This document shows, in pieces, positions 1-64,000 of a stretch of 64,000 nucleotides of DNA. The notes under the pieces are model-generated. The model saw only the letters and a program-made list of their open reading frames with translations. It did no database searches and was not told the origin of the DNA. The translations under genes and the position numbers were made by a program. The stretch lies in the NCBI GenBank assembly GCA_039096225.1, contig JBBPEB010000006.1, positions 1,296,501 through 1,360,500 on the forward strand, read 5' to 3'. The stretch comes from Blastocystis sp. Blastoise (taxonomy: Eukaryota; Sar; Bigyra; Opalinata; Blastocystidae). The stretch's first letter is position 1, and each line of letters begins with the position of its first letter.

Positions 1-93
1 ACTTAATCGTTCTGGTAAAAAGCAACCAAGAAGATTTTTATTTATTTCTAATGATTTCTCACCAAGATTTATTCTTTCATTTAATTTTACAGG

Positions 94-144
<51 letters not shown>

Positions 145-447
145 TTCTTAATTCTTGAATTGTATTTAATGATTCTTCATTATTTTTATTTTTCTTAATT
201 ATCTAGAATTATTATATTTATTAAATGTATATACATATAATATATATATAGATACATATCCTAATTGCAGATATATATAGGTTTGAAGATCCAAATCTTT
301 TACAAGTAGTGGGTTAGTAATAATCTATAAATTAAAATTAAAATAAATATGATTATTATTTAAATATATACATGTTTAGTATAGTTTGTATCCGAGTTCA
401 AAATTAAATTACACAAATTATTCATAAAATCCTGTATATATATATTA

Positions 448-507
<60 letters not shown>

Positions 508-874
508 GATTTTAAATATACTTCATTATCATCAAGATTTATTTTGTATTGCTTCAAAAAATTATATATTTCTGATCTTATCTATTGAGTATATATATAT
601 ATAAATCAAAAAATATTATTTTAAAATATATTTATACTTCTTCATCTATTTCATTATTATTCTTAATTATATTTTGAATATCTATATATCGTATGAATTA
701 TAATAATAATAATGCATTTAATATATAAACAATTATTACTTGATAATGTATATAGAAATGTTTTGAGTTCTTCTGAACTTATTAGAATTTCTTCATCATC
801 TTCTTCTTCATTATTTTTAATTGCTAGTGGTATATAGTCTATTTTATTCTTATTTGATATAATTTTCCCATTAT

Positions 875-960
<86 letters not shown>

Positions 961-1796
961 GTGAGTCTATATCAATTACATTATCTTGAATTTCGTCATT
1001 ATTCTTGTTAGAATTGAATTTATAAGATTGATTATTATTTATCTTAATAGAATCATATTCTTTATTATCTATAGATTTCTTTTTTATTTTTATATTTTTA
1101 TGTAGAATCGGTGAAAGAAATGATGCTTCAATAGGAAATTCATGACAAGCAGGTAATTGTTTATTTGTAGAATTGCGATTACATTGATTATTTAAATTAT
1201 TATTAGATATAGAAGATTTAATAGAATTATTAGAAATTAATATAGGTGGAGAAGGAGATGAATGAAAATTATTGATAGATGAATTATTATTATGATTATT
1301 ATTAAAAATTGATATAGGTGGAGAAGGAAATGAATGAAATTTATTGATAGATAAATCATTATTATTATTATTAGAAATTGATATAGGTGGAGATAGAGAT
1401 GAATGAGATTTATTGATAGATGAATTATGATTATGATTATTATTAAAAATTGATATAGGTGGAGAAGGAGATGTATGAAATTGATTAATAGATGAATTAT
1501 TATTATTATGATTATTATTAAAAATTGATATAGGTGGAGAAGGAGATGATATAGAAGATGGAGATGAATTAAATTTATTGATACATGAATTATTATTATT
1601 ATGATTATTATTAAAAATTGATATAGGTGGAGAAGGAGATGAATGAAAATTATTGATAGATGAATTATTATTATGATTATTATTAAAAATTGATATAGGT
1701 GGAGAAGGAGATGATATAGAAGGAGATGAATTAAATTGAATAGAATGAATAGAAGGAGATGAATGAAAATTATTGATAGATGAATTATTATTACGA
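1..1796 (-). CDS. Eight-exon Asn/Ser-rich gene, both ends missing
   Basis: I read one continuous frame through eight exons on the minus strand: 1796-959, 878-740, 681-638, 581-522, 431-372, 324-256, 202-143 and 96-1. Every intron is GT-AG, mostly AT repeat, and ends in TATATAG, ATACAG or similar; removing them leaves no stop. Exon 1 encodes a tandem low-complexity domain of about eight units of the type SSPSPPISIF followed by Asn/His runs. The later exons encode a charged, probably helical region with no family I recognise. There is no in-frame ATG: the reading frame runs straight into TTAGGG repeats at 1797 and reaches a stop just beyond them, so the 5' end appears lost. The 3' end lies left of the window. 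The exon structure is seen directly; expression and function are unknown. Confidence 0.6.
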
Positions 1797-1814
1797 TTAG
1801 GGTTAGGGTTAGGG
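1797..1814 (+). repeat. Interstitial telomeric repeat, 3 x TTAGGG
   Basis: Three perfect TTAGGG units lie between a truncated coding exon on the left and the subtelomere-like unit on the right. The G-rich strand reads away from the exon, which is the orientation expected if a broken end had been healed by telomere addition. The same junction sequence begins unit B at 15870. Confidence 0.9.
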
Positions 1815-4225
1815 AAAAAAAAATATAATTAGAGAGTAAGTTAATTAATGTTATAAAAATATATTATATTATAAATATAATTGGATAAAAAAAGATATTA
1901 TTGATTTAATTGGTAGTCTAGAATTCTAGAATTCTAGAATCTAGGATTGTAGAATTGTAGAATGAAATAAACCAATAGAATGAATTAAAAAAAATGTGAA
2001 ATAAAATTGTATTAGGGTAAAAAAGTGAATAAAAATAGTATTAGGGTAAAAAAATGGTTGAAAAAAGTGGTAATGTTTTAAAAGAAGTGTTCTGAAAATT
2101 TTATTAGGGTGAAAATAATTAATTTAATTGGTTAAAATGAATAGAATAAAATAATTGGGTATTGTAGAATTGTAGAAAAATAAAATAATTGGATAATAAA
2201 AGATATATTAAATATAATTGGTAGTCTAGAATTCTAGAATTCTAGAATCTAGGATTGTAGAATTGTAGAGTATAAAATATAAGATAATGAATTTGATTGG
2301 TAGTGTAGGATTCTAGAATTCTAGATTCTGGAATTGTAGAATTGTAGGATAATGAAAATGATTGGTAGTTTACAATTCTAGAATTCCAGAATCTAGAATT
2401 GTAGAATTGTAGGATGAAATAAGCCAATAGAATGAATTAAAATAAAAAAGTCAACCAAAATGTTATTAGGGTAAAAAAGTGGTTGACCTTTTTGAGAGGC
2501 TTTAATATTTTACTTTACTTTTTTTGTTTCTTTTTATAGTTATAATGGTAATTCTTTTATTTTTATTTATTTAATGAATTCTATATATTTATTTTTATTT
2601 TTATAATGAAATATTATTTATATTAAATAATAAATAGACGCCATTCTTGTCTTGAGTTTGAATGTGTAGCTATTTATAGTGTTAGGATACTTGTGGTCTG
2701 TTGAAATGTGGTGTTATTCATGGATCTGTTTGAATTACTACGTTTGAAAAGGTTTAAGGTAAGAATGGGAAGATTTTAATTATGGTATATATTTTATTTT
2801 TATATTATATCATACTATATTATTGATTGTCTTATTATATAGTTGAAAGTGATGTTTATGAATGAAAATTCATAACATCACTTTTTCCCATTGTCTTTGT
2901 AGTGTCGGTTTTGGTACTTATGATGATAAACTATGTTCTAAGTTGATTTTGGATCATTTATGTTGTCTTAGTATCATTGAAATACTTTTTAAGGTATATA
3001 TTATATTAGACAATTGTGGTGATTATGTATAAATATTTTATATTATATAGTTATTTTTATATAGAAAGTATATATAGGATGAGTTGAGTGTGATTAATGA
3101 AGTATTAAGTCTTTTTTGTAAGTATTAGGTATAGAAATGATTAAAATAGGTAAAAAAAAATATAACAAAAATTCAAAAATTTCTAAACTATTCTTTCAAC
3201 TAGAGGGTGTTTCACCCATCAAATAGGTATATATTATTTATTTTATTCTATATTATTATTATATAGGTTGTGTGTGTATTGGATATATATATAATATATA
3301 ATATTAATAAAAAAAACATAATAAAAAAAGAAAAATTGATTGAATATCTTTTTTATTTTTTATTTTAAATTTAATTTTTTTATATCATAAAATAGTTTTT
3401 ATCGTATAATATGAATACAATCAATATGAATTAACATATAGATACTATTTAAATAAATAAAAGTTTAGTTCAAAGACATTTTGTAAAAAACTATGAATTC
3501 ACTCATGTTGACTTGAATAAACAAAAATGACTTTTATGAAGTTATTATAGACTAATAAACATATGTGTATGATAATAACTTGTTTTATAAACAAAATAGT
3601 TTAATAATGTTAAGAATTGTGTGTATAAAAGAATATTTTAAAAATAATTGTGACAGGGTATTGATAATTGAATGTTATATTCATTAAAAAGTTGAGTCAT
3701 GAACAGTTTGAAGATAGTTGAATGAGAGACTTTGACAAGATTTGTTTTAAATATTTTATAAAAACATGTTAAATGAATTTATAAAGTTTATTATTAATAA
3801 TAATTAAACATAATAATAACTTTAAGAAAATAATTAATAAGAATGAGAAGATAATGTTTTAGTAAAGTATAAAATAAAAAATATATATGATGACTAGAGA
3901 TCTTAATAGATATAAAAATGAATAAATAATGAATATTAGGAGTATCTAAATAATAAATAAATAAAAAGAAGAAGTTTGAAAAGAAAGATAAAGTTCTTAT
4001 TATAATTTTTCTTTTTATTCTCATTTTATCATTTTTAAATAACATATATTATTCTTTTGAATTAAAATTGATACTATTCATTGAATAATAGTCTATAGTA
4101 TACACTAGTATGACTAAAAGTTGAAAAATAGACTAAAATATTTTTTAAGAATGGATGAATTGTGTGTAAACATAGTTATGTAGTATGCTTACAGTAGTTA
4201 ACAATGTTATAGTGAATATTTATAA
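1815..4225. repeat. Subtelomere-like duplicated unit, copy A (uninterrupted)
   Basis: After the telomeric repeats comes a unit that recurs at 15893-17123 plus 37498-38694. It contains several TATTAGGGTAAAAAAG-type motifs, four palindromic blocks built from TCTAGAAT (near 1916-1960, 2160-2260, 2305-2350 and 2370-2420), a short spliced ORF at 2720, and a closely matching stretch at about 3430-4225. Copy A lacks both the MULE and the provirus found in copy B and so shows the pre-insertion arrangement. The rest of the unit appears non-coding. Confidence 0.8.
2720..2875 (+). CDS. Short spliced ORF in unit A, possibly non-coding RNA
   Basis: An ATG opens MDLFELLRLKRFK at 2720-2758, followed by GTAAGA and an intron to TATATAG at 2842, then ten more codons and a stop at 2875. 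The first exon and splice donor are conserved in copy B at 16799, but the second exon differs completely. In both copies the second exon forms a hairpin, here about 2846-2882, with a single bulge. The conserved structure with non-conserved peptide makes a structured RNA at least as likely as a 23-residue peptide. No function is recognised. Confidence 0.3.
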
Positions 4226-4551
4226 TTGAAAACATATAATAAATTAGTTTATTTTATATAATAATTTTATAATTACAAAAGTAAAAGTGTAAATATTGAG
4301 ATATCAAGATGATATTTGTAATAAGAATTGAAAATAACTAAAGAAAATATTATAAATATTAATTAGAAGACTATATTACTATTTGAATATTTGTTTACAA
4401 TTTTTATAAAAACCAATTAGATACTTGATGATAAACTAACTGAATATGTCTATATATATATATAATAATAAAATATATTTGATTATTTTGAGCTGATAGA
4501 TAGTTCAATTCTATATATAGAATAATAATTATATATTAAAAGAATATAATA
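4226..4551. other. AT-rich spacer, nothing recognised
   Basis: AT-rich sequence continuing from unit A with no open reading frame, repeat or RNA that I can support. It is the stretch replaced in copy B by the GC-rich hairpin and the provirus. Confidence 0.5.
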
Positions 4552-4612
4552 ATTTAAGTCAGGAATTGAACCTGATATAAATATATATTCTATCCATTTA
4601 TAGAACTTAAAT
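4552..4612 (-). ncRNA. tRNA-like cloverleaf element 1
   Basis: On the minus strand the ends ATTTAAG and CTTAAAT form a perfect 7-bp acceptor-like stem. A 4-bp D-like stem (CTAT/ATAG) has loop AAATGG, and a T-arm TCAGG-TTCAATT-CCTGA is a perfect 5-bp stem with a canonical T loop and B box. The central arm is a short AT sequence. It is shorter than a real tRNA and lacks a clear anticodon arm, so it is a tRNA-derived or tRNA-like element rather than a functional tRNA. Confidence 0.55.
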
Positions 4613-4748
4613 ATTTAAATAATAATATATTTTAATATATTGAATTCATCTTCTATATATATATATATATAAAATAGAATTACAATACAAAAATTAATTA
4701 TAAAAAAACTATAAATAAAATATAAAATATAATATAATAAAATGAAAG

Positions 4749-4768
4749 ATTTAAGCCAGGAGTTGAAC

Positions 4769-4828
<60 letters not shown>

Positions 4829-4848
4829 ATCCATTATGGAGCTTAAAT
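4749..4848 (-). ncRNA. tRNA-like cloverleaf element 2 with (TA)n expansion
   Basis: Same architecture as element 1 on the minus strand: ATTTAAG/CTTAAAT acceptor-like stem, a D-like arm with ATGG in the loop, and a T-arm CAGG-TTCAACT-CCTG. Where the anticodon arm would be there is about 55 bp of (TA)n, which could itself fold back. It lies about 135 bp from element 1, in tandem. Confidence 0.5.
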
Positions 4849-4859
4849 ACGATAAATAA

Positions 4860-5389
4860 GAGTATTTATAAGTGAATAGCAGAATATATATATATAGAAT
4901 AATATAAAATATATATATATACAGAATAATATAAAAAATATATATATATATATGAATAATACACAATATATATATAGAATAATACACAATATATATAAAC
5001 AGAAAAATATACAATATATATAAACAAAAATATATAGCCAATATGATTAAGAAGAATCCCAAAGCAGTCAATACAGACTGAAAAGACACACATATAGAGG
5101 GAATCATTATAATTAAAAAAGAGTAGGAAAACACTATAATATATATATAGATAGAAATATTAATATAATATAATATAGTAAATAAACTAGTAAGCTAAAT
5201 TATTATTATTAACAAATATATATATATATATACGAAAAAAAAATCAAATAATAATCCAAAAGAACAAAACAACCACAACTAGAGGCATTAAACCTATATA
5301 TATATATATAAATTAAAAATAAAATAGTGATTATCTATAAAGTAGTATAATATACTACATAAATATAAACATATAAATATATATAAATG

Positions 5390-5422
<33 letters not shown>

Positions 5423-7700
5423 TTGAATCATAATAAGACATATATAATAAAAAAAAAATAAAAATATAATATATATATACTTAGAAAACACAGAAAATAA
5501 CTCAACTCAATTTCCAGCAGCATCAAGATACTCTCAATTATACAAAAAAGCCAAAAAGACCCCAAAGAAGAAAAGTTGCAAGACAATGGAGACACTGATT
5601 GTCTCTTTGTTTATCAATACTATAGAAATAATATATATACATATAAGATGATAATAAATATATATATATTGATTTTAAAGTAAATAAGAATAAAAAAATG
5701 ATTAAAAAAAAGAAAAAAAAAATAAATAAAAATATACAGAAAAAAGGATATTTTTTAAGAAAGAAGAGATCATTGAGTGAACACAGAAAGTTGAAAAAGG
5801 ACATCACACCAGTTTGAGTACATTTAAACCAAAGGAAAAAGGAAACAACGAACCCATCATGGGTGAATTAGCCTTTAGACTATATAAAATAATAATAAAA
5901 TTAATGGAATAAATATATAAATACCTTGCAGATTGTTTGAACATACTAACATCAACAAGAAAGGAAATGAACACAGAGAATACCCATCAGGGTTACTAAC
6001 AAGACATTCTAAATAATAATGGTATATTAAATAGATAAATAATATAGAATATATACCATTTGAAATCTTTAACTAACGACAAAAGGAATAGAGATTTTGA
6101 AGAATGGAACAACTTGAAGACCTAAGAATGAAACAACTAGGAGATATAGAGATAATGAATAGATAAAATACAGAAATAAATCAAAAAGAAAACCTTTGAA
6201 AGGTTTATAAGATAAATAAATAATGAAATTCAAATAATTATTAATAGGGACAAAAGAAAAGTGTCATTATAAATATGAATCACGATTTTATGAATGGATC
6301 TTGTTATAATTTGAATAAATTTTATGTTTTTTTTAAAACTTGTTTTTTAAAAATAGTTTTTCTTTAGATAATGTGTTTTTAAAGGTATGTATGTGTTTTT
6401 GAATGTTTATAATGAGTTAAAATGTAAACATTATTAGTAAATTTATTTTAATGAATTATTTTATAGATAAAAAAATAGTGATCTGTCACAAAGAGCTTTA
6501 ATTAAGAGTATTTATCATGGATTATGAACTTATAGAGATATTCAAAATGAAAATGAATTCAAATATCGTTTAATTATTGGTATTAGGAGATAAAAAGGTG
6601 ATGTTTATAATTGTATTTCAAATGAGTTAATAGAGTTGATATTGAGTTGATAGAGCTTATACTTGATAGAATAGAGTTGATTTTGATTTATTTATTTTTA
6701 AACAGTGAATGGATTGACAATGTTGACTTTTTATTGATTAAAGTGTTGTAAATTGTGTTTAAAATAGTATATAAAGATATAATATAAAGAAGTAAATTTC
6801 ATTATAATTATATTAATAAAAGAATATTTAAAATGTAAAACACAGATCGTTGTTTTATTCGTTTACGGTAAAAGTCAAATGAATCAGAAAAATTTTATTA
6901 AATTTCTTGATTAAAATTTTAATTTTAAAACTTTCTCTTTTATTTGTTTGCTTTAAACTACTATGTTGTTGTAATGTTTTAATCAGTTAAATATATTGAA
7001 TTTAATTAAGTGAGGATGTCCCTCTTTAATATTTAGTATATATTTTTTATATTATTTTACTTAATTGCGTTTTTTTTTTAGGAATCAGTGTTTTGAAAGA
7101 ATAAGCAAGTTACTCTAACATAAAATGACAATCCAGAACATCAAACATAAAAAGAATTATATAGTAAATACTTTTAGTATATAATTCTTTTCTAAATTAG
7201 TTTTCTTTATTTTCTTTAAATTTATTTTATAGTATTCAAATAATCACATTGACTTCAAAGTCGTTACTATGATTACTATGCGATTTATTATTATATTTTG
7301 ATGAATTGACTGTAATTCTATATTCTTTTAAATTTTTTTATATTTATATTATTATTTCATTTGTTGTTTTATAGCTATTTATTAAAGTAATTATTTATTA
7401 ATTAATTCGTATATTATAATTATCTTATTATAAGTATTTTATCTTTTGTATTTGTAATAAAATTATTTATATATATGTATTGTTTATTATTTATTATATT
7501 TATATAGGACTCTAATGAAGAAAACTACTCATATTAAAATAATTTATAAACAATAACTAAATCAAATTTATTATAATATGTATATATATTAGGAATAAAA
7601 TACAAATATATTACAACTAATATATATCTATATTATATTTTTATATTAAGAAATTTAGTAAATTAATATATATATATATATATAAATATAGATCAGTTTT
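4860..7700. other. AT-rich region without a supportable gene
   Basis: This stretch has many TA runs and several splice-like junctions (CTTGCAAG-type donors and TATATAG acceptors on the minus strand near 5880-6060), which suggests a spliced transcript. I could not join the pieces into an open frame. Short hydrophobic frames around 4880-5110 and 5540-5800 depend on alternative start codons and microsatellite sequence, so I do not call them genes. Confidence 0.4.
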
Positions 7701-8096
7701 ATATCACATAGATTATTCTATTATTATGTTAAATATGGATATAGATCTATTTGAAGAAGAAAGAAAAGAAGATAAATGAGAAAAGGGGAAGGTAATAATT
7801 ATGTTTATGAATCACCAAAATTAATATATATTGAATTTAATGATTGTATATAGATATATTATATATATACATATTAAATATATATAAATATATATAATAA
7901 TAAATAAAAGTGGAAGAGAGAAGAATTAAAATAGAAAATCGTTATAAATTCTATTCTTAGAATATAATATAATTATTATAGTTATTTTATTTGAATTTGT
8001 CTTGATTTTACTGTGATTATAATGAATATATTCAATTTATTTTAATGATATCAAACTAGAGATTCCTAATTATATCTTTAAAAGAAATAAAGAAGA

Positions 8097-8155
<59 letters not shown>

Positions 8156-8320
8156 TTTATTATTTTTATTCTATAAATATATAATATATTTATTATTATT
8201 ATTTTTTATTATTTATATGTTTTTTTTATACAGAAAAAGTTTATCTAGTATTTCCGGCTTTAATGAATTAGCAGCTAATGATAATAATTTGTATAATATT
8301 ATTAAATAAATTGATGGTGA

Positions 8321-8354
<34 letters not shown>

Positions 8355-8568
8355 TTTATTATAGTCATATAAGGTTGTTTCTTTATCTATAATATCATCT
8401 CGATGTGTTGCTTGTTCTTATAAATATATCTCAAGATAAGAAGTTACTTATTATAATCAAAGAAAACAGTATATATATATATATATATAATATAATAATA
8501 TATTTGTTTTTTTATTTATTTTTTATTTTTGATAAATATGATTCACTTATACATTACGGTGATAGTAG

Positions 8569-8602
<34 letters not shown>

Positions 8603-10155
8603 CTCAATTACTATTTTGAATCTATATCTTTATCTCTAAATTTTTAAATTGAATTTTTTTTATAAAAGTTATTAATCAACAAATATTATATATATATATA
8701 GATTTATATACATTATTATCTTCTAAGAGTTCATACCTTTCATCTTCTTGTCTTCAAGCCATTATTCTTACTCTTACAACCCTTCATATCTTCCATTTAC
8801 AGAAGGATTATATTCTTAAAGGTTTCCAATAACTTGATGTATATGAATATATTGTATAATATATATTATATATATATATTGTTTGTATAATATGTATCTA
8901 CTATATTTAATAATAATAATATATATATATATAGTACATAAATATTATATAGAGGATGATTCATCTTATTCATTTGTAGGTCCATTTGATATATTTAATA
9001 TACTTACTACCATTATAATGTATATATATATATATATTTCTAACAATAAAAATTTATAAGAATATATATATATAGAGAGAGAAAACAATTCAAATATTAA
9101 TCATTAAATAGCTATTTGAATGCTATTCTATATATATTCAATATATCCTATATTTGGTCTTTATTATTTAAAAAGGAAATATTTTTTGGAATAAATGAAT
9201 TGAATATTATGTTTGAATTGCTAGATTTGAAAATAGCTTCTATTTGATTTTTTTTATGTTAAAAAATATCTTATTAATGAATATATAGGTGTAAATATAT
9301 CGATTTATATAAAATATATAATATTATTTAAAAAAGAAAAGAAATAAATTGTTGTATATGGTTTAGAAGTGTTAAAAGAAAGATATAAACATTATTAAAT
9401 ATACTAAACTTATATATATATTGAAATATCGATTATAAATGGAAGAAGAACTATTCTATAGGTATATATATATTCTTATTATAGTTATAATTAATATATT
9501 TATTATTATTATAGTTATATATTATTTATATATATTTTATATAGTCATAAAAAATATATGCATCTTGAATATCATTATTCTATTCTCCTATTAGTGTAGT
9601 TGCTTATATTCTTCTTTTAAAAATAATTTATGAGTTTTTTTATTATTTTTTAAAAAAATTATATTATGGTTATAGAATAGTTTATGATATTAAATCATAT
9701 AATGTGATGAAACAGATTCATACTGAATTTGAAGAAATTCTTAAAGAAGAAATATTACTATTTTGTTATATATAATAAAAATAATACTATTGTATCTCCT
9801 TCTTCTATGCCATCCTCACAACAAAAAGATAAACTAAATCAAGCTTCTATTTCACATTGGAATAATACATTATTTACGCGATTATTTATGAATCGAAAAA
9901 GTCCTTCTGTGCTTTCAACTCCGAAATCTCATTCACCTATTCCACTTCGTTCAATGTCTCCTTCTATATCTCATTTTCCTTCTATTAATAATACAAATAT
10001 TTCTCCTATTACAACTATACATAGATCTTCATCTACTATTCCTTCTTCTTCATCTCATTCATTTACAGATTCTTCTAATTATTCAACACAACCTTTATCA
10101 TCTTCAACTATACCTATATCAAATGATTATACTCAATCATATTCTTCTATTCAAG

Positions 10156-10283
<128 letters not shown>

Positions 10284-10852
10284 AAAGATATGTTCTCCTT
10301 TTCTAACATATTTAAAAACATAAAATGAAGAAGATACTCAAGTTTCATAAGTAGTAATATTTCTGTGAATACTAATAATAATTCAAATAAATAATAATAA
10401 TTCAAATAACTTTATATTAACTAATAAAATAGCTATAAACCATTATAATGATTCATAAAATGAGTATATAAATAAAAATATGCCAATTCCTATGATTCCT
10501 CAAGATAAAGAATTATTTAAAAGAGAAATAGTATAAATAGAATACCTCAAAATAATCGATTTCATTCAAATAGTATATCTACAGTATATGATAATAATAT
10601 ACTATTAACAGATATAACAGAATCTTCGAAAACAAAACATTCATCATTACGTCTTCTTAGTCATTCTTCTTCTTCTTCTTCTATTCATAATTTACCTTCT
10701 ACTATATCGGATAGTTTATCTACATATATATACATAATCAGTCTGAAACTACTCATTATAATACTCCTGTTGGTCTTCTTCCTTCTTCTAAATATATTTT
10801 ATATAATATAGATTTATATTCATCTAATCCTTCTATAGATATACATTATTCA

Positions 10853-11285
<433 letters not shown>

Positions 11286-12992
11286 TAGAAATTGAAAATG
11301 AATTATCTACAAATGTGACTACTACTTCTTCTACTACTTCTAAAGCAGATTCGAATAGAATTCGAAGTGAGCTTATTCAACGTCGTATACGTTGTTTATG
11401 TATAAAGAGAATAGTTGAATGTAAAAGTTAATTTAGTAGTTATAATTATAAACCATAGAAATTATTATTATTTGATTTAGGAACTCCTTTATATGAAGTA
11501 TTACCTTATACTATATTAGGATTAAAGAAAGCACGAGTATTATTAAAATTACCTCATATAATACATTTTCTCCTTCTTTATATTATTTATATAATCTTCA
11601 ACTTTTATTATTACTTCTTTAGTTGAGTATTTATCATTAGGTATTTATTATAGTAAACAATTCCATATTAGTATTCTTAATGATATTATTACGGATATTT
11701 ATAATTTATTATGTATTAGAAGAAGAAATAATAATTTTGAAAATTAACAAAGAATGAAAGTAGAGAAGAAAATGAAATGAAAAAAGAAATAAAAAAATTA
11801 TTAATTATGATAATGATGAAATAGAAAAATTAAAATAAAATATTAAGGAAATAAAATAGTAATGATCAACGAAGAGTTATATAATATTATATATTTATTT
11901 TTTATTCATTATTATATATATAGAAGAATTAATGGATCATATATTGACTAGTAAAAATATAGTTTATATTACAATCCTTCTTGATATTATTCTATTTTAT
12001 ATATAGAGTAGGCAAAAATTTACTTATATAATTTTAGATCTGTTTTTATTGTTATATGTATATATATATATATATTATTTTATGTATTATAACGATACTA
12101 ATTATTCTATCTATTTATATAGAGAGATTTATTAGTATTATGAACTCATATATGCTATTTATTTGTGAATCCTATATGTTCTCCTAATCCTATTACTATC
12201 TCTACACTTTTTTTATTCTTGTTATTTCTTTCTTTCATTCTTATAAATACTCTTCTACTTTTATTATATTAAATAAATTGTAAATTAAGATAATATCTTC
12301 TTAAATTTATTTTAACTACTATATATTCTTAATTTCTTTATTATCTTCATCTAAAGAATATATATTTTATTATTAGCTTATTATTTATATCTTTCTCAAA
12401 AATGAATTGTAGAATTTTATGGAAGAATAATGATAATTGAAATATTAGCAATATTCTCAGAAACTTATTATTATCAAGAAGTAAATATTTTTTTATTATA
12501 TACTCTTATATATTATATAGATTGATTTATAAAATAACATATTGATTAGTTAGACTTGTAGGAGAATGGATGATATGAATTTTAGTCAAAGATGGCATGT
12601 TAATAATTGTATTAATAAGAAAGGTATATATATATATATATATATAGATTATTTACATATAGGAGGATCATCTTATTATGTGACTAATCCTATATCTATA
12701 TTCACTCTTCTATATACATATACTAAAAGATGTTTATAAGATGATATGATAAATTATAGTGTGTCATTTAACATTATTCAAAAATATTGTGAGAAAGGAG
12801 TACAATTAGTAACTACTGATAATAAAAGGTATATATTATTATTATTATTTTTTTGATATGTAGGTATTTTTTATTTATTATTCTTGCAAATAATTTTATA
12901 ATTAAATTGTATTATATATATTTATATTTATTTAAAGTCAACAAAATTATATATAAGAAATAGTAATTATAAATATATTTATTAAATATATC

Positions 12993-13027
<35 letters not shown>

Positions 13028-13032
13028 ATAAT

Positions 13033-13287
13033 TTATTTTTCTTTATTTAGGTGATATAAAAAGAATTTATTAACGTTTAATTGTTCAAGATCTAAATCTA
13101 TATTATCATAATCAAAATTCCTATATATATATATAAAAGAAACTATTGTATATATACATTTTATTTATTTTTTTAATATTTTTTTGATACATATTATATT
13201 CTTTGATAAATTGTTGAATCATTCCGAATATAAGAATTGCATTATTATTATCATAAAATTTATCACACTTTATATATAATATTTATT

Positions 13288-13318
<31 letters not shown>

Positions 13319-15595
13319 CTTTTTTATATTGAACAATAATTTTTGATGTATTAATTTTAAATAATCTATATATATATATATATAGATAATTATATCAGAA
13401 TAATTAAATATACTTTTTCATTTGATTTATAATTTGATTAAGATATTTATCATTTCCATTTTCAAATTCAAAAAAATTATATATATTAATTGTAAGCGTT
13501 TTCTTTTTATCACCATTTGATAATTTATTAATTATTAAATAATATCTATCTTTATTTCTATACAATAATAATAATAGTAATAATAATAATATTAATATAT
13601 ATATATATATATATAGATTAATACTTTAAATAGATTGTAAATATAAAAAATATTGGTGAATTGGAATTAAAATGAATCTGAATTTCATCAGATATATTAT
13701 ATAACTATATATATATTATTGTTAATAATAGGTATATATATATATATATATATATATACATAAGAATCATTAATAAAATCATTATAATTATAGTAGTTAT
13801 GAATGAATAAATTTATATTATTGGTTGTTACAATTTGGTTATAAACATTCAAATATAAATATATATCAAATAATTCACTTGGAAAAGATCCTTCATGTAA
13901 GAATGTATACTATATATATTATATTATATTATATTATATTATATTATATTATATACATATTGTTTTTCATTAACTATTATCTCATTATCTATATATATAT
14001 ATATATATTATATTATATTATATTATATAATACTAATTAGATTATATGTTTGTTTATTATTTATTTGTATAGGATCATTTTCATATTGACTATTTTGACT
14101 ATTATTATAACAACTAGCTGTATATATATATATATAAATATTATATTATTATATTATATACATTATATATATATATATTATATTATATTATATTATATAT
14201 ATATATACAAATATTAATATTATCATTTGAATAATTTATAGATAAATTTGATGATTGATTATGAATTTCTTTGCTTATATCATTATTTTCAGATAATGAA
14301 GTATAATCATATACATCAGTAGGTATTATATTATCAGCATTAATATTATCAATATTATATTTAATAGATGATTGTATATTAGAATTATTAGCTGAAATTA
14401 TATTAGCTGAAGATTGGTTATTATTTTGAATAACTTTAGATGCATATTCATTAGTATTTTGAAGTTTTTGGAAAGAAATATTATTACTATTACTAATTAT
14501 TGGATTAGCCAAATTATTATTGATATTATTTAATAAGATATTAGGAGATGAAGAAATTATATTATCATTACTACTAATTATTGGATTTAATGAATTATTG
14601 TAATTGATTGATGAATTAAGATAGTTATTATTATTTATTAATGGATTTGAAGAACTGTTATGATTAATGAATGAATTAGAAGAATTATTATTATTTTGAT
14701 TATTAATATTGATTGATGAATTAAGATAATTATTATTATTGATTGATGAATTAAGATTGTTGTTATTATTGATTGATGAACTAAGATAATTGATATTATT
14801 GATTGATGGATTAGAAGAATTGTTATAATTGATTGATGTACTAGATAAATTATGATTATTATTTACTATTGGATTAGATAAATTATGATTATTATTTGAT
14901 ATTGGATAAGAAGAATTGTTACAATTGATTGATGTATTAGATAAATTATGATTATTATTTGATATTGGATAAGAAGAATTGTTATAATTGATTGATGTAT
15001 TAGATAAATTATGATTATTAGTTGATATTGGATAAGAAGAATTGTTATAATTGATTGATGCATTAGATAAATTATGATTATTATTTACTATTGGATTAGA
15101 TAAATTATGATTATTATTTGATATTGGATAAGAAGAATTATTAATGAATGAATTAGAAGAATTATTATTATTTTGATTATTATTGTTGATTAATGGATTA
15201 GATAAATTATTTATTATTTGCTTAGAAGAATTATCATTGATAGAATTATCACTATTGGAAATGATAGAAATATTAAACTGATCAATATCTTCAACAGAAT
15301 TATGAATACTTGGAATTGGAGAATAATAATTATTTAATATATTATTATTATTTAGATTATATTGATTATTTAATGAATCATTTATACTATAATTATTATC
15401 ATTGTTATTAGAATTAAATGAAGGAAGAAGAAGAGGAGAAATAAGTTCTATACTTTTTTTATTTTCATCATCATTCATACTATTGAACTTTATAATGGGA
15501 GATATAATTATAGGAGATATTTGTTGATCTGATAATTTAATATATTTATTTTCATTGTTACAATTATTTATTTTAGCACTATCTTTTGATTCCAT
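13033..15595 (-). CDS. Nine-exon Asn/Ser-rich protein with degenerate Ulp1-like C-terminus
   Basis: An ATG at 15595 opens a frame that stays intact through nine exons: 15595-14209, 14117-14034, 13988-13957, 13909-13760, 13704-13625, 13557-13414, 13365-13320, 13267-13158 and 13120-13033. It ends at TAA and totals 2121 nt (706 aa). Residues 1 to about 460 are low complexity, with tandem units of the type NNHNLSN...SSYPIS. The last 240 residues have the segment order of Ulp1/SENP (C48) cysteine proteases: a helical entry (LFDIYLYLNVY), a strand pair at the His-Trp position (DRYYLIIN), one at the Asp position (INIYNFFEF), and a final C...NNNAILIFGMIQQF segment at the Gln...Cys position. All catalytic residues appear substituted. 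The exon structure is strong; the family assignment is inference and needs a profile search. Confidence 0.6.
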
Positions 15596-15635
15596 CTATG
15601 GGATATATATGATAATATGAATATACATGAATAAT

Positions 15636-15869
15636 ATGAATATGAATATATATGGATAATATGAATATGAATATGAATATGAATATGAATATGAATATGA
15701 ATACATATGAATAATATGAATATGAATATGAATATGAATATGAATATGAATATGAATATGAATATGAATATGAATATGAATATGAATATGAATATGAATA
15801 CATATGGATAATATGAATATACATGAATAATATGAATATGAATATATATGGATAATATGAATATGAATA
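15636..15869. repeat. (GAATAT)n array upstream of the minus-strand gene
   Basis: Hexamer repeat of GAATAT with a few GGATAAT variants, filling most of the space between the start codon at 15595 and the telomeric repeats. It may form part of the 5' region of the gene. Confidence 0.85.
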
Positions 15870-15892
15870 TAGGGTTAGGGTTAGGGTTAGGG
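15870..15892 (+). repeat. Interstitial telomeric repeat, nearly 4 x TTAGGG
   Basis: TAGGG followed by three TTAGGG units, directly joined to the same A-run and unit sequence that follows the telomeric repeat at 1797. The left flanks of the two copies are unrelated. Confidence 0.9.
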
Positions 15893-16798
15893 AAAAAAAA
15901 ATATATAATGAGAGTATGTTAATTTATGTTATAAAAATATATTATATTATAAATATAATTGGATAAAAAAAGATATTATTGATTTAATTGGTAGTCTAGA
16001 ATCGTAGAATCGTAGAGTCTACGATTGTACGATTGTAGGATTAAATAAACCAATAGAATAAGTTTAAAAAAAAATCAACCAAAATAGTATTAGGGTAAAA
16101 AAGTGAACCAAAATAGTATTAGGGTAAAAAAATGATAGAATAAAGTGGTAATGTTTTAAAAGAAGTGTTCTCAAAATTTTATTAGGGTGAAAATAATTAA
16201 TTTAATTGGTTAAAAAAATAAAATAAATTAATTGGGTATTGTAGAATTGAAAAAAGAAGAAAATAATTGGATAAAAAAAGATTTATCCAATAAAAATAGA
16301 GTTTTTCATTTCTACAATCATAGAATCGTAGAGTCTACGATTCTACGATTGTAGAATATAAGATAATGAATTTGATTGGTAGTCTACAATCGTAGAGTCT
16401 ACGATTCTACGATTGTAGGATTGTAGGATAATGAATTTGATTGGCTGTCTACAATCCTAGAATCGTAGAGTCTACGATTCTACGATTGTAGGATGAAATA
16501 AGCCAATAGAATGAATTAAAATAAAAAAGTCAACCAAAATGTTATTAGGGTAAAAAAGTGGTTGACCTTTTTGAGAGGCTTTAATATTTTACTTTACTTT
16601 TTTTGTTTTTTATTAAAGTTATAATGGTAATTCTTTTATTTTTATTTATTTAATGAATTCTATATATTTATTTTTATTTTTATAATGAAATATTATTTAT
16701 ATTAAATAATAAATAGACGCCATTCTTGGCTTGGGTTTGAATGTGTAGCTATTTATAGTGTTAGGATACTTGTGGTCTGTTGAAATGTGGTGATATAT

Positions 16799-16947
16799 AT
16801 GGATCTGTTTGAATTACTACGTTTGAAAAGGTTTAAGGTAAGAATGGGAAGATTTTAATTATGGTATATATTTTATTTTTATATTATATCATACTGTTAT
16901 AATAGGTAAGATGCTGTATCGATGATGCTGATGTCTTTGAACGATAA
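16799..16947 (+). CDS. Short spliced ORF in unit B, possibly non-coding RNA
   Basis: Counterpart of the short ORF at 2720. The first 13 codons (MDLFELLRLKRFK) and the GTAAGA donor are conserved; the acceptor is TATAATAG at 16905 and the second exon ends in TAA at 16947. The second exon forms a hairpin (stem CTGATGTC/GACATCAG plus TGAAC/GTTCA, loop GATAA) whose sequence is unlike that of copy A. Confidence 0.3.
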
Positions 16948-17114
16948 GTTCAGACATCAGTATATTGTGTCGTTTTTTAGGTCTTCCTTTTCGTTGTTTT
17001 CGTTGTTAGTGGTGTTTGGTGATGGTTTTCTGCTCAATAGGTGGTGTTAGTGACATTCAAGAATTTTTAAAGGTATGTAAAAAATAGACAATTAACTTAA
17101 TTGTCTATAAATAT

Positions 17115-17123
17115 TTTATATTA
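17115..17123 (+). repeat. MULE target-site duplication, left copy
   Basis: TTTATATTA, repeated exactly at 37489-37497 on the other side of the transposon. Nine base pairs is the usual Mutator-type duplication length. Confidence 0.85.
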
Positions 17124-17268
17124 GAGGCATTGTTAGAAATACCCAAAAAATACCATAATTATTTTAACCTACCCAAAAAAAAAACGAATTGTTAGAAATA
17201 CCCAAAAATATTCAAAATTTTTGTTAAAATACCCAAAAATTTTACAAAATTGTTAGAAATACCCAAAA
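17124..17268 (+). repeat. MULE left terminal inverted repeat with subterminal motif array
   Basis: TGTTAGAAATACCCA occurs at 17131, 17190 and 17251, with a degenerate copy at 17222, giving about 60-bp spacing between perfect copies. The same motif in inverse orientation, also 60 bp apart, forms the right end. Repeated subterminal motifs like this are usual transposase-binding sites. Confidence 0.8.
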
Positions 17269-17782
17269 CTTTTTCAAGACTCTAAACGATTGGTACTTTG
17301 AAAACACAAATTTCTTAATAACCAATTAAAATTCTTTTTCTTTATTTTGTTAGAATTAGAAAAAAAACTCCAGAATATTTTTATATTTGATTTATTATAT
17401 TTCACAAGTGAAGCTTATACTATGTAAGACATTAAAAAAATTTAATAAATTCTCATAATAATGAAGAAAAATAACTATCTAAGTTAAAACCAGCATTTCA
17501 TTTTACATATTTTATATAATTGCTAGAATTTTTAAACTAAATATAATATAAATATTTCAGATACTTTTATCAATTGACTGGAGTCATTTATAATGTAATA
17601 ATATATAGTACTGCTCTCAAATAAAGCATTTAGAAAACAACAATGCTAATTTTCCTGATTTTTTGGTGATTTTCCTCTATAAAAATAATATTTGCAGTTA
17701 TAAATCACCAAAAAATACATTTATTTATTTTTCACTATATCTACACGACTAAAAAGTTAATTACTACAAATTGTCGGCAACT
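17269..17782 (+). promoter_or_regulatory. Region between MULE end and transposase start
   Basis: About 510 bp of AT-rich DNA that must contain the transposase promoter. I see no distinctive element beyond AT runs. Confidence 0.3.
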
Positions 17783-18806
17783 ATGTCTGTATATAGACGA
17801 AAAACACATTTTCATTATTATTTTTTAATAATTAGACAATTGATTCAAGTCAGCCACAAGAAGATGTGGAAAATCGTTTTTGTATGAATAAGGTTGATTA
17901 CAGTGACTTCAAAAATAGTGAAGAAATTAAGAAATTTGAAAATGAAGAAACATATGGAGTACAAATTATGTACGAAAATAAGTCTAAACTCAAAAGTGAT
18001 GTCTCAATTCAAATGCAAAAGCTAGGATATCCAATTAAGGTTCAAAAATCAGAAAAAGGAAGAATTATTTACAAATGTTGTGTTTCCGATTGCCCGTTTA
18101 TGCTTCATTTCCAAGGTGACGACGTTTCTGGATGGATAATGAAAAGATACTGTCATCATGACTCAACTGTATGTTATTTAATTAATTATTATAGTTTATA
18201 CTTATTATTAATATAGAAATGCAATCGTTTTAATATGATTTACATTAAGCTTAACAAACAAAATAAAATAGATTATCAAATTATTAAGACAAGTAACTAA
18301 ATATAAATATAATATATAATGTATATAATATTCTATTATATACAGTGATAAAAAATCGAATTAAAAATCATCAATTTAATATAAGGTATATATATATATC
18401 AATATATAAATTGTGAGAGAGAAATCTATACATTGAATAAAGAAGGAAAAAGAGGAAAATAAATATATAGAGAGAAAAAAATGAAATACAGTAGTATATG
18501 TATGTGAAAAGTGTTATATATTAATTCAATGTATGAGAGTAATAGAAGAAATATCCACCTATATATATAGAGAAAGGAAGATTATATAATATATACAGAG
18601 AGAAAGAAAGAAAGAAAAATTCTATTATATATATAGTAAGAATGAAAGAAAGAAACATTTATGAATATATAAAGAGAGAACGACAGATATATATATATAG
18701 AGAGAGAGAGAGAAAGCGATAGAAAAAAATATCTAATATATATATATATATTGAGAGAGTAAGAGATGGAAGAGATAGAGAGAGATGCATAGAAAGAAGC
18801 AAAGAA

Positions 18807-18867
<61 letters not shown>

Positions 18868-21139
18868 TAAGTCTTAATCCAATGATTCTATCAAAAGATG
18901 CTAGTAATAGTAATGATCAAAATCATGAAGATGAAGCTGAGATACATGAAACTATCAATTTTACACACAATTCTCGGAGCTCAGATGCTAATTCTAATCC
19001 TACAAATACCCAAACTCTTCCTATCTTAGAAGATCCATTCATATCTAGTAAAAATTCTGAAATGGTCATAGAAGATATAAATAAATCAAAGGATAATAAT
19101 CATGAAGATGAAGAAAGTAGAACAATTGATATAGAATTGAATATTGAAGATACATCAATAGATAATGTGTTTTCTTATGAAGAACAAAATGAAGGAATTA
19201 CAGAAGATAGATTTAATAATATATTTAAAGATATTTCTGATAAATGTATATTTATTCAATATAAGTCACATAAATACAATCAAGATATAAGCTCAAATGA
19301 TGTTGTGAGTTATTTAAAGGAAAATAATCTAGCCAAGTATTTCAAATCAATATCTCAGTTAAAACAATTCCTGGAGAAGAAGAATATCAGTGTTTCATAT
19401 GAAATAGCAAGAAACGCCTTAAGAGAATTAGGTATTAAGTCAACTAATGACTATAGTAAAATACCATGTATTATAAAAAGTATAATAAGCAAAGAAAATT
19501 ATGCTATATATGGTTGCCTCCCTCCAGGATATACATATAAGAATATTAATGCTTATCCTTCTTCTTCTTATATTCAATCTAATATAGATGAGAATATAGT
19601 AGATAATCATTTAGAACAAGATGAAACTTTCAGAGTAAACTTGGAAGATAGTGTTCTGAATTATTCTGAAAATGATTCAGTTTGTAGTGGAAATAATTCC
19701 AATATGAATATACATGAAGAAATAAACATGGATAGAGAATTAAACAAAGCAGTAGGGAATAATAAAGTAATAAGTCATGAGTTTCTATATTCTTTTGTAT
19801 CTATTAAATCAAATATAGCATTATATAAGAAGGGAAATAAAGCAGTAATCTTTATGGATGGAACTCATATGTATATGAATGATCATATCATATTAACTGC
19901 TATATCCATTACTATTAATAGACAAATACTTCTTCTTGCTTATGGTATATATGCTGTAGAGTGTTTAGCTACCTGGAGTGATTTCCAAACTAATCTGAAA
20001 AAAGCACTTGAACTCATGTCATGTAAAACTACAAACATAACATTTTTCTCAGATATGGACAAAGGTCTCAAAGGAAGCCTAGGAGTAGTCTTTCCTGAAT
20101 GCACATATATATCATGTGCATTTCATATTCTAAAGAAGATGACAAATGTGAATTCAAGAATAATAGGACTAATATCACAACTCATTCTAATTGATGATGA
20201 AGAAGAATTCTATAAGCTTATTAATGATTCTTCAATAACAGAGAACCAGAAGAAGCAAATACTCTCACAAAGGGGAAAGAATATGTATAATATAGATCTA
20301 CCACCTCATGTATCCAGATATGGATACATTGCCTCAAGTTTGGCCGAGTCATTTAATAATCTTATTAGTGACATAAGAGGAATGTCTATACAGAAGGTAT
20401 TGTTTGAAATCTATAATCATGCAATTAATTATCAACTGAAAATAAAAGAGGCACCTCATATATCATTCTTTCTTCCTTACTTTCAAAAAGAGTTTGATAT
20501 GGCTGATATATTTGTTTCTAATGTGATATCATATAAGAGTATAAATAAGGGTTTATATAGACTAGTAATGGAAGAAGAAAACCGTGAATACATAATTAAT
20601 TTTGAACAGAATACATGTTCTTGTTCAATTTTTCAATACCAAGGTTATCCTTGTATACATGCTATTCTTCTATATAAAAAGTATAATAGCAGTGTTTCGT
20701 ATAATCAACAAGGAATTGACGATTTCAATACTATTGCCAAATACTTCATTCCATATAAGAACCATATGAATACTTATTATAATTATTATGTAGATAGGTA
20801 ATGATATATATAATACATATTATATAAATATTTTTTTTTGTTATATATAGAAGAATAGATGATTCATGCTTGAAAGAAGAAAGTCACATAAATATTACAG
20901 GACCAAATAATCCAATTCGTAAATCAGGTCGACCATCTAAGTTTAACTATTCTCATATAACATCTTATTATCTGAAAAATAAGTATTGGAAAATAAAGAA
21001 CAGTATTCCAGCTTTGGAGTGTTTGAATGAGTGTGCAGTTGAAGCTGAAAAAGAGAAATATGAAGAAACTGATATTGCCTCAATTCCTACACTTGAAGAT
21101 GTAGAATCATCAGAATATAGTTCGAAGAGAAGAAAGTAG
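17783..21139 (+). CDS. MULE transposase, six exons, apparently intact
   Basis: Exons 17783-17788, 17836-18168, 18217-18292, 18346-18385, 18863-20797 and 20851-21139 join in frame into 892 codons ending at TAG; all introns are GT-AG. Exon 2 carries a MuDR/FLYWCH-like Cys/His zinc finger (YKCCVSDCPF...YCHHDST). Exon 5 carries the DDE core: Asp in FMDGTH (about residue 484), Asp in SDMDKG (about 549) followed by the usual C..H (CAFHI), and Glu in LAESFN (about 647). A SWIM zinc finger (CSCSIFQYQGYPCIHA) follows near 736-751. Exon 6 adds an AT-hook-like GRPSK motif. It would cut and paste DNA in the nucleus by recognising the element ends. All catalytic residues are present. Intron 4 (477 nt) is unusually long and contains purine-rich and (AT)n sequence. 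Confidence 0.85.
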
Positions 21140-21440
21140 TATTTTTTAAATGATAAGTCTATGTATATACTTATTATAATCTATAATACATATTAATTTT
21201 TTTACATTCCTAATAATATAAAATATTTTTAATTAATCATATTTAATATAAATGTCTTCTTATTTATAAGATCATTGTTTTGTTATTGATTCAAATATAA
21301 TATCATATATGTCGTTGATATTGCAGATATTCATATTAAAGAGACTAAGACTAATAAAAAAGAATACTCATCAACGGATATAAATCCAAAATGAAACCAG
21401 CTAGAGTAATATGTATTACAAATTATTGCATATGCAAATA
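21140..21440 (+). other. AT-rich 3' flank of the transposase gene
   Basis: About 300 bp of AT-rich DNA before the purine tract. It presumably holds the transcript end; no distinct signal is recognised. Confidence 0.3.
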
Positions 21441-23079
21441 AATGAAAGAGGACAAGAATAAGAAGGAGAAGGAGAAGGACAAGGACAAGGACAAGGAGCA
21501 GAAGAAGAAGGATAGGATAAAGATAAGAAGAAGGATAAGGATAAGGATAAGAAGAAGAAGTAGAAGGAGAAGGATAAAAAGGACAAAGATAAGGATAAGG
21601 ATAGGAGAAAGAAATGACAAGAAGAACGATAAAAAAAGAGAATGGCAGAAATAAAAGAAAAAGAAGGAGAAGGAGAAGGAGAACAAGAAGGAAAATAAGA
21701 ATAAACCAAGAATAAACATAATAAGGAAAACATCAATAGAAGGTAAGGATAAGTAGAATGAGAATGATTAGAAGTAGAAGCATAAGAATAATAATACGAA
21801 GAAGACGGAGAAAGAGAAGCATATGTGGGAGTAGAAGAAAAAGCATGTGAATAAAAATGGAAAAAGAAGAAACTAAAAAGAGAATAGAAGGAGAGGATCA
21901 AAATATGAATAAGAAGGAGAAGGATAAGAAGGATAAGAATGACAAAGAGAAGGAGAATAAGAAAGAAAGAACGAGAAAGAGAAGAAGGAAAAAATAAACA
22001 GAAGAAGAAAGAGAAGGAGGAGAAGAATGAGAAGAAAAAGAATAGGAAGGAGAATGACAAAAAAAAACAAGAATGACAAGAATGGCAAAAGGAAAAAGGA
22101 GAAGAAGACAAATTATAGAAGGAGGAGAAGAAGAAAAATTATAGAAGAAGGAGAAGAAGAAAGATTAAGAAGAAGGAGAAGAAGGAAAAGGAGGAATCAA
22201 AAGAAGGAGAAGGAGGAAGGAGAAGAAGATGAAAAAATAAAATTATAAGAAGAAAAAGTAGAAGAAGAAAGAGAAAGAGAAGAACCACAAAGAAAAGGGG
22301 GAGAAGAAAGAAATTATAGAAGTAGAAGAAGGAAAAGAAAAGAGAAAAAGGAGAAAGAGAATAAGGACAAGAATAAGGTAAAAGTAAAAGTAAAAGAATC
22401 AATAGAAGAAAAAGTATGAGAAGAAGAATATTGAAAAGGAGATAGAGAAGTAGACGAATAAGTTGAGATAAAATGAGAAAGAAGAAGAAATAAAAGTATG
22501 GTAGTAGAAACAGAAGTAGAAATAGGTAGAAATAGATGGAAAAGGAAAATGAGAATCAGTAGAAGAAGAAGAAGAAGAAGAAGAAAATGAGAAAGAGAAG
22601 AAGAAGAATGAGAAATAGAATATAGAAATGAAATAGAAGAAACAAGAATGAAAGAAGTAGAAGAAGAAAAAATAATACTAATAATACGAATGTGAATGAG
22701 AATAAGAAGAAGAAATAGAAGAATAGCAATAATGGAATGAAAATGAAAAAAAAAGAAGAAGAAAGAGAAATAGAAAAAGAAGAACAAGAAGTAGTTGTAA
22801 TAGAAATGGATGTAGAAGCATAAAAAAGTAGTAGAAGCAAAAGTAGGAGTAAGAGTTGAAGTTGGAGTACAAGCGAAGTAGAATAGAAATATAAGTAGAA
22901 ATATAAGTAGAAGAATGAGAAGTAGTATTAGTAATAGTGTAGAAGTCGAAATGGAAGAAAAAAATAACAGTAAGTAGTAGTAGTAGAAATATGAGTAGAA
23001 GAACAAGTATAAATAGAAGAATAAAGGAAAGAAGGAAAGAAGCTGAAGTAGAAGAAGTATAAGGAAAAGAAGGTAAATA

Positions 23080-23112
<33 letters not shown>

Positions 23113-26100
23113 TAAGGAAAAGAAGGTAAATATAAGAATAATAATAATAATAGTAAGGAGAAGTAGTAAAAAAGAAGAAACAGAAGAATAAGGAGGAAGA
23201 GGAAATGAGATGAATAAAGAAAAGTAAAAAGAAGTAAAATATTGAGAAATAGAACGAGAAGTAAAAGAATAATAAAAAACAAACTTTAATAAGTATGGAT
23301 AGAAGAAAAAGAAAAAGAAAAATAATGAGAAATAGAATAAAGAGATTGAAAATGATAAGAAAAAGGAAAGCATGAAAGATAATAGGAATGAGAATAAGAA
23401 GAATAAGTAGAAGTATAAGGAGGAGTATAAAGAAAATGGAGATAAGGAGTAGAAGCAGAAGGAGAAGCTAAGGTTGAAGAAAAATAGAAAGGATGATAAT
23501 AAGAAAGATAAAAGAAATAGAAGGAAAACGAGAGTGTGAAGTAAAATAAGAATAACAAAAATAAAAAGAAGCAGAAGGAAAACAAGAAGAACTAAATGAA
23601 AATGAGGAGAGGAAGAATTTGAAAAAGAAGAAATATAATAAGAAGAATAAGAACAAGAAGAGGAATCACAAAAATAAAAAGAAAGATACTACAAATAAAA
23701 AGAATACTGAGGAAGACAAAATATAGAGTAAAAAATGATATAGAAGAAGCAGAAGATAGTGAATAAGGAGAAGAAGAAGATAAAGTAGAAGAAGAAGTAG
23801 ATCGAGAAACAGAATAAAGGGAAATGAAAAGTAGAATGAAAATAAGTAAGAAAATAGGAATATATAAATAAGATGTAGAAGAAAAATTGAAGCAAAATGA
23901 GACGAATTTAGAATAAAACAGAATACGTTAAATTAGAAGAATATGAAGAATAAAAAATGAGAAGCATACAAGTAGAATAATGAGAAATAGACAAGCCTGT
24001 AGAAGAAAGGCAAAAAAAGAAGAATCTGGAAAAAACAAGAATAAGAATAGAATAAGAATAAGAATAAGAATAAGAATGGAATAAAAACTGACTGAGAAAG
24101 TACTAGAAGTAGTAGAAGTAGTAGTAGTGTAAATAGACTTAGACTTAGACTTAGAAGCAGAAGGAGAAGCACAATTATGTATGTATAAATAGAAGAAACA
24201 AAGTATAAGTAAAATAGGAAAAAGAAAAGGCGAATAGATGAAGTATAATTATAAATATAAATAGAAGAATGAGAAAGAGAATATGAATAAGAATAGATGA
24301 AGTATAATTATAAGTACAAATAGAAGAAGAAATAGAAGAAATAGAAGAAAAATATAATAGGAATAAGGAGTAGAATTAAAAGAGTCTAATATAAATAATA
24401 ATAAAAAGAAGTTATACTAGTATAAGTAGATGTAAAATGATGAATATAAGTTGATAAACAAGAAGTACTAGAAGTAGAAGAATAAGTAGAAGTAGAAGAA
24501 ATCGAATTATAATAGAACTAAAATAAAAAGTAGACGAAAAAGAGTAGAAGTTCAAATTGAAGAATAAGAATTAATAGTAGTACGAGTACATGTAAAAGGA
24601 GAAGTGAACGTAGAAGGAGAAATAGTCATAAGTAGTGGTAGTAGAAGTAAAGAACAAGAAGAAGAAGAAGAAGGAAAACTAGAAAGTATAAGTAGAACTA
24701 GAAGTAGAAAAGAAAGTAGAAGTAGACGTGCATGTATAAATAAAAGTAAGAATAGAAGCACGAGTACAATGATAAGTAGAATTAGAATAAGAATAAATAC
24801 TAGTAGAAAGAAATAGGAATAAGAATAATAACAAGTAGTAATAGAACTAGTAGTAGTAGTAGAAATTGGAATAAGAATGAAAGTAAGTAATAATATAAGT
24901 ACAAGTAAACAAAAAGTATAAGTACAAGTAGAAATAGAAGAATAAAGTAATGAATGAAAAAAAACTGAAGAAGACGAAGTATAAGGAATAGAATAAGAAC
25001 AGAATAAAAAAGGAATGAAAATAATAATAATGATGTAAAAACGTGAAAAGAAGGAGAAGAATAAAGAAAAGGAAGAGAGACTATATAATTAGAAAGAGAA
25101 TGAGAAGTAAAATAAGAAGAACAAGAACTAATATAAATAGAACGATAATAAGAAATAGAAGGAGAAGGAGAATATCAAAAAGAGAGTGAGAATGAGAAGA
25201 AAAAGGAAAATATGAAAGATAATAGGAATAAGAATAAAAAGGATAAGTAGAAGTACAACGAAGAGAAAGGAAAATGAAGAGAAGAAGTAGAAGCAAAAGG
25301 AGATGATGATGTTGAAGAAAAACATGTTGGAGAATAATAATAAACCACATAAGGAGAAACAAAAGGAAAAGAAGAATTTGATGTAAAATAATAAGTATAT
25401 GAAAAAAGGAGAAGCAGAAGGAAAATGAGTAGACTTAAACTGAGAATACATGACAGAGAATTTGAAAAAGAAGAAATAGGATGAGAATAGTAGGAAAAAG
25501 AGAGGAATGAGAATAAGAAATAGAATGACGATACAAATAAGAAGAAGAAAAAGAAAATATAGAGAAAAAAGATGATATAAAAGAATGAGAAGATAGGGAA
25601 TAAGAAGAAGATAAAAAGTAGAAGAAGAAGAAGAAGAAGAAGAACCAAAGCTAGAACTAGAACAAAGAGAAGGAAAAGTAGAAGTTTAAAAAAGAAAGAT
25701 AATAGGAGAAAAAGTAAGAATTAGAATAAGATATAGAAGGATAGTGAGAAGAATTTGGTGAAAATAGAATACGCAAAAGTAGAAGAATATATATAAATAA
25801 AAAGTGAGAAGTATACCAGCAGAGTAAGGAGAACTAGACAAGAAAGTAGATACAAGTAAAAGAAGAATTTGGAGAACAATAAGAATAAGAATATGACTAA
25901 GAGAGTAGTAGTAGAACCATAAGAGAAGTATGAATAGATGTAAAAGTATAAATGAAGTAGAAGGAGAACAATAAGTATGAGTAGAACCATATGTATAAGT
26001 ATAATGAGAATAAGAATAAAATAAGAAAGATGACAATATGAAGTGTTAGTAGAAGGAAAATGAGATAAATAGTAGAATAAAAAGAAGAATATTAAGGAGA

Positions 26101-27620
26101 GAAAGTTTAGAAGTGGAAGGAGTACAATAAAAATAAGAATGAAGTGAATAAGAATAGGAATAAGAAGAATAAAAAGGAGAAATGAAAATAGAAGGAGAAG
26201 AAAGAAGATATAAAGGAGAATAATAATAAGTAGAAGGAGAAATAAAAAATAAGTTTAATAAGAATGAAAATAAGAATAATAGAATAAATTGAAGATAGAA
26301 AAGTATAAGAAAAGAAGGAAGAAGAAGGAAAGTGATAAGATGAAGAATTAGAATAAATAATAAGAAAATGAAGAATACGAATAAGGAGTATGATAAGCAG
26401 AAGTGAATAAAAAGAATGAGAAATGGAAGGACAATACTAATAATAATAATAAGAAAAAGAAGATACAAAAGGAGGAGGAGAAGAATGAAAAAAAGTTAAG
26501 GCTAACTAGAAGCAGAATAGTATAAAGATAATGATAATAAGATTGTAGAACAAGAAATAGAAGTAGAATAAGAAGAGAAATGATTAGGAAGTATAAGTAA
26601 AGTAAGAAGAGAAAGATATCATGAATAAGAAGAGAAAGATATCATGAATAAGAAGAGAAAGATATCATGAATAAGAATAAGAATAAAAAATGAAGTAGAA
26701 ATACAAGCAGAAATAGAAGTAGAATAAGAGTGTAAAAATAAGGTGAATAAGAATAAAATGTGGAAGATGAAGAAGTAGTAAAAGTTGAGTGAATAGTAAA
26801 GAGAAATGGAAAGTAGACACTAAGGCTTATGAAATGAAAACAAAGGAATAACACCAGAAATAAGAAGTAGAATTAGAATAAGAAGGAAATTAAGAATGAA
26901 ATGCTGAAGTAGAAGAAGAATTAACAGGAGACAAGAATAAGTAGAAGGCGAAGCAGAACGAGAATAAGCGTAAAAATAATAATAATTAAAGAATAATATC
27001 AATTAAAAGAAGGAAAATAGGAATGAGAAGTAAAATAGAAATTACAATAAAAAAAATAAGTAAAAGTAACTAGATAAGCAGAATGAAAATATGAATAGTA
27101 TGATGAAGGGAAAGGAGAATGAGAAAGTCGCATATGAAGGAAAGCGAGAAGTAGCACGAGGATAGTAATAAAAATAAGAAAGAGAAATTAAAAAATAAGG
27201 AGACGTGGAATAAGAAGGAGAAAGTGAGATATATGGAAAAACTAAATAAGAAACAAAATATTAAGTAAAATAAGAAGTAAAAAAAGAAGTAAAAAAAGAA
27301 GTAACAACAATATATGAAAAAGAAGAAGTTGAAGAAGTTGAAGAAGGAGAAGAAAAATAAGAATAAGAGAAATATATCTAAGAATAATAAAAAGAAGATG
27401 ACAATAACAAGGAGAAGTAAATTTACAAGGAGAAAAAAAAGAAAGGAAACATAAGTGAAGAAGGAGAATAAGGAGAAGTAGAATAAGATGTACAGGTGAA
27501 GAAGAATAAGTAGTAGACGTAAAGTAAGAAGAATAAGAATAAGAATGAAAGGATAAGAAGAAGGATAAGAAGAAGAAGAAGAAGAATGAAAAGGAAAGGA
27601 TAATTAGAAGTATAATAATA
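21441..27620. repeat. Purine-rich low-complexity tract, about 6.2 kb
   Basis: The plus strand is overwhelmingly A and G with scattered T and very little C, built from degenerate AAGAAG, AAGGAG, AAGAATAAG and TAGAAG units. Open frames on both strands are a by-product of the composition (Lys/Arg/Glu-rich on plus; Phe/Leu/Ser-rich on minus) and show no domain, so I do not call genes here. Confidence 0.85.
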
Positions 27621-27722
27621 AAATATAATAGTAGAATTCGTGAAGAGGTAATAGTTATGAAAACAAATAAAGAAAAATTAATATCTATACAAAAAAGAAG
27701 AAAAAGATGTAGTAAGAAGTGT

Positions 27723-27782
27723 ATTAGAATGAAGAATGAAGAATGAAGAATGAAGAATGAAGAATGAAGAATGAAGAATGAA
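27723..27782 (+). repeat. Minisatellite of GAAGAAT units
   Basis: About eight tandem copies of a 7-bp unit GAAGAAT at the end of the purine-rich tract. Confidence 0.85.
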
Positions 27783-30225
27783 ATTTTGTAAACCAAAAAA
27801 TTTAATAAATAAAAGAATAATAAATTGCAACTTTCCTAATAGACTAATAATATTTGTAATCAATTTTTTGTTTTATAGAAGAAACAATAAAAATACCACT
27901 AGGTCTAAAGAATATATAATATTATAAAAATAGAATATTAATAATTATAATATAAAGAAAAAAATAACATATATATTATTAATAGTCAGTTAAAACAAAC
28001 TAACTATATTATTAAATACATATATACCTTAATAAAGACTTGAATCATCGCAATCTGATTCCCAAGTTGTGCTTAAATACGCTAAGATTCTATAAATAAA
28101 TACGTAGAATAAATTAATAAAATTAATTAAAGTATAAACATATTAGAAAAACAACAAGATAGAAAAATAGGAGCTAATTCAATTATAAAAAGTATAATAT
28201 AAAATTAAAAAAAGATAGGGATGCTATTAGAATGATAGTGATGTATTAATAGCATAGACAAGAAATAGATATAGCAAAAAATAAACAAAATGAGAAAAAT
28301 GAAAAATATCTATATACCTTAGATTCATCAGTATTGTTTACCAAGACCTTTTGAATTGATCTGAAACCAGATGAAGTTTGTTTTGAGCATATAAACAAGA
28401 AATAACCCATTGATCAACTGATTACTATATAAAATTAAATATTTGAAGAGAGTAAACTATATAATATATATATTTATAACTAGAAAACATACATAGATTC
28501 ATTTTATATGCTTATAATGAAAATATATGAAATAAATCAATATTTGATTTTCAAGAAATAACCATTCTGAGGATGGAAACAGAGGAAAAACAGCCTAAAT
28601 AGCGGAATTAATCTCTTCTATAGAAACTTTTTTGGGTTTCAGTGAACAAGTTTTAAAAATAATTTCTAGAGATTCAAAGTATGGTATAAAAAGTCTTCTT
28701 TGATATGGTCCCTATTCTTGGAGTCTTTCAGAATCACTTAAATCTTTGGAAAACCGTATTCAGCTACGGCTTAAATGAACTCCTAAAAAAGAATATTTTT
28801 TAAATATTATTATATGGATTATTTGCTTATTTAGAAGGTTATTTTATTATTTATATTTATATTATATTTTATTAGGTAGATTATTATAGATTAGGCTTGA
28901 AATGAATCCAGATAATAAACCAATTAGTGATTCATTCTTTCACGTATATACTTATTTGATTTACCATTATTTATATAGGTTTAGAAACATGATTTAGAGA
29001 GCCCGGTGGAGTTGGCTACAATATTGGAAGAAAACGCAATGATCGGAATTTTCCTCTTTAAGAATATTCTTTGGTGTATGTTCTAGTGGTATATTATTTT
29101 GTTTTTTGTTTGTATATTTAATTATTTATTTAGGAAATTCAAAAGAAAAAAGTAATTGGTCTCCATCTACTAAGAAAATTGATGTCTAGGTCCTTCTTTT
29201 GATTTTTATTATTTTATTTTTTTATCAGAAGTATATATTTATGTTATTAATGCTATATTGTATCTAATTATATAGAAATGGCAAGTGATTATTGTTTTGG
29301 AATTTTTGTAACTTTTCGATTTCAGCACAATTATCGAGTCCTTAAAAGTATATAAATATATTAAATAATTATTTTTTTCTATAGATATATGGAGTAAATT
29401 GATATGGTTATATATACAAAAAAAAATACTAGAAGAATATGGCTAAAAAGTATATATTTTTTTATTTTTATATTATTAAAATTATATATATTTGTTTAAT
29501 TAAATTTGTATATTGTAGTTATTTATTTTTGTTATAACTGAGGCTCTAACATTGATATATGGTTCAAATATATATATATATATTTTTATTATTTATAAAT
29601 TCTTAATATTTTATTAATTTATTATATTATTTTTCTATATAGGACTATTAATTATCATTCTTTTATTATAGTTTATATATATATATATGTATTATTTATT
29701 TTCGATATATTTTATTCTTATTCATATATATAGTATTATTAAGCTATGTACTCATTAGCTTCTCTACATCAATACTATTATGTGACTAGGTATATTATAT
29801 ATATATTTAATTATTAGCATATTATTTTCTATTACTTCTTAATATATATATATATATATTTATATATTAACTAGTATTTTTATATAGAGAATGTGACGTT
29901 TCCCTTATGTTATAAACTTCATGGTCATCAATTTTTATATCTAAGGTATATAGTTTTTATATGTAAGTAATTGTTTTATTGTAGTATATTGTTTCACATT
30001 ATTTTTATATATTATTCTATTTTCCGTACAATAATTTTTTATTTTTTTTATATAATTTATATTATGTACCTATAATTACTAATAATATCCTATTGTTTAT
30101 ATTTCTGTTATTCATGTCTCTATAGTTTTATTAGTTATATAAAAATATAACTAGTAAAACTGTAATTACATATATATATTATATAGGTGTTATATAAATA
30201 TACGAATGTTGCTTTAGTTGAAGAA

Positions 30226-30310
<85 letters not shown>

Positions 30311-31196
30311 GTTATAGACTTTTATTGTATTCTTTTTATATTATTATTTTATACATTTTTCTCTCTATATAACATATTCACAGATATATTTACCAAATAT
30401 ATACTCTTTAGAAAATTGATATATGTTTTATTTTGGAAGTTGATAATATATACTAGAATCAGTTCATATCAATTGTTTATTCTTAAACTTTATATATATA
30501 TATATATATTATTTATCAAAGTCAAAGTTATATATAAATAGAATAATGAAGAATTATCTATATATAGTGGTCTTTAGTTCTATTACTACATTATTTTTAT
30601 GTATTTAAGGTATATATAAATATATTATATATATACTTTTATATATACTTATTATATAAATATAAACTTATAGACTTATATATAGTAATATATCAGTTAT
30701 CCTTTTATTTTTCTCATGAGTTTTTAAGTATATAGTCTTTTTATCTTATTATATATATAATACATTTTTTATAATTGACACAAAAGGTAATATTATTTGT
30801 ATATATAATTTTATCTCAACTATTCTTCTATTTTATTCTTTTATATCACTTTTTCTTTCTATAACTATATTATGTATTATCATTTTATAATATAATTTGT
30901 TTATAGTTAATTATGTATATATATGTAGTAACAGTAATAACTCTTCTTTTTATCTCTTTTGTTCAATTATACTAGTATATTTTCTATGATAATATATATA
31001 CTTTGTATTTATCTCCTTTTATATATATTATCTATTTATTTTGATACTAATTATATATACACTTAGTGTTATGTATACTACATTTTCTTTTTGTTTATAA
31101 TACTATACTAATATCATTTTTATTATATATAGGATTAAGGATATATATAATTGTTTTGAATGATTTACTTTTGTATTATGTTAAACCTTATTTTCT

Positions 31197-31239
<43 letters not shown>

Positions 31240-31957
31240 TTTTCTTTATATTTTCCAGCTTTCTTTTCTATTATATACATTTATACTCACTATAGTGTAC
31301 TATTATTAATATATATAGTTTGTGAAGATATTAAATAGATTCTACGTAAAGAGTATGTATTTTAATTGTTTTAATACATATACATAATATGTTCCTATGT
31401 TATATTTAAATATATATATTTTTTACTTTATATATATATTTTTCTCATAATTACATATATGTATATATTCATATATATATATATATAGACTTGGTATTCC
31501 CTTAATTAATTCATGCCGTCTTATTCATTCATTTTATATATATAGTCTATAATCAGCTTTTATGAATTATTACAAATAATGTATACAATCCTTTTGTATG
31601 TATTTTATTTATATTTATATAGCTTGCTATGTAGTATTTTCTATTATAACAATATAATGTGTTTATTTTATTTATATATATATTAATTTTTTTTTAATCT
31701 ATATATAGAACGTATCTTTAGCTTATCTTCTATGTTCGTATACAACTTAATATAGATAGTATATATTGTATATATTTATTATATATATTGTTTGCTAATA
31801 TTCTATTTTTAACTTTATTCTTAATTACATTATATTCTATTGTATATTGAAATAATCTTTTTATTCTACATGTTTTTATTATTTAGGTTAGTATTAATAG
31901 GTGTAATAGAGTATATATATATATAATTACAATATTTTTATAGTCTCTTTTCTTCAA

Positions 31958-31990
<33 letters not shown>

Positions 31991-32009
31991 TATTCATATA
32001 ATTAATATT
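27783..32009. other. AT-rich MULE interior with splice-like patches, no supportable gene
   Basis: Splice-like junctions occur on the minus strand (28000-28800) and plus strand (28970-29350). Short open patches exist, for example around 28375-28420 (minus) and 28990-29070 (plus), but I could not join them in frame. From 29.5 to 32 kb the DNA is AT runs with a long (AT)n at 30230-30307. It may contain remnants of captured genes. Confidence 0.35.
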
Positions 32010-32077
32010 CCTTAGACTGAATATGGTCAGTAGCAATCATTAATAGATTGCTATCAGGTTCAATTCCTGATCTAAGG
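32010..32077 (+). ncRNA. tRNA-like cloverleaf element 3
   Basis: CCTTAGA/TCTAAGG form a perfect 7-bp acceptor-like stem. CTGA/TCAG form a 4-bp D-like stem with loop ATATGG. AGCAATC/GATTGCT form a perfect 7-bp central stem with 7-nt loop ATTAATA. TCAGG-TTCAATT-CCTGA is a perfect T-arm. There are no linker bases between acceptor and D stem and only one before the T-arm, so it is not a standard tRNA. If read as one, the loop would give anticodon TAA. Confidence 0.6.
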
Positions 32078-33274
32078 TTGTATACTATATTTTTTATAAA
32101 AAAATTTAAATGTTTTTTCCCTATAGGTATTCTCATTCATTAGAACCAATATGAATAAATACATTGAGTTTCATGCAATTGAATCAACTCTATACGTCGT
32201 TAGTCGCTCTTTTATAATAATTTTAGATACCTTTACTTAAAACCAAACACATTCACAATTACAATCACCCAAAATTATCTAGTCATTATTTTGTTGAGTT
32301 ATGTATCCTATTCATCAATTTTACACACAAATAAAAAATAAATATTCATCAATAATATCTTGAAGTCTATAAACACGCAATACATTATTTGTTTATACTC
32401 TTAAAAGGCATTTCTACTGTTTATATTAATATGATTGACACTAAGAATCATTTCTAACCAACTTTAAAAACTTTTGAAGAACCTTAACAAATTTACATTA
32501 CCTAAAAAACTATTATAATCAACTTTGGCTTATACGAGTCATGATTAAATTTAAATTATTAATAGAAATTCATAATAAAGGCATTCTATCTCAACATATC
32601 ACCAAGAGAAATCAATTATGTTTGTAACTTCCCTAAAATTAAATTAATTACTAAAAGACGTATTTTAATTAATGTAGAATTCAAATTCAAACACACATAA
32701 ACTCATCATTTCTGACAATTTTACACATTTAGACAATCTAGTGAGTATCACATAATCAACTAATTCTTGTTGTCTTCATCAAGTCTAACGATTTCCTTAT
32801 GACAAGAAGCATCAATTTTATTTTATTCAACACTCTATAAATAATTAATCAATTAACTAATTTTATTTACTTAAATACATACTCCAATAACAACAACAAG
32901 ACATCAGGAGTGAGAATAACTGATTAAACTATTTAAATAAAATAATTAATAATAAAAAGTAGAAATATTAGGATTTTAATAATTTTTAATAAGTTAATTT
33001 ATAGTGAAGTTTCAATAATCATATAAAAAATATGATTAATTTAGCTTTTGTATGTTCTAAGCATATATCTATCTATATATAGTCCCTAGGAGTATATTAG
33101 AGTACCTTCCAGTCTCCATTGGCAGATTGATCTAAACTGGTATGTTCTCTTTCTCTATTATGAGCTAATCTAGGTGATGTAAAGTGGTTGTACTAGATGG
33201 TCAGCTATTGTGTCGTGGTTATAAATGGGATGATGTGACGTCACCATATAAAACTATTTCTTTAGGTTTTATCA
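32078..33274. other. Intergenic MULE interior, possible promoter near 33235
   Basis: Mostly AT-rich repeat-like DNA. Near 33235 there is a perfect palindromic GTGACGTCAC (CRE/ATF-type site) followed by a TATAAAA box, upstream of the small ORF at 33275. Confidence 0.35.
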
Positions 33275-33382
33275 ATGAGTGGGAAATGCTTGGCTATGTT
33301 AACTGAGCGTTGCTTGAAACTTTCAAAAAATCAATTGGTCAAATGTCTAAACAGATTTGTCTTGAATCATACAGAATCATGA
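33275..33382 (+). CDS. Small ORF of 35 codons downstream of CRE and TATA motifs
   Basis: ATG to TGA, beginning MSGKCLAMLTERCLKLSK, with unusually balanced codon composition for this AT-rich region. It could be a first exon, a micropeptide or chance. No family is recognised. Confidence 0.2.
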   Translation: MSGKCLAMLTERCLKLSKNQLVKCLNRFVLNHTES

Positions 33383-33598
33383 TCTATTCACATAATCACT
33401 ACATCTACAATTCAAATATTCATATTTGAAGTTACTTGGTTTAACTCATATTCTGATTCTAGATGTATATATTTTCTACATTTTTTTTATATAAATATAA
33501 TTATATAATTATATTAATGTTTATATAGGTTGTTATATAGCTATTAAATCTAGTTCTTGCTTTTCTTGTCACTAAATTCTTGGTTCTTCTCTTTTATG

Positions 33599-33629
<31 letters not shown>

Positions 33630-33783
33630 TATTATTAACTTCTTATGTTTTGATTTTATAATATAAATTTCTTAATTTTTGAAAATTATTTCTATTTATA
33701 CATATTATTAGTTTCTTCTATGTACTTATTTGAAGTTTTTATTAATATTAATTTATGCACTTTTTTCTTTTTTTTAATTATAT

Positions 33784-33820
<37 letters not shown>

Positions 33821-33959
33821 CTATTTCTATATATATTTGGTTTTCTTTTTGTCTATATTTGCCTTCTTTTCCATTTTATTCTTATTAATTTCTTTGTTAT
33901 ACTTTATATTTTTCTTATAGTCATCGTGTTGATTCGGGTAATTGTTACTACTATTAATA

Positions 33960-35700
33960 CTACTCAATATCACATTTCATTATATAATATACCTTTTTTC
34001 TTTAGTTCTTACTTATCATTCTCCTTACATTCTTCTTATCTTTCCTTTTTGTGTTCTCCTTCTATAATTACATCTTCTCTTCATTTCCACCTCTATATCT
34101 TAATCTTCTTGTTCTTCTTCATTTTCTTCTTATGTCATTACTTCCTTTTCATATCTTTCCACTTCTACTTTTCTATTCGCTATTCCTTTTAATTCTTCAT
34201 CTAGACGTTCTTTCTATATTCCTTTTTCTTTTATATATCCTTATTCCCCTTCTCCTTTTCTGTCTCCAATATTCTTTTCCTACTCGTTCTTCTTCATCTA
34301 TTTATCCTTATGCTTCTATATCTTGTATATACCATTCTTTTGCTTCTCAATCTCAATCTCCTTCTCTCAATCTCTTCTGTATCTCTTCTTCTTCCTCTTC
34401 TTCTATATATCCTTATTCCCCTTCTATATCTTATATATATCTTTATTCTTCTTCTATATCTTATATATATCCTTCATCTTCTATATATCCTTCGTCTTTA
34501 TATTCTTTTTCTCTCTATATATCCTTCGTATATATATTCTTTTTCTCTCTATATATCCTTCCTCTGCATTCCTTCTTCTATTTGCCATTATTCTTCTTAT
34601 ACATTTTATCTATATCATTCTCCTCCTATGTTTTCTATTTTTTCTATATATCCTTATTCTTATCTTTCCTCTTCTATATATCGTTTTTCTTCTATATATC
34701 TTATTTTTGCTTCTTCTTCTATATATCTTTCTTCTTCTTCTATTTATTGTTCTTATTCTTCTGTATCCTCTATTTATCATTATTTTCCATAGTATTCTTC
34801 TACTGTATCTTCTTCTTGTCTCTTTCTTCTTCTTAAATATCTCCTTCTTCTCCTTCTTTTCTTCTATATCTTCAATATACCTTTCTTTATCTATATATTT
34901 TGATGTTCATTATTTCTCTATATATCTTTATTCTCCATATTCTTCCGTATCTTCTTCTTCTTTTTATGCTTCTCTTTATTCTCCTTCTATATATCTTTCT
35001 TTTCCTTCTTTTCCTTCTCAGTCTCCTTCTCTTCATTTTATCATTCTCTTTCTCTCTATCTCTATCTCTTTCTATTTCTATATCTTCTATATGTACTTTT
35101 TCTTCTTCTTCTTCTATATATCATTATTTTCCTCCTCCTCCTACTCTTCCTTCTTCTTTTATCATCATTCTTCTACTTCTTCTATCATTTCCTTCTTCGA
35201 TTTCGATATCTCTATATATCATTTTTCTCCTTCGTCTTCTCCTTCTTTACTCTTTATATTATTCTAATTTTATTCCTTTTCATCTATTTCCTCTTTATCT
35301 CAATATTCTCTCGATTTATTACACATAATATCAATTATATATATATATATATATAATCTTTTATACTCTTTTTCTTTCATCATATACTATCTTTTTTCCT
35401 ACATTTACACTTGTACTTCCTATGTGTACTCTACTTATATTTTTATTTCCTTCTTAATTTATTCTCCCTTGTTCTTCTTCTAACTCTCTTCTCTATCTGT
35501 TTTCTCTTCTTCTCCTATACATGACTTTTTATTATCCATCTATCTTTCTTTTCTTCTTACCTTCTTATCTTATTTTTTACTCGCTTCCTATTCTTATTCT
35601 TCTTCTTTATATATATGCTTTTTATTCTCTATCCTATTAACTAACTCCTCCTTCTTCTTCTTCTCATTTACTTAATATTTTTCTTTTTCCTAATTTATTT
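33960..35700. repeat. Pyrimidine-rich low-complexity tract, about 1.7 kb
   Basis: The plus strand is dominated by C and T (TTCTTCT, TATATATCCTT, CTTCTTCTT), the opposite strand bias to the 21.4-27.6 kb tract. Long frames on plus encode Ser/Phe/Tyr/Leu-rich sequence without domains and are not called. Confidence 0.85.
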
Positions 35701-35938
35701 TCCTATATTCTTCATATTCATGTTTTCATTTTTTTATATTCAATTCCTATCTTTTATCATCTTATATCTATATATATACTTCTCTCCATATTTAAACTAT
35801 TTCTATCTACTATACTAATTAATATAGTATTTATTTTTATTAATAAAAAGATTTTATCCTTTTTATTTCTTATTTATACTTATTATTTTATATGTTTCTT
35901 GTTTATATATTTAATTTATATATTAAAATAATTTTTTC

Positions 35939-35982
<44 letters not shown>

Positions 35983-36115
35983 GCAACAGTAATATGTATT
36001 CTATTTGATAAATATATATGAAAGAGATAAGTATATATTTATATATCTATATTATTGATTCATCTTTTTTAGATATATATATTAAATATTGTATTTTATT
36101 ATTATTTATTATTAC

Positions 36116-36183
36116 TCTTATGCTCTATAAGGTGAGAGGCTATCATAATTCGATAACAATCAGGTTCAACTCCTGACATAAGT
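36116..36183 (+). ncRNA. tRNA-like cloverleaf element 4
   Basis: TCTTATG/CATAAGT pair at six of seven positions. CTCT/AGAG form the D-like stem with loop ATAAGGTG. GCTATC/GATAAC form the central stem with one mismatch and loop ATAATTC. TCAGG-TTCAACT-CCTGA is the T-arm. It lies inside the MULE. Confidence 0.55.
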
Positions 36184-36239
36184 CATTCTATATATATATA
36201 TATATATATTTTTTTATTTAATAAACGTTTTAATTATAT

Positions 36240-36800
36240 GTTCTTTTTACACTTATTAATGTATTTATTAAATTATTTATAGCTCTTCATCCTTCAAAAC
36301 TTCATAGTTTCTGAAATGAGTTGTAATCTGTTTTATTCTCAAAAGTGTAGCTTATTCAAAATATGTTTGAATTGAGTTAAATACAGTTTTAAAACTTAGA
36401 TTCATTTTTTATTTTCAAAATATACTCAAATACAGAGTATATTCAGCAATCATTAATACTTTAACGACTGTAGTTTATTATTTTTAACTGAATTCTGGTC
36501 AGTATACTCAATACAAACAACTAAGTACAATACATACGTATTCATGATTTTTAAACAACATTTTCCATTTCGACATTTACTTGATCCATTATAAAACTAT
36601 TTGTCCTTTTGATATAGTAAAGAAAAACGAATACCATATACCAAACAAAACGTTTTAACTTGAATCTCGTCATCTATTAAATATTTTTCTTAATCAATTC
36701 ACAGTTCATACTCTTAAAACAGTTATTTAAGATTAATATTTATGTATTTGTCCTTATACAATATTTTCATGACACTGTAATAATATATATGAAAATTAAA
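36240..36800 (+). repeat. Divergent copy of the repeat that follows tRNA-like element 5
   Basis: Shares phrases with 41.8-43.5 kb, including TTTTGATATAGTA, a TTGAATCTCGTC block and a TTTCTGAAATGAG-like block, in the same order downstream of a tRNA-like head. This suggests a compound repeat made of a tRNA-like head and a satellite-like tail. Confidence 0.4.
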
Positions 36801-37399
36801 AGAGTCAAGAAATCTGTTAATTATCAAAAAATAAGTTCTATTTACTAAAATCATATTTATAAGATTTATAAACTTATACCATATAAAAACATAGCTCTTA
36901 TATAAAGTATTGGCTGAATTAGTTTATTTGTAAGTAAATTAAAAGTATGTTATATAACGTAATTTTAGGTTACTCTTTTTAATCAGATTTATTTCATAGC
37001 TATTTATGGTTTATTTGTCTGTTAATCTTATTTTTTAAAACAATTACAGACAATTATATTATGATCCTTGTCTATTAAGTTATTTTATTGAATTAATAGT
37101 ATAAATAAAAGTTATATAACAAAATAAATGTATATATTGATTAAAATAAGGAATGAATATAAATAAATAAAAATAGATAAAATTGCCAAAAAGCAAATTC
37201 TTAGAATTATATAGTACAATAGACGAACTTCTAATAGAAACTTAAAAATCGATTGATTGGATCAAATAGTCAAATCCTAACGTCATAATATGAATTATTC
37301 TTTTCATTTTTTATTAATTTAAATTCTTGAAATACATCTAATAAACACGGTTATTATATAAATTAATACGATTGGACAACGAAATCAAAATGTTAACAG

Positions 37400-37488
37400 A
37401 AATTTTTGGGTATTTCTAACAAATCATACAAAAAATTGGGTATGTATACAAATCAATAGGGAAATCTGGGTATTTCTAACATTTTTCC
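37400..37488 (-). repeat. MULE right terminal inverted repeat
   Basis: TGGGTATTTCTAACA at 37407 and 37467, 60 bp apart, mirrors the phased array at the left end. The outermost bases are GGAAAAAT, against GAGGCATT on the left. Confidence 0.8.
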
Positions 37489-37497
37489 TTTATATTA
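37489..37497 (+). repeat. MULE target-site duplication, right copy
   Basis: TTTATATTA, identical to 17115-17123. Confidence 0.85.
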
Positions 37498-38694
37498 TAT
37501 ATATATTTTTATTTATAAAGTTTATATAGGTGGTTATGAATGTATATAATATGAAATATAAATTATTTAAGCAATATTTTTCGTTGAAACGATTCAAAAT
37601 AGAAAAGAAAATTATTTAAAAATTACAAAATTTTTCTACTTTGTTTTCAACTAGAGGCTCTTTGATGAATTATAATTGTATATATTATTTATTTTATTAT
37701 ATATTATTATTATATAGGTTGTGTGTGTGTTTAATATGTATTTTGTGTATAATTAAAGTAAAAATATCATAATAAAAAAAGAAGAAATAATTGAATATGT
37801 TTTTCATATATTATTTTAAAAAATTAATTTTTTAATATGTTTAAATGATAATTATAGCATAATATAAATACAATTAATGTAAATTAACATATAGATACTA
37901 TTTAAATAAATAAAAGTTTAGTTTAAAGACATTTTGTAAAAAACTATGAATTCACTCATGTTGACTTGAATAAACAAAAATGACTTTTATGAAGTTATTA
38001 TAGACTAATAAACATATAGGTGTAATAATAACTTGTTTTCTAAACAAAATAGTTTAATAATGTTAAGAATGGTGTGTATAAAAGAATATTTGAAAAATAA
38101 TTGTGACAGAGTATTAATAATAGAGTACTAAAGTCATTAAAAAGTTGAGTCATAAACAGTTTGAAGATAGTTAAAAAAGAGACTTTGACATGATTTGTTT
38201 AGAATATTTTATAAAAACATGTTAAATGAATTTATAAAGTGATTATTAATAAGAATTAAACATAATAATAACTTTAAGAAAATAATTAATAAGAATGAAA
38301 ATATAATGTTTTAGTTAAGTATAAAATAAAAAATATATATGATGACTAGAGATGATAATGAGTATAAAAATGAATAAATAATGAATATTAAGAGTATGAA
38401 AATAATAAATAAATAAAAAGAAGAAGTTTGAAATGAGAGATAAAGTTCTTATTATAATTTTTCTTTTTATTCTCATTTTATTATTTTTAAATAACATATA
38501 TTATTCTTTTGAATTAAAATTGATACTATTCATTGAATAATAGTCTATAGTATACACTAGTATGAACAAAAGTTGAAAAATAGAGTAAAATATTTTTTAA
38601 GAATGGATGAATTATGTATCAAAATAGTTATTTAGAATGCTTACAGTAGTTAATAATGCTATAATAAATATTTATAATTGAAAAAAGATAATAG
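37498..38694. repeat. Subtelomere-like duplicated unit, copy B, right part
   Basis: Continues unit B after the MULE and matches about 3045-4225 of copy A; the similarity is very high from about 37885 to 38680. It breaks off abruptly at the GC-rich hairpin, where copy A simply continues, so the provirus-side insertion begins here. Confidence 0.85.
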
Positions 38695-38810
38695 ATTCTT
38701 CCGTTCTTCGAACTGCAGAAGGGGGTATGCAAACCCCGCATAGAGTCTGCGCGACGCGCGCAGCCATAAGCGGGGAAGTCATCCCCCCTTTTTGTTCTCG
38801 ACGGAAGAAT
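38695..38810. other. GC-rich nested hairpin at the provirus left boundary
   Basis: Outer arms ATTCTTCCGT/ACGGAAGAAT (10 bp) enclose GAAC/GTTC, AAGGGGG/CCCCCCTT and CCCCGC/GCGGGG pairs and a perfect inner CTGCGCG-ACG-CGCGCAG hairpin. Its GC content is far above its surroundings. It could be a viral terminal hairpin, a structured RNA or a small inserted element. Confidence 0.7.
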
Positions 38811-38899
38811 TAATAACATTTCTGAAGTAAAATAACCATGGGAGTGTAGGGTAGTGTGTGTGTGTATTTATTTTTTCCCATGTTTATTTATTTTTAATT

Positions 38900-39300
38900 T
38901 ATTTGTGTTCCGATTCCAACGTGAAACGTAAAGTGATCAAGGAGAAACTCATAGTAATCATAAAAGAAATAAAATACACAGTCCAACCCTCCCCTTTACA
39001 GGGAATATTCATGGAAAATGACTCCATCGTTGGTAAAGTGAGTAAAATAATCACGGGAACACAGAAAGAAATACGAAAAGAAGCACAGAATGTGCTAAAT
39101 AAACACACACCCCGACCCTCCCTTTATATAGAGAAAAGATGAAATGGATGGTTCTATCTAAAAAGAAATAATAAAAATAATCACGGGAATATATAAAAAT
39201 AAAAATGTATGTATAGTGATCAATAAATAATATAAAAAGTAATGATAATCATAAAAAAATTTATATAAAAAGAGTAAAGTGATCAAGGTATGTATTTATA
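38900..39300. repeat. Degenerate repeats in the left viral flank
   Basis: Several phrases recur: AGTGATCAAGG (about 38931 and 39277), AATAATCACGGGAA (about 39047 and 39176), and a C-rich block of the type CCAACCCTCCCCTTTA / CCGACCCTCCCTTTA (about 38983 and 39111). Confidence 0.45.
39011..39142 (+). CDS. Small ORF of 43 codons in the left viral flank
   Basis: ATG (MENDSIVGKVSKIITGTQKE...) to TGA, with higher GC than the neighbouring genes. It lies within the flank repeats, so it may be an artefact of repeat sequence. No family is recognised. Confidence 0.2.
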   Translation: MENDSIVGKVSKIITGTQKEIRKEAQNVLNKHTPRPSLYIEKR

Positions 39301-39312
39301 GTGGGTGAAAGA

Positions 39313-39360
39313 AAAGCTGGTGGTGGTGTGGTCTTGTAAAAAGATGTACCCACCACCACG
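39313..39360. other. Inverted repeat of GGTGGTGG / CCACCACC
   Basis: GTGGTGGTGTGG and CCCACCACCAC flank a short spacer, upstream of the heat-shock elements and the small acidic gene. It may be a protein-binding dyad; no function is shown. Confidence 0.4.
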
Positions 39361-39552
39361 ATTATAACGAGAGACTTTTGGAAACAAGGGTGACCGTTAT
39401 GGAAATAGGATGCGTCATCGTGAATTGTCCAATCAAATTGCTTAAAAATGTAAAAATGAGGGATTTTGGAACACAAAAACACAATTATTATGGGGAAACT
39501 GGGGAAACTAATTATGTTCCAGTGGTTTTAGGTGGCGGGATGTATATCAATT

Positions 39553-39590
39553 TTCTAGAATATTCTAGAACATTCTCGAAACTTCTAGAA
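39553..39590 (+). promoter_or_regulatory. Heat-shock element array 1
   Basis: Eight alternating TTC and GAA triplets, each separated by 2 bp, in perfect 5-bp phase, 47 bp before the preferred start of the acidic gene at 39638. This is the consensus arrangement for heat-shock factor trimers. A CCAAT box lies further upstream near 39427. Confidence 0.8.
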
Positions 39591-39637
39591 TAATAAATTG
39601 TATTATGCATTTTTTTTCTATTTTTATACTATTTATT

Positions 39638-39805
39638 ATGGATTCTCCAAAGCAATTTGCTCCAGATTATAAAGAAGGTAATTGGAAACCTTATGGAAAT
39701 TTTGAAGTTGATGAATTAAGTGATAGTGATTCTGAAATGGATACTATTCAAACTGAAAGTGAGGATGATTACGAAGATTATATCAAGAATTTTATTGATT
39801 TTTAA
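39638..39805 (+). CDS. Small acidic viral protein (55 aa)
   Basis: I chose the ATG at 39638 (MDSPKQFAPDYKEG...) because the frame-compatible ATG at 39605 lies only 14 bp from the heat-shock elements and would add an odd hydrophobic leader. The C-terminal half is strongly acidic with a Ser/Asp/Glu run (DELSDSDSEMD) that looks like a casein kinase 2 target or transactivator-like segment. It is the first plus-strand gene in the left arm and converges on the virion gene at 39880. No family is recognised. Placement directly behind a heat-shock array suggests an early regulatory role (inference). Confidence 0.5.
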   Translation: MDSPKQFAPDYKEGNWKPYGNFEVDELSDSDSEMDTIQTESEDDYEDYIKNFIDF

Positions 39806-39821
39806 ATTAATTTTTATAAAT

Positions 39822-39831
39822 AACAAAACAA
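39822..39831 (-). terminator. TTGTTTTGTT 3'-end motif for gene 39880-41370
   Basis: On the minus strand it lies 49 bp past the stop of the virion gene, in a convergent gap where no promoter is needed. Confidence 0.6.
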
Positions 39832-39879
39832 ATTGTTTAGTTTTTTAAAATAATAATAAATAAAATAAATTAAAATTAA

Positions 39880-41370
39880 CTAATGTTTTCTACGTTTATT
39901 TCTTAATTTTTTATTTTTTGAAATACGTCTTTTTCTACGTAATCCATTACCTTCTTCGAGATCATAAAATACCTCACCATCATCTTCATCAAATGATTGA
40001 AATTCATCATCTTCTTTTTTATTTCGTTTATTATTATTTTCAAGAGTTACATTTTCTACTGGATTAGGAATCGGGGCTACAGGTGTATTATTTGGAGTGA
40101 ATTTATTCGTTATTGCTTGAGACATTGGAACAATATCAGGTAAAGGAGCAGTAGGATCATTCATAAGAGGAATTAAATTTGGAGGATTTGAATCTTCTAT
40201 ATTAATATTATGAATATTTTCTAGAGTTAGAGTATCAGGGGTAGATGAAGGAGTTGATATAACATTATTATTTGTTTCTATTGGATTTTCTGTTTGTGGT
40301 ATTTCTTCTTCTGGATTTTTACCATACCACCAATCAGAAAAACTATTAAATACGTTCTTTGTACCACTAACAATAGAGTTTGCAACTTTTTTAACACCAT
40401 TAACAATTGGTGTTCCTACATTTGTTGCAGTATTAACAACTTTATTAACAAATGTAGGGTTTTCTGCATAGGGAATATAATTTTTATGAAATGTTTTTGC
40501 TTGATCTTCTAAAGATTTAGTTTTGTTAAGTCTTTGTTCTTTAGTATCATTACCTGACATATGAGCAAATCTAAAATAGTTATCAGCTAATAATTTATTC
40601 TTTTTCTTAGCTTCATTATCATCAGTTAATTTCCAATTATCATATAAATTATTTCTATCACTTACAAGTTTTCCTTTAATATCATTGAATCCTTCTTTTG
40701 GATCAACATTAATATCTCTCCACCAATTCTTGAGATCTTTGAATTTATTTGCACCATAATCAACAGCATTACTTATTCCATGAGTGATATTATTAATACC
40801 TCCAGTTAATTTATCAGACACATTGTATACATCACTTACAGTGTGATAAATATTAGAAAATAAATTACCACCTCTAGAATATAAATAACCATCACGATCT
40901 CTTTTAGTAAAATCAATTGCACTATCAATTGTACGAGGATTTAATAATCTTGAATATTTAGCATAATCAGACATATGATTTTGTTTCATATAAGGTAAGA
41001 CATAATCATGAGCATAAATGAGTTTTCTTGTAAAGTTCTTCGGAATTCTACCATCAGGTAATAACCCAGATCCTTCATCTATTGGTTCACTTTCTTCTGA
41101 TTCTTCTAAGGAACTTTGTATAATATCTTGTCTGGTTTCTGATAAATAGGAGAAAAATGGATTGGATGTTGCTCTATTGACCATATTACTTTCAATTTTC
41201 TTAACAGCATATAATGAATTTGGAGCAATAGAATAATTAATTGGATAACGTTCTTCTCCATCAGGAATAGATCCTGGAACAATATAATTTCGATATTCAT
41301 GACCAGTAGCACGATGATTTACGCCTACTAATCCTTTATTTGAAACATTTAAACGAGCACTTTGTATCAT
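39880..41370 (-). CDS. Putative virion precursor protein with basic tail (496 aa)
   Basis: No family is recognised. The N-terminal 100 residues are followed by an acidic stretch and DEGSGLLPDG (Gly100-Gly102). The middle has amphipathic segments (SDKLTGGINNITHGISNAV) and repeated NGVKKVANSIVSG-like stretches; a Pro/Asn-rich linker follows, and the C-terminus is EEGNGLRRKRR plus a run of Lys/Arg. The G-x-G-hydrophobic motifs resemble processing sites for an adenain-type protease, and the basic tail suggests a DNA- or capsid-bound minor virion protein, perhaps analogous to adenovirus pVI or pVII (inference). It starts at ATG 41370. A GC-rich hairpin lies just upstream. Confidence 0.6.
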   Translation of the reverse strand: MIQSARLNVSNKGLVGVNHRATGHEYRNYIVPGSIPDGEERYPINYSIAPNSLYAVKKIESNMVNRATSNPFFSYLSETRQDIIQSSLEESEESEPIDEGSGLLPDGRIPKNFTRKLIYAHDYVLPYMKQNHMSDYAKYSRLLNPRTIDSAIDFTKRDRDGYLYSRGGNLFSNIYHTVSDVYNVSDKLTGGINNITHGISNAVDYGANKFKDLKNWWRDINVDPKEGFNDIKGKLVSDRNNLYDNWKLTDDNEAKKKNKLLADNYFRFAHMSGNDTKEQRLNKTKSLEDQAKTFHKNYIPYAENPTFVNKVVNTATNVGTPIVNGVKKVANSIVSGTKNVFNSFSDWWYGKNPEEEIPQTENPIETNNNVISTPSSTPDTLTLENIHNINIEDSNPPNLIPLMNDPTAPLPDIVPMSQAITNKFTPNNTPVAPIPNPVENVTLENNNKRNKKEDDEFQSFDEDDGEVFYDLEEGNGLRRKRRISKNKKLRNKRRKH

Positions 41371-41395
41371 TTTAAATTAATAAAACTAGGGTCAC

Positions 41396-41432
41396 GCCGC
41401 AGGTCCAGTGCCTAACGGCCCCGGACCGCGGC
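41396..41432. other. GC-rich hairpin upstream of gene 39880-41370
   Basis: GCCGC-A-GGTCC pairs with GGACC-GCGGC, with a GC-rich loop, 26 bp before the start codon. It marks the junction between viral sequence and the host-type repeat on its right. Possible roles: leader RNA structure, terminator for transcription from the right, or a junction relic. Confidence 0.55.
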
Positions 41433-41439
41433 TGCATGA

Positions 41440-41599
41440 AAATATGTGTGTTTAGTTTTTTAGTATCCTTCATTATTTTTATATATTGTTTATTGTTTAT
41501 TGTTTATTATTTATTGTTAATTATTTATTTATTATTAATTATTTATTATTTATTTATTATTATTTATTATTATTTATTATTAATCATTTATTATTTATT
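41440..41599. other. AT-rich microsatellite-like spacer
   Basis: Tandem TTTATTATTTA-type repeats leading into tRNA-like element 5. No gene. Confidence 0.5.
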
Positions 41600-41667
41600 T
41601 CTTATACTCTACATGGAGAGTTATAATCAATAAATGATTGTAATCAGGTTCAATTCCTGATATAAGA
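41600..41667 (+). ncRNA. tRNA-like cloverleaf element 5, inside the provirus
   Basis: TCTTATA/TATAAGA is a perfect 7-bp acceptor-like stem. CTCT/AGAG is the D-like stem with loop ACATGG. TATAATC/GATTGTA is a 7-bp central stem including one G-T pair, with 7-nt loop AATAAAT. TCAGG-TTCAATT-CCTGA is the T-arm. Confidence 0.6.
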
Positions 41668-42099
41668 ATCTATTATACTTTTTCAATAATATATAAAAAT
41701 AAAGAAGAAATTATTTTAAATAAAGAACAACGTTTTGAGTTATATTCATTATAAAAAATTATTTTCTAAATCAATTTTGACATTATTAATAATTATACAA
41801 CTGTTTAAAGCTTTTTTTGAGTTTTAAAGTCAATAATTTTAGAAATGAGTAACAATGTGAAGAACTTTGAAGTATTTTTAATTCATAAAATTCATTTAAA
41901 TAAGCATAATAAAATAATTTAAACTCATTTTAATAATTTTTAAAAGAATTTTGAAGTTTTAATCATAACAAAGTCAACATTCATTTTCACTTTGACAACT
42001 AAAACATTATTTAAAAAGTTAATATTTTTATATTCGTCTCAAATAATGATTTTAATTATAAATAACTCAAAATAGTAACTTTTAAAGAGACTTTACACA

Positions 42100-43500
42100 T
42101 TCAAGATCCACTGTATCAAAATAATTTCTTTCAGTCTTTTGATATAGTATAGAGTTTATCATACTATTTATTAAATAAAAGTAAATGTTTTGAATCTCTG
42201 TCTTAAAGACCCTTTTTGACACATTATGAAAAGTTGACACACTTAAACTCATTTTTAAATGCTAATATTTACACACTTTACTTAATAATACCATAGCTAC
42301 ACATTGGTCATCACTTTAAAACATTTTATAAACCTTTTGCATTTGCTCATTTACTTCGACCAAAATATTTTCGTCCCTTCTTTTGACATAATATAGAGTG
42401 TGTGGTCTAGTTATATGAAAGTGAGGGGGAATTTTGAATCTCGTCCTCTAAGTCAATCATTTTCACATTTTTTAAAATTAAGACCCTTAGAGTTGATTTT
42501 TTACGTTAATTTTTCTACAGTGTTCCAAAAACACGATTTTGGATAAACTGAAGTAAAAATGTTTTTTCAATAACTCTCACAACCCTTTACACATCCACTC
42601 TCTAAAAATAGTTTTTGCTATATTTTTGATATGTTGTAGAGTGTCTCTTAGTGTATACTGAACAATATCTCGTTTCTTAAAACTCTCATTTTATGACTCT
42701 CTTTGAACATATTTTTACTAATTGAAAGACTTAAACACATTTTTAAAAGCTAATATTTACATAGTAGACTTTATATGACTCTATAAGCACATTAGTCAAC
42801 ACTTTAGACTTTTTAAAGACACTTTACCATTTGCTCATACACTTTGATCAAAATATTTTCGTCCCTTCTTTTAACATAATATAGATCATACAGTCTAGTT
42901 TAATGAATAAACACTCTTATTTTGAATCTCGTCCTCTAAGTCACTCATTTTTACATTTTTTTAAATTTAAGGCCCTTAGAGTTGATTTTTTGACTCAATT
43001 GTTCTACAGTGCACGAAATTCACGATTTTAAATAAACTGAAGTAAAAATAAATTTTAAATAATAGTCACAACACCTCACACATCCACTCTCTAAAAATTA
43101 TTTTCTTTGAACTTTTGATATGTTGTAGAGCTACTACAGCTGTACACTAATTAATATCTCTAAATTTTTTATTCATAGTCTAAGACTATGTTTTACACAT
43201 TCTTTTGAATTTGACAACCTTAAACTATTTATTTAAAGCTCTTATTCATAAAATAGACTTAATACATGATTCTATACACATATGCAAACCCTTTTACTTT
43301 TTAAGACACATTTTGTCATTTGGTCATACACTTTGACCATCATAATTTTGACTCTCCTTTTAACATAGAATAGAGTTGTAAGTCTAGTTTATTAAATAAA
43401 AGTCATTATATTGAATCTTATCCTCTAAGACCACTTAATTCACATTTTTCAAAATTGTCACTTTTAAACTCGTTATTTTAAGACTTTGTTTTAACTATAG
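42100..43500. repeat. Satellite of about 244 bp, six divergent units
   Basis: TTTTGATAT/ACATA...TAGAG phrases recur at about 42138, 42383, 42627, 42869, 43114 and 43356, a spacing of 242-245 bp. Alternate units are most alike (for example TTGAATCTCGTCCTCTAAGTCA at 42430 and 42930), giving a 488-bp higher-order period. It is non-coding and interrupts the viral gene block. Confidence 0.75.
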
Positions 43501-44107
43501 TAGTTTGAGGACCTATCAATTACAATACTGTAATATTAGTCGATTATAAGAAGATCGAAGAAAATATCGATCACTCAAAAATCGTCCTCAGGAGCTGAAA
43601 ATCGCTACACCTAGGTTTTTGGACCTCCTGAATCAGAATATGATGTCAAAATAAGAATCTAAATTTGACCGTTAAGGCCTCACGTGTTCAATATGAAAAA
43701 GTATTAAAAAATAGATAAATATAAAGAATAAACACGGATAACGTATATTGTGGGATTGAGAAAAAATCAAGTTTACCCCATGTTTATTTTCCAATTGTCT
43801 GGTCAACAATTTTTATCGGGGTCACCCCAAAGAGCCAATCAAAAACGACTCAAAAATCATGTTTTCTGTTCTTTTATTAATATCTTTTTAATTATAAATA
43901 ACATCGCTTAACCAAATATACGGTGCACAACTACACGTTATATCCTATTGAACTGTGTTTCAACCAAAAGTTAACTTCCCGTAAGTTTAGAGGAGTTGTG
44001 GGTACAAACTTGAGTATATAGTAGCCAATCAAATGAATTTTCCAAAAACTGACCAATGGGAATTTTTTTGCCTATTCTCATATATATAGTAATGATAATT
44101 ATGAATT
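43501..44107. other. Intergenic region with CCAAT boxes
   Basis: No gene seen. CCAAT boxes occur near 43833, 44021 and 44051, with an imperfect dyad around ATCGGGGTCACCCC near 43817. It may hold promoter elements left from the provirus or the inserted repeat. Confidence 0.35.
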
Positions 44108-44111
44108 TTAA

Positions 44112-44121
44112 AACAAAACAA
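44112..44121 (-). terminator. TTGTTTTGTT 3'-end motif for gene 44169-44966
   Basis: Located 48 bp past the stop, with no gene starting downstream for more than 2 kb, so it cannot be a promoter for a next minus-strand gene. Confidence 0.6.
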
Positions 44122-44168
44122 AAAAAAGAAATTATTTATATTATATAGTTAGTATATTAATAGTATCA

Positions 44169-44966
44169 TTAATTATTATGAGTATTTTTTAAATAATCGT
44201 CAATATTCATTGATTTATCATTAGCTTCAACAAATAATGTTTTATTTTTGTAGAATATATTATTATTTCCAAAAACATCACTATTGGTGCATTCAATAGG
44301 TCCATCAGTATACCATTTGAATTTATACTTTCCATAAGTGGCGTTATAATATGTTTTTTCGTCGGTATCTTGTTGTAAATTCATATCGAATTCAAATTTC
44401 TTTGGAGTATTATCATCTTCTTTATCTGGTTTCTTTTCAGTTTCAGGTTTAGTTTCAGGTTCTTTAGCTGGTTTCTTTTCGTGTTCAGGTTTCTTTTCAG
44501 GTTCTGGTTTGGGTTGTTCTTCAGTGAAATTAGAATTCATGGATTCTGGTTGTGGTTTCACTGTATAGTCTTCATTAGGATTTCTTACAGTATGAATAAG
44601 TTTTTCATATTGATAGTTATTAGGATTACTAGCATCATACCATATCTTACTTGTAGTAGGAATACCATAATTCGTTTGCCATTGAGATAACATGGATGTA
44701 TATCTATTGGTATCACCATTAGCTTTAGCTGAATTCATAGTAGCTATAAACATATCTTCAGGTGATTGACCATGATTTCTTAATGCTTGAACTGCCATTG
44801 AGCTATACATAGATCCTTGGGCATTAGGATCATGTGCTAATGGTTGTACAGGTTGTTCATCTTGACAAATATATGAATTGGGTAACCATGGATCCCAAGA
44901 TTGTTTTTTCTGATTTCTTGATAAAATATCATAGAGAGTTACACTATCTCCTAAATTACTTTGCAT
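44169..44966 (-). CDS. Viral protein with Pro/Glu/Lys-rich hinge (265 aa)
   Basis: No family is recognised. Residues 1-135 form a globular-looking part (MQSNLGDSVTLYDILSRNQ...). Residues about 145-190 are a charged Pro/Glu/Lys repeat hinge, and the C-terminus is a compact Asn/Lys/Tyr-rich domain. It lies at the downstream end of the minus-strand capsid cluster, 76 bp from its neighbour and with its own 3'-end motif, so a virion or accessory structural role is plausible. Start at ATG 44966. Confidence 0.6.
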   Translation of the reverse strand: MQSNLGDSVTLYDILSRNQKKQSWDPWLPNSYICQDEQPVQPLAHDPNAQGSMYSSMAVQALRNHGQSPEDMFIATMNSAKANGDTNRYTSMLSQWQTNYGIPTTSKIWYDASNPNNYQYEKLIHTVRNPNEDYTVKPQPESMNSNFTEEQPKPEPEKKPEHEKKPAKEPETKPETEKKPDKEDDNTPKKFEFDMNLQQDTDEKTYYNATYGKYKFKWYTDGPIECTNSDVFGNNNIFYKNKTLFVEANDKSMNIDDYLKNTHNN

Positions 44967-44998
44967 TATTTATTGTATTAATTTAAAAATAATTATAT

Positions 44999-45008
44999 AA
45001 CAAAACAA
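44999..45008 (-). terminator. TTGTTTTGTT 3'-end motif for gene 45043-46080
   Basis: Located 35 bp past the stop of the gene to its right. Confidence 0.6.
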
Positions 45009-45042
45009 ATAATTAATTATGAAATAATAAAAGTTAAAATAA

Positions 45043-46080
45043 TTAATTTAAATGAAATTTTTTTAAGAAGAATTGAACAAGATTAATAATTAAATTAGTA
45101 GTAGTATCAAAGGATGTAGAGTTGACAAGAGCACCACCACAACGTTCAGCATTCTCTTTTGTAACACCACTTCCACTAGGATTTTTAAAATAGTTATCAG
45201 CAGTTTCTTTACGTTTCTTATCATCATCAGTAGTAATCATATTATAAGCGAAATCAATAGGGATACCAAGAGAAGGATAATAGTATTTTAATGCATTCAC
45301 TACAATAGGAACAATCGTTTTAATAGTTTTAATAGCAGTATTCGCAATAATAGAATGCTTTTGTTTTGGATCCATAGGATATTCTTTATCGATAACGACA
45401 TTAACAATATCACGTACAGACACATGCTCATCATTTTTAGGTAATCGTTCTTTAATATCTTGTAATTTCTTCTTATTAGACTTTACATTACTAGAACGAA
45501 TAGCCTTCTTAGCAATAATTTTTATTTGAGGAGTTACAAATTTACTTGTTTTCTTTTCTTTTTCTCGGTGACTCCCATGTTCTTTACGATGTTTCTGATG
45601 CCTTCTATGTATACCTTGACCAAATATATCATCATAATTTTCATCTTCAAGATTTGCATTATTATAATCTTTATCATCATCAGCCATCATTTTTCTTGTT
45701 ATTCTCTTTGGTTGATAAGTATCATCATCGTTATATAATTCATCATCTCTATTAGCATCTTCAATATGTTCTTCAAATTGTCTTTTCTTTTCTTCTTTTG
45801 CTTTTTCTTGACGTTTTTGTTCTTTACGTTTCTGATAATAATTATATCCAGCAAATGCTCCTAATGTACCTAAAATAGGTAATGCAGTATAGACACCATT
45901 TTTAAAATCAGCCCAATCAGCATCTTTAGCTTGTTGTCTAACAATTTCTTCAAAACCAGTTCCTCCATATCTTACATAACGTTTATGATAAAGATCACGT
46001 CTATTTGATTTTGGTGGTGATCCTCCAAATAATCGTGGATCACAATTTTGTTTTAAATATCTTTTTGTAATTGAACTCAT
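45043..46080 (-). CDS. Putative membrane-associated virion precursor (345 aa)
   Basis: No family is recognised. A hydrophobic segment at about residues 63-83 (VYTALPILGTLGAFAGYNYY) precedes a Lys/Glu/Arg coiled-coil-like helix and an acidic region. Then comes DIFGQGIHRRHQKHRKEHG: I-F-G-Q-G fits the classical adenain site [MIL]-x-G-x-G, followed by a His/Arg/Lys run. A further PSGSGVTK motif lies near the C-terminus. A capsid-internal or membrane-modifying precursor cleaved on maturation is plausible (inference). It lies between the packaging ATPase and the Pro-rich protein. Start at ATG 46080. Confidence 0.6.
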   Translation of the reverse strand: MSSITKRYLKQNCDPRLFGGSPPKSNRRDLYHKRYVRYGGTGFEEIVRQQAKDADWADFKNGVYTALPILGTLGAFAGYNYYQKRKEQKRQEKAKEEKKRQFEEHIEDANRDDELYNDDDTYQPKRITRKMMADDDKDYNNANLEDENYDDIFGQGIHRRHQKHRKEHGSHREKEKKTSKFVTPQIKIIAKKAIRSSNVKSNKKKLQDIKERLPKNDEHVSVRDIVNVVIDKEYPMDPKQKHSIIANTAIKTIKTIVPIVVNALKYYYPSLGIPIDFAYNMITTDDDKKRKETADNYFKNPSGSGVTKENAERCGGALVNSTSFDTTTNLIINLVQFFLKKFHLN

Positions 46081-46090
46081 AACAAAACAA
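46081..46090 (-). terminator. TTGTTTTGTT 3'-end motif for gene 46134-47171
   Basis: Located 44 bp past the stop and directly abutting the next start codon. Confidence 0.55.
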
Positions 46091-46133
46091 TAAAATAATT
46101 ATGGTTTATTTAACAAATTAAAATATAAAAAAA

Positions 46134-47171
46134 TTAATGAAAAGAAGGATAACCAGAATAATGTTTTTTATTTAAATAAGGATTAAAAATGCGTCGTTGA
46201 CTATCTTGTATGATTTGATCTTGTATGATTTGTAAGATGGATTCTTTAGGTTTATCTTTTTCATCTCGTTCAATACCTTTCAATGAGACTTCTTCTTCAA
46301 CAGGTAAAAACTTCTTCATTTTCTTTTCATATGTAGATATATGTTCATTAGGACGTTTAATACCACTACCTGATACTTCACCTTGTTCTTCTCGTTTCTC
46401 TTTTTCACTATCTTCTTCTGTCCATTTCCTTTTCTTTACCATCTTATATACATTCTGTTTACTACCACAATCAGGATTAGTCCATATTGTTAAATCATCA
46501 CTACCTTGTTTTAACATAAAGAATTGATGTGGATCATTCATTAATTCTTCATCTGTAAGAATTTCATTTAGATTTGATGGCATAATCTTTAATTTATCTG
46601 GTAAGAATCCAGGATCACGTTTTAAGATTTGACTATTAATAAAGAAATGAGATACTTGACTTAATATAGATTGATTCGTGACATCTGTATGACTTTGAAG
46701 ACATATAATAGCATTCTGTTTATAATGACGACCTTTAGATAATATAGATACAATCAATTGTTTGGTTTGTCTAGATAATGGATAGATATCATCCAATACA
46801 ATAAAATTATGTTCTGGTAATTTATATGTATTGACTAATTCATCAACAGTTTTAATCTTTTTAAATTTATCATCTACAGAATCATACCATTTATAATCAA
46901 TTCCAGCATGTTCACAAATATCTTGAAAGGATGTATAACATTCATTCTTATTGGATGCATCAGGACAAATTACTGTGACTTGTTTATATTTATTTTTAAG
47001 ATCCATAGAACATAAGAGGTTCACAGTTAAGAAAGATTTTCCTGAGAATGTTCTTGCAATAATCAATATGAATTTTGATTCATATGTTTTATGATGGGAT
47101 TTTCCATATTTAAATTCTAAGACTCCACATCCTTTATGTGTTTCTTTTAATGGATTTATTTTATTCACCAT
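46134..47171 (-). CDS. Viral DNA-packaging ATPase (A32/FtsK-HerA type)
   Basis: The P-loop is at residues 39-46 (ARTFSGKS, with Ala where Gly is usual), Walker B at 123-128 (FIVLDD), and a GRHYKQNAIICLQSH stretch follows with the Arg-His...Gln pattern typical of A32-like viral packaging ATPases. This would translocate viral DNA into the capsid. Beyond the core (about residue 240) there is a charged tail with VSGSGIKRPNE, another G-x-G-hydrophobic motif. Total length 345 aa, slightly above the usual core. Start at ATG 47171, between the virion precursor and the penton-like gene. Confidence 0.8.
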   Translation of the reverse strand: MVNKINPLKETHKGCGVLEFKYGKSHHKTYESKFILIIARTFSGKSFLTVNLLCSMDLKNKYKQVTVICPDASNKNECYTSFQDICEHAGIDYKWYDSVDDKFKKIKTVDELVNTYKLPEHNFIVLDDIYPLSRQTKQLIVSILSKGRHYKQNAIICLQSHTDVTNQSILSQVSHFFINSQILKRDPGFLPDKLKIMPSNLNEILTDEELMNDPHQFFMLKQGSDDLTIWTNPDCGSKQNVYKMVKKRKWTEEDSEKEKREEQGEVSGSGIKRPNEHISTYEKKMKKFLPVEEEVSLKGIERDEKDKPKESILQIIQDQIIQDSQRRIFNPYLNKKHYSGYPSFH

Positions 47172-47188
47172 TTTATATGATTTTAATC

Positions 47189-47198
47189 AACAAAACAA
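47189..47198 (-). terminator. TTGTTTTGTT 3'-end motif for gene 47241-47912
   Basis: Located 43 bp past the stop. Confidence 0.6.
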
Positions 47199-47240
47199 AA
47201 AATTAATTAATGATAAGTTAATGATAAATATATGATTTTA

Positions 47241-47912
47241 TTAAGATGCAGTAAAGTATATATAAAGATTTGTATTTGATAAATCAATTGGATTATTTAA
47301 TTGATCATATACTTCCCATTGGATATCTGTATATTTACCATCAATACACGGAATAGATAAATCACTGAGAGCAAATGTATTATCAAATCCTTGTTTAGCA
47401 TATAAAGGAATAGAAATTAAATCATTATCTTTATTAATAATATCACAATACACACGTAACATATAGATCTTATACCATGAAATATTATTGGATATATATT
47501 CATCAGTAAATACGATTGTATCACCCGGTGAAAAGTATGATGATTTAATGCCTAAGTATTTAAATAGTCCAGAACTAAGACCACATTCAAACCAATGATT
47601 TGATTTAAAAGTTTTAGTTTCTTTATTATAGCTGAAACCATAAGGTTCTCCTTCAACATAGGATTTCATTTTTTTTCCAATTTCATATAATTGATCTAAA
47701 AAATCTTCTAAAGTATAATTTCCAGCTGGAAATGTATATCTACCAGCATTATCAAAAAACTGAATATTGAATTCAGGAATATTAATGATATCACTTGTAT
47801 TCACTAATGTATTGATATGAGTTATATTTTTACCTACTAAATCCAAAGTATAATTGAATTGTTCATGACAGATTTGACTTGTAATTTTACTTAGATGAGA
47901 TATTGATGTCAT
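47241..47912 (-). CDS. Penton-like minor capsid protein (223 aa)
   Basis: The segment FPAGNYTLEDFLDQLYEIG (about residues 61-79) followed by an F...S..LFKYLGI segment, and a C-terminal D...PIDLSNTNLYIYF strand, fit the pattern common in polinton and adintovirus penton/minor capsid proteins of single jelly-roll type. The size is also right. The gene lies between the packaging ATPase and the major-capsid-like genes, the usual morphogenesis cluster. Assignment rests on pattern recognition only. Start at ATG 47912. Confidence 0.55.
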   Translation of the reverse strand: MTSISHLSKITSQICHEQFNYTLDLVGKNITHINTLVNTSDIINIPEFNIQFFDNAGRYTFPAGNYTLEDFLDQLYEIGKKMKSYVEGEPYGFSYNKETKTFKSNHWFECGLSSGLFKYLGIKSSYFSPGDTIVFTDEYISNNISWYKIYMLRVYCDIINKDNDLISIPLYAKQGFDNTFALSDLSIPCIDGKYTDIQWEVYDQLNNPIDLSNTNLYIYFTAS

Positions 47913-47944
47913 TTTTTATTAAATAAATTAATTATGTATTGATA

Positions 47945-47954
47945 AACAAAACAA
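47945..47954 (-). terminator. TTGTTTTGTT 3'-end motif for gene 48004-49227
   Basis: Located 50 bp past the stop. Confidence 0.6.
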
Positions 47955-48003
47955 TATTTATTAAATTGTATAAATTGATAAAAGAAAATATTAGATAATT
48001 AAA

Positions 48004-49227
48004 TTAATTGGTTGCACCATCTCTAACAAATTTAACAAATATAAAATGAGCATATAAAGTATAAGTACCACTAGTAATATTTGCACCATTATATTCAGTT
48101 AATAAGGAGATATTAACTTCACAACCACTACGAGTATTGACATCAACAACACTTGAAATAGGGAATATATAAATAGGTTGTTCATACCACTTTTCACCAT
48201 TTAAAGGAGATTGAGGATGACTATTACATCTCCAAGTATTATAAAGCATAGCATTAGGAATAATTTGTGATGGATTCGTTGTTTTATATGTAGTAGGGAA
48301 ATCCGTCTTTGGTAAGATATTTTGACCACCAATTTGGAATTGACACATCTTCAATAATTCAGTCTTAATAGGAATCATACTCTTCTCTTGAGTTGTAAAA
48401 TATAGCATACAGTAATCAGGTACGAAAACAACACTTCTATTGGATAAGAATTGTTGTGGAGTTGGTTTACCTGCTGTTGTGAATGTTTGTGAATAAACAG
48501 GTGTAGTAAATGCAGATATTTGACAATTATTAGGAATACATTTAATTAAAGCACGTGGATCATTACCAAAATTAATATCATAAATTTGTTGAAGATGAAT
48601 ATAAACACGATCAAAAGTTAATGCAGTGATTTTAGTGGTTCCAGTAAATAGATTCTTTAAATAATTTGTAACGAATTGCATCTTCAAAGATTTTACTTTA
48701 ATAGCACAATCAAATGTACCAAGACCAGTAATAAGAGATAAAGGAATAATAACTTGAGCTTTAGTAGAACTTTGCATTCCAGAAATACTACTTAATGTTG
48801 TATTATATAAGCATTCTGTCATACTATACATAGATTTATCAATTTCATCTTTACTTAATTCTTTAATAGTAACAAATTTTCTTGCTTTACTGGATTCAAT
48901 AGATGATTCAGAATAATTAATAAGAATATCTTGACCCGTAGGAGATACAAACGTAAGATCTGTAGTAATTTTATCAATAATACTATAGATATTAGAATGT
49001 TGTACAACAGAACTAGTTGTAGCTGCATTTGTTGTAATATTGAAATTCAGTTCTAAGAATGAATTGCTGAAATCAATAAAAGGACTATCCACTGAATTAT
49101 ATAAGAATTCAAATGGATAAGGTTGATTTAATAAATCCTGACTTGTAGAAACTAGAATAGGAATTTGTACAGGTTTAATAGTTTGATTTGCCTTTGAAGG
49201 TAAGAATTGTCTTGGGAATCCTTCCAT
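48004..49227 (-). CDS. Major-capsid-like protein 1 (407 aa)
   Basis: Paralogous to the next gene upstream. Shared blocks in the same order: SPFIDFSNSFLELNFNI, HSNIYSIID, ARKFVTIKELSK..IDKSMY, IPLSLITGLG, FVPDYCMLYF, ILPKTDFPT, QPIYIFPISS and a C-terminal FVKFVRD. The early 'ID..NS.L.L' strand followed by an Asn-x-x-x-Ile-Ile-Asp block resembles the N-terminal jelly roll of polinton/adintovirus major capsid proteins. It would form the icosahedral shell. Start at ATG 49227. Confidence 0.6.
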   Translation of the reverse strand: MEGFPRQFLPSKANQTIKPVQIPILVSTSQDLLNQPYPFEFLYNSVDSPFIDFSNSFLELNFNITTNAATTSSVVQHSNIYSIIDKITTDLTFVSPTGQDILINYSESSIESSKARKFVTIKELSKDEIDKSMYSMTECLYNTTLSSISGMQSSTKAQVIIPLSLITGLGTFDCAIKVKSLKMQFVTNYLKNLFTGTTKITALTFDRVYIHLQQIYDINFGNDPRALIKCIPNNCQISAFTTPVYSQTFTTAGKPTPQQFLSNRSVVFVPDYCMLYFTTQEKSMIPIKTELLKMCQFQIGGQNILPKTDFPTTYKTTNPSQIIPNAMLYNTWRCNSHPQSPLNGEKWYEQPIYIFPISSVVDVNTRSGCEVNISLLTEYNGANITSGTYTLYAHFIFVKFVRDGATN

Positions 49228-49317
49228 TTTAATAATTATTGTTTATGTATTTTTTTAACAAAATAAAAATAAAATAATAATAATATTTTATAATTATTAA
49301 TTAATTTTAATTTTTAT

Positions 49318-49327
49318 AACAAAACAA
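49318..49327 (-). terminator. TTGTTTTGTT 3'-end motif for gene 49403-50875
   Basis: Located 76 bp past the stop. Confidence 0.55.
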
Positions 49328-49402
49328 ATGATTGTATTATAGAATAGAATAGAATTAATTAAACAAGTTAACGTTAAGAATAGTAAGTAAGAAATATTAA
49401 AT

Positions 49403-50875
49403 TTAAATATCACGTACACTACGTACAGCAATCATATGTAATGTATAAGGATGCTTCTCATTTAGTTCAGTATTAATATGTTTATAAATACCAGCATGAG
49501 ATGCTACACTATAAGAAGCACCAGTATCAGGTGTCCATATTTTAGTAGTTTCATTATATGTACATGTATATCCATCAGGAACAGTGGATGAATCAGCATG
49601 TCCATATTCAATATCATGGACATCTAGATTACAATCAAAATTCATTTCTATACCACTATCTGATTGGATATTCATTAATGCTTTAGTTGGAATAATATAA
49701 ATAGGATGTTTAATCCATTCATCATATTTAAGAATAGTTTCAGGATTTGAATTATCAGCCCATAAACAATATAAATTTTTATTAGGACAAGATAAACTAG
49801 CAGTTTCTTCATTATTGAAGACATGACCTTTAGTAGTAAGATTATGATAATACATTTGAGTAGGGAATTCAGTTTGAGGGAACATTTGAACATCACCAAT
49901 CAAACAACTTTGATATTTAGGCCATACAGATGGACTAGCTATATTACTAATAGTTGTTGAACTATAACCATTTGTAAACCAGTATAATATATATTCAGGT
50001 ATAAATGGTAAAGCTCTATTGATATTGAAATGATCACTAGTTATTCTTGTATTTTGATAATCGACTTGAATACATGTAGGTATAGTTTTATATAATTCAT
50101 TCGTTTGGAATTGAATATCTTTATAAGTCATTAAATTCATAGTAGCTGATTCCAATTCAAATGTCTTAAACCATTTTTCATCAGTTAGATGTAACCATTG
50201 TGTTGATAATTTAGCACCACCATTCTTGAAATAAATACTCATATTATTATCAATTAAAGATTCAATTGTACTCGTTCTAAATAGCATATTGAAATGTTTA
50301 GTTAATATTAAAGAATCTCCATCAACACCTAAACCACTAATGAGATATAAAGGAATAGCAATATGAATAGATTGTTTTGGATGTGCACGTATATAACGAA
50401 TAGAATTCAATTCATAAGTATCTGCAGATAAATCTTCACCATACATAGATTTTTCTAAATCATTCTTACTGATATCTTTTAATAAAATCATCTTACGACC
50501 ACGTGAAGCATGTGTACAATTTTCTTCATATTTCAAAGCACGATCAGATCCATCAGGTAATGTATAAACCATTTCAACATCAGTGGAATCAATAATAGAA
50601 TAAATATTAGCTTTCTGAACTAATTGATCCAAGAAATATTGACATAATTGATCATAAGTGAAACTAACAGAAGTACCTGTTTCATCTAAATAAACAGAAA
50701 CTGGTCCTTTTTTATCTGTAACAGTTGCTTTGACAGTAAGATCCAAATAGGATTGATTGAAATTGATATAAGTATTATCCACATTAGTCCAATGATATTG
50801 AAAGATATAAGGACTTGATAGAATATCAGTATCACTTTGAATAGGAATATTATCTTTAATTCTTAAGATTCTCAT
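49403..50875 (-). CDS. Major-capsid-like protein 2 (490 aa)
   Basis: Contains the counterparts of every block in the neighbouring 407-aa protein: TYINFNQSYLDLTVKA, KANIYSIID, GRKMILLKDISK..LEKSMY, IPLYLISGLG, FIPEYILYWF, MFPQTEFPT, HPIYIIPTKA and a C-terminal AVRSVRDI. It has extra insertions, notably near residues 60-80 and in the last 80 residues. Two full-length paralogues in tandem suggest a two-component shell or a specialised vertex/facet protein. Divergent to the 812-aa gene across a 94-bp AT-rich promoter gap. Start at ATG 50875. Confidence 0.6.
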   Translation of the reverse strand: MRILRIKDNIPIQSDTDILSSPYIFQYHWTNVDNTYINFNQSYLDLTVKATVTDKKGPVSVYLDETGTSVSFTYDQLCQYFLDQLVQKANIYSIIDSTDVEMVYTLPDGSDRALKYEENCTHASRGRKMILLKDISKNDLEKSMYGEDLSADTYELNSIRYIRAHPKQSIHIAIPLYLISGLGVDGDSLILTKHFNMLFRTSTIESLIDNNMSIYFKNGGAKLSTQWLHLTDEKWFKTFELESATMNLMTYKDIQFQTNELYKTIPTCIQVDYQNTRITSDHFNINRALPFIPEYILYWFTNGYSSTTISNIASPSVWPKYQSCLIGDVQMFPQTEFPTQMYYHNLTTKGHVFNNEETASLSCPNKNLYCLWADNSNPETILKYDEWIKHPIYIIPTKALMNIQSDSGIEMNFDCNLDVHDIEYGHADSSTVPDGYTCTYNETTKIWTPDTGASYSVASHAGIYKHINTELNEKHPYTLHMIAVRSVRDI

Positions 50876-50969
50876 ATTTCTTTTAATTTTAAATAAAATA
50901 TTAATAAATAAATAAAATTAAATAATTTTTATAAATTAATATAAATTATTATTTTATAAATTAGAAAAT
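50876..50969. promoter_or_regulatory. Divergent AT-rich promoter between two virion genes
   Basis: This 94-bp gap must promote both flanking genes. It has AT-rich TATA-like sequence but no heat-shock element and no TTGTTTTGTT motif, which helps define both as not general promoter elements. Confidence 0.5.
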
Positions 50970-53408
50970 ATGGAACTTGATGATGATAATTATGAAGAAC
51001 AGACTTCATTAGAAGAGAAGGATACTCGTATTAAAACACATGTAGTCCCTATTGATGTTCGTTGTATTGATAATCAATTCAATATACATTTATCGAATTC
51101 TATTGATATCACTAAAAATATCATTTCTTATATTGATCTTAATTTAATTGGTAGTGAAAGTGTGCCTCTATTTGATACTTTCACAAAAACACAAATATTC
51201 AAATATATAAATACTCGTGTTAATGGAAATAGTAAAGTATACACAATCACTTTAGATCAGAAAAATTATTCAATTCCACAATTATTAGAACTATGTCATT
51301 TTGATGTATGTGATAGACCAGTAATAAAAGATTCTCCTGATATTGATCCTACTGTCAAAATTAATGAATCCCCTACAATAACCATTGATAGAGATGATTG
51401 GTATTGTGAATTCACAATTGCCTATACTAGACGTGGCTTTTATTTCCCAAGAGGAACCTATACAGATATAGAATTTTGGTGGGTTGCTGTATGTTGTGTA
51501 TCAGCTGTATGGAAAAACCCGGTAGGTAATCGAATAATGATGAAATATGATGATGATACTATAACAATATATAGACCTGAAGTCACCACTTATAATATTC
51601 CTGTTACAACAACAGGAACTTATACATTTAATGGATTCTTTACTAATGGAAGTAATGATTATAAAACATATACTGTTTCAACACAAGATAGTGAAAATAA
51701 AATAACTTGTGAAGTAAATGGTGCTCATACATTTTATTTTAATTGGTCAAGTAGTAATATACTCAGTTTAGAAAGGCAATTATTCACTGGTTTGAAAATA
51801 AATAGCAATACATTGGTGTATACTACACCTCAAAAAGAAATTACATTAAATAGAATGAAAAGAACAGTTACAGTTGAAGATAAATATAATAATATGATTA
51901 TTAGACATATAAATAAATATGATGGTAATTATGACACTACATTCACTGTTCCTCCTGGTGACTATACTGAAGATGAATTCTATGATTTATTAGAAAGTTC
52001 AATTAATAATACTATTAAAACAAATTATTTAAGTATATCAAAAGATGCTCAAACTATGGACGATAAGGATGGATATATTTTATATTTATCATTTCAAGAT
52101 ATTGATTCAACATCATGGACATTTACAGCTATCGATATAGAACATTCATTATTTAAGTATCGTGGTGCTCTACATAATATACGTCCTGATCTGGTATATG
52201 ATGAACAAGGATGTTTTGCTTGGCATGTATCTTATGGTAAACAATTATTACCAGATACACCTGTTGATTTGAATACATTAGATTTAGATGGTAATTATAA
52301 GTGTTATACTGATAGTTATCATATAGATTTTTCTCAAGCTCAAGAATTAGGTGAAATCCTAGGATATAATAAATTAGGTCATGATGAAATTATTAATTAT
52401 GGTATTCATAATATTGATAGTAGTCGTCCAAAAGGAATGTTAATAGCTCAATCGAATATAGTAGATAATAGTCAGAATTCTTTATATTCATTCAATGTGA
52501 ATAATTATAAAGGCAATAATGAATTTCATGATATTATGAATATTAATGTGTCTCCTTATTTGAATACAATACAAGATATTACAATACGATATACTGATAA
52601 AAATAAACAATATGTGAATTTCAATAATAATTGTATTTTAAGAGGATTCTTAGAATTCTCAGATACAGTAGATACGATTCAACCAAGTGAAACTATTAAG
52701 AAATTATGTTTGAATTGTCAAACAGCAGACACACAATTCTATGCTGAATATCCTACATTGAATATCCAAAATAAGATCTTAAAAGATATTATTATTCAAA
52801 ATGATACAGATACAATCCAAGCAAATGCATCTAAATTATGTACTGGATATATAAATGGATCTTATTATCCTACATTTAGTTTTCCTTTATCTGATAAATA
52901 TGTTACTTATAGTAATATAAATTCTCCAATCACAATTGATCATCATATAGATTTAAGATTTGATGAATTATTCAAAGGAAATATCATTTGTAATATATGT
53001 GAACCGAATGGTAGTGATATACGTTTCAAAGCTTATGATGAAGTATATTGTGATTTTAGTACGAGTAAGAATTTAATTTATGAATTGAAGAAAACCAATG
53101 TCTATGGATATCAATACTTAACGAATATACAAATTATATCAGTGTATGGTCAATCCACTGATTACTTATATCCTATTTCATTAAGATGTTTTACTAATGA
53201 ATATGAGAATAATATTCATGTTATTGATACTACAAATCTACCTTATTACTATTCTAATGGTATTAAATATGAAGGTATATCGAATAAGATCAATAAGAAT
53301 GTTTATTATTGTAATCGTAAATTATTAAAGTTATTACCTCATGATAATATGTTCTTTATTACTTGTGATTATCCTTGTGTTGTTTTATTAACTATCTCTT
53401 ATATATAA
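50970..53408 (+). CDS. Large virion-like protein with repeated penton-like modules (812 aa)
   Basis: Three segments share the Y-[ST]-x-x-x-[FL]-x-x-L pattern seen in the penton-like protein: KNYSIPQLLELC (about 99-109), RGTYTDIEFWWVAVCC (about 161-176) and PPGDYTEDEFYDLLESS (about 328-344). The last is followed by an H-S-L-F-K-Y-R-G segment matching the F-K-Y-L-G of the penton-like gene. The rest is beta-rich. A multi-domain vertex, fibre or receptor-binding protein is the likeliest role (inference). Divergently transcribed from the second capsid-like gene. Start at ATG 50970. Confidence 0.55.
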   Translation: MELDDDNYEEQTSLEEKDTRIKTHVVPIDVRCIDNQFNIHLSNSIDITKNIISYIDLNLIGSESVPLFDTFTKTQIFKYINTRVNGNSKVYTITLDQKNYSIPQLLELCHFDVCDRPVIKDSPDIDPTVKINESPTITIDRDDWYCEFTIAYTRRGFYFPRGTYTDIEFWWVAVCCVSAVWKNPVGNRIMMKYDDDTITIYRPEVTTYNIPVTTTGTYTFNGFFTNGSNDYKTYTVSTQDSENKITCEVNGAHTFYFNWSSSNILSLERQLFTGLKINSNTLVYTTPQKEITLNRMKRTVTVEDKYNNMIIRHINKYDGNYDTTFTVPPGDYTEDEFYDLLESSINNTIKTNYLSISKDAQTMDDKDGYILYLSFQDIDSTSWTFTAIDIEHSLFKYRGALHNIRPDLVYDEQGCFAWHVSYGKQLLPDTPVDLNTLDLDGNYKCYTDSYHIDFSQAQELGEILGYNKLGHDEIINYGIHNIDSSRPKGMLIAQSNIVDNSQNSLYSFNVNNYKGNNEFHDIMNINVSPYLNTIQDITIRYTDKNKQYVNFNNNCILRGFLEFSDTVDTIQPSETIKKLCLNCQTADTQFYAEYPTLNIQNKILKDIIIQNDTDTIQANASKLCTGYINGSYYPTFSFPLSDKYVTYSNINSPITIDHHIDLRFDELFKGNIICNICEPNGSDIRFKAYDEVYCDFSTSKNLIYELKKTNVYGYQYLTNIQIISVYGQSTDYLYPISLRCFTNEYENNIHVIDTTNLPYYYSNGIKYEGISNKINKNVYYCNRKLLKLLPHDNMFFITCDYPCVVLLTISYI

Positions 53409-53439
53409 ATATTTTAATTCATTTCATTTAAATTAAAAA

Positions 53440-53449
53440 ATGTTTTGTT
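53440..53449 (+). terminator. ATGTTTTGTT, variant 3'-end motif for gene 50970-53408
   Basis: One mismatch from the TTGTTTTGTT consensus, 32 bp past the stop. Confidence 0.5.
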
Positions 53450-53477
53450 ATATTATTCATTTAAAAATTATTAAAAA

Positions 53478-53900
53478 ATGGAGCCTAAATCTGTATCTGA
53501 ATCCTTACATTCTTTATCAAGTACAAGTTCAACAAGTTCAGATAGTTCAACAACAACCACATTATCAGAAGAAGAAATAGAAAAGAAAAATACTTTATTA
53601 GAATTTATTATAAAAGCTATAAAATGTTTATTTGAGAAATCAACTGAATTCTTTCAATTAATTGTTAAAAATATAGATATTCATTGTAATTGTTGTAATC
53701 CACAAACAAAGAAAGTCTATTATAAGACAATGAAAATACAACAAACTATTATAGAAGAAGAAGTCAAACATATATCAGAAGTCTTGAATGAATTAGAAGA
53801 AATTGATTCTAATCAAAATGAATCAATACAAGAATTAGCTGTTCAATTAATGAAATTAAATATAAGTGTTGATTCTATTGTTCAATCTCTTCATTTATAA
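53478..53900 (+). CDS. Small Ser-rich, coiled-coil-like viral protein (140 aa)
   Basis: Residues 1-30 are Ser/Thr-rich; residues 35-65 form a partly hydrophobic helix; a Cys pair cluster HCNCCNPQTKK lies near 69-79; and the C-terminal half is a heptad-like helix (EEEVKHISEVLNELEEIDS). No family is recognised. It lies between the large virion-like gene and the tyrosine recombinase with its own 3'-end motif. Start at ATG 53478. Confidence 0.55.
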   Translation: MEPKSVSESLHSLSSTSSTSSDSSTTTTLSEEEIEKKNTLLEFIIKAIKCLFEKSTEFFQLIVKNIDIHCNCCNPQTKKVYYKTMKIQQTIIEEEVKHISEVLNELEEIDSNQNESIQELAVQLMKLNISVDSIVQSLHL

Positions 53901-53934
53901 TTCTATGAAATGTTATAAAATATTAATAATAAAT

Positions 53935-53944
53935 TTGTTTTGTT
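53935..53944 (+). terminator. TTGTTTTGTT 3'-end motif for gene 53478-53900
   Basis: Located 35 bp past the stop and 24 bp before the next start, followed by TATAAATAATTT, so it may also be part of the next promoter. Confidence 0.55.
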
Positions 53945-53967
53945 TATAAATAATTTAATTTTTAATA

Positions 53968-55764
53968 ATGCAATCAACAGGTTATTCAGATAAAGATTGT
54001 GAAGAATTCTTTACAAATTGTATAGATCAATTATTACATTGGAAGAAAATACAATTATCAACAAGTATAAATTGGAAGAAATGGATCAAGACAATATGTA
54101 AGAAATTTCGTAATGAAGAACGAATTCAAATAGATGATATGGAAGAACCGTTCTTTTGTGTAGAAGTGTTAACAGATCCATTTCAATTTCAAAATGTTAT
54201 GCAACATACACAAACAGAAGCTCCTGGACAACAAGGTGGATTATCCAATACTACTGTAGCTAATTATATGCAAATGATTACTTATATAATGAAGAATATA
54301 TCTATTTGTACAGATGATGAAGATATCATTAATTATAAAGCATTTACTCCACAAAATATAAAGAAATGGGAACATTTATGGGGTTCTTTACAAATTGATG
54401 CTACTTATTCAAGACATTATGAAATCACTCAGAAAATTATTAATTGTGAAGCTGATTGGGGAGAAATCATTAATATCACCAAAAAGAATTATTTAGAGAA
54501 TCCTAATGATTTATATTATGTGAATAGTTATTTATTAGTTTTAACTTATGATACATTATGTGCTCGTAATGATTATAATGATTGTGTAATCTATACTCGT
54601 GGTCAACAAATTCCTTTATCCTTAAGAAGAACAACTAATTATATTGATTTAAATACTTTGACTATTCATGTGAATGATACAAAGAATCGATTTGAAATTG
54701 GTAAGAATGAATATCCTACTTATCAATATTTATCAGAAGAATATTTGAATGTCTTAGCTAGATCCTTACGTTTATTTCCAAGACATTATTTATTTGTTAC
54801 TGAGAATGGTGGTAAAGTACGTGATTTGAAATTTGGTGATGAATATATAAAACCCCATTTAGGCTGGATTTATAAAACACAACAGAATAATTCTTTAATT
54901 AATGGTTGTGATATTATAAGACATTTATTTGCTCAATATTATTATAGATTATCAAGAGAAGCACAATTCCAACATAATGATTCAGAACACGAATCTAAAG
55001 GTGTAGAACTCTTTGAAAATTCGATTATGAAGATGTTACATAGTCAATCAACACATATGGAAAATTATATATCTCCTTATTTATCTTCTCATTCAACTAA
55101 ATTGCAAGATTTAGATAATAAAACAAGAACATTTCATATTGATATGAATAATATTACTTATACAAGAGAAATTAATCAATTGAATAAATTATTATTTTTA
55201 TGTAAACGATTTAATGATCGTATAGAACAATATGAAGAAGACTATGAAGATGTATTTGGTAAAGAGAATTTCAATATGAAATCAGAATCCATATTAAGTA
55301 GTCTAGAACAATATTCATCAGATAATGATACTATAATGATTACATTAAGATATTATAAAGATCTATTAAAGCATCATTATCCAGATAAAACAGATTTAGA
55401 AAATGAATTACCTGTAGGATGTTCATTAGAATCTGAAGAAGTTCCAGAGAATTCTAGAGATCGTTATAATCGTTTTATACGTAATAAACAATTATTACCT
55501 GATCATTTACATAATAATACAACGGATTCAGAATTAACGAATACTCAAGCATCTCTTATGCAACAGAATACTCAAGATGAAAACTCTACACCTATAGTTA
55601 TGAATAATTCAGATACTTATGCATTACGTAGTCTTTCTACTATGCCTCCTTTAGAGCCTATTCATCGTGGTCATGGTTTATGTAGAAAACATAAAGGTAA
55701 TGCATTCTTTAAAGTCAAAGTCCCTAAAAAACATTTTCATGGAATTCAATTTAAATTTTATTAA
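53968..55764 (+). CDS. Tyrosine recombinase (integrase-like) with C-terminal extension (598 aa)
   Basis: The catalytic core runs from about residue 180 to 370: first Arg in CARNDYNDC (about R200), Lys in HVNDTKNRF (about K239), Arg-His in CDIIRHLF (R318, H319), His in MLHSQSTH (H358), and the nucleophile Tyr in MENYISPY (about Y367). The first position of the usual H-x-x-R box is Asp, a substitution seen in some eukaryotic and viral recombinases. The enzyme would integrate or excise the viral DNA. About 225 residues follow the core, ending in HRGHGLCRKHKG and a Lys/His/Phe-rich tail, with the G-x-G-hydrophobic motif found in the virion proteins. Start at ATG 53968; convergent to the primase-helicase. 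Confidence 0.7.
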   Translation: MQSTGYSDKDCEEFFTNCIDQLLHWKKIQLSTSINWKKWIKTICKKFRNEERIQIDDMEEPFFCVEVLTDPFQFQNVMQHTQTEAPGQQGGLSNTTVANYMQMITYIMKNISICTDDEDIINYKAFTPQNIKKWEHLWGSLQIDATYSRHYEITQKIINCEADWGEIINITKKNYLENPNDLYYVNSYLLVLTYDTLCARNDYNDCVIYTRGQQIPLSLRRTTNYIDLNTLTIHVNDTKNRFEIGKNEYPTYQYLSEEYLNVLARSLRLFPRHYLFVTENGGKVRDLKFGDEYIKPHLGWIYKTQQNNSLINGCDIIRHLFAQYYYRLSREAQFQHNDSEHESKGVELFENSIMKMLHSQSTHMENYISPYLSSHSTKLQDLDNKTRTFHIDMNNITYTREINQLNKLLFLCKRFNDRIEQYEEDYEDVFGKENFNMKSESILSSLEQYSSDNDTIMITLRYYKDLLKHHYPDKTDLENELPVGCSLESEEVPENSRDRYNRFIRNKQLLPDHLHNNTTDSELTNTQASLMQQNTQDENSTPIVMNNSDTYALRSLSTMPPLEPIHRGHGLCRKHKGNAFFKVKVPKKHFHGIQFKFY

Positions 55765-55770
55765 TTTTAA

Positions 55771-55780
55771 AACAAAACAA
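55771..55780 (-). terminator. TTGTTTTGTT 3'-end motif for gene 55809-58811
   Basis: Located 29 bp past the stop, in a 44-bp convergent gap where no promoter is expected. A key case for a 3'-end role. Confidence 0.65.
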
Positions 55781-55808
55781 CTTTTTATAGTAAAAAATAA
55801 ATATATAT

Positions 55809-58800
55809 TTAATTTGGTATAGCATATAAAGTATTATCTATTAAAATTCGTTTTGTTGATGACGTATTATGATATTGATCTTCACTATAAACAATTTCTT
55901 CTTTTTTAGATAAACAATTGGATAAACAGAATAAATCTGTATCTACACATTCATTATAAGTATTATCAATCATTAAACCACAAATACCAATAGCATTCCC
56001 TCCCTTATAAAAATTTGAAGTATGTTTTCTATGAATATTCACAATATCTATAGAATTAAATGTATCTTTACTACTTAAACAACCAAATAAAGCATTTGTA
56101 AATTTATCTAAATCTTTCTTAATCGTAAATTGATTATTATTATTCACTTTCTTATAACTATTAAAAATATCTTCAATAGTAACTACATTCAAATAATAAG
56201 GATCTATAGTAATATGGTTATCAACAAAAGATTTCAAATCATATCCTTCTGTACTACGATCAAAGAATCGTTTCTTACATTCACTTATATGATATTCATT
56301 ATCTAATTCATGCATATCTAATTGCATACTAGAATAGAAATAATTACTTACTAGATAACTAAAGATAATTGAACGATTCTGATAGAATTTATCGGATAGA
56401 GTATAATCCATTTCATAATGATTTGGTTTCAATCTCTTTTCTACTGTCTGTTTACGTTTCGGTAAATTATGATCTACATAATCTTCATATAAATTAGCAT
56501 TACCAGGAGGGAAATAACGACAACATGAAGGTAAGAAACACACTCTTCTTTCAATAGGACCAGCATTCACAGCTGTAGGTTGGATATTACTTGTCATAAA
56601 TAAAGTACCCGTGAAATGAACTTTTGTAAATATATTACTGAATAATTTACGAGCACTAGCACCTTCTTTCTTTTCTGCTATTTCTTTAAAGACTTTAGAA
56701 GAGAATGGATTGAATGTTTTCTTTCTACCAGTAACATCTTCTTCTATTAATTCATTCATATAATACATAGTCTTATTAGACATATCTACAATCTTAGGAG
56801 CTATAGATGTTTCTTCTAAATTATCTGGATTTACTATAATACATTGATTACTACCTACAATACGAGAAATTAAATCAGTTGTTATTGTTTTACCATTACT
56901 ACCTGTACTACCATATAATATATAAGAAACTGTTTTCTGAGTATTGACATAGAAAGCAGTGGTTAGGATACGTAACATAATACTTTCATATTTCTTATCG
57001 AATTCACAATATCTTGCAATATGTTGTTCAAATAATTGGATAATATCTTTCTGTTCATTATTAATATTCCAACTTACATTAAATTCAGTATCAATTAATA
57101 AATCTTCAAACACCATATCTTCTTTATGATATGGTTGGATATAATATTGTCTAGGATCTTCTTCTGTTGATTCTTTTGGATATAAATAACCAAGTTGTGT
57201 ATAGATAACACGTTCTTTATGAACCATATACGTATCTAAATATTCTTTATAAGATTTACCATAAGTCTTCAAATAACGATTCAACCATTCTTTATAATGA
57301 TATTCATTAGTAACAGAAGCAGACATTATTTTATCAACTATTTTTTGATGTTGTTCATTCTCTTTGGAATATAATCTTGATAGTTTGAATTTCTCTACAA
57401 TCGATTTCATAAATGTAGTTATTTTGGTTTCAAAGAAATTAATATCATAATTATTCTTACAACGTCTTAAGATATTATATTCATCAAATGTATATAAGAT
57501 AAAATTATCTTTATCTAATATAATAGATACAATTTCATTAAATTCTAATAATTGAAATAACATAACTAATGTTTGTGAATCTACAAGATTAAAGGATTGA
57601 ATACATTCTAAAATAGACATAAATATGAAATCATTATCATCATCTTTATTAAATAATTTATTATCCATTAATATCTTCAAAATATAATTATTCGATAAAT
57701 GAGTAGGATCAACTTGTATATGATTCCATGTAGATTCAATTACATCATCACTTCGATCATGACCATAACGTAATGAATAATTTTTAAATAATTCTAATCC
57801 TCTTGTTGTATTACAAATCTGTTTTGCTGCACAACATAATTTATACCAAGTATTATGGGATTCAAAATAATTCATATCTTCAATAGAACCAATCAATAAT
57901 AAATATCGTTCTAATAAAGCTTCTTTAGATGCTGTAGTATCCAATATAGTATCTGTAGAAATCAACATAGGAATATCTTTAATATCTTGTATAGAACATA
58001 ATATAGTACGTGAACAATTATTTAATCTTGCATAATAACGTTTATAACGTGAATATTGTTTTAATTTAGAAAAGATAATAGGATTAATAATATCACTTAT
58101 AAGATCATCTTCATTCTTATAATTCAATAATGTTTTGAAATAATAATGTTCATCGATTTTGCCTTCTATTTTCTTCCATGATTTATTGGTATATTCTTCA
58201 TATAATTTATAAGTAGATGGGGAATTATCTTTACTACAACCAAGAAACATACAACCATTATTCTTTCTGGGTTTACCAATAACATTATAATCAATGAATT
58301 CTTTTATATCTAAATTATTCATTTTAAATAAATCAACCAATTTGGTATTCAGAATCATACTATTATATAAGAAAAATAAATAATCACCATTTACAAACCA
58401 ATTTGTATATATATGAATTCCCCATGAATAATGTATTTCATTATGAACTGTCTTCTTATTCACTTCTTTCTTTGTATACACAAGCGAAATAAATTCTTGA
58501 TTATAATAATGAATACAATGATTACACATTTCTTCTATAAATTCATGAATAAAAGAATCTGTTAGAAAAGAAAAATCATTTGATATTTGGTGATAATCTA
58601 AATCAAACCATAATCTTCTATAATTAGTTGATGTATTACAAGGAGTACAATCAATATAATGTAATAATTCTTTTTGATTTTGGTAATTAGTAAATAGACT
58701 TTTATAAAATGGTAATGGATTTGGTATAATAATTTCACTATGATTATCTTTTGAGTTATCATGATTAAAGGAACCAAAAGTATAAACAAAATGAATTTGT

Positions 58801-58811
58801 GAATTTTCCAT
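55809..58811 (-). CDS. Primase-helicase: AEP primase plus SF3 helicase (1000 aa)
   Basis: The N-terminal archaeo-eukaryotic primase domain has D-x-D in WFDLDYH (D70, D72), an S/G-x-H-type motif in WGIHIYT (H133) and a conserved Lys/Tyr segment at about 177-204. Residues about 319-365 resemble a PriCT-type domain. The C-terminal superfamily 3 helicase has Walker A GSTGSNGKT (634-642), Walker B MYYMNE (682-687), sensor MTSN (739-742) and an Arg pair in IERRVCF (755-756). This is the D5-like replication protein of many viruses; it would prime and unwind viral DNA. Two strong heat-shock arrays lie directly upstream. Start at ATG 58811. Confidence 0.85.
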   Translation of the reverse strand: MENSQIHFVYTFGSFNHDNSKDNHSEIIIPNPLPFYKSLFTNYQNQKELLHYIDCTPCNTSTNYRRLWFDLDYHQISNDFSFLTDSFIHEFIEEMCNHCIHYYNQEFISLVYTKKEVNKKTVHNEIHYSWGIHIYTNWFVNGDYLFFLYNSMILNTKLVDLFKMNNLDIKEFIDYNVIGKPRKNNGCMFLGCSKDNSPSTYKLYEEYTNKSWKKIEGKIDEHYYFKTLLNYKNEDDLISDIINPIIFSKLKQYSRYKRYYARLNNCSRTILCSIQDIKDIPMLISTDTILDTTASKEALLERYLLLIGSIEDMNYFESHNTWYKLCCAAKQICNTTRGLELFKNYSLRYGHDRSDDVIESTWNHIQVDPTHLSNNYILKILMDNKLFNKDDDNDFIFMSILECIQSFNLVDSQTLVMLFQLLEFNEIVSIILDKDNFILYTFDEYNILRRCKNNYDINFFETKITTFMKSIVEKFKLSRLYSKENEQHQKIVDKIMSASVTNEYHYKEWLNRYLKTYGKSYKEYLDTYMVHKERVIYTQLGYLYPKESTEEDPRQYYIQPYHKEDMVFEDLLIDTEFNVSWNINNEQKDIIQLFEQHIARYCEFDKKYESIMLRILTTAFYVNTQKTVSYILYGSTGSNGKTITTDLISRIVGSNQCIIVNPDNLEETSIAPKIVDMSNKTMYYMNELIEEDVTGRKKTFNPFSSKVFKEIAEKKEGASARKLFSNIFTKVHFTGTLFMTSNIQPTAVNAGPIERRVCFLPSCCRYFPPGNANLYEDYVDHNLPKRKQTVEKRLKPNHYEMDYTLSDKFYQNRSIIFSYLVSNYFYSSMQLDMHELDNEYHISECKKRFFDRSTEGYDLKSFVDNHITIDPYYLNVVTIEDIFNSYKKVNNNNQFTIKKDLDKFTNALFGCLSSKDTFNSIDIVNIHRKHTSNFYKGGNAIGICGLMIDNTYNECVDTDLFCLSNCLSKKEEIVYSEDQYHNTSSTKRILIDNTLYAIPN

Positions 58812-58897
58812 GATTATTTGACTTATAAATAATGAAAATAATTATAATACAACATTTAAAACAAATAATATATTAAAGATTCTAGAAGTCAGTTTTA

Positions 58898-58945
58898 GAA
58901 GCTTCTAGAACCTTCTAGAACATTCAGGAACATTCTAGAACATTC
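58898..58945 (-). promoter_or_regulatory. Heat-shock element array 2
   Basis: Alternating GAA/TTC triplets in 5-bp phase across about 48 bp, with one variant spacer (CAGG), 87 bp upstream of the primase-helicase start. Confidence 0.8.
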
Positions 58946-58979
58946 TATAATAGTAAATATTACTTTATATTTTTAAATG

Positions 58980-59027
58980 TTCTAGAACCTTCGAGAACCT
59001 TCGAGAACCTTCTAGAACCTTCTAGAA
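58980..59027 (-). promoter_or_regulatory. Heat-shock element array 3
   Basis: Ten consecutive perfect TTC/GAA triplets at 5-bp steps (TTCTAGAACC and TTCGAGAACC units). With array 2 this makes two clustered arrays upstream of the primase-helicase. Confidence 0.85.
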
Positions 59028-59068
59028 CATCCTTTTTATACTTTAGTGTTTTAAATGTATATACAATA

Positions 59069-59078
59069 AACAAAACAA
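59069..59078 (-). terminator. TTGTTTTGTT 3'-end motif for gene 59138-59761
   Basis: Located 60 bp past the stop. The next minus-strand start is more than 250 bp further on, with the heat-shock arrays between, so it belongs with the upstream gene's end. Confidence 0.6.
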
Positions 59079-59137
59079 TTTTCAATGATTTTTTACAAGT
59101 TTATAAGTAAAACTAGAAAAATAAACAAGAAAATAAA

Positions 59138-59761
59138 TTAAATTTCAATTGGTTCTTGACTATTAATATATGTACATGAATGAGGCCATCCATTTTTATC
59201 ATATAAAATACCATCCCAGAAATACATTTGTTTTGAAGGATCTCTTTTAATCTTGTTAATACTCTTAGCATGAACAACTTCATAAGAATAAACTTTACCT
59301 TTTTCATCATAAAGAAATCCATCTTCCATATGGAATTTCATAATATCAAAATCATCATCTTTAGAATTCGAATGTTCTTTAGAATCTTCAGAACATAAAA
59401 TAGTAGTTCTATCACTTTCTAAAAGATCTTCAGTATTGATAATATCTTGAATATCTTGTTCTTCATTAAGTTGTTGAGTATAAATATCAGCAGCGAATTC
59501 TTCATAATCTTCAAGACCTTTAATAACCGCGTTTATACGTTTTAAAGCTGATCTATAGTTTTCGACTTCGAAAGAAGCAAGACGTTCTTTAGATTTTGCA
59601 ATACCCAATAGATTCTTTTCTCTATTCAATTGAGACTGATGTAAATCAATATCACGAAGAACATTCTTATGAACTTCAACAGCCTTCTTAGAATTCTTTA
59701 GAAGTTCCATACGAACAGTTTGAAGACATTTACGGGAATCAGCAGAAAGATTAAATTGCAT
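59138..59761 (-). CDS. Coiled-coil viral protein with DG-LYD repeats (207 aa)
   Basis: The frame is open further upstream to 59806 but only with a non-ATG codon, so I start at ATG 59761 (MQFNLSADSRKC...). Residues 1-110 are heptad-like helix rich in Lys/Glu/Leu. The C-terminal part has two related units, MEDGFLYDEKGKVYSY and FWDGILYDKNGWPHS, each of the form DG-[FI]-LYD-x-x-G. No family is recognised. A four-triplet heat-shock array lies 112 bp upstream, grouping it with the replication genes. Confidence 0.55.
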   Translation of the reverse strand: MQFNLSADSRKCLQTVRMELLKNSKKAVEVHKNVLRDIDLHQSQLNREKNLLGIAKSKERLASFEVENYRSALKRINAVIKGLEDYEEFAADIYTQQLNEEQDIQDIINTEDLLESDRTTILCSEDSKEHSNSKDDDFDIMKFHMEDGFLYDEKGKVYSYEVVHAKSINKIKRDPSKQMYFWDGILYDKNGWPHSCTYINSQEPIEI

Positions 59762-59872
59762 TATAATCGCGAATATCGTTACAGAGAGAAAATTTGTATT
59801 TATCAAAATGAAATAAATAATACATTTAAATGGAATATTAAATATTCTAGGAGACAGTCTAGAATCTCTATG

Positions 59873-59890
59873 GAATGTTCTAGAAGGTTC
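59873..59890 (-). promoter_or_regulatory. Heat-shock element array 4 (short)
   Basis: GAA-TG-TTC-TA-GAA-GG-TTC: four triplets in phase, plus degenerate half sites at 59845-59865, upstream of the coiled-coil gene. An ATTGG (CCAAT) box follows at 59896. Confidence 0.65.
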
Positions 59891-60159
59891 ATTTGATTGG
59901 CTAATTTTGTCGACTTAGCATTTTTTATTTGTGTTTCAATGACGAGTATAGTTGGCATCTGTAATCTGATTGGATACAAAAATTAGTAAAACACAATTAG
60001 ACGATGACGACGATGTGTCATACGAAATAAGTTATTTTATTGGCTTATTTTCCAGCTGGAAGCAATAGGCTTTTGTTAGCAACTGAAATGAAGAACTGTA
60101 CACTAAAAATAGTATATTTAATATATTGTATAAAAATACTTTTGAAGGTTTAAATAATC
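59891..60159. promoter_or_regulatory. Divergent intergenic region with three CCAAT boxes
   Basis: ATTGG occurs near 59896, 59972 and 60038, with a repeated GACGA tract near 60001. It separates the minus-strand coiled-coil gene from the plus-strand gene at 60160. Confidence 0.45.
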
Positions 60160-60687
60160 ATGGAAATTCCTGATAGTCTTTCTGCCAGTTTATCCCCTTT
60201 CGGTCAAGCCATGATATCCCCCTTGTTGAATCCATTTGAAAATAGTGTTTCTGCAAATCCTATGGCTTTACCCAATGATAATGATTTCTGTTTTAATTCG
60301 CGTGACGAAATCATATTTGAAGATCCACCTCAAGAAATTCATCCAATCAATGATGTTTACGTATCTAAAAATCCAGATAGATATCATTCGGTTAACAATC
60401 AACCAATACAATTTCAAGATCAAGTAAATACAAATCCTGATAAGCAAGCATTATTATTTACAAATGAGGAGTTAACAAATATATCCAGTCAATTCGAATC
60501 TTTATTTCAAACTATGGAAACGGCTGATAATATATTAAATAGTATTTATTGTACTGTTGATCATTTAAAAACAAAGATTGAAAGTCAGAAACAAGATTTG
60601 AAACAGATTCATGATGATTCTAAAGAAATTGTTTCATTATTATCCGAATATTCTATTCCTTCTATGTCTGAAATATTTGATCATTAA
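60160..60687 (+). CDS. Viral protein of unknown function, C-terminal coiled coil (175 aa)
   Basis: The N-terminal 100 residues are Pro/Asn/Ser-rich and probably disordered. Residues about 105-165 form a heptad-like helix (ISSQFESLFQTMETADNIL and following). No family is recognised; a scaffold or regulatory role is possible. It shares a divergent, CCAAT-containing intergenic region with the coiled-coil gene. Start at ATG 60160; own 3'-end motif at 60711. Confidence 0.55.
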   Translation: MEIPDSLSASLSPFGQAMISPLLNPFENSVSANPMALPNDNDFCFNSRDEIIFEDPPQEIHPINDVYVSKNPDRYHSVNNQPIQFQDQVNTNPDKQALLFTNEELTNISSQFESLFQTMETADNILNSIYCTVDHLKTKIESQKQDLKQIHDDSKEIVSLLSEYSIPSMSEIFDH

Positions 60688-60710
60688 TTATTTTTATTTA
60701 ATTAATTATT

Positions 60711-60720
60711 TTGTTTTGTT
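60711..60720 (+). terminator. TTGTTTTGTT 3'-end motif for gene 60160-60687
   Basis: Located 24 bp past the stop. Confidence 0.6.
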
Positions 60721-60754
60721 TATTTTTTTTTTAAATTAATTACACAAAGTTTAA

Positions 60755-60850
60755 ATGGAGAATAGAATAGTTTCAAATAGAATTCTTGAATGGTCTAATG
60801 GATCTATTAAAGAAATATGTAACTACAGTATCATGGTTCGATTCCGTTAA
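60755..60850 (+). CDS. Small ORF of 31 codons
   Basis: ATG (MENRIVSNRILEWSNGSIKE...) to TAA between two viral genes. It contains a tRNA B-box-like sequence at 60835-60845 in its DNA. Too short to judge; it may be leader sequence. Confidence 0.2.
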   Translation: MENRIVSNRILEWSNGSIKEICNYSIMVRFR

Positions 60851-60886
60851 AATGTTTCCATTAGATTATTCAAGTGTTCTTTTTTT

Positions 60887-60934
60887 TTCTAGAACCTTCT
60901 CGAACATTCTAGAACCTTCTCGAACCTTCTGGAA
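60887..60934 (+). promoter_or_regulatory. Heat-shock element array 5
   Basis: Ten TTC/GAA triplets in perfect 5-bp phase, ending 77 bp before the start of the ssDNA-binding candidate at 61011. Confidence 0.85.
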
Positions 60935-61010
60935 AATTGATTCATTTGAAAAGAATATCGTAAAATATTAGTATTAAAATACTTATATTTTTACTAAATA
61001 CTTAACTAAA

Positions 61011-61604
61011 ATGTCTTCAACTGAATTTAAGAAACCTACTATTCTTGATACTTCTAACTTTAATTTACAATGGGATGACACCAAAGAAAATGCTGTTCTT
61101 TTAAATAATAATCATCGTGTATGTATTTCTACTGATGCTACACCATGTTTATTTGGTTATATTGTTACACGTGATAAATGGACTTTAATAACGATTGAAG
61201 ATGATAATCAAGTATTCTTAACTGCTTATAAAGAACTTTATCGTAAATTATGTGAATTATGTCCTGATGGTGATATTGTTAATTTTGTACGTATGGATAA
61301 TGGTAAATATAAGATTACAATTAAAGTACCTATTAATGCATCGAAGAATGTTACTATTGATATTACTGATAAAAGAGATAAGAAGATTAATATCGGTAAA
61401 GATCCTAAGTTAACTTACGAAGAAATACGTGAAAAGTATATTCCACCAAATACGTTATGTAAAGTATTATTTACAATACATGGTATTCATCGTTATAATA
61501 ACAAGTATTATATTGGTTTATATGCACGTTCTATTAAAGTATTCGATAAATCTACGAAGAATACTAACAGCAATGATACTATTATTGATTTAACTAAATT
61601 ATAA
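61011..61604 (+). CDS. Possible ssDNA-binding (OB-fold-like) viral protein (197 aa)
   Basis: A beta-rich protein with alternating hydrophobic/basic strands. The C-terminal stretch PPNTLCKVLFTIHGIHR followed by a Y-Y-I-G-L-Y-A-R strand resembles the last strands of OB-fold ssDNA-binding proteins of DNA viruses. Size fits. The strong heat-shock array directly upstream, shared with the primase-helicase, supports a replication role. The family call is inference. Start at ATG 61011. Confidence 0.5.
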   Translation: MSSTEFKKPTILDTSNFNLQWDDTKENAVLLNNNHRVCISTDATPCLFGYIVTRDKWTLITIEDDNQVFLTAYKELYRKLCELCPDGDIVNFVRMDNGKYKITIKVPINASKNVTIDITDKRDKKINIGKDPKLTYEEIREKYIPPNTLCKVLFTIHGIHRYNNKYYIGLYARSIKVFDKSTKNTNSNDTIIDLTKL

Positions 61605-61639
61605 ATTTTTAATGTTAAATTTATTTTTTATTAATATAT

Positions 61640-61649
61640 TTGTTTTGTT
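61640..61649 (+). terminator. TTGTTTTGTT 3'-end motif for gene 61011-61604
   Basis: Located 36 bp past the stop, followed by TATAAATAATTT as at 53945. Confidence 0.6.
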
Positions 61650-61679
61650 TATAAATAATTTTATAATTGAAATAAAAAA

Positions 61680-63308
61680 ATGCAAAGTTGTATCTTAGGA
61701 ATGCCAAGTCCTGGTACTTTTGGTATGAATTTAATTTCAACTGGAAAAGAATATAGGCGATATAATACACAACCATTACATAAAATGGATCAATATAATC
61801 CAATATTTCATGAAATAGGTCCAAATTCATCTATGCCTGTGTCTACTTTAGAAAGTAAAGAAATACATGATGGTAAAGAAGATGATTATGTAGATCGTTC
61901 TAAAACATTTGGTAAAGATGCTGTTCCACAAGGAAATGGTGCTTTAATTCGTGCTAGAGCAGCAGGTAAAGGTGTAATGAAAGCAGCTGGTCCAGAAGAA
62001 GATAAAATAGATGGTGAAGATCGTCAATATAAAGTATTAAATCCATGTAAACCAAGACGTAAATCTGGTAGAGGAATTATTCCAAATAAATCAGAAATCA
62101 ATAAATTAGAGAATAATCAAGGTTCTGGTATTGGTGATGCAATTAAAAATAAAGTAAAAGATATGTATCAACGAAATGTATTAGATATAAGAGATGCTAT
62201 TGTAGATAAAAAAGCTAATAGAAAAGCTCGTGATGCATTAGCTATTTTAACTCAATATGTTGGTGATGGTCATCATGATCTTGATGATGAATTCAAAAGA
62301 TTCTATGAACATAAAATAAAACGTGGTGGAAAGATTCCTATATCTGTTGCTTCAGCAATTATGAATGCAATTAAAAATAAGAAAATGATTAAGAATCCAA
62401 AATTAAGAAGAATGTTAAGACCCTCTATTATACCAAAATATATAGATTTAGATTCAGCTCAAAGTGGTGATGGTATATTAAGAGTAAAAAGAGGTGGTGG
62501 ATTCTGGAGCGGATTAATGGATTATGCACCAGCTCTATTAGGTGTAGTTGATAAAGGTATGGATTCTTTTGCTAAAGGTAGAAAAGCTTATTATGATACA
62601 CATTTGGCACAACAATCAAGTGAATTAAATGATATGGAATTTGAAATGGAAAAATTAAAACGTCAACAAGCATTAAATGAAATGAAAAAGCAAATAGGTT
62701 CAGGAAATACAATAAATAAAATGTTTGAAGGATATTATGATGTAGCTGATGAAATGCAAGATGCTCTTGATGAAGATGATAGACTACATCCACAACCCGT
62801 TGTTCAACCTCCACCACCTCCACAACAACAAGTTGATCGACCTCCTCAATCTCAACCTCCTCAACCTTATAAACCCATGTCTCGTGATGAACAAAGTTAT
62901 TATTATAAGATTTATGGTTTCCCTCAAAATGATAAAGAAAAAGTCGATAGAAAATGGAAAGAAGATGAAAGGGATAAACGAATAGCTGCAAGAAGAGCTA
63001 AACGTAGAGGTTATGGTGGTCGAGTTAAATTAAGTAAAGCAGAATTCTTAGAACGAATGAGAAGAGGAAAAGAAGCTAAAAAGAAAAGAGGTGGTGATTT
63101 GAATCCATTAGTATCATTTTATACAGATTTTATAATACCTGCAGGAGTGGCACGAAAAAAACGTAAAATCCAAGAGGCTGATTTAAAACAATTACAAATT
63201 ATAAAACAGAAAAGAGATAATAATGAAACATTAAATGCAGGTGACGAATTGTTTTGGAAAAAAAAGAAATATATGTTATCAAAAAACTCAGGGGAGGGGA
63301 TCTGGTAA
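61680..63308 (+). CDS. Large virion precursor with multiple Gly-rich processing-like sites (542 aa)
   Basis: No family is recognised. Candidate cleavage-like motifs are SGRGIIPNK, NQGSGIGDAI, QSGDGILRVK, IGSGNTINK and the C-terminal NSGEGIW, with RGGG runs between. The middle has a hydrophobic segment (GGGFWSGLMDYAPALLGVV), then a long helix, a Pro/Gln-rich linker (PPPPPQQQ) and a basic region. The gene lies 32 bp upstream of the adenain-like protease, which could process it. A core or minor capsid precursor is plausible. Start at ATG 61680. Confidence 0.6.
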   Translation: MQSCILGMPSPGTFGMNLISTGKEYRRYNTQPLHKMDQYNPIFHEIGPNSSMPVSTLESKEIHDGKEDDYVDRSKTFGKDAVPQGNGALIRARAAGKGVMKAAGPEEDKIDGEDRQYKVLNPCKPRRKSGRGIIPNKSEINKLENNQGSGIGDAIKNKVKDMYQRNVLDIRDAIVDKKANRKARDALAILTQYVGDGHHDLDDEFKRFYEHKIKRGGKIPISVASAIMNAIKNKKMIKNPKLRRMLRPSIIPKYIDLDSAQSGDGILRVKRGGGFWSGLMDYAPALLGVVDKGMDSFAKGRKAYYDTHLAQQSSELNDMEFEMEKLKRQQALNEMKKQIGSGNTINKMFEGYYDVADEMQDALDEDDRLHPQPVVQPPPPPQQQVDRPPQSQPPQPYKPMSRDEQSYYYKIYGFPQNDKEKVDRKWKEDERDKRIAARRAKRRGYGGRVKLSKAEFLERMRRGKEAKKKRGGDLNPLVSFYTDFIIPAGVARKKRKIQEADLKQLQIIKQKRDNNETLNAGDELFWKKKKYMLSKNSGEGIW

Positions 63309-63340
63309 AGAGTAAAGATGAAAAACTTATTCAAAATTCA

Positions 63341-63874
63341 ATGAATTGTGATAATCCTATTATATCTGATAAAACTCGTCATGTTACTCCTAGATCCCCT
63401 GATAATTTCAAACAAACTCTATCTCAATATTGTAATATACCAAATTCTTTAATATCTCAATTATATAATTATGCTTATTTAAATAAACCTACCTCTTCTG
63501 TTGCTTGTGATCGTGCTGAAAATGTTATGAAACAATTAAATAAAACGAATTCTCAATCTTATAATTATTATAATAGTTATGATGATTTTGAACAAAATAT
63601 AGATCAAGATCAAACTAAATTTAATATGATCTTTCATGAAAGTCCTAGTGATCCTTATAATGGTCATTTTGAAGCTGTTATTTATAATGGTAATAAAAAT
63701 ATAGAACACTATTCATCATTAGGAAATAAACCTACTTTTTCAAAATCATTTATTCAAAATCATAATATTCAATATAATCCTATTCAACACCAAAAAACTA
63801 CAAGTAATGCAAATGGTTGCTTTTATTATTCTTTACTTTATTTACTTTCTAATGGAAATCTTATGCCTTGTTAA
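63341..63874 (+). CDS. Adenain-like (C5/C48-type) viral cysteine protease (177 aa)
   Basis: The frame is open back to 63254, but the first ATG is 63341, just after the stop of the virion precursor. The catalytic pattern is present: His in NGHFEAVIYN (H109), the HYSSLGNKPT segment at the usual Asp/Glu-Ser-x-Gly site, Gln in IQHQKTTS (Q151) and Cys in NANGCFYYSLL (C160). The acidic residue appears replaced. Adenovirus-type proteases mature virion proteins inside the capsid, and several neighbours carry suitable G-x-G sites. Confidence 0.65.
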   Translation: MNCDNPIISDKTRHVTPRSPDNFKQTLSQYCNIPNSLISQLYNYAYLNKPTSSVACDRAENVMKQLNKTNSQSYNYYNSYDDFEQNIDQDQTKFNMIFHESPSDPYNGHFEAVIYNGNKNIEHYSSLGNKPTFSKSFIQNHNIQYNPIQHQKTTSNANGCFYYSLLYLLSNGNLMPC

Positions 63875-63878
63875 AACA

Positions 63879-63896
63879 TTCTAGAATATTCTAGAA
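63879..63896 (+). promoter_or_regulatory. Heat-shock element array 6 (short)
   Basis: TTC-TA-GAA-TA-TTC-TA-GAA, four triplets in phase, 64 bp before the start of the truncated gene at 63961. Confidence 0.65.
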
Positions 63897-63933
63897 TCTT
63901 TAATTTATTATATTAATATTTTGTATAATTAAT

Positions 63934-63943
63934 TTGTTTTGTT
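63934..63943 (+). terminator. TTGTTTTGTT 3'-end motif for gene 63341-63874
   Basis: Located 60 bp past the protease stop. It lies downstream of the short heat-shock array, so here 3'-end and promoter elements interleave. Confidence 0.55.
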
Positions 63944-63960
63944 TATTATTTAATACTATA

Positions 63961-64000
63961 ATGACAAAGAAACGATTTGGCAATTACTACTTAGATCGTA
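63961..64000 (+). CDS. Start of a further viral gene, cut by window end
   Basis: ATG followed by 13 codons (MTKKRFGNYYLDR) still open at the window end. A heat-shock array and the conserved viral motif lie just upstream, so a genuine gene is likely. Product unknown. Confidence 0.45.
   Translation, partial: MTKKRFGNYYLDR

Follow-up and report, generated by a model that had tools for sequence, protein, structure and literature searches.

The locus analyzed here raises the question of whether an endogenous virus of a protist may carry, in front of its replication genes, the promoter elements of its host's heat-shock response. The genome of the gut protist Blastocystis sp. Blastoise contains ~20 integrated, near-identical copies of a virus-like element (family A), one of which lies in the 64-kb stretch of DNA that was analyzed in full (the window). 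This copy is ~27.9 kb long and has terminal inverted repeats (TIRs) at both ends. In a 903-column alignment, the left TIR (38689..39590, 902 bp; no strand assigned) and the reverse-complemented L059:2203-3104 are 99.4% identical. A long hairpin (z -5.3) can form from the outer ~112 bp of the left TIR, and the hairpin sequence is common to both element ends. The inner end of the left TIR is the end of the first of the arrays described below, for which a counterpart array exists at the right end. The primase-helicase gene occurs in 20 copies in the genome, at 99-100% identity; since the primase frame is interrupted in some copies of family A, not all copies can be active.

The hallmarks of virophages and polinton-like viruses found in the element were a packaging ATPase, a primase-helicase, and the TIRs. 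The packaging-type ATPase (46134..47171, minus strand) matched PHROG 2666, terminase large subunit, at E 1.2e-10, with DEAD and FtsK matches below the Pfam cut-offs and no solved structure matched by sequence. The primase-helicase (55809..58811, minus strand) matched PHROG 1156, DNA primase, at E 2.4e-9, and TIGR01613 at E 9.1e-9, which is below that family's cut-off; neither a significant Pfam match nor a matching solved structure was obtained. The capsid-like protein (48004..49227, minus strand), whose label comes from the original prediction, had 87 database matches, 4 of them named as Blastocystis sp. Blastoise and others metagenomic, and when the profile of this 407-aa protein was compared with solved structures, nothing credible emerged (one match at E 0.89). 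A second capsid-like paralogue (49403..50875, minus strand) shares 28% identity with it. A 598-aa ORF (53968..55764, plus strand) resembles tyrosine recombinases by eye only and had no Pfam match. When an integrase or tyrosine recombinase was searched for, Phage_integrase was returned at E 0.084, below its cut-off, and no solved recombinase was matched by sequence to the recombinase-like protein; its residues R156, K197, R265, H288, and Y297, which we take to be the tyrosine recombinase catalytic pattern, are conserved in a relative at 42% identity. The 177-aa ORF at 63341-63874, tested as an adenovirus-type maturation protease, gave no significant family match, and none of the 17 window ORFs of the provirus that were tested matched an HSF (heat-shock factor) domain in Pfam. 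The element is best explained as an integrated DNA virus with polinton-like or virophage-like gene content, for which the label "polinton-like" appears plausible. Comparable polinton-like and virophage-like elements of protists are described, in parts of Bellas 2023, as 15-30 kb insertions that often carry a primase-helicase or polymerase together with a tyrosine recombinase or integrase (PMC10120064).

Within the window, six phased GAA/TTC arrays of at least three units were detected, all of them proviral, and the positions predicted for six clusters of TTC/GAA triplets in strict 5-bp phase were recovered exactly. The first array (39553..39590, 8 units; like the others, without strand) ends 14 bp before the ATG of a 66-aa acidic ORF (39605..39805, plus strand; no Pfam match). 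Two arrays of 10 units each, at 58898..58945 and 58980..59027, lie 86 and 168 bp upstream of the primase-helicase; a 4-unit array at 59873..59890 lies 111 bp upstream of a 207-aa ORF (59138..59761, minus strand), which had been called coiled-coil and had no Pfam match. Another 10-unit array (60887..60934) stands 76 bp upstream of a 197-aa ORF (61011..61604, plus strand), and a 4-unit array (63879..63896) precedes by 64 bp a 51-aa ORF that starts at 63961, has a hydrophobic stretch by eye, and runs past the window end. The 197-aa ORF had no significant family match, and its proposed role as an ssDNA-binding protein found no support in any family search, Pfam and PHROG included. Were the second ATG of the acidic ORF its true start, the gap to its array would be 47 bp. 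Just right of the window, two further arrays were found, a 5-unit array preceding a 124-aa ORF and a 10-unit array preceding a recombinase-like ORF, bringing the arrays known for the element to eight, two of which have only 4 units.

To assess the chance level, we made 200 dinucleotide-preserving shuffles of positions 38690-64000. Arrays with at least 3, 4, and 5 units numbered 6, 6, and 4 in the real sequence vs. shuffle means of 0.525, 0.035, and 0, and arrays of at least 5 units were never seen in the 200 shuffles; the arrays are thus far above chance. With the reversed control (AAG/CTT), the proviral part had no site longer than three units and 2 of that length, and, across the whole genome, a 7-unit pattern occurred 175+175 times vs. 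0+0 for its reversed control. No array of at least three units was present in the host part of the window (1-38689). The original prediction would fail if such arrays were equally frequent in capsid promoters or in host DNA; they were absent from the capsid side, and one site of at least three units was found in 89.5 kb of host control DNA, which consists mostly of the window's host part and the loci of non-canonical hsp-like genes.

We also analyzed where the arrays stand relative to gene class. Arrays lay within 150 bp upstream of 7 of the 20 ORFs, that is, 7/10 labeled non-structural and 0/10 labeled structural (Fisher p 0.003, with gene labels that are the analyst's own). The noted lack of arrays before the capsid-like, ATPase, penton-like, and precursor genes was confirmed on the capsid side; the packaging ATPase, both capsid-like paralogues, and the 598-aa ORF are without an array. 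The spacing that had been proposed, within about 50-120 bp of a start codon, proved true for four of the six arrays but not for those at 14 and 168 bp. We conclude that the arrays are candidate promoters of replication, recombination, and small accessory genes, and not of particle genes.

Conservation among copies was examined around the primase-helicase. Its two arrays and the 4-unit array of the adjoining gene were kept in 20/20 copies, with 8-10 units at the 58898 site and 8-14 at the 58980 site. Array length is accordingly 4-10 units in the window and 4-14 across the 20 primase-region copies, the minimum for a heat-shock element (HSE) being 3 inverted nGAAn units in 5-bp phase. In the 18 of 20 copies that were parsed, which include 13 different versions of the proximal array and 8 of the distal one, 0/326 core triplets were broken; only the spacers and the unit number vary, the latter by 10-bp steps between copies. 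The spacer variants TTCGAGAA, TTCTCGAA, TTCAAGAA, and TTCAGGAA all keep GAA/TTC while destroying the TCTA motif.

Two HSF genes were found in the host, one at C4 and the other at C25. Compared with solved structures, the DNA-binding domain encoded by the C4 gene matched those of HSFs, with HSF2 at E 4e-20, and its best match, at E 4e-21, is named "Putative transcription factor." The element of the proviral arrays, GAAnnTTCnnGAA, was also found in the hsp70 and small-hsp promoters of the host, where it has 3-4 units. An HSE was present upstream of 9/22 hsp-like loci, corresponding to 9/12 canonical loci and 0/10 others, a perfect HSE being absent at the remaining 13/22 (3/12 canonical and 10/10 others); the canonical class was drawn by family score after this result was seen. 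These HSEs lie 90-305 bp upstream in 3/5 full-length hsp70/BiP genes and 6/7 of the best small-hsp genes. The claim that the layout matches consensus HSF trimer sites is borne out by the two host HSF genes, by the same element in host hsp promoters, by the core kept across parsed copies, and by the placement before non-structural-labeled genes only. Together, these results support the notion that the proviral arrays belong to the host's own type of heat-shock element and are predicted sites for host HSF.

Our working model, which we consider probable, is that the non-structural genes are driven by host-HSF promoter arrays and that HSF, whether stress-activated or basal, starts the replication and recombination genes. 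A long phased array would serve as the upstream activating sequence in the promoters of the primase-helicase, the right-end tyrosine-recombinase-like gene, and several small ORFs; since the arrays are long and phased, host HSF trimers are proposed to bind them cooperatively. Host HSF, basal or stress-activated, would switch on recombination together with replication, and the particle genes would follow through another promoter type. From the sequence, we infer HSF binding, transcription, induction by heat or stress, and early timing for the array-bearing genes, and the wiring suggests that the provirus may listen to host stress to time its waking. However, HSF also binds without stress, so a stress sensor does not follow from an HSF site. 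Within the same model, the arrays might instead be constitutive strong activators that exploit basal HSF, a version to which we give a minority share. HSF binds cooperatively, and more units should raise occupancy when HSF activity is low; the proviral arrays reach 14 units, as against the 3-4 seen in host hsp promoters. The sequence offers nothing against constitutive activation, which predicts the same sequence features as stress induction.

Two other provirus families in the same genome, B and C, have primases 40 and 38% identical to that of family A. No such arrays were found in the regions of B and C that were examined, including upstream of the primase genes, where repeats of other sequence occur instead. 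The HSE wiring is therefore lineage-specific, and primase-type viruses of Blastoise do not need HSE arrays. These comparisons bear on whether the arrays could serve as iterons of a replication origin or be bound by a viral protein rather than by HSF. The clustering of arrays near the primase-helicase and the inner TIR edges, where origins may lie, would fit such a role, as would the presence of repeats, albeit different ones, before the primases of B and C. Yet the eight arrays stand close before ORF starts throughout the element, their sequence is that of the host hsp promoter element, the homologous primases of B and C are without them, and no HSF domain was matched among the 17 proviral ORFs tested; we regard the iteron interpretation as improbable. 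Returning to control by host HSF, we tentatively propose, at somewhat less than even confidence, that the host proteotoxic-stress response is the induction switch of the provirus, a eukaryotic counterpart of the SOS-induced prophage, and that related families in the same nucleus have swapped their replication-gene promoters, each tuned to a different host signal.

Wiring of this kind is not confined to the virus: elsewhere in the genome, a 5-unit HSE also precedes the transposase of a transposon that looks mariner-like by eye. Nine IMG/VR contigs contained the 7-unit pattern vs. 13 for the reversed control, and there is thus no enrichment of HSE arrays in that database. The ORFs of three of the nine contigs, L068, L070, and L073 (its first 6 kb), were viewed, and these contigs are phage-like by eye. 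In L068 and L073, a long ORF contains the array; in L070, the array is outside ORFs of at least 100 aa. Searches of the viral contig database with the primase and the capsid-like protein found no relatives of either.

Integrated small DNA viruses of protists are also known from Cafeteria, where mavirus and the EMALEs likewise have TIRs, some of these elements carry a tyrosine recombinase, and promoter motifs are type-specific, according to parts of PMC8547959. As given there, mavirus-like elements share a TCTA motif with the CroV late promoter, and different motifs are found in other types; the motifs are attributed to giant-virus transcription, and the trigger described for waking is a co-infecting giant virus acting via shared promoter motifs. 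The Blastoise provirus, in contrast, carries the motif of a host stress factor, and only part of its genes have it. TCTA does occur within TTCTAGAA, but a virophage-type promoter read by a co-infecting giant virus is very improbable, as the four spacer variants lose TCTA and keep GAA/TTC, such a promoter would not explain the strict 5-bp phasing, and the capsid-side genes are without arrays. Even less credible are functionless 10-bp tandem repeats spread by slippage, which would produce the 10-bp steps in unit number but not the unbroken core triplets, the placement before non-structural ORFs, or the same element in host hsp promoters.

HSEs in mobile elements are already known, from DIRS-1 and ONSEN. 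The heat-shock promoter of DIRS-1 reportedly goes back to Zuker 1984 and Cappello 1984. Like the provirus, DIRS-1 of Dictyostelium discoideum is a mobile element with a heat-shock promoter in its inverted terminal repeats, as described in part of PMC2685390; it is, however, a retrotransposon whose promoter lies within the terminal repeats, while the Blastoise provirus has eight arrays over separate promoters and none on the particle side. ONSEN, an Arabidopsis LTR retrotransposon, is activated by host HSFs (PMC12859917, in part), and the Cryptococcus LTR retrotransposons TCN3 and TCN12 have one or two putative HSEs in their LTRs (PMC12810828, in part). Unlike the provirus, these elements have no capsid and replication gene classes, and long arrays are not described in those portions of the sources. 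Our literature search found no paper describing HSEs in a polinton-like virus, and the words Blastocystis, promoter, heat, and stress are all absent from the main text of Bellas 2023 (PMC10120064). The provirus sequence implicates a host transcription factor whose stimulus, heat, is simple to apply, and transient transfection has been published for the genus Blastocystis, in the laboratory strain ST7 B (PMC6395660, in part); induction of an endogenous polinton-like virus is therefore directly testable. If true, this would connect gut temperature or stress with the activity of a virus whose host is a very common protist of the intestine.

A search for late promoters by k-mer count found none in the provirus. 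One candidate, TGTTTTGTT, occurs 14 times in the proviral part of the window vs. 0.86 in shuffles and precedes several structural genes by 9-99 bp; it was rejected as a late-gene promoter in favor of a probable polyadenylation element. Each of the 14 stands after a stop codon on the same strand, and TGTTTTGTT matches the Blastocystis polyadenylation element TGTTTGTT, as given in part of PMC4159000, so the idea of two promoter classes was withdrawn. Either TGTTTTGTT or TGTTTGTT was present 14-77 bp after the stop codon in 16/20 proviral ORFs and within 150 bp after it in 6/13 host genes tested.

A triplet scan of the 64-kb window in strict 5-bp phase returned exactly six heat-shock element (HSE) arrays of at least three units, a unit being one of the alternating GAA and TTC triplets. 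They lie at 39553, 58898, 58980, 59873, 60887, and 63879, where the original prediction had placed all six, and the same scan found zero arrays of at least three units in the host part of the window. When the proviral part (38690-64000) was shuffled 200 times, the mean was 0.525 arrays of at least three units and 0.035 of at least four, and five units never occurred. The observed numbers were 6, 6, and 4 (at least three, four, and five units, respectively), well above the shuffled counts.

We then considered where the arrays fall in the provirus, which starts at window position 38689 and ends ∼2.6 kb past the window (position 3104 of the DNA to its right, L059), for a total of ∼27.9 kb, and is flanked by 902-bp terminal inverted repeats (TIRs) with 99.4% identity to each other. 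An array lies ≤150 bp upstream in 7 of 20 proviral ORFs, namely the acidic, primase-helicase, 207-aa, 197-aa, 51-aa, 124-aa, and recombinase-like ORFs. None of the 10 ORFs that we labeled structural has one (Fisher's test on these labels of our own, p 0.003), in agreement with the predicted absence of arrays before structural-type genes; the 140-aa, 598-aa, and 175-aa ORFs were labeled non-structural but also have none. As to the gene labels themselves, a PHROG terminase profile (1.2e-10) supported the packaging ATPase and a PHROG primase profile (2.4e-9) the primase-helicase, while capsid, penton, precursor, protease, and ssDNA-binding protein, named in the original prediction or by us, gained no confirmation in any family or profile search.

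Two of these arrays are found to the right of the window, one of 5 units 95 bp before the 124-aa ORF and one of 10 units 88 bp before the 311-aa recombinase-like ORF. The latter ORF matches Phage_integrase below the cut-off (E 0.084) and has R, K, R, H, and Y in the expected positions, all of them shared by a 42% relative; we take this to be the tyrosine recombinase catalytic pattern, and the ORF appears to resemble such an enzyme. The inner edge of each TIR coincides with or falls inside an HSE array, and thus one type of promoter would serve both terminal genes. A ∼112-bp sequence common to both provirus ends (window 38695-38811; the right end in L059) can fold as a long hairpin (z -5.3), which may serve as a resolution site or viral telomere. 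Between two structural-side genes, a 2.7-kb stretch (window 41400-44150) contains direct repeats of ∼244/489-bp period, and open stretches in it never exceed 85 codons.

Protein database matches fell on Blastocystis sp. Blastoise records (primase-helicase 99%, capsid-like 93%, recombinase-like 100%), and the genome holds many copies of this provirus, here family A: the primase-helicase is present in 20 copies (99-100% identity), the capsid-like gene in 20 (94-100%), and the recombinase-like gene of the right end in 21 (99-100%). The 407-aa capsid-like gene forms two copy classes (13 at 98-100%, 7 at 94-95%), whereas full-length primase and recombinase copies are uniform at 99-100%, apparently a sign of recombination between proviruses. 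Across the 33.3-Mb genome, each strand has 370 matches to the 4-unit pattern versus 7 to a reversed AAG/CTT pattern in the same phasing; for the 7-unit pattern the numbers per strand are 175 versus 0. Twenty window-like copies would give ∼360 seven-unit matches on both strands, and 350 were observed; the matches listed (100 of 350) are without exception within or next to family A copies, as judged from primase-helicase and recombinase-like coordinates.

Both arrays before the primase-helicase are kept in 20/20 copies, as is the 4-unit array before the neighboring gene; arrays at other genes were viewed among the matches listed, mainly in two copies on contig C3 and the window copy. A regular expression on the flanks parsed 18 of the 20 copies, and the two that it missed (L009 and L016) had intact arrays on separate view. 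The 18 parsed copies contain 13 distinct proximal and 8 distinct distal arrays, unit number shifting by two units (10 bp) at a time and spacers varying (TA, TC, TT, or CT after TTC; GG, TG, GC, or TA after GAA), with 0 of 326 core triplets broken. An intact core in a variable array is the pattern expected if selection keeps the core while slippage turns the arrays over, and homogenization between copies may contribute.

The host genome encodes two candidate readers of such sites. The first heat-shock factor (HSF) gene has a full DNA-binding domain matching solved HSF domains (HSF2 at 4e-20), its best match (4e-21) bearing the name "Putative transcription factor"; the second, apparently intron-split, has the same SFVRQLN, which we assign to the recognition helix. 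A perfect 3-4-unit element lies 90-305 bp upstream in 9 of 22 hsp-like loci, comprising 9/12 classed as canonical (full-length hsp70/BiP, 3/5; best-scoring small hsp, 6/7) and 0/10 others; the canonical class was defined after the result was known. A host control set of 89.5 kb, mostly the host part of the window and loci of non-canonical hsp-like genes, contained one site of at least three units, in keeping with the rarity predicted for host DNA. Judged by sequence, the HSE code of host hsp promoters is the same as that of the provirus. A 5-unit array also precedes the transposase ORF of a transposon that is mariner-like by eye (copies at C3:801700-803700 and C13:842300-844200); the 27-bp array element has seven exact and two one-mismatch occurrences in the genome.

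The best reading of these data is that host HSF would bind the proviral arrays and activate the non-structural genes. Stress induction may follow naturally from this, but the sequence agrees just as well with constitutive activation by basal HSF. Three rival readings each explain less than HSF binding does, namely iterons of a viral origin, a TCTA promoter of giant-virus type, and neutral tandem repeats. Among the papers listed by searches of part of the PMC literature, none was seen to describe promoters driven by HSEs in a virophage or polinton-like virus; HSEs are already known in other mobile elements (PMC2685390, PMC12810828, PMC12859917).

Core genes are shared with two diverged provirus families, B (L021-L023) and C (L024-L026), whose primase-helicases are 40% and 38% identical to that of family A (40-45% in the genome search); seven further capsid-like genes outside family A show 52-54% identity. 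Three family B loci (primase match plus 1.5 kb on each side) contained zero arrays of at least three units, as did a further ∼11 kb next to one of the B primase genes, a stretch whose right half is possibly host DNA, and three family C loci had one 3-unit site each, within the coding region. Among the 4-unit matches listed, apparently in contig order and complete to C14:1336058, none fell in the family B copies of C13 and C14, and among the 7-unit matches listed none fell in the C copy on C15. The array wiring thus either belongs to family A or has been lost from B and C. Upstream of the primase-helicase are direct repeats of ∼52-bp period with TGACG and TTCCGGAA in family B (L021:1130-1400) and of 70-bp period with CGTCAGGTTTGATTCTCGATTTAGGATTT in family C (L024:1270-1390), possibly sites of other host factors.

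In public metagenome data, the capsid-like protein had 87 matches, four under this host's name, and the primase-helicase had two relatives (42-43% identity). IMG/VR yielded zero relatives of either protein at the search sensitivity used, and HSE-like 7-unit arrays were not enriched there (9 contigs versus 13 for the reversed control). One 7-unit array is common to three IMG/VR contigs (L065:609-641, L070:2697-2729, and, on the opposite strand, L072:5877-5909); L070 is phage-like by eye, and its array falls in no ORF of at least 100 aa.

A further element, TGTTTTGTT (once TGTTTGTT), follows 16 of 20 proviral stop codons at a distance of 14-77 bp (window 38690-64000 plus L059); of 13 host stop codons tested, 6 have it in the next 150 bp. 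It was rejected as a late promoter, since 14/14 occurrences in the window part follow stop codons. The published Blastocystis polyadenylation element is TGTTTGTT (PMC4159000), and TGTTTTGTT is best read as an element of this type; so read, the provirus seems to use host 3'-end signals too.

In the host part of the window, long stretches at 21000-28000 and 33500-36500 show extreme strand asymmetry, with GC skew to +0.79 and -0.79 and AT skew to 0.62 and -0.49. A 639-aa MULE-type transposase ORF with a SWIM zinc finger occupies 18882-20801, and a tRNA-Ile lies at 36114-36184, ∼2.5 kb to the left of where the provirus begins.
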